64,000 bases of DNA, taken from assembly GCA_034620365.1 (NCBI GenBank), contig JAQGEQ010000071.1, positions 3,844,001-3,908,000 on the forward strand. The letters run 5' to 3'. Position numbers and translations under genes: made by a program. Positions within the stretch are counted from its first letter, which is position 1; every line of letters begins with the position of its first letter. This document shows positions 1-64,000 of this stretch, one piece after another. The notes under the pieces are model-generated. The model was not told where the DNA came from, did no database searches, and saw only the letters and a program-made list of their open reading frames with translations. This stretch comes from Pegea sp. RAD2-039. Lineage: Eukaryota > Chordata > Thaliacea > Salpida > Salpidae.

Positions 1-580
1 AAGAATTATTTTAGAAAAGCAAAAACTCATTAACAAGAGTTTTCTAAACATTCCTTTGCAGATATCTAGTTATTTATTTAAACTATTTTTTAATTGTTGT
101 TAAATGAAATATTTTCAGTCAGAATAATCACTTATAAATCTTTAAATAACTTTGTTTAACATTCCATTCAATACAATCTGATAACATTTATTCCTTCGGT
201 ATTATAATTAAGTTTTTAAATTACACATTGGTGTAATTTATTTATTTTAGTACAGATAAATTTATACAAGGTAATTAATTATATAAATCTTTTTGTTATA
301 GCACTGACTTCTAATTTATTATTTTATTTTTTATTTACAATTTACCTAATAGAGATGTGAACAATTTTAGTCTGTGGTTCATATCTGCTTTTGATTGGTG
401 GAAAAACAGAAATGTATATTCCAAGATAAATTTAAAAAACTACTTTTCTAACTTGTGTGAATAACACTAAATAGTAATAAATCAAAAGCTTAGAAATACA
501 TTATTATTTTATAAAAAGATCTTTTCAAACAAAATCTTATCATAAGCTCTTACAAATCTATCACTTTCTTTAAAATTTTG

Positions 581-835
581 TTTTAAAAATATGATTTAAG
601 TAGTTTCGTTAACAAGTGATATATAAAACTGTCATTTTTTTCATTTATTTTTTGATATTTTTTATTGTTAATTCACAATTTATATTTTGTTTATACCTCT
701 GCAGTGTTCATATTCTTTCTAAATGATGCTTAAGACCTTTTCATTATCTTTTAGCTCATCATATAGTTTTGTTTTTTCCGCTATAAGAGCTGCAGAATTT
801 GTGACTCGTTGTCATGCGTTGAGTAAAATAAATAA
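581..835 (+). repeat. Dispersed repeat family A, copy 1
   Basis: Shares a diverged start (AAAAATATGATTTAA, then TTTCGT) and a diverged end (GAGCTG..GAATTTGT, then CATGCGTTGA and a TAAAATAAATAAAT tail) with the segment at 2430-2672. Related 3' ends occur near 13510-13680, 58560-58800 and, inverted, 46985-47075. A shared 3' end with a short A/T-rich tail fits 5'-truncated LINE or SINE insertions. I cannot assign a superfamily. Confidence 0.5.
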
Positions 836-2292
836 ATATTAATCAATTCGAAATGAATTTCCAAATTTTAGTGAACTGATAAAAAAATTTGCTGTAAAAT
901 TGTTCTTTCAGGCTAATTTGGTTCCAAAATATATTTTAATACTCCAAAGATCTATTTTTGAAATGAATTATTTAACAGACAATTTTTTTAAACGTTGGTT
1001 AAAATTCAGACAAATTTCACCATTTTTTAGTGAAAGAGGTCAAAATAAACCAGAATTTCAACTATTCTTCAATGACCAAGTGGTAGTGGTTGGTATTTCT
1101 GGACCAATCTAGTGCTGAGTATTATCAAGATTATCTATAGAAAGTTACGTTTAAAAAGTGATATATACTAAAACTATTCTTAAATTTCAAAATTCAAATC
1201 TACCAAGTTTCATTTGATATAATATTTAAAGAATATTCTTCATCAATTTTCTAGAGTCTGAAAACGTTTTGAGGTTTGGTGTTTGTTTAAAATATCTTCA
1301 ACTGAAGTATCTTCAGCTTCTAATAAAAAGGACTCTAGCAATTATTTGTTATCTCTCAATCAACTAGTATCTTTGATTGCTAACTTTTAAATTATTCATC
1401 ATCAAAGTTAATTAAGAGTATTTGTTTTAACTTACGTTATAGTAAGATAAACTTTCTGACAGTTTTTTTATTATTTATGAATTAATTTCTTCTCATTCAA
1501 AAAAACCAAAGCCAACAAATATTTACACAAAAAATAATTAATAGTTTCTGATTTATTTTTTCCCTATTTTATTCAGAAGCCAGGAAAAAACTGAAAGTGT
1601 TGTTGTTTGATCCAATTAAAATCTAGTTTCAAAATACATCTTTTTATCTTAGTATTTTGATCCTATCTCATTGGGTATAAGCAAATCTATAAAACGATAT
1701 TTTTATTAATTTCTTTTTATAAAATAACCAATTTGAAATTGAAAGGTAAATATTGATTTTTAAGTTCCTGCAAATTCAATATCACTAAAAACTTTTTTTT
1801 AAAAGCTATTAAAAGTTCAGTCTAATATAAAATCAATTAAAGTATAGTTTTGGTGATGTAGCTTTTTAAAAGCGTCATGCTAACCTTTAATTAAGTCTAC
1901 CCTTTCAAGATATATCTTTTTGTTTGCTAATTTAAATTTGTTTTTCGAATACGCTGATAGAAACCTTAGATTGCTTAAATCAGTTGGTTAATAAGAAAAA
2001 TTTTAATTTACCAAAATCATTCTTTCCATCATCTACAAAATATTTTAATTTTAAAAGATAATTTTACTGAAACCCTTACATTAATTGCCTTTAAAAGCTT
2101 TGTTATGTTCAAGTGTTATCTTTTACTATCTTATCAACAAAATATGTGAATATCCACGTTCTGTTTGCAATAAATATATTCTAATTTTAGCCGAAAGGAA
2201 ATAAACGTTTTTCTTGTATGACTGTAGATAGATTGTTCAAGGCGTTTGAGTTCTTTTTCATTCAACTGGATGTTGTTATCTGAAAATATTAG

Positions 2293-2345
2293 GAGATCGA
2301 ACCCAGGTGACCCACTTCTACAAATTTAATAACCTCAGTGGACTA
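2293..2345 (-). repeat. Possible tRNA-derived SINE relic (A and B boxes)
   Basis: On the minus strand TAGTCCACTG (2336-2345) fits the pol III A-box pattern TRGYNNANNG. GGTTCGATCTC (2293-2303) fits the B box GGTTCGANNCC with one mismatch. The 32 bp between them equals the spacing in a tRNA. The flanking stems are too degenerate for a tRNA gene, so a tRNA-derived SINE relic is the likelier reading. A chance match is possible. Confidence 0.3.
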
Positions 2346-2429
2346 TCAGCTTTTTCTATAGAGTATCTACGGTTTGAAACTTTTTTCACGAATACATCAC
2401 TACATCAGAATCTGTCACCTTTTTAAAGA

Positions 2430-2672
2430 TGTTGTTTAAAAATATGATTTAAATAATTTCGTCAGCAACTGGGATATGAAACTGTCGGTTTCTTCTTTTT
2501 ATATTTCCCTTATGCTTCTGCAGTATTACTGATTTCTATTTTAATTATTTATCTGCGGTATTTAAGACGTTTTCATTTTCTTCCTGCAGTCATATCATCT
2601 TTTTGTTTGATTTACGTATTTGTAGAATTTTTCACTCGCAGTCATGCGTTGAATAAAATAAACAAATGAATA
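2430..2672 (+). repeat. Dispersed repeat family A, copy 2
   Basis: Homologous along most of its length to 581-835. It has the AAAAATATGATTTAA start, a CTGCAGT motif in the middle, and the CAGTCATGCGTTGAATAAAATAAA end. The degree of divergence suggests old insertions. Confidence 0.5.
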
Positions 2673-3984
2673 ACGTTTCAAATTGACCTTAGGTTAATTT
2701 TTGTAAATTTCTAGTTTTAATCAGGTATCTAGCTACTAAACAGCTGGATATCTTACCAACGAAGTTATCATGTGAAAAGCATGAGACAAAATCCTTAAAA
2801 AATAAAAATAATTGATTAATATCTCAATTTTAAAAAGAGCAATCGATCTTGAAGCTGTTGGAAACATTAACTGTTTATTTTTTGTATATTTTGTTGTTAT
2901 ATTTTGTATTACATGTCATTATTTTTTTATACAAACCCCAAAACTGGTATCATTGTGAAATATTATTGATACAAACTAAATAGATTGAAAAAATGTTAAA
3001 AATATTATTCCTAAATCAATAGAATTAAATATAAATTTTATAAATTCTAAAAAGTACTATTAAATGATATTTCTAGAAAAAATGTTTAGAGATTTTTAAT
3101 TTAAATATTTTCATAGAAATTTTTCATACAACATCTGACTTCTTTTTTTATCTGATAAAACGAAAATAGATCTTCAATTTTCAGGAGCTAAAAAAACTTT
3201 TTTTACAAGCTTTACATCAAATACTCATTACCAATTCGATGGTTTGTAGTTAAATGGTTGCCAACTTACATTTGCTCAATTATACTTATCAACAACTTCT
3301 TTTAAAAGCTTGTAAACAACTATTCAGTTAGATGCTTTACTCCTTGCTATCAAAAGTAAAGAAGTCATGAGTGAATCTCGTCAAATGTTTTTAGATTTTA
3401 AGCTTTAGTGGAATCAACTGGTTCTTGTTTTAAGCAAGGAACAAGCCAGGCTGATTCGTACTTTAATTACATAATTCAATGACGATCACGTTTTTCGTTT
3501 GAAAATAATCTATCTTTTTAAAATAAGGAATTTGTGTTTTTATTGAAAAAATTAACAAAACAATTATAAAAGCTTTTTTTCTTTAATTAACTTTTCTAGT
3601 TTTGAGAACTTTTATTTGCTGATAATTGTTAAAATTTGTTTCTATGATAACAATAAATCTTTTTCTAAACATCTTAAATAGCTTTTACTCCGGTTTTCAA
3701 ATTAGTGACTATAAATTTATCCTTATTCTCAAAAACTTGAATTTTATAAATTTTATTTTATCTAACTTGTAAATTTGTTGTGCACTTTCAATAAATTATA
3801 TTATTTTTTGTATCAAATCTTTTTCTTATCAACTATATATTTCTTATTTATTTATTTGCTTTTCGTTCTTTTTGACAACAGTTTGTAGATCGAATAATGA
3901 GAAAAATTGTTTGAAACAAATCTATAAATTCTCTTATTGAGAGATTATTAAGGTTTAGTGGATTTTTGCAAGACTAATAAACTT

Positions 3985-4990
3985 TAACTTAACTACAGAC
4001 CAGTTTTGCGGACTTCAGTTATCTGCAGAACATATCATTCACAATCATATGACCAGTCATTTGATGGGAGCACCAATCTCACTTTTCTTAATGAGCTTAC
4101 GTCCCATTATGAAAGTAATACTCCCTGTGACATCATATATCTCGATTTTGCTAAAGCGTTTGATTGTGTCCCACTCAACAAGCTCATTATTGTTTTAAAC
4201 AATTTAAAAATCAACAGCTTTATCTTACATTGGATTTACTAAGAATCTAAAAAACTCATGTTGAAAGATCTTTATCTACTCCTAATCTAGTCACCAGTAG
4301 TGTTCCTCAGGGTTCCGTTCTGGGACCCCTTCTCTTTCTAATTTTCATTGAAGACCTCATCAGAAGACTAGTGGCAGTTGAGTCTGTTCAGGCCACATTT
4401 AGGAGATTGATATGCAGGAAACTTAATATTAAATGCGATAGCTATAAACATCTCTACAGCTTCTTCAATTTAGATACTTTGGAAATCCGACGGATTAGAT
4501 ACGACTTAATTCTTATTTTTAAGATTATCTACATTTAATTGACCTTAAATTTGATGACTTCTTTTCCATTAGTCCTTCCCTCAAATTATATCAACGCAGA
4601 CGACACACATTAAATCTTAATATCACCTGGTACCCATATCACCTGGTACGTTAATGAGAACAAATTGTTTCTCATTCCGCACAATTAGTACTTGGAACCA
4701 GCTGCCATCAGACATTATCATGTCAGAATCACTCGTGTTGTTCAAGTAGAAGTTGAACCGTTATAATATTGCCAAAACTGCCATTTCTAAACTGTGAATT
4801 TTTATATTATTAACACTCTATGTATTTGTTCACAGTTATATGTTTTGGGGACTTCTGAAATGTCATGTGTTACATCTTTTGCTTTCTGTATTTCTAACTT
4901 AATAGATAGTATTTGTGAAAATGTGTGTTAGCGAGAGATGCTCTCTTACCTCGCATTTATTGAAATAAATTAATAAAAATAAATAAACTT
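3985..4990 (+). mobile_element. Degenerate CR1/Jockey-type LINE (RT fragment plus 3' end)
   Basis: Conceptual translation over several frames shows non-LTR reverse-transcriptase blocks in order: NYRPV..TSVICR (about 3990-4035), DFAKAFDCVP (about 4145-4175) and SVPQGSVLGPLLF (about 4300-4340). These are followed by the LINE C-terminal region (RTISTWNQLP-like, about 4675-4710) and an AT-rich tail ending in short AATAAA-like repeats near 4980. The catalytic YADD segment and everything upstream of the RT are missing, so the copy is 5'-truncated and internally deleted. Several frameshifts and stops show that it is dead. It contains a 16-bp tandem duplication (about 4620-4650). The 3' end (TGTGTTAGCGAGAG onward) is shared with an inverted copy near 20556. 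Confidence 0.8.
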
Positions 4991-6789
4991 GGGAAAAAAA
5001 GAGTTTATTGAAATTGAATAATGTGAAATCTATTTTTAAGTTTGTTGTTTATGTTTGAGATATTTACTTAAGGCGATATTAATTACTTAACTAGACTAGT
5101 TTAATTTAGAACAACTTGTAATCCTGAAAACAATAAACATTTTATAAGCCTTTTTTGACCTAATGTTTTATTTTACTCAAATTTATGATTAAACATAAAA
5201 AATCGGCTTATAAATGTTATTCCTTAATTAGATTTATTTAAAAGTTGTTAATAGTTGTGATATATATAATCCAGTTCTTGTTATAGAGGTACCATCTTTT
5301 TATAAAGTTGACTGTCAAAAAGCTTAGATTTGTTTTTTTATGAACTGATTATAAACATATGCTGCAACGTTCTAAGTTTAATCACTCCAAAACTTTTGCC
5401 AAAAATGTTGTCCTTGATTATTTACAGAAAATTTGTTTAACGAAATAAATTTCTGGGAAATTAGAATAATTAGTTTGTTTTGAAAAATTGTTTAACATTT
5501 TGATACAATCAAGCCACAAATAAAATCTGCCATCTATTTCAAGCCACTTAAGCTGGGAGTATGATTACTTCTTTTCCTACTTAATATGAAATTTTATAAT
5601 TATATAATATCATTATAAAGTTGTTTGTTGAAGATATAATCTAATTTAATCATTACATTAAATAGTTTATTATTGATTACATCTGCCACATGCTAAAAAT
5701 TGTTTTGTGTTTACATTGCATACAAAAACCTATAATTGACTTTCAAATATTTTTATAAGCTTTAAAAAGAGAGAAGCTAAACAATAGAATGCTAAACAGA
5801 ATCTAGAGCTTTTGTCTATGCTTTTAATAACAACTATTTAAACATACAAACTCTGCCAAGGTTGCTGTGTTTTGCAACCAACCATGTTTAACTACCATTG
5901 CAAGATATTTTCATTTATTGTTGTAACTGAAGAGTTAAATTTTGTCTTTTGACATTCAGTGTTCAAATTTGTTTTTAATTTAGTTTCATTCATTCACAAT
6001 CTTCAAATATTTATTTGAGGAACAAAAATACTATTCGCAAATCTGATCAGAGTTTTCTGTGCTACACCCTGGTTACCGAGGCAAGATTTAATTTGTCCTA
6101 ATGATTGTGGTCAATACAGGACTCAGACTGGTCAGTATTACAAATCTTAGGTCTCAATTGAACTAAATTCAACAAATATTTTGCTTTTTGGGATAAAATC
6201 GGCATCTTTAAATAAAATAGTTAAAAATTTCTCTAGTAATCAATCAAAATGTTGTTAATTTTTCTCATCAATTGTTCTAATTAATTATATTATGGTTAAA
6301 GAGATCATTTGATATCAAATAAAATATATGATGTTTGCAACTGAACGGTTTAATAGCTCTGATGATACTATTTAAAAGACTTAATTGTTTTTTAATGGAG
6401 TTAAAATTCAATGTACATTTGAACTTTACAAATTCTAACTTGGTGTATTTAGTCATTAGCTTGAAAATTAACTACAAGTTGTAATTAATGGAAGGCTTAA
6501 ATTGTTTGACAAGTTTCTAAATCATTTGATAAATTGTTAATCACATCAAATATTATCAGAAAATTTACATATAGAACATTTGCTTATAAACATCAACGAT
6601 TTTTTTTAAATCTTTTCCAAATACTAATAGAATACTAGCTAAACAACACATATGCTTCAACTGAAGTTAAATCTTGTTTAGAATGAGTAAAATGTTATTA
6701 TTATTACTTCAATTGATTATATCTAATGAAGCTATTATAACAAACATTTCTCTTTTTTATCAAACTTTTGTTTACTATTATCATTTCTT
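4991..6789. other. AT-rich gene-free region
   Basis: No exon-like reading frame, RNA gene or clear repeat was seen. The sequence is a stop-rich AT desert. Confidence 0.6.
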
Positions 6790-9075
6790 TAATATTATTC
6801 TCTAATTGTGAGTTTAGTTAAAAATGATCTCCGATTGATGGATACTGTTGCAGCATCTACAATTAATGTACATGATAATAATAACAGGGCTTCACCCGAG
6901 AACGGCCATGTGGGATGTGTTTTGAGTGATGAAATAAAAAGCCAGTAGGGTTTTCTTCTTTTCTTTAAAGCTGAATTTTCTTCTCTCTCTTCAGTTGCTT
7001 GCAAAGTAGAGAGCGCCATTCGGAGCAATCTGATGCGATATCTTCCCAGTTGTTAGTATTGATGTTAAGAGACTTCATATCGTGCTTGCAGGCATCTTTA
7101 AAATAGAGACAGAGACGGCCGATGCTGCGTTTGGCTTAAGATGGCTCTCCATACAAGAGATCTTTTGAAATCCATCAGTCGTCCATCTGATGAACGTGTC
7201 CGAGTCAGGGAAGCTTTGAGAGCTTTTTCTGCTACGTTAAACGTAATACGCGGCAAAGACCAGGAAATGTAAAGATGTTGAGTTTATTTTCGTTAGCCTT
7301 CGACAAAGTCCAACTTTCATTGGCGTACAATAGCATACTGCAGATAAAGACTTTATAGATGGCAGCTTTTGTTTTGATTGATGGATTTTGATTATCCCAG
7401 ACCCTGGAGGTGAACTGTGCAAACGTACTAGATGCTTTGCCGATGCGGCTGTTGATCTCGGCTTCGATCGATACTGAGGATGTTATTTTTGAGCCGAGAT
7501 AGAAAAAATTATCTATATCCTCTTATTAAAACTTATTTTTCTTCTACGGTACCCTTTTGTTAACGTTATAATCTTTGCATCTAGATGTCTTCTGGAATAT
7601 ATCTTTCCCTCCAACATTTGATTAAAACATCGTGAAGAAAGGCAGAAGGCAAGCTTTACATTGTTTCAGTAGATCAGGTGGCATACCTTCACTACCTGAT
7701 GCTTCTCTGGAACCCATTACTAAAATGGCTTTGCTTAGTCCTTCTTTTCTTGATTCACAATCTATACCGTGTATGATTGGTAGTTTTCCATTTCATCTTA
7801 CGCAGTCTTCGTTGTTTTGTTGGGAAGTAAAAGAACGAAAAAATGCCCCCCCCCCACCTCTTTAGTTGTTCGTCTTTATTGTACAAGATTTCACCTGCGG
7901 CAGATTGCAGGGGAACCGTTTGACGTTTTGTGTGTCTGGTTGCACTCCTTATACCATCGTAAATGGATTTGGTGTCACCCTTGCTGTTGTAGCTTCGTTT
8001 TTTTCGCTTTTACAAAACCAAATCTCATTGTTTGAGTTGGGCTAGGTTCATGGTGGTGCTTTGCTTGCGCTTGATACTTCTACTCAGTGAGAGGAAGCAA
8101 CGAGTCGATGTTTCTTTGAACCACTCTTTGCTGTTATAAGTCTTCTTTCCAAAAGCTTCCAGTGCGCTATCGTAGATCTTGACCTTCATTTTAGATCAAG
8201 ACGAAAAGGTAGCAGTGTCCTTTCATGATGTTAACTTATCCATTAAAGTTGAGAATTCTACAATTTTTCCGGAACGCTGATGGCGATGGTTTCTAAACTA
8301 TTTTTGTTTTTGACTCAAACTTTATCTTACTTGAAAGACGCAATTTGCAGAATACTAGTCGCTGTTGCAATCATCATTATGATCGTGTCAGTTGTACATT
8401 GCCTAGAAAACTACATCTTACTAGAATGAGATCTTGCTGGTGCCAATATTTAGAGCGTGAATATCATCAGGAAACTTTGCGTTGTGGTTTGGTCATGAAA
8501 ATGAGCTGGTGATAGGAAGCTCAAGAAGGTATTGTTCGTTAGAATTCATTTTGCCAAAACCAGAACGTCCAAGACACGAAGTCCAAGCCTGGTGATCAGT
8601 ACCTACTCTTGAATTAAAATTGCCTAGGACTATTGGATGGTCGTGTTTGGGAACATTTCTAGAAACTAGATGAGTTTTTCATTGAATATATCTTTGACGT
8701 CATCGGCAAGGTGTGTGCGTGCCGCTGACTAGGGTTGCTGAGTCTTTTTTGGTGTATACGTTCGTTGCCATCCCTACCTACGACTACTAAACGTAGTAAG
8801 GTGTTCTTAATAGCAAAACCTACATCATATTCTCCTTGGCAATTTTTCCTTGTCAGAAAAGGGTCTCTTTCTCTTACAGAACCCTGTCCGGCCACGCGCG
8901 TCTCTTGAAGGGCGGCAATGTTGACTTTTGGACGAACCAGAACCCTGTCCGGCCACGCGCGTCTCTTGAAGGGCGGCAATGTTGACTTTTGGACGAACCA
9001 GCTCTGTGTTGATGATGACAGGTTTCTTGACGTCACGAATGTTACTGACGTTGTCATCTATACCGGCGATCATAG
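6790..9075 (-). mobile_element. Degenerate RTE/BovB-like LINE
   Basis: Read on the minus strand, the order is as follows. First comes an endonuclease N-terminus with the ALQETR motif (about 8900-9000) and an FAIKN block near 8800. Next is the LGNFNSRVGTDHQAW endonuclease motif (about 8560-8620), then a pre-RT block near 7690-7760. The C-terminal part follows (YLGSKITSS near 7490, then GHVHQMDD, KDLLYGE and NNWEDIA blocks near 7000-7210). This matches the proteins often annotated as craniofacial development protein 2-like, which derive from RTE/BovB elements. The central RT palm between about 7630 and 7510 is missing, and the ORF is broken by many stops. A 61-bp tandem duplication sits in the endonuclease start (8880-9001). 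Two TGACGTCA sites lie inside (8695, 9028). Two short plus-strand open frames here are antisense noise. Confidence 0.82.
8880..9001. repeat. 61-bp perfect tandem duplication
   Basis: Two adjacent identical 61-bp units (8880-8940 and 8941-9001), each starting AACCCTGTCCGGCC and ending GACGAACCAG. They lie in the endonuclease region of the minus-strand LINE and repeat the ALQETR block, with a frame change. Confidence 0.95.
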
Positions 9076-9735
9076 TACAAAGGTTCTAACTTTTTAATTT
9101 AAGAATGGAAATTTTATGTTCATTTTCTTCAAAAAATTTATAAAACTTTAAAAGTTGACTTTTTGTGAGAAATTAAAGAAACTTTTCATTCAAATAAATA
9201 AGCAGAAGGATGTTTGTTGCAAGATTTATCAATATTACATTTAATTTTTAATAATTAGCAATTACCTCATCAATAAGTACAAAAAAACATGATTAAAGAA
9301 TAATTTTAATTTGTATCTTTTTATAGAAGCTATGATGACAAATATCAAAAAAGTTATTTTCGGATTTTGCTAACTCTGTTCTTGCTAGAAATCGATTGGC
9401 AACATGTTTCTTTATCTTTTAAGGTGCTGATGAAATTATATCAGTAAATTTCGAAGGTGTTTAAGCTATAATCAACAAAATAAAAAATATTTAAAAAGTA
9501 GAAAACATTGATGTTAAATGTCTTCACTGAAACTTTTTAAATCAAACTTTTTTATAAATTCTTGAAGCCACACAAGAAGCAGTTGGTTGAAAAAGTATTT
9601 TATTCATTCAAATCAACATTTTTAAATCTGTAAGATTTGGACGTGGACCAATCTTCTATGCAGCGCAAGAAGCTACACGATCACATTTTACTAAAAACTA
9701 GTAATTAATCATCTTGTAAATGTAGTTCCAATCAT
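9076..9735. other. AT-rich spacer between LINE relic and PDCD2
   Basis: Nothing recognisable. It includes the presumed 3' flank and UTR of the minus-strand PDCD2 gene. Confidence 0.55.
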
Positions 9736-11780
9736 TTACTGAAAACTTTGTCTATAAGCAACTTCTGTTGAATATGCTTGTTGATTAAAACAGTTTTTCT
9801 TGCAAGTGTATACATCAATTGTCGCCCAATCAATTGTGTCTTCACTGACGGAGGTATCAACATTCATATAAGTCAGAATATGAGGCATAATCTGAAATTA
9901 ATTTCGAGTTAAGTAAGTTGACGGAGTAGTTTTTATCTTTTTGTGAAATCTCTGATTTCAAATACTGGAAACAAAAAGCTCTTTCAAGGAAAGTAAAAAT
10001 ATTTTATATTTTAATAGAAAACTAGATGATGATCAGTACAAAAGATCTATTTTCAGACTAGTGTTTACAACTTTCATCAAATTAGGTGCTACTCGTACAA
10101 GAGTTTGTATATCAAACCGTCTGAAAGTTTTGTGGATTCTAGTAAAATATCCCGGAGCTTTTGAAGATATAAAACTTTATTTTATTAATTGATTGTCATT
10201 AAGATTCCATAAAAAGAAGTAGATAGTAAAAAATATGGAATCAACTCACTTGAAACTCAAACCGCCTCTCAGACCCGCATCCACACTTGTCAACTTCTGG
10301 GAGCTTTTTTGAGGAGCTTAGAATCGGATCACCACCTCTGCAATAACGGATCACCTGGAAAAGTTTATTTAAATTTGTTGATCATTTAGAAGATATTTGA
10401 AAACCTGATCAGGGTCTTGTTGGATTGTTTTACAAAATGTTTCAAATTTCAGGTCCTTGTTTTGATTATTTAAATATTGAGAAAGTTCTTTTGATTCAAT
10501 CTCTTGTAAGGACGGCAAATTATTTGTCACAATTTGTTCAACTTCAGATTGATCATCTTCCTGAAAGTCATTATCATCTTCTTCATCAGACTCTTTATCT
10601 TTTTCATCACTTGAATCAAGTTTATCAAATAATATTTCCATTTCTGTTTGAGCCAAAATTTATTTTAGTGGATAAAAAATATCAAATTTAAATTTAGTGA
10701 TCTGTGAATAAAAACTAAATTATTCATCACAAAAGTTAGAAAAATGAAACCTTCAAAGAGAAACTTTTGTTGAGATTGAGAAGGTGCTTTGAAACCTTTA
10801 CAAATTGCTTTATGTATTTTCCAATCAATAACTTGATGCTTTTTATCACAATAATAAACTTGACTACATCCAGAACATTTTAAATCAGCTCGGATCCCGC
10901 ATAAGTTACAAAGATTACAAGAATCACTTTTTTCACTAAAAGTAGAATCAACTAGTTTAATTAAATTATAAAAACACAAAAATCTTCTCACATATACTAA
11001 AAATTAATTAGAAAATATTTGATAATATCGAAATGTTTATATAATTAGTCTAAAAGTTGAAAAATTAAAACTAAATAAAGTGAAGCAAGTTCAAGACTGA
11101 CATTTTTAGCTTCTCACATTATTTGAATCAAAAAGTTTAAATAAAATAATTTAATTGATAAAAATTCAGTGATTTACTCGATTTGTTTAGCAGCTTCATT
11201 GCTCGCATAGTCAGGTGCCTCTGATGAATAAAACTCATTGTTTTTAGGAAGTGAACACCTTAAAATTACAAAAGGTGATACATCATCTTTATAGCAAGCT
11301 GCATTTGTGCAGATGAAAACAAATACCATCCTAAAAATAAATGTCATCTAAAATTATATTCATAAAAAACAGTTTATGAGTTTTAAATGTTAACGTTTTT
11401 TATTTTGTAATTTTGTGATTAATTACTTAAAAAACTAGATTTTTTTTATAATTGAATAATTTTCTAGAAGATTTTTAGTACAAATTACTTCAGTTAAATA
11501 ATGTTGAGCTTATTTCAATAAAGAATAAATTATTTAGTTATCAATTATTAGAACAGAAACCTGTGAAAAGCAGATTCATCTTCTTCTATAGGAGCAGAAA
11601 GTTGTAACAAAAAGATACAAATATTTGAACAATTTTTACATAAAATCTTATCAACATCTGGAAGATCTTTAGGATTTAACCAAGAGGGTTTCCCACCAAA
11701 TTTACTTGGAAAATAAGCTCTATGAAGAGACCATTCATACACAGGTCATCTATGAAACCTAAATCAACTATTTTTTAAGT
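9736..11780 (-). CDS. PDCD2: Programmed cell death protein 2 (PDCD2), six recognised exons, 5' end uncertain
   Basis: PDCD2 is a conserved adaptor for ribosomal protein uS5 in 40S subunit assembly (family knowledge). Minus-strand exons: 11561-about 11780, 11178-11330, 10751-10935, 10405-10643, 10354-10250 and 9891-9736, all joined by GT-AG introns with consistent phases. Visible features are the N-terminal FPSKFGGKPSWL block with a CKNC pair and a MYND zinc finger (CNLCG..CSGCSQVYYCDKKHQ). An acidic linker follows, then the C-terminal PDCD2_C part (DPDQ-VIRYCRGGDP, CGCGSERRFEFQ, MPHILTYMNVD). One intron is only 50 bp. The first exon carries a 2-bp disruption: LGFIDD and YEWSLHR lie in different frames, and removing one TG of a TGTG restores one frame. 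The initiating exon was not found. The DE-rich linker may vary. Confidence 0.9.
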
Positions 11781-12935
11781 GTGAATAATAAAATAGTTTT
11801 ATATATATCTAACTATATCAAAGGACACTTCAACACTATTTTTTAAGGTAAGTTCTTATTTATTCATTTATAGATCAACAGATGACTACAGATAACAAAT
11901 TAGACAACTCTTAAAACAAACACAACATAATATAACTGTAAAGAAATAAAAGAAAAAAATAAGTAATAATAAAAAATCAGAAAAAAGCAATATTTGTATT
12001 ATATACAAAGTTATGAATATAAAGATAATAAAGAAAATGACAGAACAACATATCAGTTATTAACAAAATTAATTAAGTTATATTCTTTTCTAAAATGTTT
12101 AAAAATTACAAGAGATGTTTTGTTATACTTCAAGAGATAATATTTGTCAAATGAACCTGAAAGACTTAATTAAAAGAAAAGGAACAGAATCTGCTATAGA
12201 AATGGATTTTAAGCTAAATGCATGAACATTTGATACACATGTTAAATTGTTACTCTAAACTTTATCATTAGATAATTTAATGAATTTTTTTAATAATGAA
12301 AAGTTCATATAAATGAAGAAATAAAATTTGTTAAACTAAAAATTTGAGCACTAAAGAAATAATTTCTTCAATTTAGAGTTTTTTTTCAAATAGATAAACA
12401 AAATATTATTTACAACAAAACTGGAAAAATAATTTTTAATTAGTTTATTAATTTAATCATGCCATAAATACCGAGCTATTTACTACATAGAATACACTAC
12501 TGCTTATAGAAAATGATATAACAAGTTACAAAAACTTTTTAAGTCAAAAAGATTCTCTATAAAATAAGAATAAACTTAATATAATTTATATAATAAATAT
12601 ACTGAGCTTAAAAAGTTATAGTTTTAATTTTTAGCAATATAGTGTCGCTTGAACATGGCAAAAAATATAAAATCCCCTAACGTGTACAAATGATTCAAGT
12701 ACTAATCTAATACTGCAAGTGTCGAATATATTGAAATTAAAAGTTTCAATATCGGTATTACTGCAGAAACTAAATAAAAAGGTATTTGTAAAATACGTTT
12801 TAAGTATTTAATGAAGAATCTTAATTAACTTTAGAAAGTTAATCAGTATAAAATTACGAAGTTCTGAGAGCTGCCTATACTTTTACTGAAACCGCGTAAG
12901 AGTAATTTTGAACTATCGAAAGTAATTAAATCCAC

Positions 12936-13103
12936 TATTACGTTACTTATTTATAGAGTGTGGTTTTAATGCTGGCTAATTCAGATTTAGCAAGTAGAAA
13001 GAAGTAAATTAGAATATTTATATTACGTTACTTATTTATAGAGTGTGGTTTTAATGCTGGCTAATTCAGATTTAGCATGTAGAAAGAAGTTTAGAATATT
13101 TAT
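12936..13103. repeat. Imperfect ~85-bp tandem duplication
   Basis: Two adjacent units, 12936-13020 and 13021-13103, both starting TATTACGTTACTTATTTATAG. They differ at one or two bases (GCAAGTAG versus GCATGTAG) and by a 2-bp indel. It is intergenic. Confidence 0.93.
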
Positions 13104-13509
13104 TAGCAAACTCGAAATAACAACTTTAACTTTAAGATCTAAATATTTTCTTACGGGATTAAATCTTAGTTAAAAGACATGCATTAATTCACCATCTACT
13201 TAACGAGATGCCACTATTGTCAAAAGCTGTCCTCTGCATTTATCTTAAAATCTTAGCTTAGATTTTTATTCATTTTTTTTCAGTTAGCACTAATCAAGTT
13301 CTTTTGTAAGTATTTAAAGAGTAGAAGAAATTAGATAAAAGTCTAACAAAAATCTCCAGTATGAAAAATTTCCCCTCAAATTTTGAAACACTAATTGAGG
13401 GTTGCATGAAAGTTTTCCGAGGGACATTATCAGTTTGTAGAAGAATATGGAAGTCTTTACAAGCTTCTTTGTTTAAGAAAATTAATAATCTTGCTTCATT
13501 TATTTAAGA

Positions 13510-13680
13510 CTTAGATAGTCGCGGCAAGTACAGTTGCTTCTGTTGTTATTTTTTCACTACTGATGTTGTGGTACTATCAAACTTTTAAATCTAAACAATA
13601 TTGTTTGGTGTTTGCTGTAAGAGCTGCATAATTCGTTATTTACAGCCATGTGTAAAAAATAAGTAATATGTAAATAAGTA
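13510..13680 (+). repeat. Dispersed repeat family A, diverged 3' end
   Basis: Contains GTAAGAGCTGCATAATTCGTT, then ACAGCCATGTGTAAAAAATAA, matching the 3' end of the copies at 581-835 and 58560-58800. Confidence 0.45.
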
Positions 13681-14197
13681 AAGTTATTTATAATTATCAT
13701 TTCAGCATATATGATTAACTAAGACATTCTAATTAAGCAAGTAAAAGTTATGATATAAATTTAGAGAAAATAATCTTTAACACTTAAAAATTCCTCCTTA
13801 AGCAAATGCAAACAACAAAGTCGTCTTTTGGTCGATTTATTACATGTTGACTGGCGAGAAGCTTCGATTTATTTGTATTTTGGAAATTTCATGAGATACT
13901 CTAAGCGACTTTGCAGTAGGGAAACTTTTCATCTGTTGGTCTACAAAGAACTTTGATGTTTTTGTAAATGTTTCTAAAGCAGTTAAAATACTCCATCAAA
14001 CCTAATTAAATATATTTCAGTTTTGAACAAATGATAGACAGAAAGTTTATGATAAAAAACGTTGTTGAAATTGAAACGAAGATATTTATGAGAAGAGTTT
14101 AGTATTTGTGGTGATTTTTATTATACAATAAAAACATTTTTACAATTATCAGCCAGAAACATTTCAGAAAAATCTTCATAATCAAAATCTCATTAAA

Positions 14198-14300
14198 GGC
14201 CAACCATCAACCAGATACTGACCATCAACCAGCAGTGACCAACAACCAGATGCAGACCATCAAACCAGTACTGACCATCAAACCAGTAGTAATCAAAAAA
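14198..14300. repeat. Short degenerate tandem repeat near METTL18 3' end
   Basis: About five imperfect units of roughly 20 bp built on GACCATCAAACCAGTA, lying about 170-270 bp beyond the METTL18 stop codon. It could be 3' UTR or flank. Confidence 0.75.
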
Positions 14301-14470
14301 CGCTTTTTTTCATTTCAGCAACAATCAAACAACAAACCAAAAATTCCTCAAAAATACGAAACTGGGCTTCACGTGGTGTCCACGTCATCAACCACAACCT
14401 TCCACAGCAGTGACGTCATCAACTACTTTTAACAACATGAAACAACAACAATCTGATGATGACGTCATCA

Positions 14471-15442
14471 CTAAGTAGCTTCACAATCACGAACTCTCAT
14501 CACCAAAATATGACGTTGCAAATGATCTTCAATAGTCTTCTTCTTGATGACGTCAAAATACCGCTGTTGTGTGACGTAATCGACCCAGGAGTGGACCCCA
14601 CCTCCGACCCCGAAATAAAAGGACTTAGAGGCCACTATTACCACCCCGGTCTTCTTCACCAGTTTTTTCATCACTTCGTGCAACTTGGGGTAATTGCTGA
14701 CTTCGTAGATAGTTTCCGCGGTCAGTATGACGTCATAACGTTCCTTAGCAACGGCAGCGATGTTAGACCAATCACCAGCAAAAAAGCGGAAGTCATAACG
14801 TTCCTTAGCAACGGCAGCGATGTTAGACCAATCACCAGCAAAGAAGCGGAAGTTAGTGACGTGATCGATACGGGACAGATGGTCACCGAATTGAGAACCA
14901 TCAGATGAAGTGGGCAGGGACTGAAGTAGGGCAGATGGGCCGGTCACTTTTAATAAAACTGACTCATTATAGTCCTGGAAATGAACCGATTCTGCCCCGT
15001 ATTGGTGGGCCAGAAGTCCAGGTAGTCCAAACCCACAACCAAGTTCTATCACTTGCTTGCCTCTGACGTCATCAGGACATATATACGCCATCAGATCGAG
15101 AGCTCCTTCCCAGATCTTCATCCCACCTTCGTACACTCCACTAATCAAATCGCTATTTCGCGCTTTCGCGTCACTAAACTCCGCGATTAATTTCTCGGCC
15201 GGATTGAGAAGCTGAACAAATCTGATTGGCTGCTGCTGTGATGACGTCATCACTTCTTCGATCGAGAACACCTCATCTTCTTTCCATCCACTCACGATAT
15301 CGCTGACCGTCACTTCGCGAAACGGTCGCGTAATCGTCGTCTTCTCCTCTATTCTGGCTTTTTTCGCTTTTGGAGCCTCATCCAAGGCGGCTGTGACGTC
15401 ATCATCGTTGTCAGCGGGAAAAAAATTAAATTTAAAACTCAT
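14471..15442 (-). CDS. METTL18: METTL18, protein-histidine N-methyltransferase (single exon, with a 20-residue internal duplication)
   Basis: METTL18 methylates histidine 245 of ribosomal protein uL3, using S-adenosylmethionine, in nucleus and nucleolus (family knowledge). The start MSFKFNF matches the family N-terminus (human MTFQFNF), so I prefer the ATG at 15442 over the longer open frame. Visible: DLISGVYEGGMKIWE, the SAM-binding motif VIELGCGFGLPGL, FQDYN, then VILTAETIY and the family signature FGVGGGVH. The oddity is at 14732-14851: a 60-bp unit is repeated in tandem, so FRFFAGDWSNIAAVAKERYD appears twice. The copies differ by one synonymous base, and other METTL18 proteins have one copy. 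It lies 115 bp downstream of NOM1 on the same strand, with a TTTTTTTCAG acceptor 28 nt before the ATG (15470-15443), so it may be the second cistron of an operon. No introns. Confidence 0.93.
   Translation of the reverse strand: MSFKFNFFPADNDDDVTAALDEAPKAKKARIEEKTTITRPFREVTVSDIVSGWKEDEVFSIEEVMTSSQQQPIRFVQLLNPAEKLIAEFSDAKARNSDLISGVYEGGMKIWEGALDLMAYICPDDVRGKQVIELGCGFGLPGLLAHQYGAESVHFQDYNESVLLKVTGPSALLQSLPTSSDGSQFGDHLSRIDHVTNFRFFAGDWSNIAAVAKERYDFRFFAGDWSNIAAVAKERYDVILTAETIYEVSNYPKLHEVMKKLVKKTGVVIVASKSFYFGVGGGVHSWVDYVTQQRYFDVIKKKTIEDHLQRHILVMRVRDCEAT
14732..14851. repeat. 60-bp tandem duplication inside METTL18
   Basis: Units 14732-14791 and 14792-14851 are identical except for one base (AAAAAAGCGG versus AAAGAAGCGG), which is synonymous for Phe. 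The unit encodes the strand-loop region that precedes YDVILTAETIY. Confidence 0.97.
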
Positions 15443-15557
15443 TTTAAGGAAAAAACAAACAAAATGAAATCTGAAAAAAATTTGGCAACAGTGAGATGAA
15501 AACAAGGGCGAGGGAAGGAACGCGCGCGTAATCACTCAAGCGGAACACGATAATAAA
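15443..15557 (-). promoter_or_regulatory. Short NOM1-METTL18 intercistronic region with splice-acceptor sequence
   Basis: Only 115 bp separate the NOM1 stop from the METTL18 ATG on the minus strand. No AATAAA is seen in the sense orientation. A long pyrimidine tract ending TTTTTTTCAG (AG at 15472-15471) lies 28 nt before the METTL18 ATG. This is what a trans-splice acceptor in an operon looks like. A separate compact promoter cannot be excluded. Confidence 0.5.
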
Positions 15558-18151
15558 TCAAGAAGCGAGCGCATCGTTCATAGCTTCAAAGTGTTCAGCG
15601 AGATGTCTTTGTGACGTCATAAAGTTGGAATCTTTGATCATGAAATGAAGGAGGAAGAGACGAAGACCTAGACGGACATGTTTTTGGTGTTTGCTCCTCT
15701 TTTCGAACACTGACGTCATCTTTTCGATGGATGAAGAGGATTGAGCAAGAAGGATGAAGATTTGTCGAAGAAATTCAATGATTGGAGGACTGATTTCAGT
15801 GAATTTGATGCTCTGTAAGATGAAGAGTTGATGAAGATTAGTTAAAAGATTGCTTAAGATCACCTTGAAACAATTGATAGTAAGAGCGGAGTTAAGAAGA
15901 AGATCTGAGATCAATTTAGAGAGATTTGTCTTCTTGCGTTCAGACATAGAATCGATGAGCTTGAAACGATCCCAAAAAGAGCACTGGAAGAGGACCACAT
16001 AGTCCCTAAAAGAAGAGTTGAAAGTAGATGATGAATTATTGATGTAACAAGTTGTTTGTGAAGTTTTCTCGAAAACTTTTCTCTTTCTTACCTGTTACTT
16101 TTACAAAATTTGTGGATGAGGAAGACATAAAACTTGTTGAAGTGTCTTTGTTGGATGCAGCATTCCACAAGGACACTCCCAATCTCTCTCAGTTGTTTGC
16201 CCTTCAAAGAAATTTGTAATTTAGAAGAAATTTGAAAAATATTCTTTGAAAAAATTCAATTAAATTGAAGAAATTTTTTAACCTTTAAATCTAATCTACA
16301 AATGTTATTAAAAGCTTCTTCAAAATCTGTAGATCCCATCACAGCATAAAAGATCTTCTTTCTGATGTCAGTATTCATCCTCATCTTCTTTGCAGCATCT
16401 TGTAGCTTCTGACTGACTTCTCCACTGACTTCTTCTACTATAAAAACCAGTTGACACCTCAAATGAACCATCTACGAACCAACTTACCACCAGTAACTTC
16501 AGTGATGTCATCACTTTGACGTCCTTTCCATGCACTACCAACCAACCACCATCGACCAGTCTCATCCGCTTCTAACAACTCCTAAAAGCGATTATGACAT
16601 CACAACTTGATGATAAACAAATAGGCCACTAGGTGACGCTAACCTTCAACTTGACGTCAGCAAACTCCTCGATATCTGACGTCATACAGCTCTTCACTTT
16701 TTTACGTCTCTTATTGATCACATCCACGTCATAGTCTACCAACAGTAGTGACGTCATCAAAAATCAGTGACGTCATCAACTCACCTTGGATCTTCTGGAT
16801 GTTGTTGTTCTTCACTGCACTGATCACATCAAGCATAAATCGCATCCGACTTCCAACAGGAGCATCGCGCGACTGTGACGTCACCAAGGCAACGATCTTC
16901 TTCATTTGCATAGGGTCGTCGCGACGAAGTTGAAATCCGATCTTTTTAAAGATCAGTAAGAGCAGCTCAACTTCTTTTTCCTGCATCACTTCCTTCTCGC
17001 TGATCAGCAGTTCTATGACGTCATAGATAATCTGCTTCTGCACCGCTTTCAGTTCGTAGAGAGAGCAGAGGGCACGTAGCAGGTTGTTAGCGTTCTTTCC
17101 ACCCACCGCGTTTGGTTGCCTAGCAACAGAGAGTGTGTGCATAAACCGCTTACAAGTACGCTCCACAAAACTAGCTAGCAACCCGGTACCAGTATGTGAC
17201 GTCATAATGACGATTAACATCACCGCTTCAGGAGATCAGTCGCTCCGGAAGTGGGTCACGAACATCCACTTCTTCCAGGATCAAAGAAATGATGACGTCA
17301 TGAACGCGCGCTCTACCTCGTGATTCACCGAGTTTACGAAGAATTGGGATAATAGATGCGATGTTGTCTTCACTTAAGCGATTCAGTTGACCTTTAACTT
17401 GACGACGGATGTTGGCGACGCTTTCTTCTTCACCATGCGTCATCAACGCTCTTTTCGATGGTGGGATGTATTTGCCTCCCGTTCCGGTTGACTGCTTCGA
17501 GGATTGAATTTTAAGATCATCATCTTTTATCAAATATTCATCTGAAATTTTATCTTCAAATTTCTTTTCTAAATCTTTGTTTTCTTCTTCATCTTCCATT
17601 TCATGATCTTCATCTTCTATTTCATGATCTTCTTCATCTTCTATTTCATGATCTCCTTCATCTTCCATTTCATGATCTTCTTCATCTTTCATTTCATGAT
17701 CTTCATCCTCATCTGATTCTTCTTCAAGCAAATTCTTAAGATCGCCTAGATCTTCATCATCTTCAGAATCATCAACCAAAAGATCTCCCTCCTCTTCTTC
17801 ATCTACTTCTTTACAATTACTTGCTCCAGACTCAATAAGATCTAAAATAGAGTCAAGATCATCTCCACAAGACCTCATCCTCTTCCCTTTCTTAATCTTT
17901 AAATTCTTCTCCATCTTAGCAATGATTGCATCATCTTCATCAGCAGTTGTAGGAGTTCTCATCTGATTCAGTTGATTCATTTTTCTTCTTTTTCTTTTTG
18001 CAGCTCCACTTAATTGCCTTTTAGGCTTCTTGTCCTTATCTACTGGAATCTCTTTAACTTTCACTTCTTCATTAAACTTCACTTTCTTAATCTGCTTTTC
18101 TTGATTTGAACAATTTTTTCTCTTTTTGTTTGATTGGTTAATTTTATTCAT
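15558..18151 (-). CDS. NOM1: NOM1, nucleolar MIF4G domain protein, six exons with one +1 frameshift
   Basis: NOM1 (yeast Sgd1-like) acts in the nucleolus in 18S rRNA/40S biogenesis and recruits DDX48 and PP1 (family knowledge). Minus-strand exons: 18151-16785, 16735-16644, 16581-16488, 16437-16283, 16201-16092 and 16005-15558; introns are 49-86 bp. Exon 1 encodes a Lys-rich and Asp/Glu-rich tail containing a DHEMEDEE-type repeat (about 17575-17715). It continues through YIPPSKRAL into the MIF4G domain (ELLLLIFKKIGFQLRRDDP, RMRFMLDVISA). Later exons carry ADETGRWWLVGSAWKG and the MA3 domain (RMNTDIRKKIFYAVM, FWDRF). The frame breaks once, near 17231: LPERLIS ends at TCC TGA and the alignment continues in the +1 frame with EAVMLIVIM. 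An acceptor (TTTTTCTAG) lies 34 nt before the ATG. METTL18 follows 115 bp downstream. Confidence 0.93.
17228..17240 (-). other. +1 frameshift site TCC TGA within NOM1
   Basis: The conserved MIF4G alignment crosses from one frame to the +1 frame exactly at TCC TGA, with no gap relative to human NOM1 (LPERLIS-EAVML against MPSRLMM-EHVLL). TCC TGA is the sequence of the metazoan antizyme +1 frameshift site. The simpler alternative is one extra C in the assembly (CC for C). Confidence 0.45.
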
Positions 18152-18185
18152 CTTAAATAATTTCTTATAAAATTTGTTTAGATAT

Positions 18186-21100
18186 CTAGAAAAAGAATTT
18201 ATGAAATAAGAATAAGATATTTTGTTTACTAGCTTCAGTTAAAATTTATTTTTTTAATGAATTTGTCAGATTAACACAAGAAGTGCTTTTAGTGTTTCCA
18301 ACAAACACAATTACTTCATTTTATAAGTTGAATCACACAAACTAGTCTAATACTTAGTGATCTATTTTAAAATTAAGTTATTAATATTTTGATGTTGAAG
18401 TGATAATTACATTTAAAATAATTATTTTTTAATGTTTATCAAATGCAACAAGAAATTTTTATCATACTTAACTTTATAAAGATATTAAAAATATTCTCAG
18501 TTTTAATTATAATTTCGTAGAACTTGTTTATAGATTTCTATGCCAAGCTACAAATCTTATTTAATTCCTATTTAATCAAATTTATCAAAATTGTTCCCAA
18601 TTTATAACCACCAAAAGATACTCAAACACTCTCGTTGGTTTCTATAGATAGATTCTCACATGACAACTAACATTAGATCTTCTGAAGACCATTTTGCACA
18701 ACATAGACAAGTATTGATGACTGGTCCTCTTATATCAGCTTAGACATAAATTTTATAGAGGTTTCACTGAGTAATTGATGATTAGAAATAAAGTCAAATC
18801 TAAAATTCAATTGAAGCTTTTTATTAAAAGAGCCAATTTGTGTATTGAAAATTTTTTAATAAATATAAATTCAGTTACACTAAAGTTGAAACTTTAGATA
18901 AGTAAAAAAATCAATAGCTTTTGTCAAAAAAAATTAGTTATAAGACAATTTTCTTAAAAATTAATCCATATCTAGGTAATGATATTAAAATAATATAAGA
19001 TGTATTTAATGTATAATATTTTTGTGTAAACACTCATGCATACATAATCTTGATAAGACATAACAATTGTGAACAACTAAACATGAAAATCTTAAAACTT
19101 TTAGTACTATATAAAGACACTTTTAAAAATCATTGATTTTAACTAAATATAAAACACCTAATCAATAAAGGAAAACAATAAAAAAATTATCAAATCTGAT
19201 AATACTTGAATAGCTAAAAAATGTAAATCAAATATTCGAGTAAAAATAAAAGAAAAATTAAAATTTTAATGAAATATAAATGAAATATAAAAAAGAGTTG
19301 CAACACTTATAACTACAGATTGTTAGAGTTAATTTTAAAGAATTAAGAATTTTACTTTAAATTTTCAATCAATAATAGAAGCTCATAGGAGTAAATTGTC
19401 TTAATCAAAAAGTTATAAATATTCAAAATATATTCTCATTTAAAAACAGGAATTTGATTTTTTAGAATCTGTTTACAGAATAAACAATAAAATTATAAAA
19501 TAAATCATAAAATGATAAAATGAAACTAAAAAAACAAACATTAACTGACTTAAATTTTTAATTTAATATAACAAAATAATTTTAAAAACAGTTTCATAAA
19601 AATAGCTCTTCTTAAATAAAAACATGACAATTTCAGTGAAAATTAAGTAAACGAAATGCAGTTAAATGTTTAATACTAAACACAACAACTAAATTATTCT
19701 GTTTCTAGCAGCAATTTATACAATTAATAATAAATTTGTAGAATTAGACGTACTGTAAGTATTTGATGTAGCAGCTTCCTACACATGTCAGCGGTGACGA
19801 GAAATTTGGACTAATCATTAGTTGGTATCTAACTAAATATTCTTTGTTTAACAAACAATAATTTTTGCTGGTACAGATAATAATTTTTAATTAAGATATT
19901 TTTATTTCTCTTTTATAACTCTTTTATAATATCAAAATTAGTTTAAAAGGTAGTTAAGCAAGATTTACACAAAATATCAACATCATTTAAACAACCTTCG
20001 ACATATAACAGAGCTTATACACTTACTAGTTTAGAATTTCTTATAAATTTTGTTATAACTTTTGTTATTTGTATCACCCCGTAAGATTCTAATAAGAAGT
20101 TTTTTACAGAAATTACTAAATAGTTTGAGTTCTTAGAATTATTATTAATTTAAGATTAAGTCTTTTGCAACTCAGTTACCACTACTTGTTGATCAAAAAA
20201 TATGTAATTATCGGTAAAATTTGAGATGATAATATACAAACACTTTGAAGCTTCATAAGCATGGTGAGGTTTTACCATTTGTACCATCATAATCAAATAT
20301 TATTAACTATGAATGGTATTTACTAAATCAAATATTTTTTGAATATTTTTCTTACAATTAAGGGCAAATTTATAATTTAAATCCTGTCTGGTTTATTCTA
20401 ATGGTAAATATCATTTAAAATCAATGATTACATTTCTGCTTAAATCACTTGACTTAAAATATTAAAGATGAAAGTTAAATGTTGCTAATCGCCACTTTTA
20501 AAAGTTTATAAATGAATCGTAAAGCTTACTAGACATACTTAATTAGATAATTTACTTTAATAAATGCGAAGGAGGGTGCCTGAAAAAAGCAACTCCCGCT
20601 AACACACATTCTCACAAATAATATCTATTAAGTTGTCATATTTTTATTAGTATCATTTATCAGCTTTATGTGAGTACAAATATAATTATCAGTACTTTTA
20701 CTTAAATTTACAACTTGAAACTTCTTCTATAATTTCTTGATAAATAATTTGCTAAACCATCTCCTTATCTCTTTGTGGCTCTTTCGTACTCAGCTGTTCT
20801 CACTCAAAGTCTTATTGATAGTTCAATTTAAGTTTTATAGTAAGAAACTCATTAGTAGAATGAAATATCACCAGTTATCTTTTTGTTAGATGTTAGATTT
20901 ATTAGTTAAGTTATAAAAAGAAAAAGTAATAAAAAACTAAACTTGCTCTTGAAATTAAAACTGTTGTTAAGTGAAAAATTAAATAAAAATCGTACATAAA
21001 AATATGAAAATATTTGTAAAAGCCATTTTCGTGTTACCAAGAGAATTTCTCTTTTATCTATACTTTAGTTTTGTAAACTTTAGGATTTTCCATTAATTTT

Positions 21101-22246
21101 TTTTTCTACAACTCCCACGTTTTTGTTTTATTGTTTTGATTTGTAAGCTCTATATTCAAAACATGATAATGTGACTTTTTAATACTTTCTTATACCTTTG
21201 TATCATTGACAGCAGTAAACAGATTATTGAGAAATCATTTTATTTAGAAAGATTTGTTTTTCTTTATTTTGTTCCAAGTTATCAAATAGTATTTAATATC
21301 TAACTGATTTTATATTTATTTTATTAAGAAAAGTTTTCTCAGATTATCTATTTTATTTAGAGAAGAAAGATTACTAAATAATTTTATTAATTAGTAATAA
21401 AAAATGAATGTTATTCTCATAAATAGTTATTTGATAATATAGATTATCAAATATTTTTAACAAAGTCAAGCAAATGATCTCAAAGCAAATAACTTTGTTA
21501 TTTTTTTTCATGTTAGACTTTTATCAGAGTCACATGAGTTTAGTTGGTGATTCTGTTATTATCTTCCATTAATGAAATTTCAAACTACAAAATATGAATC
21601 TTTATATTGGAAAGAAAAACACAAATCTGAATTTATTCCATTTTTTATGTTTATTTAATCAAATGTTTTTTGTTTTGACACAAGGTATCATCTTTTATTA
21701 TTATTTTTAATACTGAAACAAGTTGACAATTTTTTTAATGAAATTTTTTAATATTTTAATAAAAAATTTGTCAAAATTAAAGTTATTTCTACAAATTTAA
21801 ATTTAATGATTAAAAATAATAATCAGTTATTGAATATTAGTTAAAAGATCTATTATTTGCTTGTATTGAAATTAAATTCTTTTAGAATTCGTTTTTATGA
21901 CTTTTTGATGAAATAAGTTTTTTATAAATTGAAAAATTTATTTAATTAATCATAAATTTTTAACATGAATTTTTTCTAGTTTCAAAAATTGTTTTTTTTG
22001 CCTTTACTTAAAAAAAAGCCTGATAATATTCTTATAAAATTTGTATGAGAAATGTTAAAGATAATTTGATTAAAGTCTGTTTGTATATTTTCATATTTAA
22101 TATTATTGATAAATATTCTCCTAACTAATTATACTATTTGTAATAAATTAGGATAATCTAATTTGAAATTTTTTATCAAAAGTTAATCATTTATAAATAT
22201 AAATAAAATCTTAACAAGCAGTCAAGTTCAAAAGATATATTTTTAG
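18186..22246. other. AT-rich gene-free region
   Basis: Extremely AT-rich, with stops in all frames. The only recognisable item is an inverted LINE 3' end near 20556-20830. Undetected first exon(s) of TMEM131, including its signal peptide, could lie here, but I could not identify them. Confidence 0.6.
20556..20830 (-). mobile_element. LINE 3'-end fragment, inverted
   Basis: On the minus strand it reads ACTTAATAGATATTATTTG, then TGTGTTAGCGGGAG and CGCATTTATTAAAGTAAA. This matches the 3' end of the LINE at 3985-4990 (TGTGTTAGCGAGAG, CGCATTTATTGAAATAAA). It appears to be a 5'-truncated insertion. Confidence 0.7.
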
Positions 22247-25200
22247 ATGATCTGGATTCGGAAAGATCATTGAAGCTAAATCCAGCTAGTATTTTATCTT
22301 TTTACAATTCTCATGAGGTACAAACTCTTCATTTTCTTCATAATCTTGAAAATCTTTGCTCAGACACCAGTATTTTCAACTCTTATGAAACATTTCCCAG
22401 ACATCAACCCACAAACAAAGTAACTTCGAATACATAGTAAGCTGGAAGCTTTCATCTCCTAGCAACAAATTTACTTTTCAGGAAACAAGAGAAAACTCTC
22501 AATGAAGATGACGTCATCAGCTTTCATCCGCCTTTTCTTAACTTTGGTTCAAAGTCAGTACACTAACTACATGACGTCATCACCTACTAACTATGTCATG
22601 CAGATCAGTAGGGATGACGTCATCGCAGCGCGTTTACGTTTTTAATCCATCACAAAAGATCTCGCTTCATTTAAATTCGATATCAGGATCAACACAACAC
22701 ATCCACGCTTCGTTTTTTGAAAATAAAGTGATTTTACGCCCCTATTTTGTACCCTTGTTTCTATCAACTTCTTGTAGATCCTCAAACCTGGTGAGAATAC
22801 ATCTTTTGAGGCTGTGTTCTTGCCACGTCACGCAGGGAACGTCGAAAGTACGCTATTCATCGACACCTCAGAAGGTCGTTTCTCTTACCAGGTATGACCC
22901 AACTTAAAGCGGAAAAGCTTGATGTTCAGTGAAGCGGAACGAACCGTTGAAAGCGGCGCGCTGATTGGTTGATTTTGTTGCAGTTGTTTGGGGTTGGATT
23001 GGAAAGTGAATTTCGACTAAAATCGATTTTTTGTTCACATGTAAGCCTCAATAGCAGCTGCTCGCCCCTAATTACCCTTCACAATCCCACTGAACAACCG
23101 CTAAAGGTGAATCGCGCGGTAATGACGTCATTTTTGTGAATAAATTGATTAATTAGGTGAAAGAAATCTACTCATCAAGTGTGGACCTTCATTTACAGCT
23201 ACCTAATGGACAAGACAGTGCCCCAGAAAGCTCATGGGTAAGTCCCAGCTTCTTAACATCGTTGTATGACGTCACGAACGCGCGTAGGAAATTGAACCCT
23301 TCGAGACGAAAGCATTGATGCGTGCAAGCTTCATGGCGACTCATGAAATTAATCAAACTGCTTACATCAGCATCAACACGAATAAGGGCGGAAGTTTCAA
23401 GGTTCCTATGGAGATTCACGTCACTTCAAGTTCATTCGTGCCCTTGTACCCCACTTTCCCCCCTTAACTCTCTCCCCTTTACAGAACCTGCTCTCTACTT
23501 CTCCATGGAAACACTCGACTTTGGCACGATGCGAACCAACGGTTAGTAGACGCGATGATGACGTCATCACATCGATTCAAATCGAAATTATAGATGAGAC
23601 CCGAATGTTGGCAATATTTGCGCTGAATTCCGGACCACGTGACCTGGTGTTAAAAGACGTGAAAGTGGACAAGTCAAACCCAGCAGTTACTGTCCAGTTC
23701 CGGTCCATGAAACTTCCGGCCCAGGCCAATTCTTTCACCCTAATTGCAAATGTCTCCTTCACCGGTTAGTTGTGACGTCACAAGCGACAAATAGAAGCCA
23801 GAATGTTGTTTGTTGTAGCGGAACTGATGACGTCACTGGACGACTGTAAGGGGCGTGTAGTGGTCTCGATCAAAGAAGATGACCAATTGACCAATTCGCG
23901 TCCTTGCCATTTAAAGCACGAGTTCTTGAAGGGTCAGTCATCGAGCGTTACGCTTCACTGACTTCGTCATGCTTCACTGATTTCAGCACACTTGGATGGA
24001 ACGATTCGTCGACTTCTTTCACGCTTCAGTACCCGAAACGAAGTGATGACGTCACCAACGAAGACTCTTCCTACTTGATCCGAAGAAACATCGAGTTGAT
24101 CAACTCCTTCGATTTTCCGCTCCTCATCCACAAGATTCAATCAAATCACACTGATCTCAATCCTCTCTTTCAAGTCTTCATCCGATCTTCCTCCAACTCC
24201 ATTCTGATCTCTTCCTTCTGACAGGTCATCACCAGTGGCGAGTCTTTTCTACTTCCTCCTCAAAACCTCACCACTTGCTTCACTATCGCGTGTGCTGTCT
24301 CCAGCGCGCGTGACGTGATGAAGCGTGAAGGCGTGACGTCACTCACACGTCACATCCACGTGTATACAAACGCATCACTCTTCTCAATCCCAGTTGTTCT
24401 CTTCACCAACAACCTCCAGGTGCTCCTCATCTTCCAACTCCCTCTAGTGACAACAAATCGCTTTTCAGTACAAAGTAACATCCGAAGATGAATCTTTGAA
24501 GGAGGAAGAGACAAGCTCGATCCTTGACTTCAACGTCATCGCTGTTACCCAGCAACGCAGTAAACAAGTGATCCTTCAAAATATCAATCCTTCATCAGTG
24601 AGTTTTCATCATCGTGATCCAACGCGATTCACTGATGACGTCATAGGTGACCATTGAAGAGATCAGCTCGACTCTTCCCGGCATCCGGTTGCAGATGGAA
24701 GGTTTGGAGGCTTCGAGGTCGATACTACAAGTTAGTGACCTAATGGCATGTCAATGTGGTCCCTGACCTCATATGGTGACAGGTGGTGGTCGCGAGTTAC
24801 AGTGACGTCACGATTCGTGTCATTTTCGAAGCTCCTGCTCAAGAAGAGACTCTTACAGGATTTGTGATCATCAAATCGGAGTATGAAGTAAGTGCCCCTG
24901 TTCGCCCCCTTTTCTTCCTTCTCTTCATCTGCTTCCTTGTTTCAGATCATCAAGATTTTAGTGAAAGCGCAAATCGAAAGTGGATCCATGACCTTTGACC
25001 CTCAACATTTGGTTTTTCCGCCCAGTTTTCCGGTCAGTTGAATCAGGTACAAGTGGGTCGACTGACCACTACTTTTCAGGGACGGGTGGTTGGCAAGACC
25101 CTGAAGGTCCTCAGCACTTTCACTTATCCGACCAAAATTGAAAATTTCTTCTCTACTGATCCTCATTTTTATCACAGGTCAGTCTCATCTTCCTTGTCAC

Positions 25201-28200
25201 GTGACTTATTTCAGGTGATCTTTTAGGAGGATCAGGAGTAAAGACACAACTGTGTCCAACGGTGAAAATGTGAGATTAGGCAAAGTCCAGTTTGATGCGG
25301 GACAGATATGCCGAAAGAACAACAATTGTTATTGTACCCTGCCAAGTGATACAAAAAGTAAAAATTTCAAATTTATTTGAAAAATACGAAAATGGCTTCG
25401 AAGTCATTTCGATTCCACTTTTGAAAAAAGCCATTTTCTCCGATTTTCTCATGAACATTTGAAACAGCTGATTAAGATTTCACAATTACTTTTCTTGGGA
25501 GGGGGGGGTATTCTACGAAACGGTCCGATGACCTGGGACAGTGGACGGATTGTAAGTTGTCTGTCGGATTATAGTTAGGAAGACTTTTCGCGCTCGATAG
25601 ATTTCCATCTCGTCATCAAAGACACGATTTGTCGCGCTACATCACTAATCGAGCTTCTTTTATCTTCAAGTTGGTCGTCAATGGTTAAGCACATTGAACT
25701 TAAGAAAAGGAGTCTCAAAGATTGATGTAGATCTTTATACGACATTAAGGACTCGTTGGAAGAAGATGATCGCTGATGAAGGAAACAAGTACTAAATAAC
25801 CAATCACGTGATTCCTATTTAAATATTCAATTTTTGTAAATAGAAGAAATACAACTTTTCAAGTAAAGACATCATTTCATCAATCTTATAGCTTCACTGC
25901 ATCTTCAACTCTCTACTGGCCCCAAGTGGCTGATTCGAAATCTTACTACTTCCTGCCAACACTAGTTGGCCAACGATCAGTAAGTCCCACTTCTGATCTT
26001 TTCATAAATCTAATCTTTAAATCAACAGCAACTTAAGATTAAAATCCAAAATCCATCTGACCACTTTCTCATCGTTCAAATCATGTCCTTGTCCTATTAC
26101 TCTGAACCTTCGGTCCTATTGGACAGTTTGAACTTGACAGATGCGGTCCACGATAACGACTCGGATGCTTTTCAAATCCAAACTCTACAAGAAGCGGTAG
26201 TTGAACTTTTTTGGCTTTTTTCACTTGTGTCATCAAATTGATCTTCAGATGGAGCATGACATGATCTGGTTGAGATATTCTTTCCGTATCCATAACAACG
26301 AATGCATCAGTAACGAGAATTGTAAAATCCTTTTTCTGTATCCAAGAGAGATCAAATCAATCCCAATCACGTACAGTCCTCTTACACGAGGCAAGCACTC
26401 TTCTATCTTCCTCATCAGGTACCCTGGGACTCTTAATGATCCCAATATAATCATTCCGACCACAGAAACAACCTGACAGTCGTGGAAACAGTGAAGTTGG
26501 AAGGGACTGGATTTGTGAGAGAACTTAGTATCGATTCCAGCATCTCTAACACACCCTCTAACTACCTTCAAATGCACTTCACGAGAGAAATGCTCCAAGA
26601 CTGCCGACGTAAACCTCCATCACTAGTCACGTGATCACCACTGGTCTAATTACTGGTCTTGTAGCTGGTTCAGATCCGGTCATGACCATGGAAAAGAAGT
26701 TTATGGTCAAAAACCTCAGCCCTCTTGTCATGGTCATCTTATATGTTTCAATCGAAGACTCGTTTTGTGGAGGATACGGATTCGAAATTATGAATTGTAG
26801 TTTAATGAAGTTGCTACATCCAAATGAGACACAAGAGATTACAATCAGGTGCTCCTCAAACCTCGCCAATTACTTCTTTTAAACATTATCTGGTAGATAT
26901 TCACCGGATTTCACGAGCTCTTTAGTCACCAGAAGCTTCGTCATCGTCACTAATGTCCTCTTCAACTTCGTCATCAATGTCACAATACCTCACGACCTAC
27001 TAGCCGACTGCCAGGCCCTTGTCCCGCGGCCCACCTGGGAACGACAACTTCATACCCTGGTCTCTATTTCCTTGGCAACAATCTTCATCATCACAATTTG
27101 CTTCGCTTATAAAGAGGTGACGTCATCTAGTGTATGAGATCATCAACGTGACGTCATTACTGCAGGCCATATATCAGTGGCAGATCACCGTCCCAAACAA
27201 CGATCTTCTCAGCACACTGCTTCGCGCGGAAATGACGTCACAACTGAAAGTATTTGATCTGAAATCAATTACCAAGGATTTCGGCCCCCCTGACCCTCGA
27301 AGAGCCCCAAAACGTTCCTACTCCTTCTTCTACAAGTATTTTCACCACTAAATGGCGCTGTATCGCGTTGATGACGTATTTGCAGTTTTGTTTCATCGCT
27401 TCGTGCGCTCATCACTCGTAGCCGACGTTTCATTCGCTCCTTAGTGATGAAGACATCATCGCCCAGATTATTCACAATGACGTCACTTCGCGAGAAAATC
27501 CGCCGGATGTCACCATTTCGACGTCCGCGTCGCCGGAAGTCGATCTCACCTCAACAGATATCGGAGCTGGCCGCTGCGTGCAACACCGCTGTCGAAAGTG
27601 ATGACGTCATCGTGTCGCCGCCACCTCCACCCCGTCCTAAACCAATCAACACTCAATCATCAGCAAAACGATCTCGTCAACGCACGCCGATGACGTCATC
27701 GTCGATACATCATCGCAAGTCGTCATCGCGATCGAAGAAAGTCCGATCGGTGACGCCATCAATAATTACTGATGACGTCACAACGTCGATAACGTCACGC
27801 AAGTCTTTGGTGAAGAGTTGCGAAGCGGTTGTGACGTCATCAATCACAAGTGACGTCATTAAACCGAAAAAGCAATCAACGCCGGTGACGTCATCAGTGG
27901 AGCGTGTTTCGAGTGAAGAGGATTTGCGAGCAGCTGGAAAGGTCTTCATCAATTAGGAAATTTGATCTTTTAACTATTTGAGACTTTTTGACGGATGCAG
28001 AGCGCTGATCATAAGAAAGAATTGCGACGAAAAGCGTCCTCTAGTGACAAGAAGTTGCCTTACAAGATGTCGTCATCTGATAATTCTCATAAAAGCACAT
28101 GGCAAGCTGTGACGTCATCACCGCCACTTCCAGCTTCCAAAGAAGATTTTGAAGTAGATTCTGGATGTTGGGATCCGGTAAGAAGATCTGTTGATCCACG

Positions 28201-29057
28201 GAGGAAGCTCTCTCCTGCTCCTTGTAGACGCGAGAACGCTTGGAAAGGTTTGTGGATTTTGATCTTTCTGATCTTATTCTAATCTGTATCTTTAGGAAGA
28301 TCATTGTCGACGGAGGAGCAAACACCTCCAATTTTCAGCAATCTTCAGATCACTCGTGATGATCTTCATCCTGATTACAACTTCTCCGTCTTTTCTTCTC
28401 ATGGTTCGAACTCTGAATATTCATCAGAATCTTATCGGAAGACTTTTTTAGATTCCAGTAAAGTTCCTCCGGTTCCTCAGAATCCAAAAGATCGGGAAGA
28501 GATCCCGCAATGGAGTGTTTTCGGGGAGTCTTCTTTTGATTTTGTGGGAGGTTTGTATCTTCAATCCAAAGATCTTTATTTGAAAATCTTCATCTAAAGA
28601 CATACATCGAAGTCGGACGCGGCAACTTCTCGAAATCAGCCAAGATCCTCAGTTTATGAGATCATCAGCATCTCGTTGGGGTCTCAATCCAATCCAACCT
28701 CCAAGATCGATCCCAGCTCCTCCGGGATTATCAAGACCCACATCCCAATCACCTCTTTCATCTCAACAAGATCTTCAGTGGCCAACTTCCAACTTTCCAA
28801 CTCAATGGAAGTCGATCTTGACGAGAAGAGGGACCCCTGAGGAAGCTCTCCTAGAAACAAACCTGAGACGTGATGACGTCACTAAACAATCGTCTACCAC
28901 TCACGCGATCTGGTCGGTTAGCAACGCGGTTACTATGGACGAGAACAGAGAAGCAGTGACGGTGAGATATAGAGTTGGTTGAGGTTGATGTTGAATTGAA
29001 TGATTTTAGGAGGATCCGCTGGGACTTCGGAGTATTTGGGATCCGAGAGAAAGATGA
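22247..29057 (+). CDS. TMEM131: TMEM131-like transmembrane protein, more than 30 small exons, 5' exon(s) missing
   Basis: TMEM131 is a single-pass ER/Golgi protein; its lumenal Ig-like (PapD-L/ASPM-like) domains bind procollagen and its cytosolic tail binds TRAPPC8 for collagen secretion (family knowledge). The exons join with GT-AG introns and matching phases. Diagnostic blocks in order: FHPPFLNFGSK-SVGM, VYVFNPSQ, HASFFENK-ILKPGENTSFEAVFL, LFGVGLESEFRL, METLDFGTMRTN, FPPSFPG, NPSDHFLIVQIMSLSYYSEPSV, NNLTVVETVKLEGTG, GGYGFEIMNC and YSPDFTSS. Then comes VPRPTWE with a hydrophobic helix (about 27050-27116) and a basic, Ser/Pro-rich cytosolic tail (27386-28961) ending SIWDPRER. The first recognised exon is 22247-22317. 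Many introns are 46-62 bp. An 8-bp tandem duplication (23881-23896) breaks the frame in one exon, and a G-run near 25498 may hide another indel. Exon structure at 25368-25720 is uncertain. TGACGTCA occurs about 24 times. Confidence 0.9.
23881..23896. repeat. 8-bp tandem duplication breaking a TMEM131 exon
   Basis: GACCAATT is present twice in a row. Upstream codons (..KEDDQ) and downstream codons (LPFKARVLEG) are in different frames, and deleting one 8-bp copy joins them. Confidence 0.8.
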
Positions 29058-31380
29058 AGACCCTATGAGATCCTCTTGCAAAGAAACGGAAATGATTTTG
29101 ATTAAAAATAAAATTGTTAACTTGACAAGTTGTTGCTAGGCAACTGAAAGTAGACAGCTGTTTTCCAGTTGCTGCTACTTGCTCACTTTAAAAAGATTCA
29201 ATTTAGTTTCAGATGCTGATAGTTTAACAGGAAAGTGAAAAAAGTTTCATTTCACAATAGAACTTCCTTTTTATTCAAATCTATTTCCTTTTATTAATAT
29301 TATATCGAAATTGTTCAATAGAGTTAATCAAAAGATGAGCTATTAGCCGAGAATTTAAACAATTAATTCAGAAGATGTAGCTCTCAGTCCTTCTTCAACC
29401 GGATGCTGCCAACTAATCTTTCAACAATTTACTTTCGATAATTTTGAATCCAACTTAGATTAAAATTTTTTAAAATTCTTTTTAGTAAGAATCGATGCAA
29501 GATGACGAAATCTTGACTAGTGGCGAATAGTTGTTGGCAAATTACATCAAGTTGCTAACAAATAATTTATGAATAATATTTCATTTGAACAGTTGGTATT
29601 TTGCTTGAAAATTTCATCATCTTTAAAACACTTTTCACAAAAAACTGATTAGCTGAGTTGGCTTCTGATTTCATTAAAAAGTTATATCATAAAAACCCAT
29701 AACACGACATTGATTCGAAGAATCTTTAGAATCAAAATTATATTATTTCGAAGGTCATATGGGTCAGATAAATTGTTTTATCTTTAAAAAAATGTTTGTT
29801 GATTCTATAAAAGTAGATGCAACTTTAGCTTATGATTTTACTAGCTGTTCAAACCGACATCAACTTATACAAGACTGTTACTCTCACAATACTTTGGGTC
29901 TGAATCCTAGATCTTATTCAATCGCCACTACTTCTGGTTCGTTTCCACAAAAGCTGCCTCCGCAACATCTTACACATCGATTTGTTGTATCCTTACAGCC
30001 ACTGTACTTGTTAGAGTTAAGTTAACCAGCATCAAAAGCATTTTCACGAAATACAGACTTCGCTTGCTCAGTCACTTTTAGAGAATAGAGAAGAATCAAT
30101 TACTCAAAAATCTATTGCATGAGGGAGATCTCATCTGGCTACAGAGATAGAAGTACTCCAAAAAAAGAGTCAAAGACCTTAGAGTAAAATTCTTCCCAGA
30201 AGCAGCTGCGAATACAATCCACTTAGACGTCTCAGTTTGCAACGTATCGTGCAGCATGGAGAAATTTTATCAACATTTTGTCAGCATGTTTTGTGAGTGA
30301 AGCCAGTGCCGCCACTACAAAAAAAGAAGAAAGTGCAAGAAGAATAAACACACTAATGTCACAAGTTAATGCATTAACCACACCCCTGTTGAAAGTTCAG
30401 CTTTGTTTAAAAATAAGGTTGCCTCAAATTATAACTTATAACCCAAAAGTCTTCACAACAATTAAAAACTTTAAATTAATTCAAAACTTATTACAACAAA
30501 GCAGTTGGCAAACAATATTTCATTTCAAAAATATATATTTCTATTATCAGCTTATAATTCAAAAGCCAATTTGGTACAAATACTTCGGATTAATGTTTTT
30601 CGTAGTAAATACTGACTCATATTTTTTTGGTACCGTTCAGGCAAATTTAATTGCAAACATATTCAACAATTTATGCAAACTTTTTTCTGATAATTTTTTT
30701 CTACTGTTAAGAATTAAATGCTTTGTTTTTTATTATTGCTAAGAAGTATTTACTTGTTGTATATGCAATATAAATAAATATCAATTTAACTTCTTACATA
30801 ATTGTGTAAAAATGAATATTTTTTTATATCCTTTAAATTAGAATAATCGTTTTTTTTTATTTTTAAAGATTTTAGCAAACTTTTTATTTATCAACAAATG
30901 TTATGAAGAACATTTTCTGAACAATTTGATTTAAATTCCATTTTTTTCTAAACATATAGTTATATTACTTTTTTTTAAACAAATTATTTATTTATAATAA
31001 TTTTATGGTGACAACTTTTAATTAAATTTGATAAATATTTATAAATCCTAATATAAGTAACTTGCTTTCAACTTTTCATCAGTAATTTTTATTGCATTTA
31101 TTTTAACATTTGTTTAACAAAATATTCTTAGGATATGATTTCCCTAAACTACATTTAATTAATAAAAATTATCTAACAGAAATATTAGCTTCTTGATTTC
31201 AAATTTGTTCAACTTTTATTTGTTATATAAAAAATTTAAGTAAAATGTTTATAAATTAATCATTTTAATTTGTAGTTAGTTTTTTGTTAAACCTTCAACA
31301 TAACTTGACAAGTTTTAATCAAAAATACTTTGAAATATTTATTTATATGTGTTTAATTTGTAATATTATGTCCTTATCAG
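29058..31380. other. Gap between TMEM131 and LETMD1
   Basis: Mostly AT-rich. An X-box-like palindrome, GTTGCTAGGCAAC, lies at 29132-29144, 75 bp after the TMEM131 stop. The stretch 29750-30400 is less AT-biased and has short open frames (88 and 154 residues) that I do not recognise. They could be a decayed mobile element or a missed exon. Confidence 0.5.
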
Positions 31381-31395
31381 AGACTATTACTAGCG

Positions 31396-32433
31396 ATGAA
31401 TTTACGTTCTGTCTTATTTATAAATAAACTTCATTTAAACTTTCGGTTATCTGGAAGCTTTATTAACTCACATGATGTAACCATCAGAAAGTATTCTTTT
31501 GACAACAGTAAACATCCATGGATACGAAAGTTTGAAAAGTATAAAGCTAAAACTATTTTTCTTTATGAAAAATTTGTTCCAATTTCAATCAGAAAAATTG
31601 CTAATAGATTATCAATTGGTGCAAAAAATGAACTACAAAATGCTAAAGATTATAAAAAAGCGAGGAACAAAACATCACTACAATCACTTACCTATAAAGA
31701 GTTGATGAATGCTAGTAGCTTCAAAAGAGATGGATTCAAATCAGCTATCATCTTATTTATCTCAGTGATACCATTTGGTTTTTGGCTATTATGGATTCCA
31801 ATTATTGTGTTTCCTCGTACAATGTTTCCAAGAAGTTTCTGGTCACCAACCCAAAGAGCCCATTTCCTACCAGAGAATCATTTGAAACGAATGGAACAAT
31901 ATGATGTTGTAATTAGTCATATGAATTATCATACAGTGAATAGAGAAGTGAATGAAAATGAAAGACAACTTCTTTGTAAAATCACAGATAGTATCAATAA
32001 AGGTCAACTAATTACAAACCAACAATTACTTCCTTTTAAACTAATGTGTCGTCATCATCCTTTTGATCTATCCAACTCTAATTTTCTTCTTGTCTTCTCT
32101 TTCACTCAATTAGTTGAAAGATCAAGTCTTGGAGGTCTCAGATGGATATACCCTCGTCTTCAGGATGCTGCTTTTGATATCATTGAACTTGATAAGAAGC
32201 TAATAAAAATGAAAATTGGGAATTTGGGGGTAAGGGAACTTGAAGAAGCAGTTTGTATGAGAGGTTTGAATGGTTCTGTGTTATCATATGACGCAAACAA
32301 ATATTGGTTAAATAATTGGTTGAAATTAAGTAGAGATTGTGACCAAAATGATGTTTCTTTTATCTTACATGCCATGGTTTTATTGTCATATAATTACACT
32401 GAACTAAAATATCAACGAAGAAACTTTGGTTAG
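31396..32433 (+). CDS. LETMD1: LETMD1, LETM1 domain-containing protein 1 (intronless)
   Basis: Single 345-residue open frame, near the family length of about 360. LETMD1 is a mitochondrial membrane protein with a LETM1-type ribosome-binding domain, linked to mitochondrial organisation (family knowledge). The N-terminus is basic and hydrophobic, as in a mitochondrial presequence (residues 1-35). A hydrophobic segment (about residues 114-137, AIILFISVIPFGFWLLWIPIIVF) is the membrane span, followed by FPRTMFPRSFWSPTQRAHFL, a family hallmark. The LETM1-like domain follows (LSNSNFLL to the GNLGVRELEEAVCMRGL block). A TTATCAG acceptor sequence ends 15 nt before the ATG, consistent with trans-splicing or a 5' UTR intron. 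It is intronless while most neighbours are intron-rich, so it could be a retrocopy, but the frame is intact. Confidence 0.9.
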   Translation: MNLRSVLFINKLHLNFRLSGSFINSHDVTIRKYSFDNSKHPWIRKFEKYKAKTIFLYEKFVPISIRKIANRLSIGAKNELQNAKDYKKARNKTSLQSLTYKELMNASSFKRDGFKSAIILFISVIPFGFWLLWIPIIVFPRTMFPRSFWSPTQRAHFLPENHLKRMEQYDVVISHMNYHTVNREVNENERQLLCKITDSINKGQLITNQQLLPFKLMCRHHPFDLSNSNFLLVFSFTQLVERSSLGGLRWIYPRLQDAAFDIIELDKKLIKMKIGNLGVRELEEAVCMRGLNGSVLSYDANKYWLNNWLKLSRDCDQNDVSFILHAMVLLSYNYTELKYQRRNFG

Positions 32434-35400
32434 CTTTGTAACCAGCTTCTTTCATCAACTACTTCTATAAATTGATCTTTCAAACAAATGTTTTAATTCT
32501 ATCACCTTTTCTGTTTTCTTCTATTTATTCTTAATTCATTTTTCTGCAATTAAATTTGTTTGGAACTAATTCATTTTGAACTTTTCACTTTTTCTCAAAT
32601 ATAATATTTTCAAAAGCTCTTATATTTCGTTTGTGAAAATATTGGGGATTGGAATTAATAGTCGAGGCAGTAGATGGAAGAAAGTTGACATTCATACTTC
32701 TTGCCTGCGCATGCGCTTTTATCAATGCGGAGTACAGATGCTCTGAACTATCTTCCACTTATATTCACTGTCCAGTCAACAAATTGTATTTTTTCTGTTT
32801 TTTCTCCCATATTCGACGCAACTACAAAGCAATGAAACTATTTATCTGATCATCTGAAGAAGATGCTTTCTCGCGATGTAATGCAACGCAAGAGTTAGAT
32901 TGAAACCATCACATTTCACAAATTGCACAATAAACTTCAATAAAATAGTTGACATCATTAAAGAGGTATTTCTTCGAGAAAAACCAAATTATACAAACTA
33001 ATCTAAACATACAATCCTTCCAAATTTTGTGAGTAAACATTTGCACCTAAAAATACTCTTAAATTTTATGATGTTTTGATATAAGGAAGTTTATTTAATT
33101 AAAAGTTTCAGGGTGTCAAGCTAAACTAATCATAAATCAACTTGTATAAATTAAAACCATAAAATTTGTCATTAAACAATTACACAGTAAGTTTAAGTTG
33201 TGAAAAGGTTTTCTTGAAGTTAATGAATGATTTAAGGTGGTGTAATTTACTGACGAAAGTGAAGGTTAAGTTTCGGAAACTAACTATTTACTTTTCTTAT
33301 CAAAACTTGTTTAATTACTTGAAACAATTTGAAGATCGTCATTCAGATAAGAAATTATCTTACAATACTCCGATAAGATAGGAATCGGTTTGAACAAAAC
33401 TGATAGATTTCGATTATCGTGGTATTCTATTTTAAGAGTTTTACGTAAGTTTGTAATTCTAAAAATTAGTTGAAAATAAAAGATAATATTCGAATGAAAT
33501 AGTTTGAATATTTTTGTGAATCAGTTTGAAAATGTCAGTTGATAAATAAAAAGAGAAATAAAAAAAGTTGAAATAATAAAAATATCCAAAAACTTCACGA
33601 AAAGTTGACAACAGTAAAATTCAATTGAAGAAGATATTTATTCTTGTAAAATAGATCTTTGATACAATGTAGTAAAGTTTCTAGTTTCCTCTTATTAAAT
33701 TACAAATCAAATATTTGAGCAAAATCAAAATATGGAATATTCTATCTATCACAAGTAAAAAGCAACAAAAATAATATTTTTGTTGTTTACTCATTTAAAA
33801 GTAATCCTTAAAAATATGACTACTGTAAAAAGCTTTCACCTTAAAAAGTATCTTTAACTCAAAATAGAAATCTTAACATTTATATCTTACTTCAATTGTA
33901 ATAATTGATCTAAGTACAAAGATTTGTCGAGTATTTTACATTTATTGTTGAATCTTTAAATCTAAGTCAATACCAAACGGAAATCGGTCGAGATTGTAAT
34001 TGATGCTTACTGCTTGCTTCCAAAGTAAGTGACGCCAGTAAGGGGATGATAGACGTTTCAAATCTAGGAAAAGCACTTCAAATTAAGATCATAGAAGAGA
34101 AGAAGGACTTACAATGTGATCATGATAAAGATGTTTACTTTTGATGTTTAAAATTTGACTGATGATTAATTTTAACAACTTATTTTGTTGCTTCAGATTA
34201 ATTTTATTTTACTCTCATGAAACTGTTTAATCTTCTCTTCCAATTTCCGTTCAATCATTTTATTAGAATAAATAAATATCCAAGTATCTTGTTTTCATCA
34301 TAATGAGTCATTTTTTAATAAAACTATCAAATAATTTTATAAAAATGAATATTTTTCTAGATTATCAAATAATTATCTAAAGAGTGTTTTCTGGTGATTA
34401 TCAAAAAGCTTGAATTGCTGAATCTAAAACTTCAATTCTGCTGCAATAAATTCGGAGATTTTAAAAGTTTTAGAACAAAATATCAAAAGATTTTCTTTAA
34501 TTGTTGGTAACAGAAAAAGTCATCTAAAATGAAGTTTCAAAATATGAAAGCAAAAAGCTGATTAAATATAAATTGTAGATAATGATCATAGAAGCTAAGG
34601 AATCAACAACAAGATTCTATATAACTTTTCAGATTGGTCTCCAATTGGCTAGACATAAATCAAACAAACAAGAGTAAACAAAAGACATCAAGTTTTATAA
34701 ATCATTTTTCGACAACTGAAAATACTTGATCAAAAATTTCAACTAATATTTCATTTTGTAGCTTTTTACAAAAGCTTTATTTACATCTCTAAGAATTTGT
34801 AAAAATATTAAAGATGCATTCCAAAGTTTATTAATTTTTTCAAGTGTGAGTTAAAGAACATATTTGTTTCTACATACCTTGTGTTAGCCCAGAATCAAAT
34901 TTACTTTACAGTGATTAATTTTTGTAACATATGATTAGACAAATTTTCTATTTGCTTATGATTATGAAGCCAGATAAAAAAAACACCAAAAAATACTTTA
35001 AAACTTAAAAGAAATTCTTTGTTAAATTGATTTATAACTTGTAATTAAAGGTTTTTTTCACAAACTTTTTTTTTAAATTGCGAATTATAATTAATATTAA
35101 GATTTTATTAGTTTTAGTTTCTATTTGTTTTGTTAATATAAAACAACCATTTACAATTGATTTAATTAATAAAGTTGGCTTTCAAAATAACAGAACAATT
35201 TGTGAGAAAGTTACTTAAAAAGGATACAAACAAAAAAGCATAAATTAGACTTTCAAACTAATATTTACTTTCAGTTTTGCCTAAATTTCCAAATTATTGT
35301 AAACAAGTTTTACTGATATACAGTTAAAAAATTAGTTTTTCAAATTTGAATTTAAGTCAGATTTTCACAACTTAATATTTATTTACTTTAGTTTTTTAAC

Positions 35401-36640
35401 AATTAAAGAAATGCCAAATTTATTCGAAATTTTTTTAACTTCCAATTTTCATGCTTTATATCAAATCTTTGGTTATTTTACAATTCTAAGAAGGTACAAA
35501 GTAATTGCTAAAAGTCACTAAGGTGTTATAATATTAAGAGAAGTATTATGTTTTAAACAGTAGAAATAATATTTGTGATGTAAAATTAGAAGGTTGATTA
35601 ATAAATTTGTTGTTTGCAAATAAGATATGAGTTACCCTTAAGGTCAAGTTTTATAAGAAATTAATTTAATGGCTCCGTTTGACAGCTACTTAATTCAATA
35701 TTTACTTACTCAAAAATAGACTTTTAAAACAGTTTTTTAAAGGTTGTAAATTTTCAACTAAAATTTTTTAATCAAATTGATATAAACAAATAAAGAAGAT
35801 GTTTAAATGACTAGGACAACAGTTAATCACTAATCTACTATTTCAATTACTAATTTTAGAGTTTACTTATAAATATAGGTTTCAAAGTTTGTTTTATTAG
35901 CTAGTAACTTTTTTTATAAGTATTTAAAAAATCTAATTTTAGCAAGAAATCAAATATTAACTAATTTACACCAAAATTACTCTGATAGTATTTTTTATGT
36001 CACTGTTTTTGTTATTTTCTACTGATAATTTGATATCAAAAGCATATCACAGTCTTTTTTAGCCAGAAAGTTTACCAAACATATTTTTGAAATAAGTAAA
36101 TAAAACTTAGAATTCAATTAAATTTGAAAAATATGCTTTTAAAGCTCTCTTTCATCTCAAAAAAAACTTTTTTATCAAATAGAGCTCATGAGCTTAATTT
36201 TATAAAACAATTTTGTTAAGAATTGATATTTAATATTTCTAATTAATTTGTATTAAATTTTGACAGCTGAACAAAAATCCAATTTCCGCTAGGTGGCAGT
36301 AGCAGTGTCTATTTAGTTTTTCACTTCTTTTACATTTAAACTAGCTTCAGTGAAACCTTCATTCAACAAGAAATGAGTTATTGAAACAGTTACAGAAATA
36401 TAAAAGAAAGTTTTATCTCATTTGTATAGAGCAAAGTATATTAATACAGAAACTGTTTATTTAGCGAAGTAGGAAGTTTTAGGATAAAAGTTTTTTTGAC
36501 AAGTTCAAGGTATAAAGTTTGTTTTTTTTTTTATTTAAAATTTAGAATAAAAATTTCGATTAAAGTCCAGCTCAGTGAACATTTATTACTTTTCAAATTG
36601 AAAATTTTCCAATTTGAAATAAAAATAAAAAGTTTTTAAT
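32434..36640. other. AT-rich region downstream of LETMD1
   Basis: Mostly AT desert. 32640-32945 is less AT-rich and ends with AATAAACTTCAATAAAATAG. It may be the 3' UTR or polyadenylation region of LETMD1 or a decayed mobile element. Nothing else is recognisable. Confidence 0.5.
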
Positions 36641-37072
36641 AAAACAAACAAGTCGTGACGTCAGCAAGTTAGTTGTTGACACTGGCTGAGTGGGTGGGCG
36701 GCTGGGCGGTGACTTTGACCATTTTGGACTTTGAGGGCCGCAAATTTAACAGAAAACTTCTCGTTCGATAAGTGACGTGATCAGTGAAGTGTGACAGATT
36801 CAAAGGTCTCGGTGGTCACGTGACCAGACGGTGAAATAACCAAAAGTCTTCAAACGCCGACTAATCCTCGGGAGACGGGCTTCGATTAATTGCGCTGTGC
36901 TCTTCAATTGTTGCCATGGCAACATATCACCGGTGTTGCTATAACAACGCGAGATGGTTTCCGTTTGCAACCAGATGCTTGTCTCAACTCTCTTCAAATC
37001 TTCAAACAGCTCTTTAATCTTTGCAGAGAGTTGTTAAAGTGGTAGGGAAATCCCCTGAATTGATGCTACTAG
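36641..37072 (+). promoter_or_regulatory. Probable FHDC1 upstream/promoter region
   Basis: Base composition changes abruptly from AT desert to GC-richer sequence. It contains a TGACGTCA site (36656), a G-rich GGGTGGGCGGCTGGGCGG stretch (about 36690), a perfect X-box palindrome (36910-36923) and a second X-box-like motif (36935-36948). No exon is evident. The assignment as promoter is inferred from position. Confidence 0.5.
36910..36923. promoter_or_regulatory. Perfect RFX X-box palindrome
   Basis: GTTGCCATGGCAAC, a perfect 14-bp inverted repeat matching the RFX-family X-box consensus, about 200 bp upstream of the FHDC1 ATG. A weaker copy, GTTGCTATAACAAC, follows at 36935-36948. X-boxes commonly mark ciliary genes. 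Confidence 0.6.
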
Positions 37073-37120
37073 AGTTTACAAGAGTCAGAAAACGATGCAG
37101 AAAGTGAAGAAGATCTGAGA

Positions 37121-40100
37121 ATGGAGTCATCAGATGATCAACTCTCTTCCCAGATTCCACCTCCTCCTCCATTTCTGATCCCTCCTCCACCCCCACCTCC
37201 TCCGCCAACAGCTCCTTTACTTTTCAAGTTCATAAAGAAGGAAGGACCAAAGTGAGCGTCAGCGTCAACGCGTAGTGACGACATCAACACGCCAAATTTT
37301 TCGCACAGAACTCGACGTTTCGCGTGGCAAAAAGCGGACGTGAACGCAATCAAGCGGAACGATACGATATTTAGTGAAGCGAAACGACTAGAAGATAATG
37401 AGCAGATGAAGATCAAGATCGACCGCAAAGCGATCACGGAGTTGTTTTCTGTTGAAGAGAAGTCAAAAGCGATCTCAATCAAGCAGAAGATTTTAAAGAC
37501 CAAAAAGAAGAAAGAGGAAGATGAAAAGATGGAAGTTGTGAGCGGTAAAAAAGTGAGTCTTTGAGACTTCATTTCATGAATGAATCCCTGCCCTTTATCT
37601 CCTCCCCTACTTGAAGTTTTTGTGTAAAACCACTCCACTTGTTTCAATACTAATCCGTCCATTTAACGACCTAATTTCGCTTTTTAATTTGTGATTAAAT
37701 TTCTAAGTTTTTTTTTATGAATGTCGAATGTTGAAAAATTTTTTGATTTTCATCAAACTAGTAGTTTTTGAAAATGAAAAATTCTTAGTCATCATTTGTA
37801 AGATGCAAACGACTGAATAAACAAAAAAGCTCTTCAAATCGCGACGAACTATTGACTACAATTCTAGAAAATAATAATTAATAAAAATATTATTTTAATT
37901 TAGTTTCTGAAAAGTCAACAAAAGATAAAAAATAGAAAAGTTGTTGGGGGGTAATAATAATTGTAACAAGTTGTTGAGATAACATTTTGTTTGCTTGTAA
38001 AAGTAACAACCTGAAATATCTGAAAATTAGAAACAAACTCAGCTACAATAGTCTATGAACAGTTTATTTAAACATTTACTTTTCTAACTCAAATAATTCT
38101 AATATTATTTGCTAAACTCTAATCTTTGAAAACATTTCAATTAAAAGTTTTAAGTACACAAAGTTTGTAGTTTAAACAACTCCCAGAAACAAAATTATAA
38201 ATTGTATTTTTCTAAAACTATTTCTTTCAGCAACTGTTTATTTGAATGATTATAAAGTTTGATAATACATTTTTGTGTTTTGTATACTCTTCAAATTATT
38301 ATTTTTTTTAAATGTAATTATAATTAACTAACTTTTAAATTTATAGTTTTATAATCGCCAAAAAAATTCAATGGTTTCTAAATGACTTTTATTATTTATT
38401 TTAGGCTTATTGTGAATTTATGAATATATCAAATTAATCATTTTTTGTTTATCAGCAGTCTCTTTTTTAAGCTTAAAAATTTGTTTTTGGCTCTTAGCTT
38501 ATTTAAGTAACCACAAAAATTCTTTTTCCTGTATCATACCGTGACTCCCAAAATTTCTAAAATCTTTTCTTTGAAACACTATAAACTCTTTTTGTCAGTT
38601 TATTTTATCAAACTGTCTGCCAGTTTGAATTTTCCCTCGCCTTAATAAAGTTAATCGGTTTTTACGTTTCGGTTCAGTGCATTCAGCTAAAGGTCTTCTG
38701 CCAATGCATTCGTAGAAATGTGTTCCCAGCACATGACTTCTATTTGCTTTTTAGTAGGATTAAATATCAATTAAAAATATTATGAAATTTGCAACCACTA
38801 TTGCAAGAGTTCAATGCAGCATATATCGGTTTTATATAAGATATAATATATTTCCTTGATCTTAAGAACTTGATAATTATGGATGTAAAATTTTAACGCT
38901 GTGGTAAAAGTTTAATAAATCGAAAGATCTGTTTGAAGTTTCCTGATTTTTTGAGATTTTTTATTTGAAATTGTTAATACCCTTAGATTCTACCAAAAGA
39001 AAAACATGATTTTGCCTCAAGGCTATCAAAGATATCTCAGTAAGTTTAAGACACGAGTTTAGAGAAAAGATAATTTCACTTGAAAATATATACCTGTCAA
39101 TAATTGTTTAATTTTAATTAGATTTCAATTTATAAATAAACTATATTCTGTATGACAACGGTGTTTACACAATAGCAAATAACAGTTTGTCATTCTAAAC
39201 AAATACAGTTGATAACAAACAATAAAACAAACTAAAAAAGCTGGTAGCTGCTAACAAACTGTAATTAGTAAAAGAGAAATATTTCTAGTTTAATCTCAAT
39301 TTGTAAAATAAATTCTTTGAAAGATAATATCTCTTTGTTTTCTATTTATAATTCGTTCATATAAAATAGGGCGTTTTATTTTCCATATTTTGACAAGTAA
39401 TATTATTAATTATATCAGATATAATCGTGTTTAGATGAAAATGAAAAGAAAAATGCTAAATTAGCTAAAAATAAGATTTAAATCAAAATAAGATAATCTT
39501 TTTTTTTCAGGTTGGGTTTTTGGATACACAAAGAAGCCTTAATATTAGTATTTTTCTTCGGCAACTAAATAGGTTTGTACAAAAGATTTCTAAATCCTTT
39601 TTACCATTTTTGTCTTTTTAGTTTAAATTTAAACAATTCAAAACTGTAGAAAATCATTTGAACAAGATAAACATTTATATAATCATGTATCTTATCATGC
39701 TTACATATTTAATGACAAGAAGCAACAGATTTAATTAATGAGATATGAAAGAAGTGATGACGTCATCACGTACAAATATGGTCGAATATTTTTTGGTGAA
39801 ATTTTAAAGTAAAATCGACACAAAAGTGATTTCATGAAAATAATCTTTTAGAAGAAAATTCTTTTTTAATTTTTGGGGAGAAAAACTTGAGAACAGAGTT
39901 TTTCTTCCTGCTTTGAATTTATCTAAAAGCTTTGTATTGTGTTGTAAGTTTTTAATTACAAATATTTAAAGGATTCAGCTTCTGTTTGCTTGAATTCTAA
40001 ATATTTATCTGTAAAAAAATGTGAAAAAACAAAATCTTAAATTGTTGCTCATCGATTTTATAGTAACGGTAGATCAAAGCTTCTCAACAAGTCACGTGGT

Positions 40101-43100
40101 TACTTGTTGTCACAAGCAAACCAATATTGTTAGCACAACAATACAAATGACGTCATATTTCACTATGATGACGTCATCACTGTCACGGTTTCCTGAAAAG
40201 TTTCTCTACTTCCATCCGACCCGCAGCAGTCGTAGAAAACCGAAAAAGTAACAATAACAACTTTGTCGATGACGTCACAAATGAACAAGAGCGTACGCAG
40301 CGCTTGAGTGCACACTCGACAAATGGACACGTGTGTTGATGAGTTGATGACATCATCGCTACGTCACTGCTTTGATTTACTAGAAGATCTTCATACTCAC
40401 GATTTTGCGTGTCACGTGACTGATTGTAAATTAACCAATTAGAATTAATAACGTAACTATAAGAGGTGCATCCGCATGACGTCATAGTTTTGCTTGAACT
40501 TTTGTAAATTCTTTGTTTGGATCATTGATTAGGATGCAGATCACGATCTGTAATTGATTGACTTCATCCTTTCAGTGGTAGAGGGAAAAATGGCGTTTTT
40601 ATGAATTGGTTTCACTAAATCTTTCGGTAATTTACATATTTCAAAACTTGAACACTTTGTCACTAGATAAAAACAACAATTTCAACCCGGTGTGTTAGCA
40701 ACCAATTTAAAAATCGATTTAAGTTTGTTTATAAAAGAATCTAAAACGTTGAGCTTAAAAATAATTTGTTGTCCTAAGTTATTAAACAGTTATGCTAAAT
40801 ATGTCAAGTTCCACTTTCGTCACAGTTCTGCCGTTGACAAATATTTAACCTTTTTGATAAATAGCAAAAGGGGAATAACCTAAAGCAAACAGTTCTTTAT
40901 TTTTTTCGGGTTTTTCTCACTAATTTAGGTTCAATGTTCATTTGTTCAATTAAGCGATCTGAAATTCAATTAAAAGGTTGTAAAAGTTGCCAAATCAATT
41001 TCAATAGCTTTTAGTGATTTATTCTCCACTAAAAATTGTTTCTGAGTAGGGAAAATTCCCTTAGTAGCTGCAGTAGTTGGCCCGTAACAACCTCATGAAT
41101 TCAAAATCTTCAAAAACCATTTTAACCATCGATAGTTATCTCTCGATTGTTTCGCTCGAGTGAGTTTTTTCACTAAGGACTCAATTGTTTATTATTTTCT
41201 GGAAATTAATTTTAAACCTGAATGGAAGCTTCTGTTACGATGACGTCATCGTCATTACTTTAATTCTCGCTAAATTTAAAAACTTATTTTTTTCCGTCTG
41301 ATTTTTCAATTTTATAAAATGATGTCATCAACACTTTCAGACCAAATTCATCTCTGGCCCAGATGATTACCAGCTGTGACCAGTCTGCATTCAGTGTGGA
41401 CCAATTAAAAATGTTGAAAAAATTTCTACCTAACAACGACGAACTGAAAAAACTAAAAGGTAATCAGCAACGACCAAGTTGGTTGCCATGACAACGTTTG
41501 TTACTTCACCAGGGTACAAAGGTGACCTAAACTTGGAGCCGGAAAACTTCTTGATGCAACTTATTGCGGTTCCTAACTACGCTCTTCGCGTCCATGTGAT
41601 GTTGCTAAGGGAACAGCTTCTTATTGATGTTGTTAAGGGAACAGCTTCTTATTGATCTTCCTCAGCTTCGAGAATCCATTTCACTGCTCATCACTGCGAT
41701 CCAAGGTATTTACAACGTGATGACGTCATCACGACAGCTTCTTACTTCGTGATGATGAGCAGATATATCATCTTGTTACGCTCTTCCCATCATCATGCAT
41801 CTGATCTTACAAGCAGGCAACTTTTTAAATCGCGGCGCTGCTCTTGGCAACGCAGTCGGTTTCCAACTATCGTCGTTACGCAAACTGAGTGACACTAAAG
41901 CCAACAAACCAGGGATCACTCTCATGCACTACGTTGCCATGGTAACCACTCAACAAATTGAAACTTGTCACCGATACTTTTGAAATCGACAGGAATTGAA
42001 GAACCACAGCGAGGACATGCTTTTCTGGCCCCAAAAGTTGGTTTCTGTGGACAAGGCATGTCGTGTGTCCGAGACAGAGTTGACACAAGAGTTAGGCAGT
42101 CTTCGTAAAAAACTTGCATCTTTGGGACGTTTAGTTAGCAAAGAAGGAGACAAAAAACTGAAGAAAGAAAGTGAAGAATTTTTCAAAGTAAGTTTGAAAT
42201 TAAACAAACTGAAGAATTAACAAACAAAAAAGTTGAGATTTTATGACACAATTTCTCATCAAGTTAGTTGGTTGTTGAACTTTTGTAAATAGCTGAAATT
42301 TTTCACATTTTCAATCAATCACGTGACACAGAATGAAAAACGAAATCTTCAATCAATTACTGATCATGAGGAAGAGTTGAAGAAGAGTAAACAGAAGTTG
42401 GCGAGGTATCTGTGTGAAAAACCAGAGCGCTTCGATTTAAGTGATTGTTTTCAAACAATAATTGAATTCAAAATGAAGTTTAAAAAAGCAGTTTTTGAAA
42501 ATCAAGTTCGAGAAGAAAAACAACAAAAAAAGTGCGTTTTTCAGTTTGTTTTTCAGTTTGTTTTTCTATGTATTTTTCAGTTTGTTTTTCTTAGAGATTT
42601 TCAGTTTGTTTTTCTTTGTGTTTTTAGTTTGTTTTTCTCAGCGTTTTTTGTTTTGTTATTTTTCATATTTTTCTTTTTTTTATCAGTTTGTTTTTCAGTT
42701 TATTTTTCTTCTTGTTTTTTTTTTAATCTTAACTTGTTTCTAAATTTTTTCTTCCTTTTTTTGATAATATTTTTTTTACTTTTTTAAATTTATTTTTTTA
42801 CTTTTGATATTTACTATCTTTAATGACGTCATCTCTTCTTTTAGAAAAGAGCTTCTAGCTCCGAAAACAAATCTCTTGCCCCGCTCCTCCTCCGAAGTAT
42901 GCAAACCGCGAATTTCGATGTCGTCACGATCTCGAGTCGCGCGTCGACGAACCACAAACCTCACATCAAAAGAAGAGGCTCTTGAAGATGTTCTTAGCGT
43001 GATATCGACGCAATCTCAGCCTCCAAGTATCCCAAAAGAGTCCTGGATTGAAAAAGGGCAACAGCGGCGACGGCGACGTCTCGGGTCACATCGTCCTTTG

Positions 43101-44797
43101 TCATTAGTGGATGGATTATTAGAAAAAGGGGGTGAAGCTGTCCACGTACCCTCGCCTCTTATCGCCCCAACCACCGACCCATCGCATCCACCTGAAGACG
43201 AACGACTTCACGTCCAGATGAATCGCTTCCTGAATCCTGAGCTTTTGATCCGAAGGACTCGGAACCGAAGATCTTTTGTGAGGAGACCAAAGACCGAAGA
43301 CACAAGCCTGAATCGGGATCGACCTCCTGATCTCCCTCCAGAAGCTCCAAAAGGTAAATCTCGATTATTTTTCCACTTATGACGTCATCTGTGATGTGTG
43401 TAGAAATGGTGGGAGGACCCGCGGTGAGCGGAGAGACAGAGAACACTGATGACGTCACGACACGGATGAGTCTGAATGCTGGGAGGAGGAGTCGGGCGAG
43501 AAGGAGGAAGACTTTCATGACTCCTCTAACCGATCTCATCGAAGTCCCAGTTGAAAGATCCGCTGGGAAGAAAAAAGAAGATGGACTCCTGGAGGGAGAA
43601 GATACTCCTCAAACAAAGGAAGATCGACTCCTGGAGGTAGAAGATGCTCCTCAAACAAAAGAAGATCGACTCCTAGAGGGAGAAGATACTCCTCAAACAA
43701 AGGAAGATCGACTCCTAAAGGTAGAAGATACTCCTCAAACAAAAGAAGATCGACTCCTGGATGTAGAAGATGCTCCTCAAACAAAAGATGATCGACTCCT
43801 AGATGTAGAAGATGCTCCTCAAACAAAAGATGATCGACTCCTAGAGGTAGAAGATGCTCCTCAAACAAAAGAAGATCGACTCCTAGAGGTAGAAGATGCT
43901 CCTCAAACAAAAGATCGAATCCTGGAGGTAGAGGATGCTCCTCAAACAAAAGATCGAATCCTGGAGGTAGAGGATGCTCCTCAAACGAAAGATCGACTCC
44001 TAGAGGTACAAGATGCTCCTCAAACAAAAGATCGACTCCTAGAGGTAGAAGATGCTCCTCAAACAAAAGAAGAAGTAGAAAATACTTCTTTAACGAAAGA
44101 TCACTCCCTGGAGGTAGAAGATGCTTCTTCAGTTCTGCCTGATTCAAAAAATCTGTCAGAAGATCCTTCGGACACAACCAGAAAAAATCCCTTAGAATCC
44201 AATCCTAATTCAAAATCAGATCCTCGACCGCCTTATGAAGACATCACTACAATTGACAACGGCTCAAAAGAGCAAGAAGATGAAAAGACGACACTAAGTA
44301 GTCAAAAGGAATCAAAAAAGAACACTGTGGGGAGAACAGTGGCCCAGAGAGTCACTTTGATCCGCTCCAAGACACAAATTGCCCCTAAGCATAGGATTTA
44401 TAAGATCAATTCAAAATCGCGAGCTCTTGAGGACACTGGAGACGCTAAAAAAGCTATCGAAGCACCAAAGAATCCAGCGTTAGTTCGTCACACGCGTGTG
44501 ACGTCACCACCGGTCACTTGTCGCGGCAAAACGCCGGAAGCAGTCGAAGTAAAGAAAGCCCCACTTACGAGGAGAAGACCAAGAACGGCGCCTACTCCTA
44601 AATCAGTGAGGACGACGACAAATCAAAACTCGCCACCTGATGGCAGTAAAGCGCGGATTAATAGGACAGAAACCAATAAACTTGAGACTCGATCTGCTAA
44701 AGTGCCCTCTAGTGGCGAACAATCGAACATGACGCCACGAAAAGTAGTGCAAATGAACCGCGCTGCTCGATTACGAATGGTACAGAAGACGAAGTGA
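37121..44797 (+). CDS. FHDC1: FHDC1-type formin (FH1-FH2 with long repeat-bearing tail), ten exons
   Basis: FHDC1 is a formin that lacks the GBD/FH3 regulatory half, nucleates actin and binds microtubules at Golgi and cilia (family knowledge). Exons: 37121-37251, 37309-37552, 39511-39572, 41341-41459, 41513-41705, 41763-41941, 41993-42187, 42332-42531, 42845-43353 and 43404-44797. The short FH1 is PPPPPFLIPPPPPPPPP. FH2 follows: RRFAWQKADVN, ITELFSVEEKSK, DTQRSLNISIFLRQL, KFLPNNDELKKLK, LQAGNFLNRGA, GNAVGFQLSSL and DTKANKPG. The basic C-terminal tail carries about 12 tandem 13-14-residue repeats. The start lies just before FH1, with an acceptor-like CTACTAG 48 nt upstream. A 28-bp tandem duplication (41598-41653) puts a frameshift and stop into exon 5; removing one copy restores an ungapped alignment with vertebrate FHDC1. 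Introns 2 and 3 are about 1.9 and 1.8 kb, in contrast to the roughly 50-bp introns elsewhere. Confidence 0.9.
40141..40490. promoter_or_regulatory. TGACGTCA cluster inside FHDC1 intron 3
   Basis: Four TGACGTCA copies within about 340 bp (near 40148, 40169, 40269, 40478), in a GC-richer patch of an otherwise AT-rich intron. The flanking exons join without missing residues, so this patch is not coding for FHDC1. It may be an enhancer, or another part of the iterated-palindrome phenomenon. Confidence 0.45.
41598..41653. repeat. 28-bp tandem duplication breaking FHDC1 exon 5
   Basis: Units 41598-41625 and 41626-41653 differ at one base (GTTGCTAAGG versus GTTGTTAAGG). The second copy shifts the frame and leads to TGA within the FH2 domain. 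Confidence 0.95.
42536..42720 (+). repeat. T-rich tandem repeat in FHDC1 intron 8
   Basis: Irregular tandem units of about 18-25 bp built on TCAGTTTGTTTTTCT fill much of the intron between 42532 and 42844. Open frames that run through here are read-through from exon 8. Confidence 0.85.
43573..44110 (+). repeat. Coding minisatellite in FHDC1 tail (about 12 units)
   Basis: Tandem 42-bp units, then 39-bp units, encode RLLEVEDAPQTKED-like repeats. The first seven units are 14 residues long and the later ones 13. The near-identity of neighbouring units suggests recent expansion. The complementary strand also stays open (213 residues), but this is a consequence of the repeat rather than a second gene. 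Confidence 0.95.
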
Positions 44798-47700
44798 CGT
44801 CATCATCGCCATCTCCTCCTCACACTTACACAAGTTTTTTTTTCGGTGCTTTTTTTTTTGTTTGAGACTTTGTTGACTCTTCATATCAATCGTAGTAGAT
44901 CCTCAAACTGTTTCCGACTTTCTCAGCTGATTTCAGCCGAGTATGAAATTATTCACATGATTGTGACGCAACGATTTGATGACGTCATCCATAGCAGGTT
45001 TTTTCTCCAGTTTTTTACTTGTTAAAAATAATTTGAAATTTTATTTTTTTATTTTTTTTCATATTTTATTCGAAATAAAAATTGAAACATAAAAATTGGA
45101 AGAATTTTGTTGAGATTTTATTAAATCTCAATTAGTGAGAGAATTAAATGGATTGGTAATTAGTTCTATTTATTTTTTCTTTGTTGTTTTTTTCATTCTA
45201 ATATAAAACAAATCTTAATGAGTTTATCTAAGTAAAATTTAGAGTTTTGGTAAAATGCTTTTTTTTTAGATGGACATTTTGTGTTCACATTTTTTATGAA
45301 CTTTATGACTTGCAACTAAAAAAAGAAGTTGTAAAAATTTCAAACTGAAACCTTTGATAATTCCGAAAGTAAAAGTTATGTATCAAAAAAGTTTTATTAA
45401 TTTAATACAGTAAAAATATTTCAACTTGTCTTTTTTATAATACAGAAATTGTTTTTTAACTTATAGTGTGGAGAAAAATAGGCTTAACGAATAATTTTAT
45501 AAAATCATTTATTTTCGACAAATTATTCAGAAATATGTAAATATTATTTTATGGACAAATAAATAGTTTTAAACAAATAAACAGTTTTATTCTTTGGTAA
45601 GAAACAAAAAATATTGTCAGCGAAACTATGGTTATCATTAAAAACTAGAAACACATTGAAAATTTATTGCAAAATATTTTGAAAAATTATTGGAAAGTAA
45701 ATGTAAAAATGAAATCATAAACAAGTGCTGAAGCAAATAATTATCAAAAAGAGTTGGTTAAAGTTGACTGTTTCAATTATTAACATTTTTATCATAAATA
45801 AGTTTATAGTTTGAGAATTACTTTTGTTTATCTTTTATGTTTCTTATGTCAACAATGCTACACCATATGGGTAAGTTTTTTTTTTATTTATATATTAATT
45901 CTTGATAAAATTATTTATTGGTGGATATTAGTTTTATTATTTTGTGGATAATTTGTTATTAGAACCTTTTCTTACTCTGAAAATCAATTTAGCATTTTAA
46001 AATATTACGTTGAGCATCATCATGTTCCAAACTTGCAAAAAGGTCCTCAAACCCTTTAAAAATTTAAACTTTACAGCTGTATCAATACAGAGTACTTTAA
46101 ACTGTGGCTGTGGGTGTTATTAACAAACGATTAATTCTAATCAAGCGAAGAATGTAGAAGAGACAGGTTTCAGCCAAGACGATCAAACTTTTGCAATGAC
46201 TACAGCATTTGAGAAAAAAATGTCTTGATTGATACCATAGTTTGGCATTTAAGACTAGGCCAATACAAACACAATTTGCAAGGCAACCAAACTTGTCTTA
46301 AGTTAAAAACAGCTTTTGTTATTATTGGTCGAGGGTTTTAAATTCCTGCTCGCCTTGTGTTGTTCACAGTAAACTGTAATATATCTGCATTGATGATAGT
46401 ATATATCATTGTAAAAAAACAGAATTTATCTTTCGAATACTTCTGAAATGTCACCAGTAAGATGTATAAAAATTTAGCTCACAAAAGAAATTTATTTTTG
46501 TTACTCACAAATATTTCTCATATTTCATTTTGATTTTTAAAAGCGAAAATTACCAAAAAAGGTTTTTACTTGGTATTTTTTATTATGAAACCCACAAAAA
46601 AGTAAACTGACTTAACTTGGAAAAGATTTGGAACTGTAAAATCTTATAAATTTACTCGTATTTACATTACTACAAGATGTTAGAGGATTTTTGAAAAACT
46701 TTTGTAATTTAAGATTATTTTTCTATTGTAAAAGGCGGCTAATAACAACAGTAAGTAACGACAAACAACCCAAATGTCAGCATACAGAATGAATTATCAA
46801 CAAGCGTGAATACTAGAGTTGGAATCACATTTACATGTGCGGTAAAATAACCCAATACATAGAATTACGCAAACAGTTTTTACTTTAAACTTAAGTTCTT
46901 ACCGTGGTGTTGGAGTGCTATAACTACACAAGGGAAAATGATTAGGACAAATAAACAATCTTACAACAACTATTGACTGTTTATATCAGATAAGGTGCCC
47001 AACAAAAATACAAAACCTCATATATTTATTTACTTATTCAACGCATGGCTGCAAAGAACAAATTCAACAGCTCTTATAGCGGACAAAAACTAAATATTAC
47101 GAGCAAAGAAGTAATTGGAAGGTCCTAGAAGGTATATCGTAATTTAAGATTGATACAGAAAGAATAGAATCACTGTAGAAGCATTGGTAAAGTGTAAATT
47201 ATAAATCAAAAATTTGATATGATAAAATAGAAAAAGAAGATGAAGAAACCTATCACTTGTTAAAGAAACTACTTAAATCTTTTATTTTTAGCAAAATTTT
47301 GAAAGATGCGATAGACTTTGATGTAGTCATGGAATCAGGAAGGGAACTCCAAACCTTAGTTACCCTTTTGAAAAATCTGTTACTCCACTGGGTGGTCTTA
47401 AAGTTGTTGAGCGGTTTAATTCTGATTGAAGAGCCTCTGAGGACATATAGGAGATTGCAATCTGTAAAGTAATCTTTGAAGTTAAGATATATTGAAGGTT
47501 ATAATCAATTTTGGAGCAATCTTTTCCACAATCTTAAAGTTTGTGAAAAGTTACTGATACTTTGAAGATGTAAAATTCAAAAAAATAATATGAAAAATGA
47601 ACTTTTCGGATTTTAAGAATATGAGAAGAGTCACAAAGTAGAAAAGGCGTTTTTGTATCTACAAACTAATCTGGAAAATCTTCATAAGACTACACTGATA

Positions 47701-50700
47701 AAACGCTGATTATTAGTTTTTGGCCTCATGGCAAAATTCGAACTTGTACTGGTCCACCAGCTCAGTAAAGTAATAGGGTAACATCTACTTCAGAAACTGA
47801 AAAATTGAAAAATTATTTTATTTCTTTCTAGAAATTGTCCTACAGAAGCTGCATATTGAGGGAGTTAATGAAGTTGTAATAAACTGCTTTTACTTTTACT
47901 CCAACAATTTCCTAGATTTCCAATACCTAAAAAAGATTTTTTCTCTTTAATTTTAAGGTTATGTAATGACCTGCAGTAATGATCTGTCTGCTCAGCTCCA
48001 AGTTTTCAAAATACCGTCAAATAGAAAAGCTGTGCTGCAGAAATTACTTTATAATTGTTGTTCAGTAGAGAAACACAACAGTTGACAAAACATTGAGTTC
48101 TGAAACAGTTTAGAAGAACGAAATTAGTAGTTGAGTGTATCATACTAAATTGCAAAATGTGATTATGAACTTAAAAAAATTCCAAATTTTACAAAAATTT
48201 GCTGCTTCAATCAATTTGGATTTCAAAATATGTTTTGTATTAAAAAATTCGTTGGAGGATAATTTATTCTAAAATGTCTCACCTCAACTTTTTTATACAT
48301 TCAGTAATGTTTTAAGAGCAGCAGAAAGTTTGGTTTCTCAATACCTCAAACTAAGTTATGAAATCAATGCCTTTTATTCAAATTATTTGCATTCTTTCTT
48401 CTACTCAACAATTTCACTATAACTTTACTGTTATGTTGCAAAATAGCAACCAGCTAGTAACTAAACACCTACAGCTATTAATTTCACATTTATGCAGAAA
48501 TTTCTCAAAAATTTGACTTTTTGAAATTGTTTGTTGTAAAAAAATAGTTTCGAAAAATTATGTTTCGACTTTTATAGAAAATTTTGCAGCTTTTCGACAG
48601 AATGATTTTGAGTTCTTTTAAAATAAATTAAAACATTTTAAGAGATGTTTCGGTGAGGTAAATATGATCATGTATAAATACTTGGTAGTTTTAAATCGAT
48701 ATAATTATATTCCCTAGTAGCGTGATTAAAAAATTGATTTGCTACACCAGTAATAGTGGGTTAAACCTTAAATAGAGACAAGTTCAATAAAAACCAAATT
48801 GATACACCGCATTAACTTGTAAACACCCCAACAACACCTAGTATAGAAAAATGTTTTGTGTAGACTCTCAATTTGTTATTAAAAATCACTATCTTTAATT
48901 TTTTTAGATATAAAAAGCAATTAATCTAGTCTTAAAATATAATTTCTTCTTTCACACTTAATGAAAAGAATTTTATCAGTCACATGACCACTACAAGTTA
49001 CTATTGATGTTTTAAGTTTTTTTTCTCTTTTATGTTAGAAAGTTTTTTTTTCTTTTTTTCTTTTTTCAGGTTTTTTTTTTCATTACTAGTTCTGATTCTT
49101 CGTATTTTTTAATATAACTGTTTCTCATTTTTATCCGATTTTTAAAACAACTTTAAATATTCTAACTTTTAGTATTTTTGAAAAATTTTCAATATCGGGA
49201 ACATAACTAACAGTTTGCTTAAAGTAATGTTAAAATAGTAAAATATCGCATAATAAATATTATCGAGTTTTCAATTATTCTTGCAACTTTTTCAAATACT
49301 TTTTTGACTATTAAAAATGTAGACACGTTATTAATCAAACTCTATAAAGTTTTCAAATTTGAAATCAAAACCTCACCACGTTTGCAGTGAAGTTTTCGTA
49401 AAAGGTTGCTTTATCGAGATTAGTTCTAAGAAATTTTTATCAATTTCTTAAATAGAAAAAATTTCTTCCGAGTGAAATCAATTCAGTTAAACGGTAAGGA
49501 ACTTTTCATCACTAGAGGCGCAATATTCAGTGCTACACCCGTTGTCTGATGGTCTTAAGGTGATGTCACTTAACTAATCTACATCATATTTTATTTTGCT
49601 CTTCCTCTAGTTAATTTGTATTTGTTTTTAAATACTTAAGCTTTTAAATAATCTTTTTTAGTAAATTAACCATTTTTAGTCTTCATTTGCATGAATGTCT
49701 TTCTTCAACTTATATTTATCTTCCAAAAACTTGTATAGATTATAAGCTAAGTTGTATGGACACGTTTTTCTCACGTCTTTCAATATTTTATCCTTTATGC
49801 TGGCTTTGGTTACAAGAATTATATGTTGTAAAGAAATTTATTTTTAGAATGATTTTTCTTTGTTAAATGGGAAACTAGTTTTTCGTTTTCATAAAAAAAT
49901 CCATTTTACAAATTTTAAATGTAAAAAAATGCTTTGGAAAACCTTTTATTAATAAATTATTTGTTCTAACTGTTTTTAAGTTTCATCAATGGCTTCCAAG
50001 TATTTTGCAAATTATTCATTAAATTAGTTATATTTTTATATATTTTTCTTAAAGACTAAAAGAATTATAATCTGTTTCACTCAGTATACATTTATTTCTA
50101 GTTTAATTTCTTCTCTGCCTAATTTTGATATTTCTGAAATGGTTGGTTATCATAGTTATGTTTTAATTATTTTGAAATATTTATAATAATCATAGATATC
50201 ATTCTTTTTTATTAAAATTTAGTGTCCTTTAATTAATTTTAAATCATTAAATTTACAATAATTATTTTTATCTAAGGATATTTCATTTATAATGGTTTGC
50301 AATTATTATATACTTTTTTATTTCAATCTTTTGTACTTAAAAAATTATTTTTCTAGTTAAAACACTATTGATAATCTGCTATTAGGTTGAAATTTCATCA
50401 GTTGTTAGTTAGAAATGAAAATCTTAGTTTTAAAATATGTTTTTAGATCTTATAAATTAAAATCATAGAAACTAAGATACTTCTTTATACATTTTATTAG
50501 TATTAAATTTCTACTTTTTTAAATAATGAATTTGATAACTATTTGGGATATTCTAAAAAATTTAATTTATCATTTTAATAATGTATTTTTAAAATCAATT
50601 ATTTCCTTTTAGCTGAAAATCAAAAGTCACTTATAAAATTACAGAAATTTTTTAGTGTACAAAGGTATTTAAAAATATAAAACTCAGTAATAGTTAAATA

Positions 50701-51950
50701 ATAATCATAATACTTATGAATAATTTTAGTTATTAAATTGTTCAATTTAATTTTTTATGAATGCTGTAACTAATTCAATAGTCTTGGTCTGCTTTCCATT
50801 CTGCTCTTTTATATTTTTATAGGTTTTATAAATTTGGAAATTGTTTACTGATGTTTTAGAAATAAGGAAAGTTCTTGAAGTTTATTTATCCCATAATATT
50901 CAAACATAAATATTAAGCTGAAATTTTATGGAATATTTTGAATGTATGACTTAAAATTAAGATGATTAAGATAAAACTTAGCAAAGTAAAAATAAGTAAA
51001 GAATAATACTTTATAAGATATGTCACTGACTTTAGAATAAAATATATAATATCAGAATAGTTTTTCTAAAAAGTTTAGTTATAAAATATGCAATTTATTA
51101 CTGTTAAATTTTAAATATGTTGGAAAGTTTTTGGCAAGTTATAATAATACTTGTTATATTATAGTCATATTATAATTTGTAAATATTTAATAAATTCATC
51201 CATTAAATTTTTTTCTTCTATTTAGTACTAGTTTAGATCAAGTTAAATCTAATTAGCATTAAAAACCATAAATAATTATGGAATATTCGTTTATTATTAA
51301 GATTCTTAGAATTTTGATCAAAATATCTTATTATTGTTTTGATTTATTGTCAGAAATTCTATATCTAAATGATATAAAATTTCTTCAAGTTTTCTATTTT
51401 TTAGTTCTAAAAATAACTTCAAAATACTTTGGTTTCTTTTTTTTGTCTCTAGTTTTTGTCAGATTATTTTCTTGCATAGATTTAAGTTATAGTCAAAATG
51501 TGTAATTTATTATTTACACAGAAGTAATTAATAATTAGCTACTTGTGTTTTTTTGACATTTTTATATATGACTTCATGTATTTTCATCTATGGTTAGCTT
51601 TAGAACATTAAAAGCTTCTGTGACCTAGTTTTAGTTATTCATGGATTCAATTTTTTATATTAACTTTTTAGCTGCTGGTTAAGTTGTTGAATTAAATAAT
51701 TTATTAAGTATTGAGATTATATAATCCAGTTTAATATTCATATTTATATAAACTAAATTACAAAAACTTGTTTATAATTCAGCAAATTGTTAAATAATTG
51801 TTTACAAAAAAGAAATTTTGTTGGGTAAAAATTCCAAAAAATAAAAATAATTTCGTAATTACATTTATTATTCCTAAAAACTATTTTGTACTAAGCAACA
51901 GATTAAATAATTCGCATAAACCAATTTTGATCTAAAAATCATTTTTCCAG
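44798..51950. other. 7-kb AT-rich gene-free region
   Basis: Only the first 200 bp retain the GC-richer island character (TGACGTCA near 44980). The rest is AT desert. It holds an inverted family A repeat end (46985-47075). The 71-residue open frame near 47257 has no features I recognise. No RNA gene was seen. Confidence 0.6.
46985..47075 (-). repeat. Dispersed repeat family A, inverted 3' end
   Basis: On the minus strand it reads GCTATAAGAGCTGTTGAATTTG, then GCAGCCATGCGTTGAATAAG, matching the 3' ends at 58700-58800 and 780-835. Confidence 0.5.
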
Positions 51951-51991
51951 TTATCAATTATTTACGTTTTTTGATATTTTGAACTCTCGGA

Positions 51992-54900
51992 ATGTCGGAC
52001 TCTGAAACAAACAATGATTGCCCCCTGTGTTTGGAACCTCTCGAGATGGATGATCGCAGTTTCTTTCCATGTCACTGTGGTTACCAAATTTGTCGATTTT
52101 GTTGGCATCGAATCAAGGGGGAAGAAACTGGCCGCTGCCCTGCTTGTCGACAGGTCTCCTCTTCATCCTACAACATCATTGAAGATTTAATTGTTGAAAA
52201 TTTTGCAGACTTATCCTGATGATCCTGTTAAGTTTGAACCTATGACTGAACATGATTTACAGAATATGAAAATGAAAAAGAAAGAAAGAGAATATCAAAG
52301 AAGGAAGAAGAATTTTGATAATCGTCGCCACTTGTCCCAGATGAGAGTGTTACAAAAGAATTTAGTGTTTGTGATAGGTCTTCCACAATACCTGGATGAT
52401 ATTGAGGTTGAGTTGATTTCAAAAATTCAACTTTTATTAATTTTTAGAAACTCTTTGACTAATTAAACGAGTATTTAGAAATTGAAGGAACATGAATACT
52501 TTGGACAATATGGTAAAATACTCAAAGTTGTCGTTAATCACAATTCAACTTATGCTGGTTCACAGGTTAGTAGAAAATCAATTATTTATCATATTTCAGA
52601 TTTAAATGTTGTTTTCAAATCTGAATGATTTGATTTTAGGGACCTAGTCTCAGTGCATATGTTACTTATTCGAAAATGGAAGAAGCTTTATCAGCAGTGA
52701 ATGGAGTTAACAATGTTTTAATGGATGGAAGGATTTTAAAAGGTGATAAAATACAATTTAAAATGTGACTTCTTTTCCACATATCTGCCAACATTTACAG
52801 AAATTTCATTAATTTCAATTCCAGCTTTTTTATAATTTCTTTATTTTCAATCCATATTTTTTAGTTTTTTTATATTTTGGATTTCGATAAATTGTTAAAT
52901 TATATTATAGCTTAAAAGAAAATTTAATTAAAAATATTTAGATGTTAGTTAATATTAGAATATTAAAACTAATATTAGATATTTATTTTTTTAATTATTT
53001 AGATATTAGTCAATACCTTGAAAGGTATTTGTTTGAATTGCTGCATATGTTTTATACTAAAACTACTTTCACATTGATTATAATTTCAAGTATTTGATGT
53101 TTACAAAGTGAAATGTGAACAATTTTTAAGCTTTTAAATTGTTATGAACGTCTAGTTAAAAATTAAACATCATTTTCTCTGTTAGCGTCTTTGGGCACTA
53201 CCAAGTATTGTAGCACATATTTAAAAAATCAACAGTGTAATAAAGTTGATTGTATGTATCTACACGAAGCAGCAGAAGAAGAAGCAAGCTTCACAAAAGA
53301 AGATATGCAAGTGAGCATTTTGTTAATTGATTCGCTAATAGTTTAGTGAAGTTAGATATACAATCAACTGTTGTGTTTGGTGAGTATGTTTTTGTAAATT
53401 GGATGTTTTATGTGAAGATCGGTAAACATCAAGAGTTTGAAAGAAAGTTGATGCAAGAAATGCTGGCAAGAAACGAAGCACATAGACTGGAGTCTTTAAA
53501 GAATAATGAAATTAAAACGTAAAATTTAAATCGAATTTAAACCAATTTTGTCAAGTTCTTATCATTCCAAGTTACCTAAGTTTAATAATTTAAGGAAAAC
53601 TTAATTTAACAAAACTGTTGATTCTTTATTACGATGATGATACAGGGAACCACCAACAGTGTCCCCACCACCAGCTACAAAGGCATTAATACGAAAAAAT
53701 GATGAAGGAATTTCAGATCAACCTTGGCGGAAACAAACTAAAACTCCAGATAATCAAAAACCAATCAAAGATCCGTTTGACGATTATGAAAGCGATGAAA
53801 AGTCGACAGAACCAGACCTCGTTGAAACATCAAAAACAGAAAATCACACAGAATCACAAATCCAGCTACAAACTTCATCATGTGTTTCAGACACGAAGAT
53901 ATTTGATGAACTTGCTCATGATCCTTATCAGATTCATTCAGAAAAATCAAAATTTGAGTTAGTAGAGATCACTAGAAAATGATATTTTCTTCATCAATCA
54001 TTTTAATAGAACATTACCCGGTGTAAACAATCCTCTGTCCGGACTCAACAACATAATTGGTGGACCGGACTTACCAGGTACGTCTTGGACTGTTTCATAT
54101 ACCAAGTTGTATTAACAATTGTCTTTTCAGTGTCATCAGCAAGCACAAGACCTCGCCACAACAACTTTACACCATTCGACACCTCACAAGGTCTCTTTTC
54201 TTCTCGCTTTCCTCTTCTTCATCTAACCTTTTTCTACTTTACAGTAAACAACAGATTATTCGATCCACCAGCTGATCTCAAGTAGATGACTTCATCTTTC
54301 ATTCACCACATATATTCCTAAACTTTTTTATCATCAGATCAACTATCAGAGAACCCAGAAATTATTTAATTGCACCCCAAACCAACCCTATAGGATGGCC
54401 ACTCTCTGTCACATCCAACGACTACAACACAGGTTTAGTGAGCTTATCAGTTGATTGAATTTTAAAACTCTTCATCAACAGGCTTGATTAAAGCTCCAAG
54501 AAACTCTTCCAGTGACTGGCTCACCAATAATCATCTACTCCCACCCGAATCTGGTTTCCAAGCTGCTTATAGAAACGAGAATTCAATAATCAACCAACCA
54601 AAACGCACTGATGACGATGAAGATTTAGATTTTGATGTCTTTCGAGAAGGCGAAAAGGAATTTGCAGATGTTGTTAATCGACCAATCCAGCAAATCACTC
54701 ACCGTTCCAACTTTATATCTCCAGTAAACTTCCTAATTCTTTGAAAGTTTGCAAATTTTTCTTGTTCTAGGTATTTGAAGCAGTTAAAAAACCATCTAGC
54801 TTACAACAGTCCCCTTCAACACAAAATTCCAGTTTCTATCGCGAGCCTCCCCGCCCCTTCAATGGCTCTCATAACTTTATCAACAAGAATCAAGTAAGTC

Positions 54901-55792
54901 TCTCCTCATCCATCAATTTTGATCTCACTCAAAATACTTCCAGATCACAAATCAAAGTGTCTTTGGAGATTCGTATAGTTCAAATGGACTCGATCACAAT
55001 CTACTCTCATTAAATTCATTACCAGATTATGAAAACTCCAAACTACCTTTTCCACAAGCTCCTCCAGGTGCTGGAGTAGTTAAAGATCGTAGAAATATGT
55101 TTAAACGGCTTCTACCACCTTCAGTCAAAGTGAAGTTCACCACACAAACAGATACCATTCATAGCGCTATTCAAAATTCTGATTACATGGATATTCATCG
55201 CCAACAACAACAACAGCAGCAACAAAATTCTCGCTTCGTCCCTTTTATGTCTCCAAGAAATGACCATTTAATCACCAATCAAAATGCTCAAAGTTTATTT
55301 TCAACATTGCCAAACTGGGCCCCAACACACCGTACTAACGCACTACAAAGCCAACTGTCCAATTTAACTTTATCAAATGACAGGAACGGATTTAGTAATT
55401 CAGGTTCATACACCACCCAAAGATGTAAAATTGATTCAAATAATTTTACCCCTCTGGGTCCCCCACCTGGGCTTGTCAGTGGTAACAATTCATCATCTTA
55501 TGATCCAGCTATAATAGCAGCAAGTAGCCAAGCTAATAATCTGTTGAGACATCAAGATCAGATGTACAGTTCAGAAGAACCACACTGGATGAGATCTTTG
55601 CATACGTTGACAGACACAGATGGACCGAGTACTCCACCACATAAAGTTGATATTGATAAAAATAAAAACAGTAGCAATAACATTCATGACTCAAGAAGCA
55701 GCTATTTTACACCTCAATCATCTTGGTCTATAAATAAATCTGTTGACACATTTAGCTCTCTCCAACAACAACCACCTCCTGGATTTCATTGA
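51992..55792 (+). CDS. CNOT4: CNOT4, RING-RRM E3 ubiquitin ligase of the CCR4-NOT complex, 14 exons
   Basis: CNOT4 is the RING E3 ligase associated with CCR4-NOT, acting in mRNA turnover and ribosome-stalling quality control (family knowledge). Exons: 51992-52153, 52209-52406, 52479-52565, 52640-52742, 53186-53310, 53418-53518, 53646-53957, 54010-54077, 54131-54190, 54245-54281, 54338-54432, 54482-54723, 54771-54893 and 54944-55792; phases agree at every junction. Features: a C4C4 RING (CPLCLEPLE, FPCHCGYQICRFCW, CPACRQ), a coiled basic linker, and an RRM (KNLVFVIGLP, YFGQYGKILKVVV, SAYVTYSKMEEAL). A C3H1 zinc finger follows (KYCSTYLKNQQCNKVDCMYLHE), then a long disordered Ser/Asn/Pro tail with a poly-Gln run (about 55200-55225). 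No frame break. An acceptor (TTTTTCCAG) ends 41 nt before the ATG. TGACGTCA is absent, unlike in other spliced genes here. Confidence 0.95.
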
Positions 55793-58700
55793 TGCTGCTG
55801 ATAATTCCTTATCGGAAGTCACTTGGAATATTCCTTATATACTCAAGACGGATAATTAATGATGTAGGCTCAGCAGATAATTTATAATTTTCCTTCTACG
55901 TTCTTCATAAATGCTTGTAATATTTCGGTTATCTTTTCTGGGTTTTTGTTAAAACAAATAATATTTGATGATTGTTTGCTTAAACTGACATATTCAAATC
56001 TTGAAATTTATTTTGTGACTTCTGAACGATTATAAATGAGGTACCTACTTCTAATTTGTTGATATTCAGTGGCTGTTTAGGAAGATGTCAGTTTAAATTC
56101 AGTGACAAGTAATAGATTTGAGCCTATTTTTCTTTGACGTTTTTCATATTTTTGTAAATCAGTCAGCAACTTCACTTGTCTTTTATTCTTTATTGGCAGT
56201 TAGAGGTTGTAGCAGCAGTTTCTTAAAAGTTTTCTTTTATTTATCGCTTCATTTATTATGAGGGTTGCGCTACATTTAATTCATTTCAACAAAGTTTTGA
56301 AGATATCAAATTGTTGATTTTCTACTAAATCCCTAAATTGATAATTAACTGCGTAAGAATTTACACCTAACTAAAACTTAAAGGTTCTTGACTTCAAGTA
56401 ATTTATAAAGTAAATTTGTAATATTTTATTTATAAACTCAATAACATAACCAATACTTTGTATTTTAATTAATTACATAAATATAATATTTCGTAATCAA
56501 CTGCGTCGCTATAAACTTTCGTGTCTCAAATGTTCAGTTATTCAAAATAGTTTAAATGTAGCGAACTAACACTAAACAACCAGAATCACACTAATAACTT
56601 AAATGGATCTAATATTAGCTTAGATTGGTATCTTGAATTAAGTTACAATTCAAGTTTCCACTATTTTACCATATCTGGTATTTCTGCATAAATCCTTCCA
56701 CAAATTTCATGCTGGTTGTTTATTATCAAAGTTTAGAACACCTTTTTCACTATTAGTCTTTTTAACTAGGAAGACACTTTTAAAAAGCGATGGTTATCTA
56801 TAAAAGTTATTACTTATGATATGGAAATTAAAATTCTGTTTTTGAATTCTTTGTTGTTTCGAACTGCTTACTCTCTAACAACAGTTTCTACTTTTAATTA
56901 GATGAAAATATCACTGAACCATTACTAGTCATTTACTACTATGGTACTTTCAAGTTAAAGTTATTAATGTCCTACTTACTGTCATGAAACACACAAAACT
57001 AGTTTGTTTTTTAGTAGAGCACAAAAATAAATGAAAAACTAATTGGTTTAATTTAGAAGTTTTACTTGTAAAATTGGATGGGAGAAACAAACTTAATGAT
57101 CTATTTTACATCTTATAGTCAGTATTCCTACTTTGATACTCCTAAATACCTGCATCAGCAAGATTATCTAAGTTTTTTCACTAAGATTTATAGAGGTTTT
57201 TTAAAATCTCACAAAGAGCGCAATAGTTTTTCCAATTTATAGTAATAAAGTAACATTCTTACTACAGCTATATAGAGTGTTAACTCCTTAAAATCATATA
57301 AATAGTTAATGAAATAACATTTGAGCGCAGAAAAATACAAATGACAAGATTTTGTATGACTCTTTAAAAATTATAACAAAAAAATTCAGAATGTTTACTA
57401 TATTCTACTTCTAAATACTATAGAGATTGTTTTTCTTTGCCGTTATTTAAGTATGAGCATCCTTGAAGTATATGTTTATGTATGAAGTCCTTAAATTACA
57501 AACGCGCTAGACATTTACAATACGATACTTAAGGCAGACAGTTGTTAAGTATTATCTATCACTCAGAGGACATTTTTAACAAGAATTATTATATAGTACT
57601 CTTTGGGAGGCACAGAATAAAATAGAATTACAAGTTTATTTTTTCTTTCCTATAATTGTTTTTGTATAAACCTATGTGAAAGCAAAAATTTTAAATAAAG
57701 CTGTAGTATTAGTTGTTAAAGTATCTAGCAGTATTTTCAGTGTTTCTTTAATTTATAGTAAATACAATCTATTTTTCATATTTTATATTTAAGTCAAACC
57801 TTATCAGTTTCCACTTGATATTTTTTAAGTACTTCAATTAAGGCTTATTTAAGTAAACACTATACGTCGCAAAGCCATTATCTCCACCTGTGAAACTCAT
57901 ATATTCGACTGCTAATCAGTTTTAACTGCGTGTTGTAAGTTAGTTTTAACTGTTTATTCTGCTATCAATTTAATCATGATTCTGAGAACATTTTGTAAAA
58001 TTAGTTTTTATAGCATCAAAACAACTTTTAAATGAAAATATAATTAATGATTGTGATTATTTTTTTACTAATTAGTGATGTTATAGGAAAACCTTTTTTG
58101 GTATTTTAGTAAATTCTTTGTTTTTTTTCCATTTTAGTATTTTTCAAATAATTTATGATTATTTTTTCTATAAATCTATATTTTTGTATTGTAGCTTATG
58201 CTAGTTGGTTGTGTTCATTTATTGTTATATATTAATATACATTCCTAATTATATAAAAAGTTTACTTAGTTAGGTGTTTACTGTTATTAAGCTATTTCCT
58301 TTTTGACTGATTTCTAAAAACATAAATTTTTGTGTTTGATTTTTTATAAAAACGTAATAAATTAATAACAATAATAAATGTATGAAGGTTTCATCTGACA
58401 ATCTTCTTTATATAAACTAAATATTTATTTATCTTAAAATATTAAATTTTTTTAACTTCATAAGTTATAATATTATTAAATTTTAATTTGTATAACTTTC
58501 TTTGATAATGTAATAACTGAATGTAGTAGAATGCTTATTATAGTGGCTATAGATGATATAAATAAGTTATATATGAGGCTGCCAGTTTCTTCATTTTCTC
58601 CATTTATTATTTTATACTTTTGATTCATAACTTTTATTTGATTATACCTTTGTAGTATTCCAATTTTTTCTTCATTCATTTATTCTAAACTGACACCTAA

Positions 58701-59524
58701 GACCTTATTCTTTTTCTGCAATCATACTGTTTTGTGTCTAACATGAGAGCTGTATAATTTGTCGTTTACATCCATGTGTTGAATAAAATAAATATATAAA
58801 ATATAGTGATCTATATTAGAAACCTTAGTTTAAAGATTTTTTATAATAGACTTATTGTTGATCATCAAATTTATGATTTTTGAAATGATGCCTTGGTATA
58901 TTAAAAACTGCTTTTAACAAATAACCAATTGAACTATAGTTATTAACTGTTCAAATACTGATAAATTTATTGATTTATCTATTCTGAAGTTACATATCAA
59001 GAGGTTTTATAAAATATAATATTCTAATAATAAACTCTGATTTAAGTTTAATTTTAAAGAAAGTTTTCAAATTAAATAGATTGAGTTAAAAATATTGTTT
59101 AGATAACAGAAACAAATTCTACATTTTTCTTCAACTTTTGTGAATAATTTTTATTTGAGTTTTAAATGAATTTGAAACTTTTTCTAAAATGTTGCTTACT
59201 TTCAATCTCTAATATTATCTATGACTTGTGCGTTGTACTCAGCAACAACTCTTAGAGTCATGAAATATTTCCATTCTTTTACCTTTCTTGGTTTATAATG
59301 ACTATCCGTAAACCAATCTTTATTTTCATCGCAGTTTTTTGTAAGCTTTATGAGCCTACATTATCAGTTTGGGGGAAAGCAGGTTCTTCAACTTCTGAAA
59401 AACAAATAATCTGGCAAAAATAATTCAGTAATTAAAATTAATTATTTATCAATTAAAAAAGTATTTTGTTTTTAATTATATTATTTTAATTAAATAAATT
59501 GCAGTGATTTAGAATTTATTTCAG
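55793..59524. other. AT-rich gap between CNOT4 and EIF5B
   Basis: Includes the CNOT4 3' UTR and the EIF5B upstream region. Apart from a family A repeat copy near 58560-58800, nothing is recognisable. The small minus-strand open frame near 58476 overlaps that repeat. Confidence 0.6.
58560..58800 (+). repeat. Dispersed repeat family A copy
   Basis: Ends GAGAGCTGTATAATTTGTCG, then CATCCATGTGTTGAATAAAATAAATATATAAA. This is homologous to the ends at 835, 2672 and 13680 and, inverted, 46985. Confidence 0.5.
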
Positions 59525-59548
59525 TAGTTGTTTTTTTTCTTATAAAAA

Positions 59549-62488
59549 ATGGGAAAGAAAAAGAATAAGAAACCACAAGAAGTGATTGAGAATCAAGGAA
59601 CAGGAGATGATGCTGCTGGAGTAAAAGATGTAAAAAAAGCTGGAAAAAAGAAAAAGCCTAAAGATAATTGGGAAGATGAAGTCTTTAATGAGATTCAAGC
59701 ATTAAAACTTAATGATAATGGCGGACAATCAAATGAACAGAATACTAAAGAAGTTTTAGATGAAACAAAATCAGCTAAGGATAACAAACAAATTGATGAT
59801 TGTAAAAATGAAAATTGTGCTGAGGATTCATCTCAAAAAATCAAAAACTTAGATGAACCTACAGAGGAAGCTAAAGAAGTTGAAAAAACAGAAGGAAACA
59901 AAAAGAAAAAAAAGAAGAAACCAAAAAAAGTTGAAGAACAAGCTCCTGTAGCAGATGCAAAAGTTGAAGGTGAGCCTGCAACTCTTAGTAATCGAGCGAA
60001 GAAAAAGGCTGAAAAAGAAAAGAAGAAAGAAGAAAAAGAGAAACCAAAAAGGAAACTAAACAAAGCAACTTTAGCATTAATGAAAGAGACCCTGAGGAAG
60101 CAAAAAGAAGAAGAAGAACGATTACAAAAGGAAGAAGAAGAACGAATAAGATTAGAAAATGAGGCTGAAGAAAAGAGACTAGCTGATCTCGAAAGAGAAA
60201 GACTCAAAAAAGAGAAAAAGAAGCAGCAGAAGAAAGATAGGATCAAGAGGCAGAAACAAGAAGGAACTTATTTGACTCCAGCGCAAAAAGAAGTAGCGCG
60301 ACGAAATAAGATCTATCTTGAAACGTTAAGGCAACAGGGGATTGTTCCAGACCCTAGTGCCCCAGTATCTAGAAAACCAAGATATGAAAATAAGAAGAAG
60401 AAGCAAACTCAAGTTAGTACAAAAAGTAGTGAAGAGGTTGTTGAAAAAGAAGAAACTAGTAATGAAAACGAAGAAGTTGACGACTGGGAGAATGTTGTTG
60501 TGGAAGAAGAAGAAGGAGATGAAGGAAGTGGTGATGATTGGGAAGCTCTAGCAGAAGAGAAGACAGAGGAGGCTCGTAAAGATGAGCAAGTCGAAAAACC
60601 AGTTGTGAAAGTTGAAGGGGAAAAAGTGAAAAAGTCGTCTCGAGAGACTGCTCTTGATCGGATTTCTAAACGAAAAAGTAAAAATGAGAAAGAAAGAAGT
60701 GTCAACAACTTACGAGCACCAGTGATTTGTGTAATGGGACATGTGGACACTGGCAAGACTAAAATCTTAGACAAATTGCGACATACAAACGTTCAAGACG
60801 GTGAAGCTGGAGGAATTACTCAACAAATTGGTGCTACTAATGTTCCTATAAAAGCTGTTCAAGAACAAACTCAAATGGTTCTGAACTTTTCAGTCAATGA
60901 TATGAGGATACCTGGATTGTTGCTGATTGATACTCCCGGACACGAATCTTTCAGTAATTTGAGATCAAGAGGTTCATCTAATTGTGATATGGCTGTTCTA
61001 GTTGTTGATATTATGCATGGTCTTGAACCACAAACAATAGAATCAATTAAAATGCTGAAAAAGAAGAAAGTTCCGTTTATTGTTGCACTAAATAAAATTG
61101 ATCGATTATATAAGTGGGAGGCAGATGCCAATACAGACATCAGTAAACAAATGAGCAAACAAGCTAGCTACGTCCAAGAAGAATTCCGTAAACGTGTCAA
61201 TGATATTATCGTTGAATTTGCTAAACAGAATCTCAACGTGAAGCTATTTTATGAGAACGATGATCCGGATACATGGATCTCAATGGTCCCTACTTCTGCT
61301 CACTCTGGTGATGGTATGGGTAATCTAATGGCATTAGTGGTTCAAAATTGTCAGAATATGCTCGCTAAGCGCCTGTCGTTTTCAAATGAGGTACAATGTA
61401 CGGTTCTGGAGGTGAAAGACACACAAGGTTTGGGAACAACAGTTGATGTGCTTCTTGTAAACGGAAGCTTAAAATACGGAGACACTATAGTGCTGGCTGG
61501 GCACGATGGTCCCATAGTTACCAGCGTCAAGAGTCTGTTGATGCCGGAACCCATGAAAGAGTTCCGTGTCAAAAATAGTTATGCCACATACCAACAAGTC
61601 AAAGGTGCCCAAGGAGTTCGTATCTGTGCCAAAGAATTGGACAAAGCACTAGCTGGTACCTCTTTACTAGTGGCTGGTCATGATGATGAAGTTGAGATCT
61701 TAAAAGAAGAAGCAGAGCAAGAAGTTGCAGCCGCTCTTGGAAATATCAAGGTTTCAGATCGAGGTGTATTTGTACAAGCATCTACACTAGGATCACTAGA
61801 AGCTCTTCTAGAGTTTCTAAAGACCTCAGAGATACCGTATGCTGGGATCAATATTGGACCAGTTCACAAGAAAGATGTGATGAAGACTTCAGTGATGCTT
61901 GAACGAGATGAACAATGGGCAGTGATTCTGGCGTTTGATGTAAAGATTGAACGCGAAGCTCAAGAGTTTGCTGACAGCGTTGGAGTTCGAATATTCTCAG
62001 CTGATATTATTTATCATCTCTTCGACGCTTTCATGAATCATCGCGAAGAAACGAAGAAAGATAAACAGCTGGAATTCCGCGATAAAGCGATCTTTCCTTG
62101 TCAGCTCTCTATTATTCCTGAGTGTGTTTTTAAGTCACGTGATCCTATTGTAGTTGGAGTAAAGATAGAGGCTGGCCAGTTAAGACTCGGGACACCTCTA
62201 TGTGTACTCTCGAAAGGTTTCGTTTCAATCGGAAAGGTTACTAGTATCGAAAGTAATCATAAACCTGTCGAATCAGCTGGAAAATCAGAAGAAGTTTGTA
62301 TTAAAATTGAAGGTCCTCCGGGTGAACCTCCTAAAATGGTTGGACGACATTTTGAAATTTCTGATGAAATTTTCAGCACAATATCGAGGGACTCTATCGA
62401 TATTTTAAAGAAATATTTCCGCGAAGAAATGACAAGATCTGACTGGCAGCTGATTATACAGTTAAAAAAGAAGATGGAAATTATTTAA
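59549..62488 (+). CDS. EIF5B: eIF5B, translation initiation GTPase (intronless, 979 aa)
   Basis: eIF5B joins the 60S subunit to the 48S complex by GTP hydrolysis (family knowledge). The intact 979-residue frame starts MGKKKNKKP, the usual family start. A Lys/Glu-rich disordered N-terminal half (residues 1-385, with KEKKKEEKEK-type coiled segments) is followed by the G domain: GHVDTGKTK (about residue 396), DTPGHESF (about 462) and NKIDRLY (about 514). Domains II-IV follow (IPYAGINIGPVHKKDV in domain III) and the C-terminus SDWQLIIQLKKKMEII ends as in eIF5B orthologues. It is shorter than the human protein (1220 aa), mainly in the N-terminal half. TTATTTCAG ends 24 nt before the ATG. Having no introns in 2.9 kb is unusual beside CNOT4 and YIPF6; a retrocopy is possible but the frame is fully conserved. 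YIPF6 starts 348 bp downstream. Confidence 0.97.
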   Translation: MGKKKNKKPQEVIENQGTGDDAAGVKDVKKAGKKKKPKDNWEDEVFNEIQALKLNDNGGQSNEQNTKEVLDETKSAKDNKQIDDCKNENCAEDSSQKIKNLDEPTEEAKEVEKTEGNKKKKKKKPKKVEEQAPVADAKVEGEPATLSNRAKKKAEKEKKKEEKEKPKRKLNKATLALMKETLRKQKEEEERLQKEEEERIRLENEAEEKRLADLERERLKKEKKKQQKKDRIKRQKQEGTYLTPAQKEVARRNKIYLETLRQQGIVPDPSAPVSRKPRYENKKKKQTQVSTKSSEEVVEKEETSNENEEVDDWENVVVEEEEGDEGSGDDWEALAEEKTEEARKDEQVEKPVVKVEGEKVKKSSRETALDRISKRKSKNEKERSVNNLRAPVICVMGHVDTGKTKILDKLRHTNVQDGEAGGITQQIGATNVPIKAVQEQTQMVLNFSVNDMRIPGLLLIDTPGHESFSNLRSRGSSNCDMAVLVVDIMHGLEPQTIESIKMLKKKKVPFIVALNKIDRLYKWEADANTDISKQMSKQASYVQEEFRKRVNDIIVEFAKQNLNVKLFYENDDPDTWISMVPTSAHSGDGMGNLMALVVQNCQNMLAKRLSFSNEVQCTVLEVKDTQGLGTTVDVLLVNGSLKYGDTIVLAGHDGPIVTSVKSLLMPEPMKEFRVKNSYATYQQVKGAQGVRICAKELDKALAGTSLLVAGHDDEVEILKEEAEQEVAAALGNIKVSDRGVFVQASTLGSLEALLEFLKTSEIPYAGINIGPVHKKDVMKTSVMLERDEQWAVILAFDVKIEREAQEFADSVGVRIFSADIIYHLFDAFMNHREETKKDKQLEFRDKAIFPCQLSIIPECVFKSRDPIVVGVKIEAGQLRLGTPLCVLSKGFVSIGKVTSIESNHKPVESAGKSEEVCIKIEGPPGEPPKMVGRHFEISDEIFSTISRDSIDILKKYFREEMTRSDWQLIIQLKKKMEII

Positions 62489-62835
62489 TAAAATTTTACT
62501 TTATTAGATTTTTAGTCTGATCTAATTTCTGAATTTTTCTGTTATTTCTCATATTTATGCATAAGTGTTGATTCTAAGTGTTTGGTTTTTGTGGTAAATA
62601 GGAATGATAATTTATTCAGTTTTCAATCTAAATCAGCTTTATAATAAAAGAATGAAATAAAATAAAGATTTCTAATTCATCTCAGTCTGTTGTTGATTGA
62701 TAATTAGAGTCCTAGTTAGCTGTTTAACTATTTTTTGTGTAAATATCTGATCTTGAAAAATAATAGAGTCTTTACTCTCAGACTAATTTGGTTTGTTGAC
62801 TTAGTATTGATAGATTTTGTAGCTTAATATAGAAA
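62489..62835 (+). other. EIF5B-YIPF6 spacer
   Basis: A 347-bp spacer with AATAAA-like signals (GAAATAAAATAAAG near 62655) that probably end EIF5B. A GATTTTGTAG acceptor sequence (AG at 62821-62822) lies 13 nt before the YIPF6 ATG. Confidence 0.55.
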
Positions 62836-63735
62836 ATGGATGATTTTGAAAATCCAATCTTCACTTCACCATTGAAGGAAGTATTGAGAATCCAAACCAG
62901 AGCCAATTGTCCACAAGTAACGAACCATCTACTTTGGATGAGCCTGTAAGAGTCACTATTGTAAGTTTAGTTTGTTGATGAAAACAAGTTTTGATTATTA
63001 AATATACAGATGAGAGATGTAAAAGCAGTTTGCAGGAAGTTCACTCATATCTTATATCCAAGAACAAGCAGCGAGCTTCTCAAAGATTGTAAGTTGAAAG
63101 ATGAAGATCAGGGTCTCACTGTTAACATGTAAACTCCTTCTACAGGGGATTTATGGGGACCATTGTTGCTCTGTGTCCTGCTCGCTGTGCTTCTACAAGG
63201 TTTGTACGAAGAAGATTTGATAAAGAAGATAACTTTGTTGTTCAGGAGGTAAAGATGAAGCTACTGGGAGTATGGGACCCCAATTCACGGAGGTCTTTGT
63301 TGTGATTTGGGTAGGAGCAGCCGTCGTCTCCTTAAATTCATCTCTTCTGGGCGGAAAAATGTATTTCAATCTCACTTCCGGATCAAATCTAAAAAGTCTT
63401 CTTTCAGATCTTTATTTCAAAGTATCTGTGTCCTGGGATACTGTATCTTCCCTCTGTTCATCTCGATGATAATTAGCTGGTTAGTGGTTCATATTAGTGG
63501 CCAATCATCTGCCTCTATCGCTATCCGGATAATCGCTGCTCTGATTGGTTATGCTTGGTCAGTCTATGGTAAGATTTGTTATTTGAGTTATTCTTTTACT
63601 AAATTGTCTTTTTTATTAACAGCTTCTATCGTGTTTCTTGGTGAAAGCCAGCCACGTGACCGCAAAGCGCTTGCCGTCTATCCAATCTGTTTATTTTACT
63701 TCATACTTGCTTGGATGGTTGCAACATATTCTTAA
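62836..63735 (+). CDS. YIPF6: YIPF6, Yip1-domain Golgi membrane protein, six exons
   Basis: YIPF6 is a multi-pass Yip1-family protein of the Golgi that pairs with YIF1-type partners in ER-Golgi transport (family knowledge). Exons: 62836-62960, 63010-63088, 63146-63199, 63246-63360, 63408-63568 and 63623-63735; introns are 46-57 bp. Visible blocks: MRDVKAVCRKFTHILYPRTS, DLWGPLLLCVLLAVLLQ (TM1), GPQFTEVFVVIWVGAAVVSLN (TM2), LLGGKISLFQSICVLGYCIFPL (TM3), ALIGYAWSVY (TM4) and ALAVYPICLFYFILAWMVATYS (TM5). Exon 1 is broken: the start MDDFENPIFT and the conserved STLDEPVRVTI are in different frames. A 5-bp tandem repeat TTCACTTCAC (about 62860-62869) explains this, and removing one copy gives one frame. 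The start ATG is chosen because of the acceptor 13 nt upstream. Confidence 0.93.
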
Positions 63736-64000
63736 TGAGCTATTTCGAAAGTTCAAAAAGCTTACAACTGAAGTAGCCTCGCGTAACACCTTCTATTTAT
63801 CTATCTAACTTATTTCATTTATATGAATTTTCACAAATTATTGTAAATAACTTACAAGACTTTGATGTATCTGATTTCACTTGTAGCAGTTATTTTCTTT
63901 TTATATTTATCTTTTCAAAATAAAAATCAGTCTTAAGATGTATTTGTTCCTTTTGTGTCACAAATCAGTGTTTATTACGCTGCTAGGCGATGAGTACAAA
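63736..64000. other. YIPF6 3' flank
   Basis: AT-rich, with an AATAAA-like signal (CAAAATAAAAATC near 63918). No gene is seen before the window ends. Confidence 0.5.

Follow-up and report, generated by a model that had tools for sequence, protein, structure and literature searches.

The iterated palindrome HIP1 is, to our knowledge, confined to cyanobacteria and still without an accepted explanation. Classic CREs are promoter elements, and bZIP proteins prefer R/Y flanks around them. HIP1 was first described in 1995 (cited in PMC4390886), and in the accessible text of Elhai 2015 (PMC4390886) its one-mismatch variants are reported to be concentrated at the first and last letters. A second related system is the fission yeast M26 hotspot, the element of which, ATGACGTCAT, requires Atf1-Pcr1 according to the available text of PMC3534124; in that of PMC9775316, breaks are placed on both sides of M26 and not on the element itself, and a CRE in ade6 is described as lacking both Atf1-Pcr1 binding and hotspot activity.

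The 64,000-nucleotide stretch analysed here (the window) contains clustered copies of TGACGTCA, and the best reading of this iteration, by analogy, would be as a eukaryotic counterpart of cyanobacterial HIP1. Both are exact 8-bp palindromes present far above expectation genome-wide, and in both the function and engine lack a settled explanation. The words differ, however (GCGATCGC for HIP1, TGACGTCA here), as does the host, which here is an animal; in addition TGACGTCA has bZIP-type flanks, is strongly clustered in GC-rich islands and, in contrast to HIP1 as presented in the sections of PMC4390886 available, shows no end bias among its one-mismatch variants. A first-pass annotation of this DNA called the word massively iterated and HIP1-like, and as a description this holds for its tens of thousands of copies, its exact 8-bp palindromic form and its coding and noncoding occurrence, but not for the word itself or its one-mismatch pattern.

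Abundance of TGACGTCA in the window and genome

Exact matching identified 57 copies of TGACGTCA in the window, close to the 55 or so previously counted by eye, whereas 100 dinucleotide-preserving shuffles gave a mean of 0.49 and at most 3. Four island stretches, together 13.1 kb, hold 54 of these; because they were drawn around TGACGTCA clusters, the motif itself helped to set their borders. Markov simulation of the island stretches (100 runs per order) produced means of 0.22 (order 1), 0.76 (order 2) and 0.63 (order 3, motif-masked) and never more than 4 copies. Among the 64 palindromes of the form NNNCGNNN, the runner-up in the window was TCACGTGA, a classic bHLH-ZIP site, with 7 copies, and none of the others exceeded 3. 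In the AT-rich genome of 105.7 Mb there were 27,792 copies of TGACGTCA compared with 969 of the same word read backwards, used as a control, and TCACGTGA was also enriched (4,614 versus 237). The first-pass annotation had proposed a genome-wide count and a comparison with other CG palindromes: the count did not come out at chance level, and TGACGTCA was far ahead of the 63 other NNNCGNNN words in the window, with TCACGTGA the only one of them counted genome-wide. The excess is approximately 38- to 59-fold above dinucleotide rates. These data confirm that the iteration of TGACGTCA is real and genome-wide.

Islands and genes in the window

Island 1 (14300..17400) carries 17 copies of TGACGTCA, distributed over METTL18, a spacer and the 3' portion of a MIF4G-bearing gene that we take to be NOM1-like; all 16 positions previously listed in 14.4-17.3 kb proved right, and a copy at 16652 had been missed. 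Five of its seven 500-bp bins (14001-17500) have a GC content of 40-48% and a CpG o/e of 0.97-1.22, while the bins at 14001 and 16001 have 33% GC, the latter being without TGACGTCA. Five copies lie in the METTL18 (histidine methyltransferase) frame (14474..15442, minus strand; PDB 4rfq, E 2.8e-37). Those at 14728 and 14548 lie where the alignment to 4rfq has no gaps (YDLI in 4rfq, YDVI here), which speaks for origin by substitution; the copy at 15064 is beside a two-residue gap, and 15242 and 15394 are outside the alignment. The spacer 3' of METTL18 carries copies at 14411 and 14460. A further five are present in a NOM1-like open frame (16729..17235, minus strand) with a MIF4G domain at residues 21-145 (PF02854, E 6.5e-14), for which no PDB match was found; two of these, at 16749 and 16768, lie immediately beyond a donor-like GTGAGT, probably in an intron. 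The upstream open frame (17228..18238, minus strand), in which Pfam finds nothing and which is taken as the 5' part of the NOM1-like gene, has one copy (17293) at its 3' end, and its GC content is 0.48-0.49 below position 17500 and 0.31-0.32 above, a sharp island edge within a single frame. Across the METTL18 and NOM1-like frames TGACGTCA reads DV or TS in 11 of 11 copies, two of them probably intronic; this agreement carries no weight as evidence, since the frames had been selected for their lack of stops and the third frame contains TGA.

For TMEM131 the first-pass figure of about 24 copies proved to be 24, within 22509-28874. Half of them are in island 2a (22400..25000), over the 5' half of the gene, the Ig domains of which include PF24495 above and PF19532 below cut-off, where the copy at 23773 is probably intronic, and half in island 2b (27000..29000), over the 3' part, in which an open frame is rich in DV and TS. 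Between them the TMEM131 middle (25000..27000; PF24501 over and PF24499 under cut-off) has 39-42% GC and three copies of TCACGTGA but no TGACGTCA. Island 3 (39700..45100) surrounds a formin gene, the FHDC1 of the first-pass annotation, with an FH2 fragment at 42293-42787 (PF02181, E 0.0011, below the curated cut-off); its copies number 13, at 39758-44980, rather than about 14. Two isolated copies are at 8695 and 9028 (8695..9035), and another was found by the exact-match count at 36656..36663. The view that copies occur in exons, introns and flanks is thus borne out by reading frames (METTL18 and MIF4G), probable introns and spacer DNA, a coding and noncoding occurrence like that of HIP1; the statement that they lie on both strands is meaningless for a palindrome.

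Clustering and base composition

Twelve stretches sampled at round coordinates (L033-L044, 114 kb in all; 27% GC) contained 19 copies of TGACGTCA, and the word is evidently clustered, since 17 of the 19 fall in two stretches and eight of the 12 have none. With the motif masked, islands have 41.6% GC and a CpG o/e of 1.00 compared with 28.7% and 0.66 outside, and they span coding and noncoding DNA. GC3 is 0.50 and 0.54 in two island frames (METTL18 and MIF4G, respectively) and 0.24-0.29 in the upstream NOM1-like frame and two motif-free contrasts, a LETM1-like frame (31390..32433, plus strand; GC3 0.24; PF07766, E 6.1e-34) and an eIF5B frame (59549..62488, plus strand; GC3 0.29; GTP_EFTU, E 2.4e-36). 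Classical CpG islands have a GC content above 50% and a CpG o/e above 0.6, and the islands described here exceed the second threshold but fall short of the first. They resemble CpG islands and islands of GC-biased gene conversion in their raised GC and CpG on a kilobase scale; however, GC here reaches just ~42% and one exact word dominates, which GC bias alone would not produce. GC islands are also not required for the excess, as low-GC 500-bp windows contain 42 copies against 0.88 expected (~48-fold), and some GC-rich stretches, such as the TMEM131 middle, have none.

Near misses, flanks and spacing

Sites with one mismatch to TGACGTCA are barely raised genome-wide (37,125 versus 27,699 for the reversed word; 64,917 versus 28,668 with up to one mismatch). 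In sampled DNA one-mismatch words numbered 93 against 55.7 expected and the perfect word 133 against 1.8, the latter being over-sampled because the sample includes the window and motif-centred loci. The enrichment thus has an all-or-none shape, with one-mismatch words at just 1.3 to 2 times background. When hand-summed by letter pair, observed and expected values were 7 and 6.2 (letters 1/8), 23 and 13.5 (2/7), 12 and 6.7 (3/6) and 51 and 29.7 (4/5), indicating that variants in the sampled DNA are not concentrated at the outer letters. Near misses close to background point to a balance of mutation and fixation bias acting on the exact word, as an old decaying burst would leave many.

The flank form RTGACGTCAY accounts for 23,214 of the 27,792 genomic copies (83.5%) compared with 228 of 969 reversed controls (23.5%). 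Flanks are symmetric, and in 119 copies position +1 is T in 61% and C in 28%, +2 is C in 46% and +3 is A in 51%; from +4 outward the composition (L001 left out) is close to that 20-60 bp away, indicating that TGACGTCA is not part of a longer repeat. With these flanks TGACGTCA looks like a candidate bZIP (CRE) site of the CREB/ATF/JUN form. The genome has 12 bZIP_1 matches, and the two compared with PDB gave best matches to CREB1 and JunD, so that CREB-type and JUN-type bZIPs are encoded. The octamer is that of the CRE bound by CREB/ATF; unlike the classic CRE, however, copies are also in introns and spacers, and they are not confined to promoter-proximal DNA, being present in reading frames and 3' parts of genes in this window. 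The 242 TGACGTCA intervals, a pooled sample partly biased to clusters and judged without a formal null, are more frequent at 11-24 bp than in the following bins and then fall broadly, and a strict spacing or nucleosome period was accordingly rejected.

Possible explanations

Of the causes put forward in the first-pass annotation, biased repair or gene conversion and a protein-binding site are the best remaining and are partly supported. We tentatively propose that TGACGTCA is kept far above background by a weak DNA-level fixation bias favouring the exact bZIP octamer with R/Y flanks, perhaps via conversion or repair. Copies would originate as point substitutions in near-miss sites and then be favoured; a simple balance of mutation and bias would put the scaled bias at roughly ln(40-100), or about 4 to 4.6. 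The favouring step may be biased conversion or repair where recombination is frequent, which would raise GC too, although the excess in low-GC windows and the GC-rich TMEM131 middle without TGACGTCA count against the proposal. A bound CREB/ATF/JUN protein might make the motif-bearing strand the donor or shield it from breakage. That the reader is a bZIP and that the engine is conversion are the least secure of these steps. If conversion were the engine, this would be a sequence-specific drive that affects protein sequence and might account for GC islands.

The parallel with ade6-M26 and its CRE lies in the ATGACGT core and the decamer ATGACGTCAT, which more of the window's copies carry than any other flank form (22 of 57); hotspot activity is bZIP-dependent in fission yeast, and bZIPs are encoded here, the likeness being one of sequence. 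A break-attracting motif should be lost through conversion, so the M26 parallel needs a motif that shields or donates, properties that are purely hypothetical here. This is the hotspot paradox, as named in the available text of PMC3534124. Among the matches listed by literature searches covering few subscription journals, no M26 report described tens of thousands of iterated copies, and none announced an iterated TGACGTCA in an animal.

A close rival to fixation bias, and a real possibility although we incline away from it, is weak regulatory selection, in which dense homotypic clusters of CREs (and E-boxes) would be regulatory or chromatin-opening elements over gene bodies, each exact site being kept by weak selection. 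The bZIP-compatible flanks, the encoded CREB and JUN, the surplus of close pairs at 11-24 bp and the co-enrichment of TCACGTGA, which overlaps TGACGTCA as TGACGTCACGTGA at two places in sampled DNA, are all consistent with this, and a scaled bias of ~4 fits weak selection equally well. It sits less easily with 27,792 sites, some within conserved reading frames, or with an island edge inside an open frame, and selection on single sites does not predict raised GC3 and noncoding GC in the islands. In a eukaryote with known protein readers, biased repair or conversion and weak functional selection would become testable against each other by population and occupancy data, and such a case would caution against reading the number of CREs in a genome as a sign of regulation.

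A bolder form of the fixation-bias proposal, which we consider doubtful, is that the CRE octamer is itself a selfish unit of drive: whenever it arose by mutation in recombining DNA, a bound bZIP would bias conversion in favour of the allele carrying it, and the octamer would have spread through exons and introns, recoding proteins to accept Asp-Val and Thr-Ser. Such a system, with TCACGTGA co-enriched, would be the first HIP-like system in an animal as far as we know.

Marking of the word by a cytosine methyltransferase, followed by its copying through mismatch repair, is an unlikely cause; a model of this kind is proposed for HIP1 in the accessible text of Elhai 2015 (PMC4390886). The HIP1 link is to a methyltransferase with an inner part of the word as its recognition site. 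Here 11 genomic PF00145 matches suggest putative bacterial-type C5 methyltransferases, three of these being in ~860-aa open frames that exceed the cut-off of the bacterial dcm model, and an ACGT core is common to TGACGTCA and TCACGTGA; however, TTACGTAA, another ACGT palindrome, shows no excess (0 versus 0.4 and 3 versus 3.9), the flank preference extends three bases past the octamer and one-mismatch words do not favour the outer letters. Still less probable is a protective effect by which bound CRE and E-box sites escape methylation and retain CpG that is lost elsewhere in the genome. The islands' CpG o/e fits such protection, but CpG outside is depleted just ~1.5- to 1.6-fold, too mildly for protection as sole cause of a 38- to 59-fold excess, and among NNNCGNNN palindromes only TCACGTGA accompanies TGACGTCA above 3 copies in the window.

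Spread on a mobile or tandem repeat is very improbable. Tandem arrays with TGACGTCA do occur: L001 (C374) has units of 31 and 24 bp, the array at C3:890762-891231 has a unit of 21 bp, and a single pair of places in C8 is identical over 32 bases. Against this, the flanks of the 119 copies outside L001 approach local background from +4, and the first 100 of 367 places matching a spaced-extension pattern, spread over 21 contigs, seem by eye to be mostly unrelated once the C3 array is set aside. Island 2 (6.8 kb), searched against the genome for a haplotype copy, yielded none and matched itself and four short pieces; on these flanks, which show no longer shared sequence, and on this search, a dispersed longer repeat was rejected. 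No point was found in support of chance, composition or assembly artefact, to which we give practically no credence: they are refuted by the TGACGTCA counts, with shuffles, Markov models, reversed-word controls and presence on many contigs all opposing them.

Abundance of TGACGTCA in the window and genome

The 8-bp palindrome TGACGTCA was present in 57 copies in the window, compared with a mean of 0.49 and a maximum of 3 in 100 dinucleotide shuffles and with 0.55 copies expected under a first-order Markov model of the 64-kb sequence. The runner-up among the 64 palindromes of the form NNNCGNNN had 7 copies. Copies of TGACGTCA were located at 14.4–17.3 kb (17), in the TMEM131 region (24), in the formin region (13) and in the remainder of the window (3), and all 16 positions listed by the first-pass annotation at 14.4–17.3 kb were correct. 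Gene models in the window are partial. Next to the formin domain, an open frame contains tandem repeats of 39 to 42 bp (43489–44128) that code for an acidic VEDAPQTKEDRLL-type repeat, and LINE reverse transcriptase-like fragments, judged by eye, were observed at 4251–4538 and 7232–7522.

The genome-wide excess that the first-pass annotation had proposed to look for is present, with 27,792 copies across 105.7 Mb (387 contigs) versus 969 for the reversed word, a conservative control since it contains no CG and the genome is CpG-poor. The excess is approximately 59-fold at the dinucleotide rate of the low-GC samples and 38-fold if GC-rich DNA is assumed to make up 15% of the genome. Words with no more than one mismatch numbered 64,917 (control 28,668) and one-mismatch words alone 37,125 (control 27,699), the latter about twice the low-GC dinucleotide expectation; the exact word carries most of the excess. 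Density is uneven over megabases: on contig C1, which contains the window at 3844001–3908000, it takes 1.56 Mb to reach the first 100 copies, about one quarter of mean density, and density in the window is more than three times the genome mean. Among the matches listed, C1 has dense clusters close to 3.20 Mb and at 6.00–6.11 Mb as well as in the window.

A second word, TCACGTGA, is likewise enriched genome-wide (4,614 versus 237 for its control), and overlaps TGACGTCA as TGACGTCACGTGA at two places in the sampled DNA. A spaced-extension pattern matched 258 times in forward and 109 times in reverse orientation, against 7 and 4 for its control, although one 21-bp tandem array on contig C3 inflates the forward count; the 100 places listed in contig order fall on 21 contigs, as far as C27. 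The 21-bp array at C3:890762-891231 carries TGACGTCACTG in most units.

GC content and copies within reading frames

Motif-masked island stretches of the window had a GC content of 41.6% and a CpG o/e of 1.00, compared with 28.7% and 0.66 outside, although the islands were delimited by eye around the clusters, which ties their borders to the motif. METTL18 and the MIF4G frame of the NOM1-like gene, with 5 copies each, had GC3 values of 0.50 and 0.54, versus 0.29, 0.24 and 0.27 in copy-free measured stretches of eIF5B, a LETM1-like gene and the upstream NOM1-like frame, respectively. This upstream frame has a single TGACGTCA, at its extreme end; its GC changes from 0.48–0.49 below 17,500 to 0.31–0.32 above, and GC3 is 0.43 in the last 47 codons and 0.23–0.28 in the others. 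The MIF4G-bearing gene is one that we take to be NOM1-like, and in our reading the two NOM1-like frames are parts of one gene. They overlap at 17228–17235 in different phases, too tightly for an intron. High GC and the word do not always coincide: no TGACGTCA occurs in the GC-rich middle part of TMEM131, and low-GC 500-bp windows of the samples, which include the window, loci picked by motif (L001–L031) and a random set of only 114 kb, contained 42 copies versus 0.88 expected (approximately 48-fold), with 91 versus 0.93 in GC-rich windows.

Translated in its two stop-free phases TGACGTCA reads x-Asp-Val-x or (Met/Val/Leu)-Thr-Ser, and because stop-free frames allow only these Asp-Val and Thr-Ser readings, frame usage of the copies is no evidence in itself. 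The METTL18 and NOM1-like frames contain 11 copies, including those at 16749 and 16768, which directly follow donor-like GTGAGT and are probably intronic, and those at 17016 and 16876 within the MIF4G match. In an alignment of METTL18 with the human protein (4rfq), gap-free segments contained two copies, those at 14728 and 14548 (YDLI in human, YDVI in the window), that at 15064 adjoined a two-residue gap, and those at 15242 and 15394 lay beyond the alignment; this single distant comparison, which yields no rates, speaks for substitution rather than insertion. METTL18 also contains a 60-bp direct duplication (14729–14848, 97%) with the frame kept and the palindrome in the first copy only.

Flanking sequence and candidate binding proteins

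The form RTGACGTCAY accounts for 23,214 of the 27,792 copies (83.5%), versus 228 of 969 (23.5%) for the reversed control. In the mean symmetric flanks of 119 copies from sampled DNA outside locus L001, position +1 was T in 61% and C in 28%, position +2 was C in 46% and position +3 was A in 51%; positions +4 and beyond were near the composition of DNA 20–60 bp away. This pattern fits the preference of CREB/ATF/JUN bZIP dimers. The bZIP_1 profile has 12 matches in the genome, of which five were read and two compared with PDB, giving CREB1 (43 aa, E 2.2e-18) and JunD (63 aa, E 4.8e-19) as closest relatives. Neither TTGACGTCAA nor CTGACGTCAG was seen in the sampled DNA. L001, on contig C374, contains tandem arrays at approximately 1311–1572 and 2245–2690 with units of about 31 bp and 24 bp, most bearing TGACGTCA or a close variant of it; both ACGT-core words are brought together in the 24-bp units, which contain TCACGTGG or CCACGTGG in addition.

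Possible origins of the excess

The first-pass annotation likened TGACGTCA to cyanobacterial HIP1, and the likeness holds for its character as an iterated palindrome, but not for the word itself, which differs, nor for its near misses, which are not end-biased. It has the CRE sequence, yet is spread beyond promoters. Among the literature matches listed there was no report of like iteration of this word in any animal.

TGACGTCA occurs at approximately 40–100 times expectation while near misses stay near background, the pattern that a steady fixation bias on the exact word would give; in the simplest balance the scaled bias would be ln(40–100), or about 4 to 4.6. The counts expected from weak selection are the same as those from biased conversion. 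We lean towards an engine that acts on the DNA, since GC is raised in the islands at third codon positions as well as in noncoding sequence. In fission yeast the decamer ATGACGTCAT serves as the M26 hotspot element (PMC3534124), and breaks at M26 flank the site instead of falling on it (PMC9775316). Against such a reading, conversion is expected to eliminate a motif that is hot; TGACGTCA would, we infer, have to act as shield or donor. A methyltransferase route, of the kind put forward for HIP sites (PMC4390886), is a possible alternative, and is consistent with three candidate C5 cytosine methyltransferase open frames of approximately 860 aa each that exceed the bacterial dcm cut-off (matches at C57:819734-821068, C57:825004-826338 and C249:1740710-1742044). 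Two of these frames are inverted relative to each other, about 4 kb apart, and four weaker C5 methyltransferase matches are located on contigs C32 and C52.
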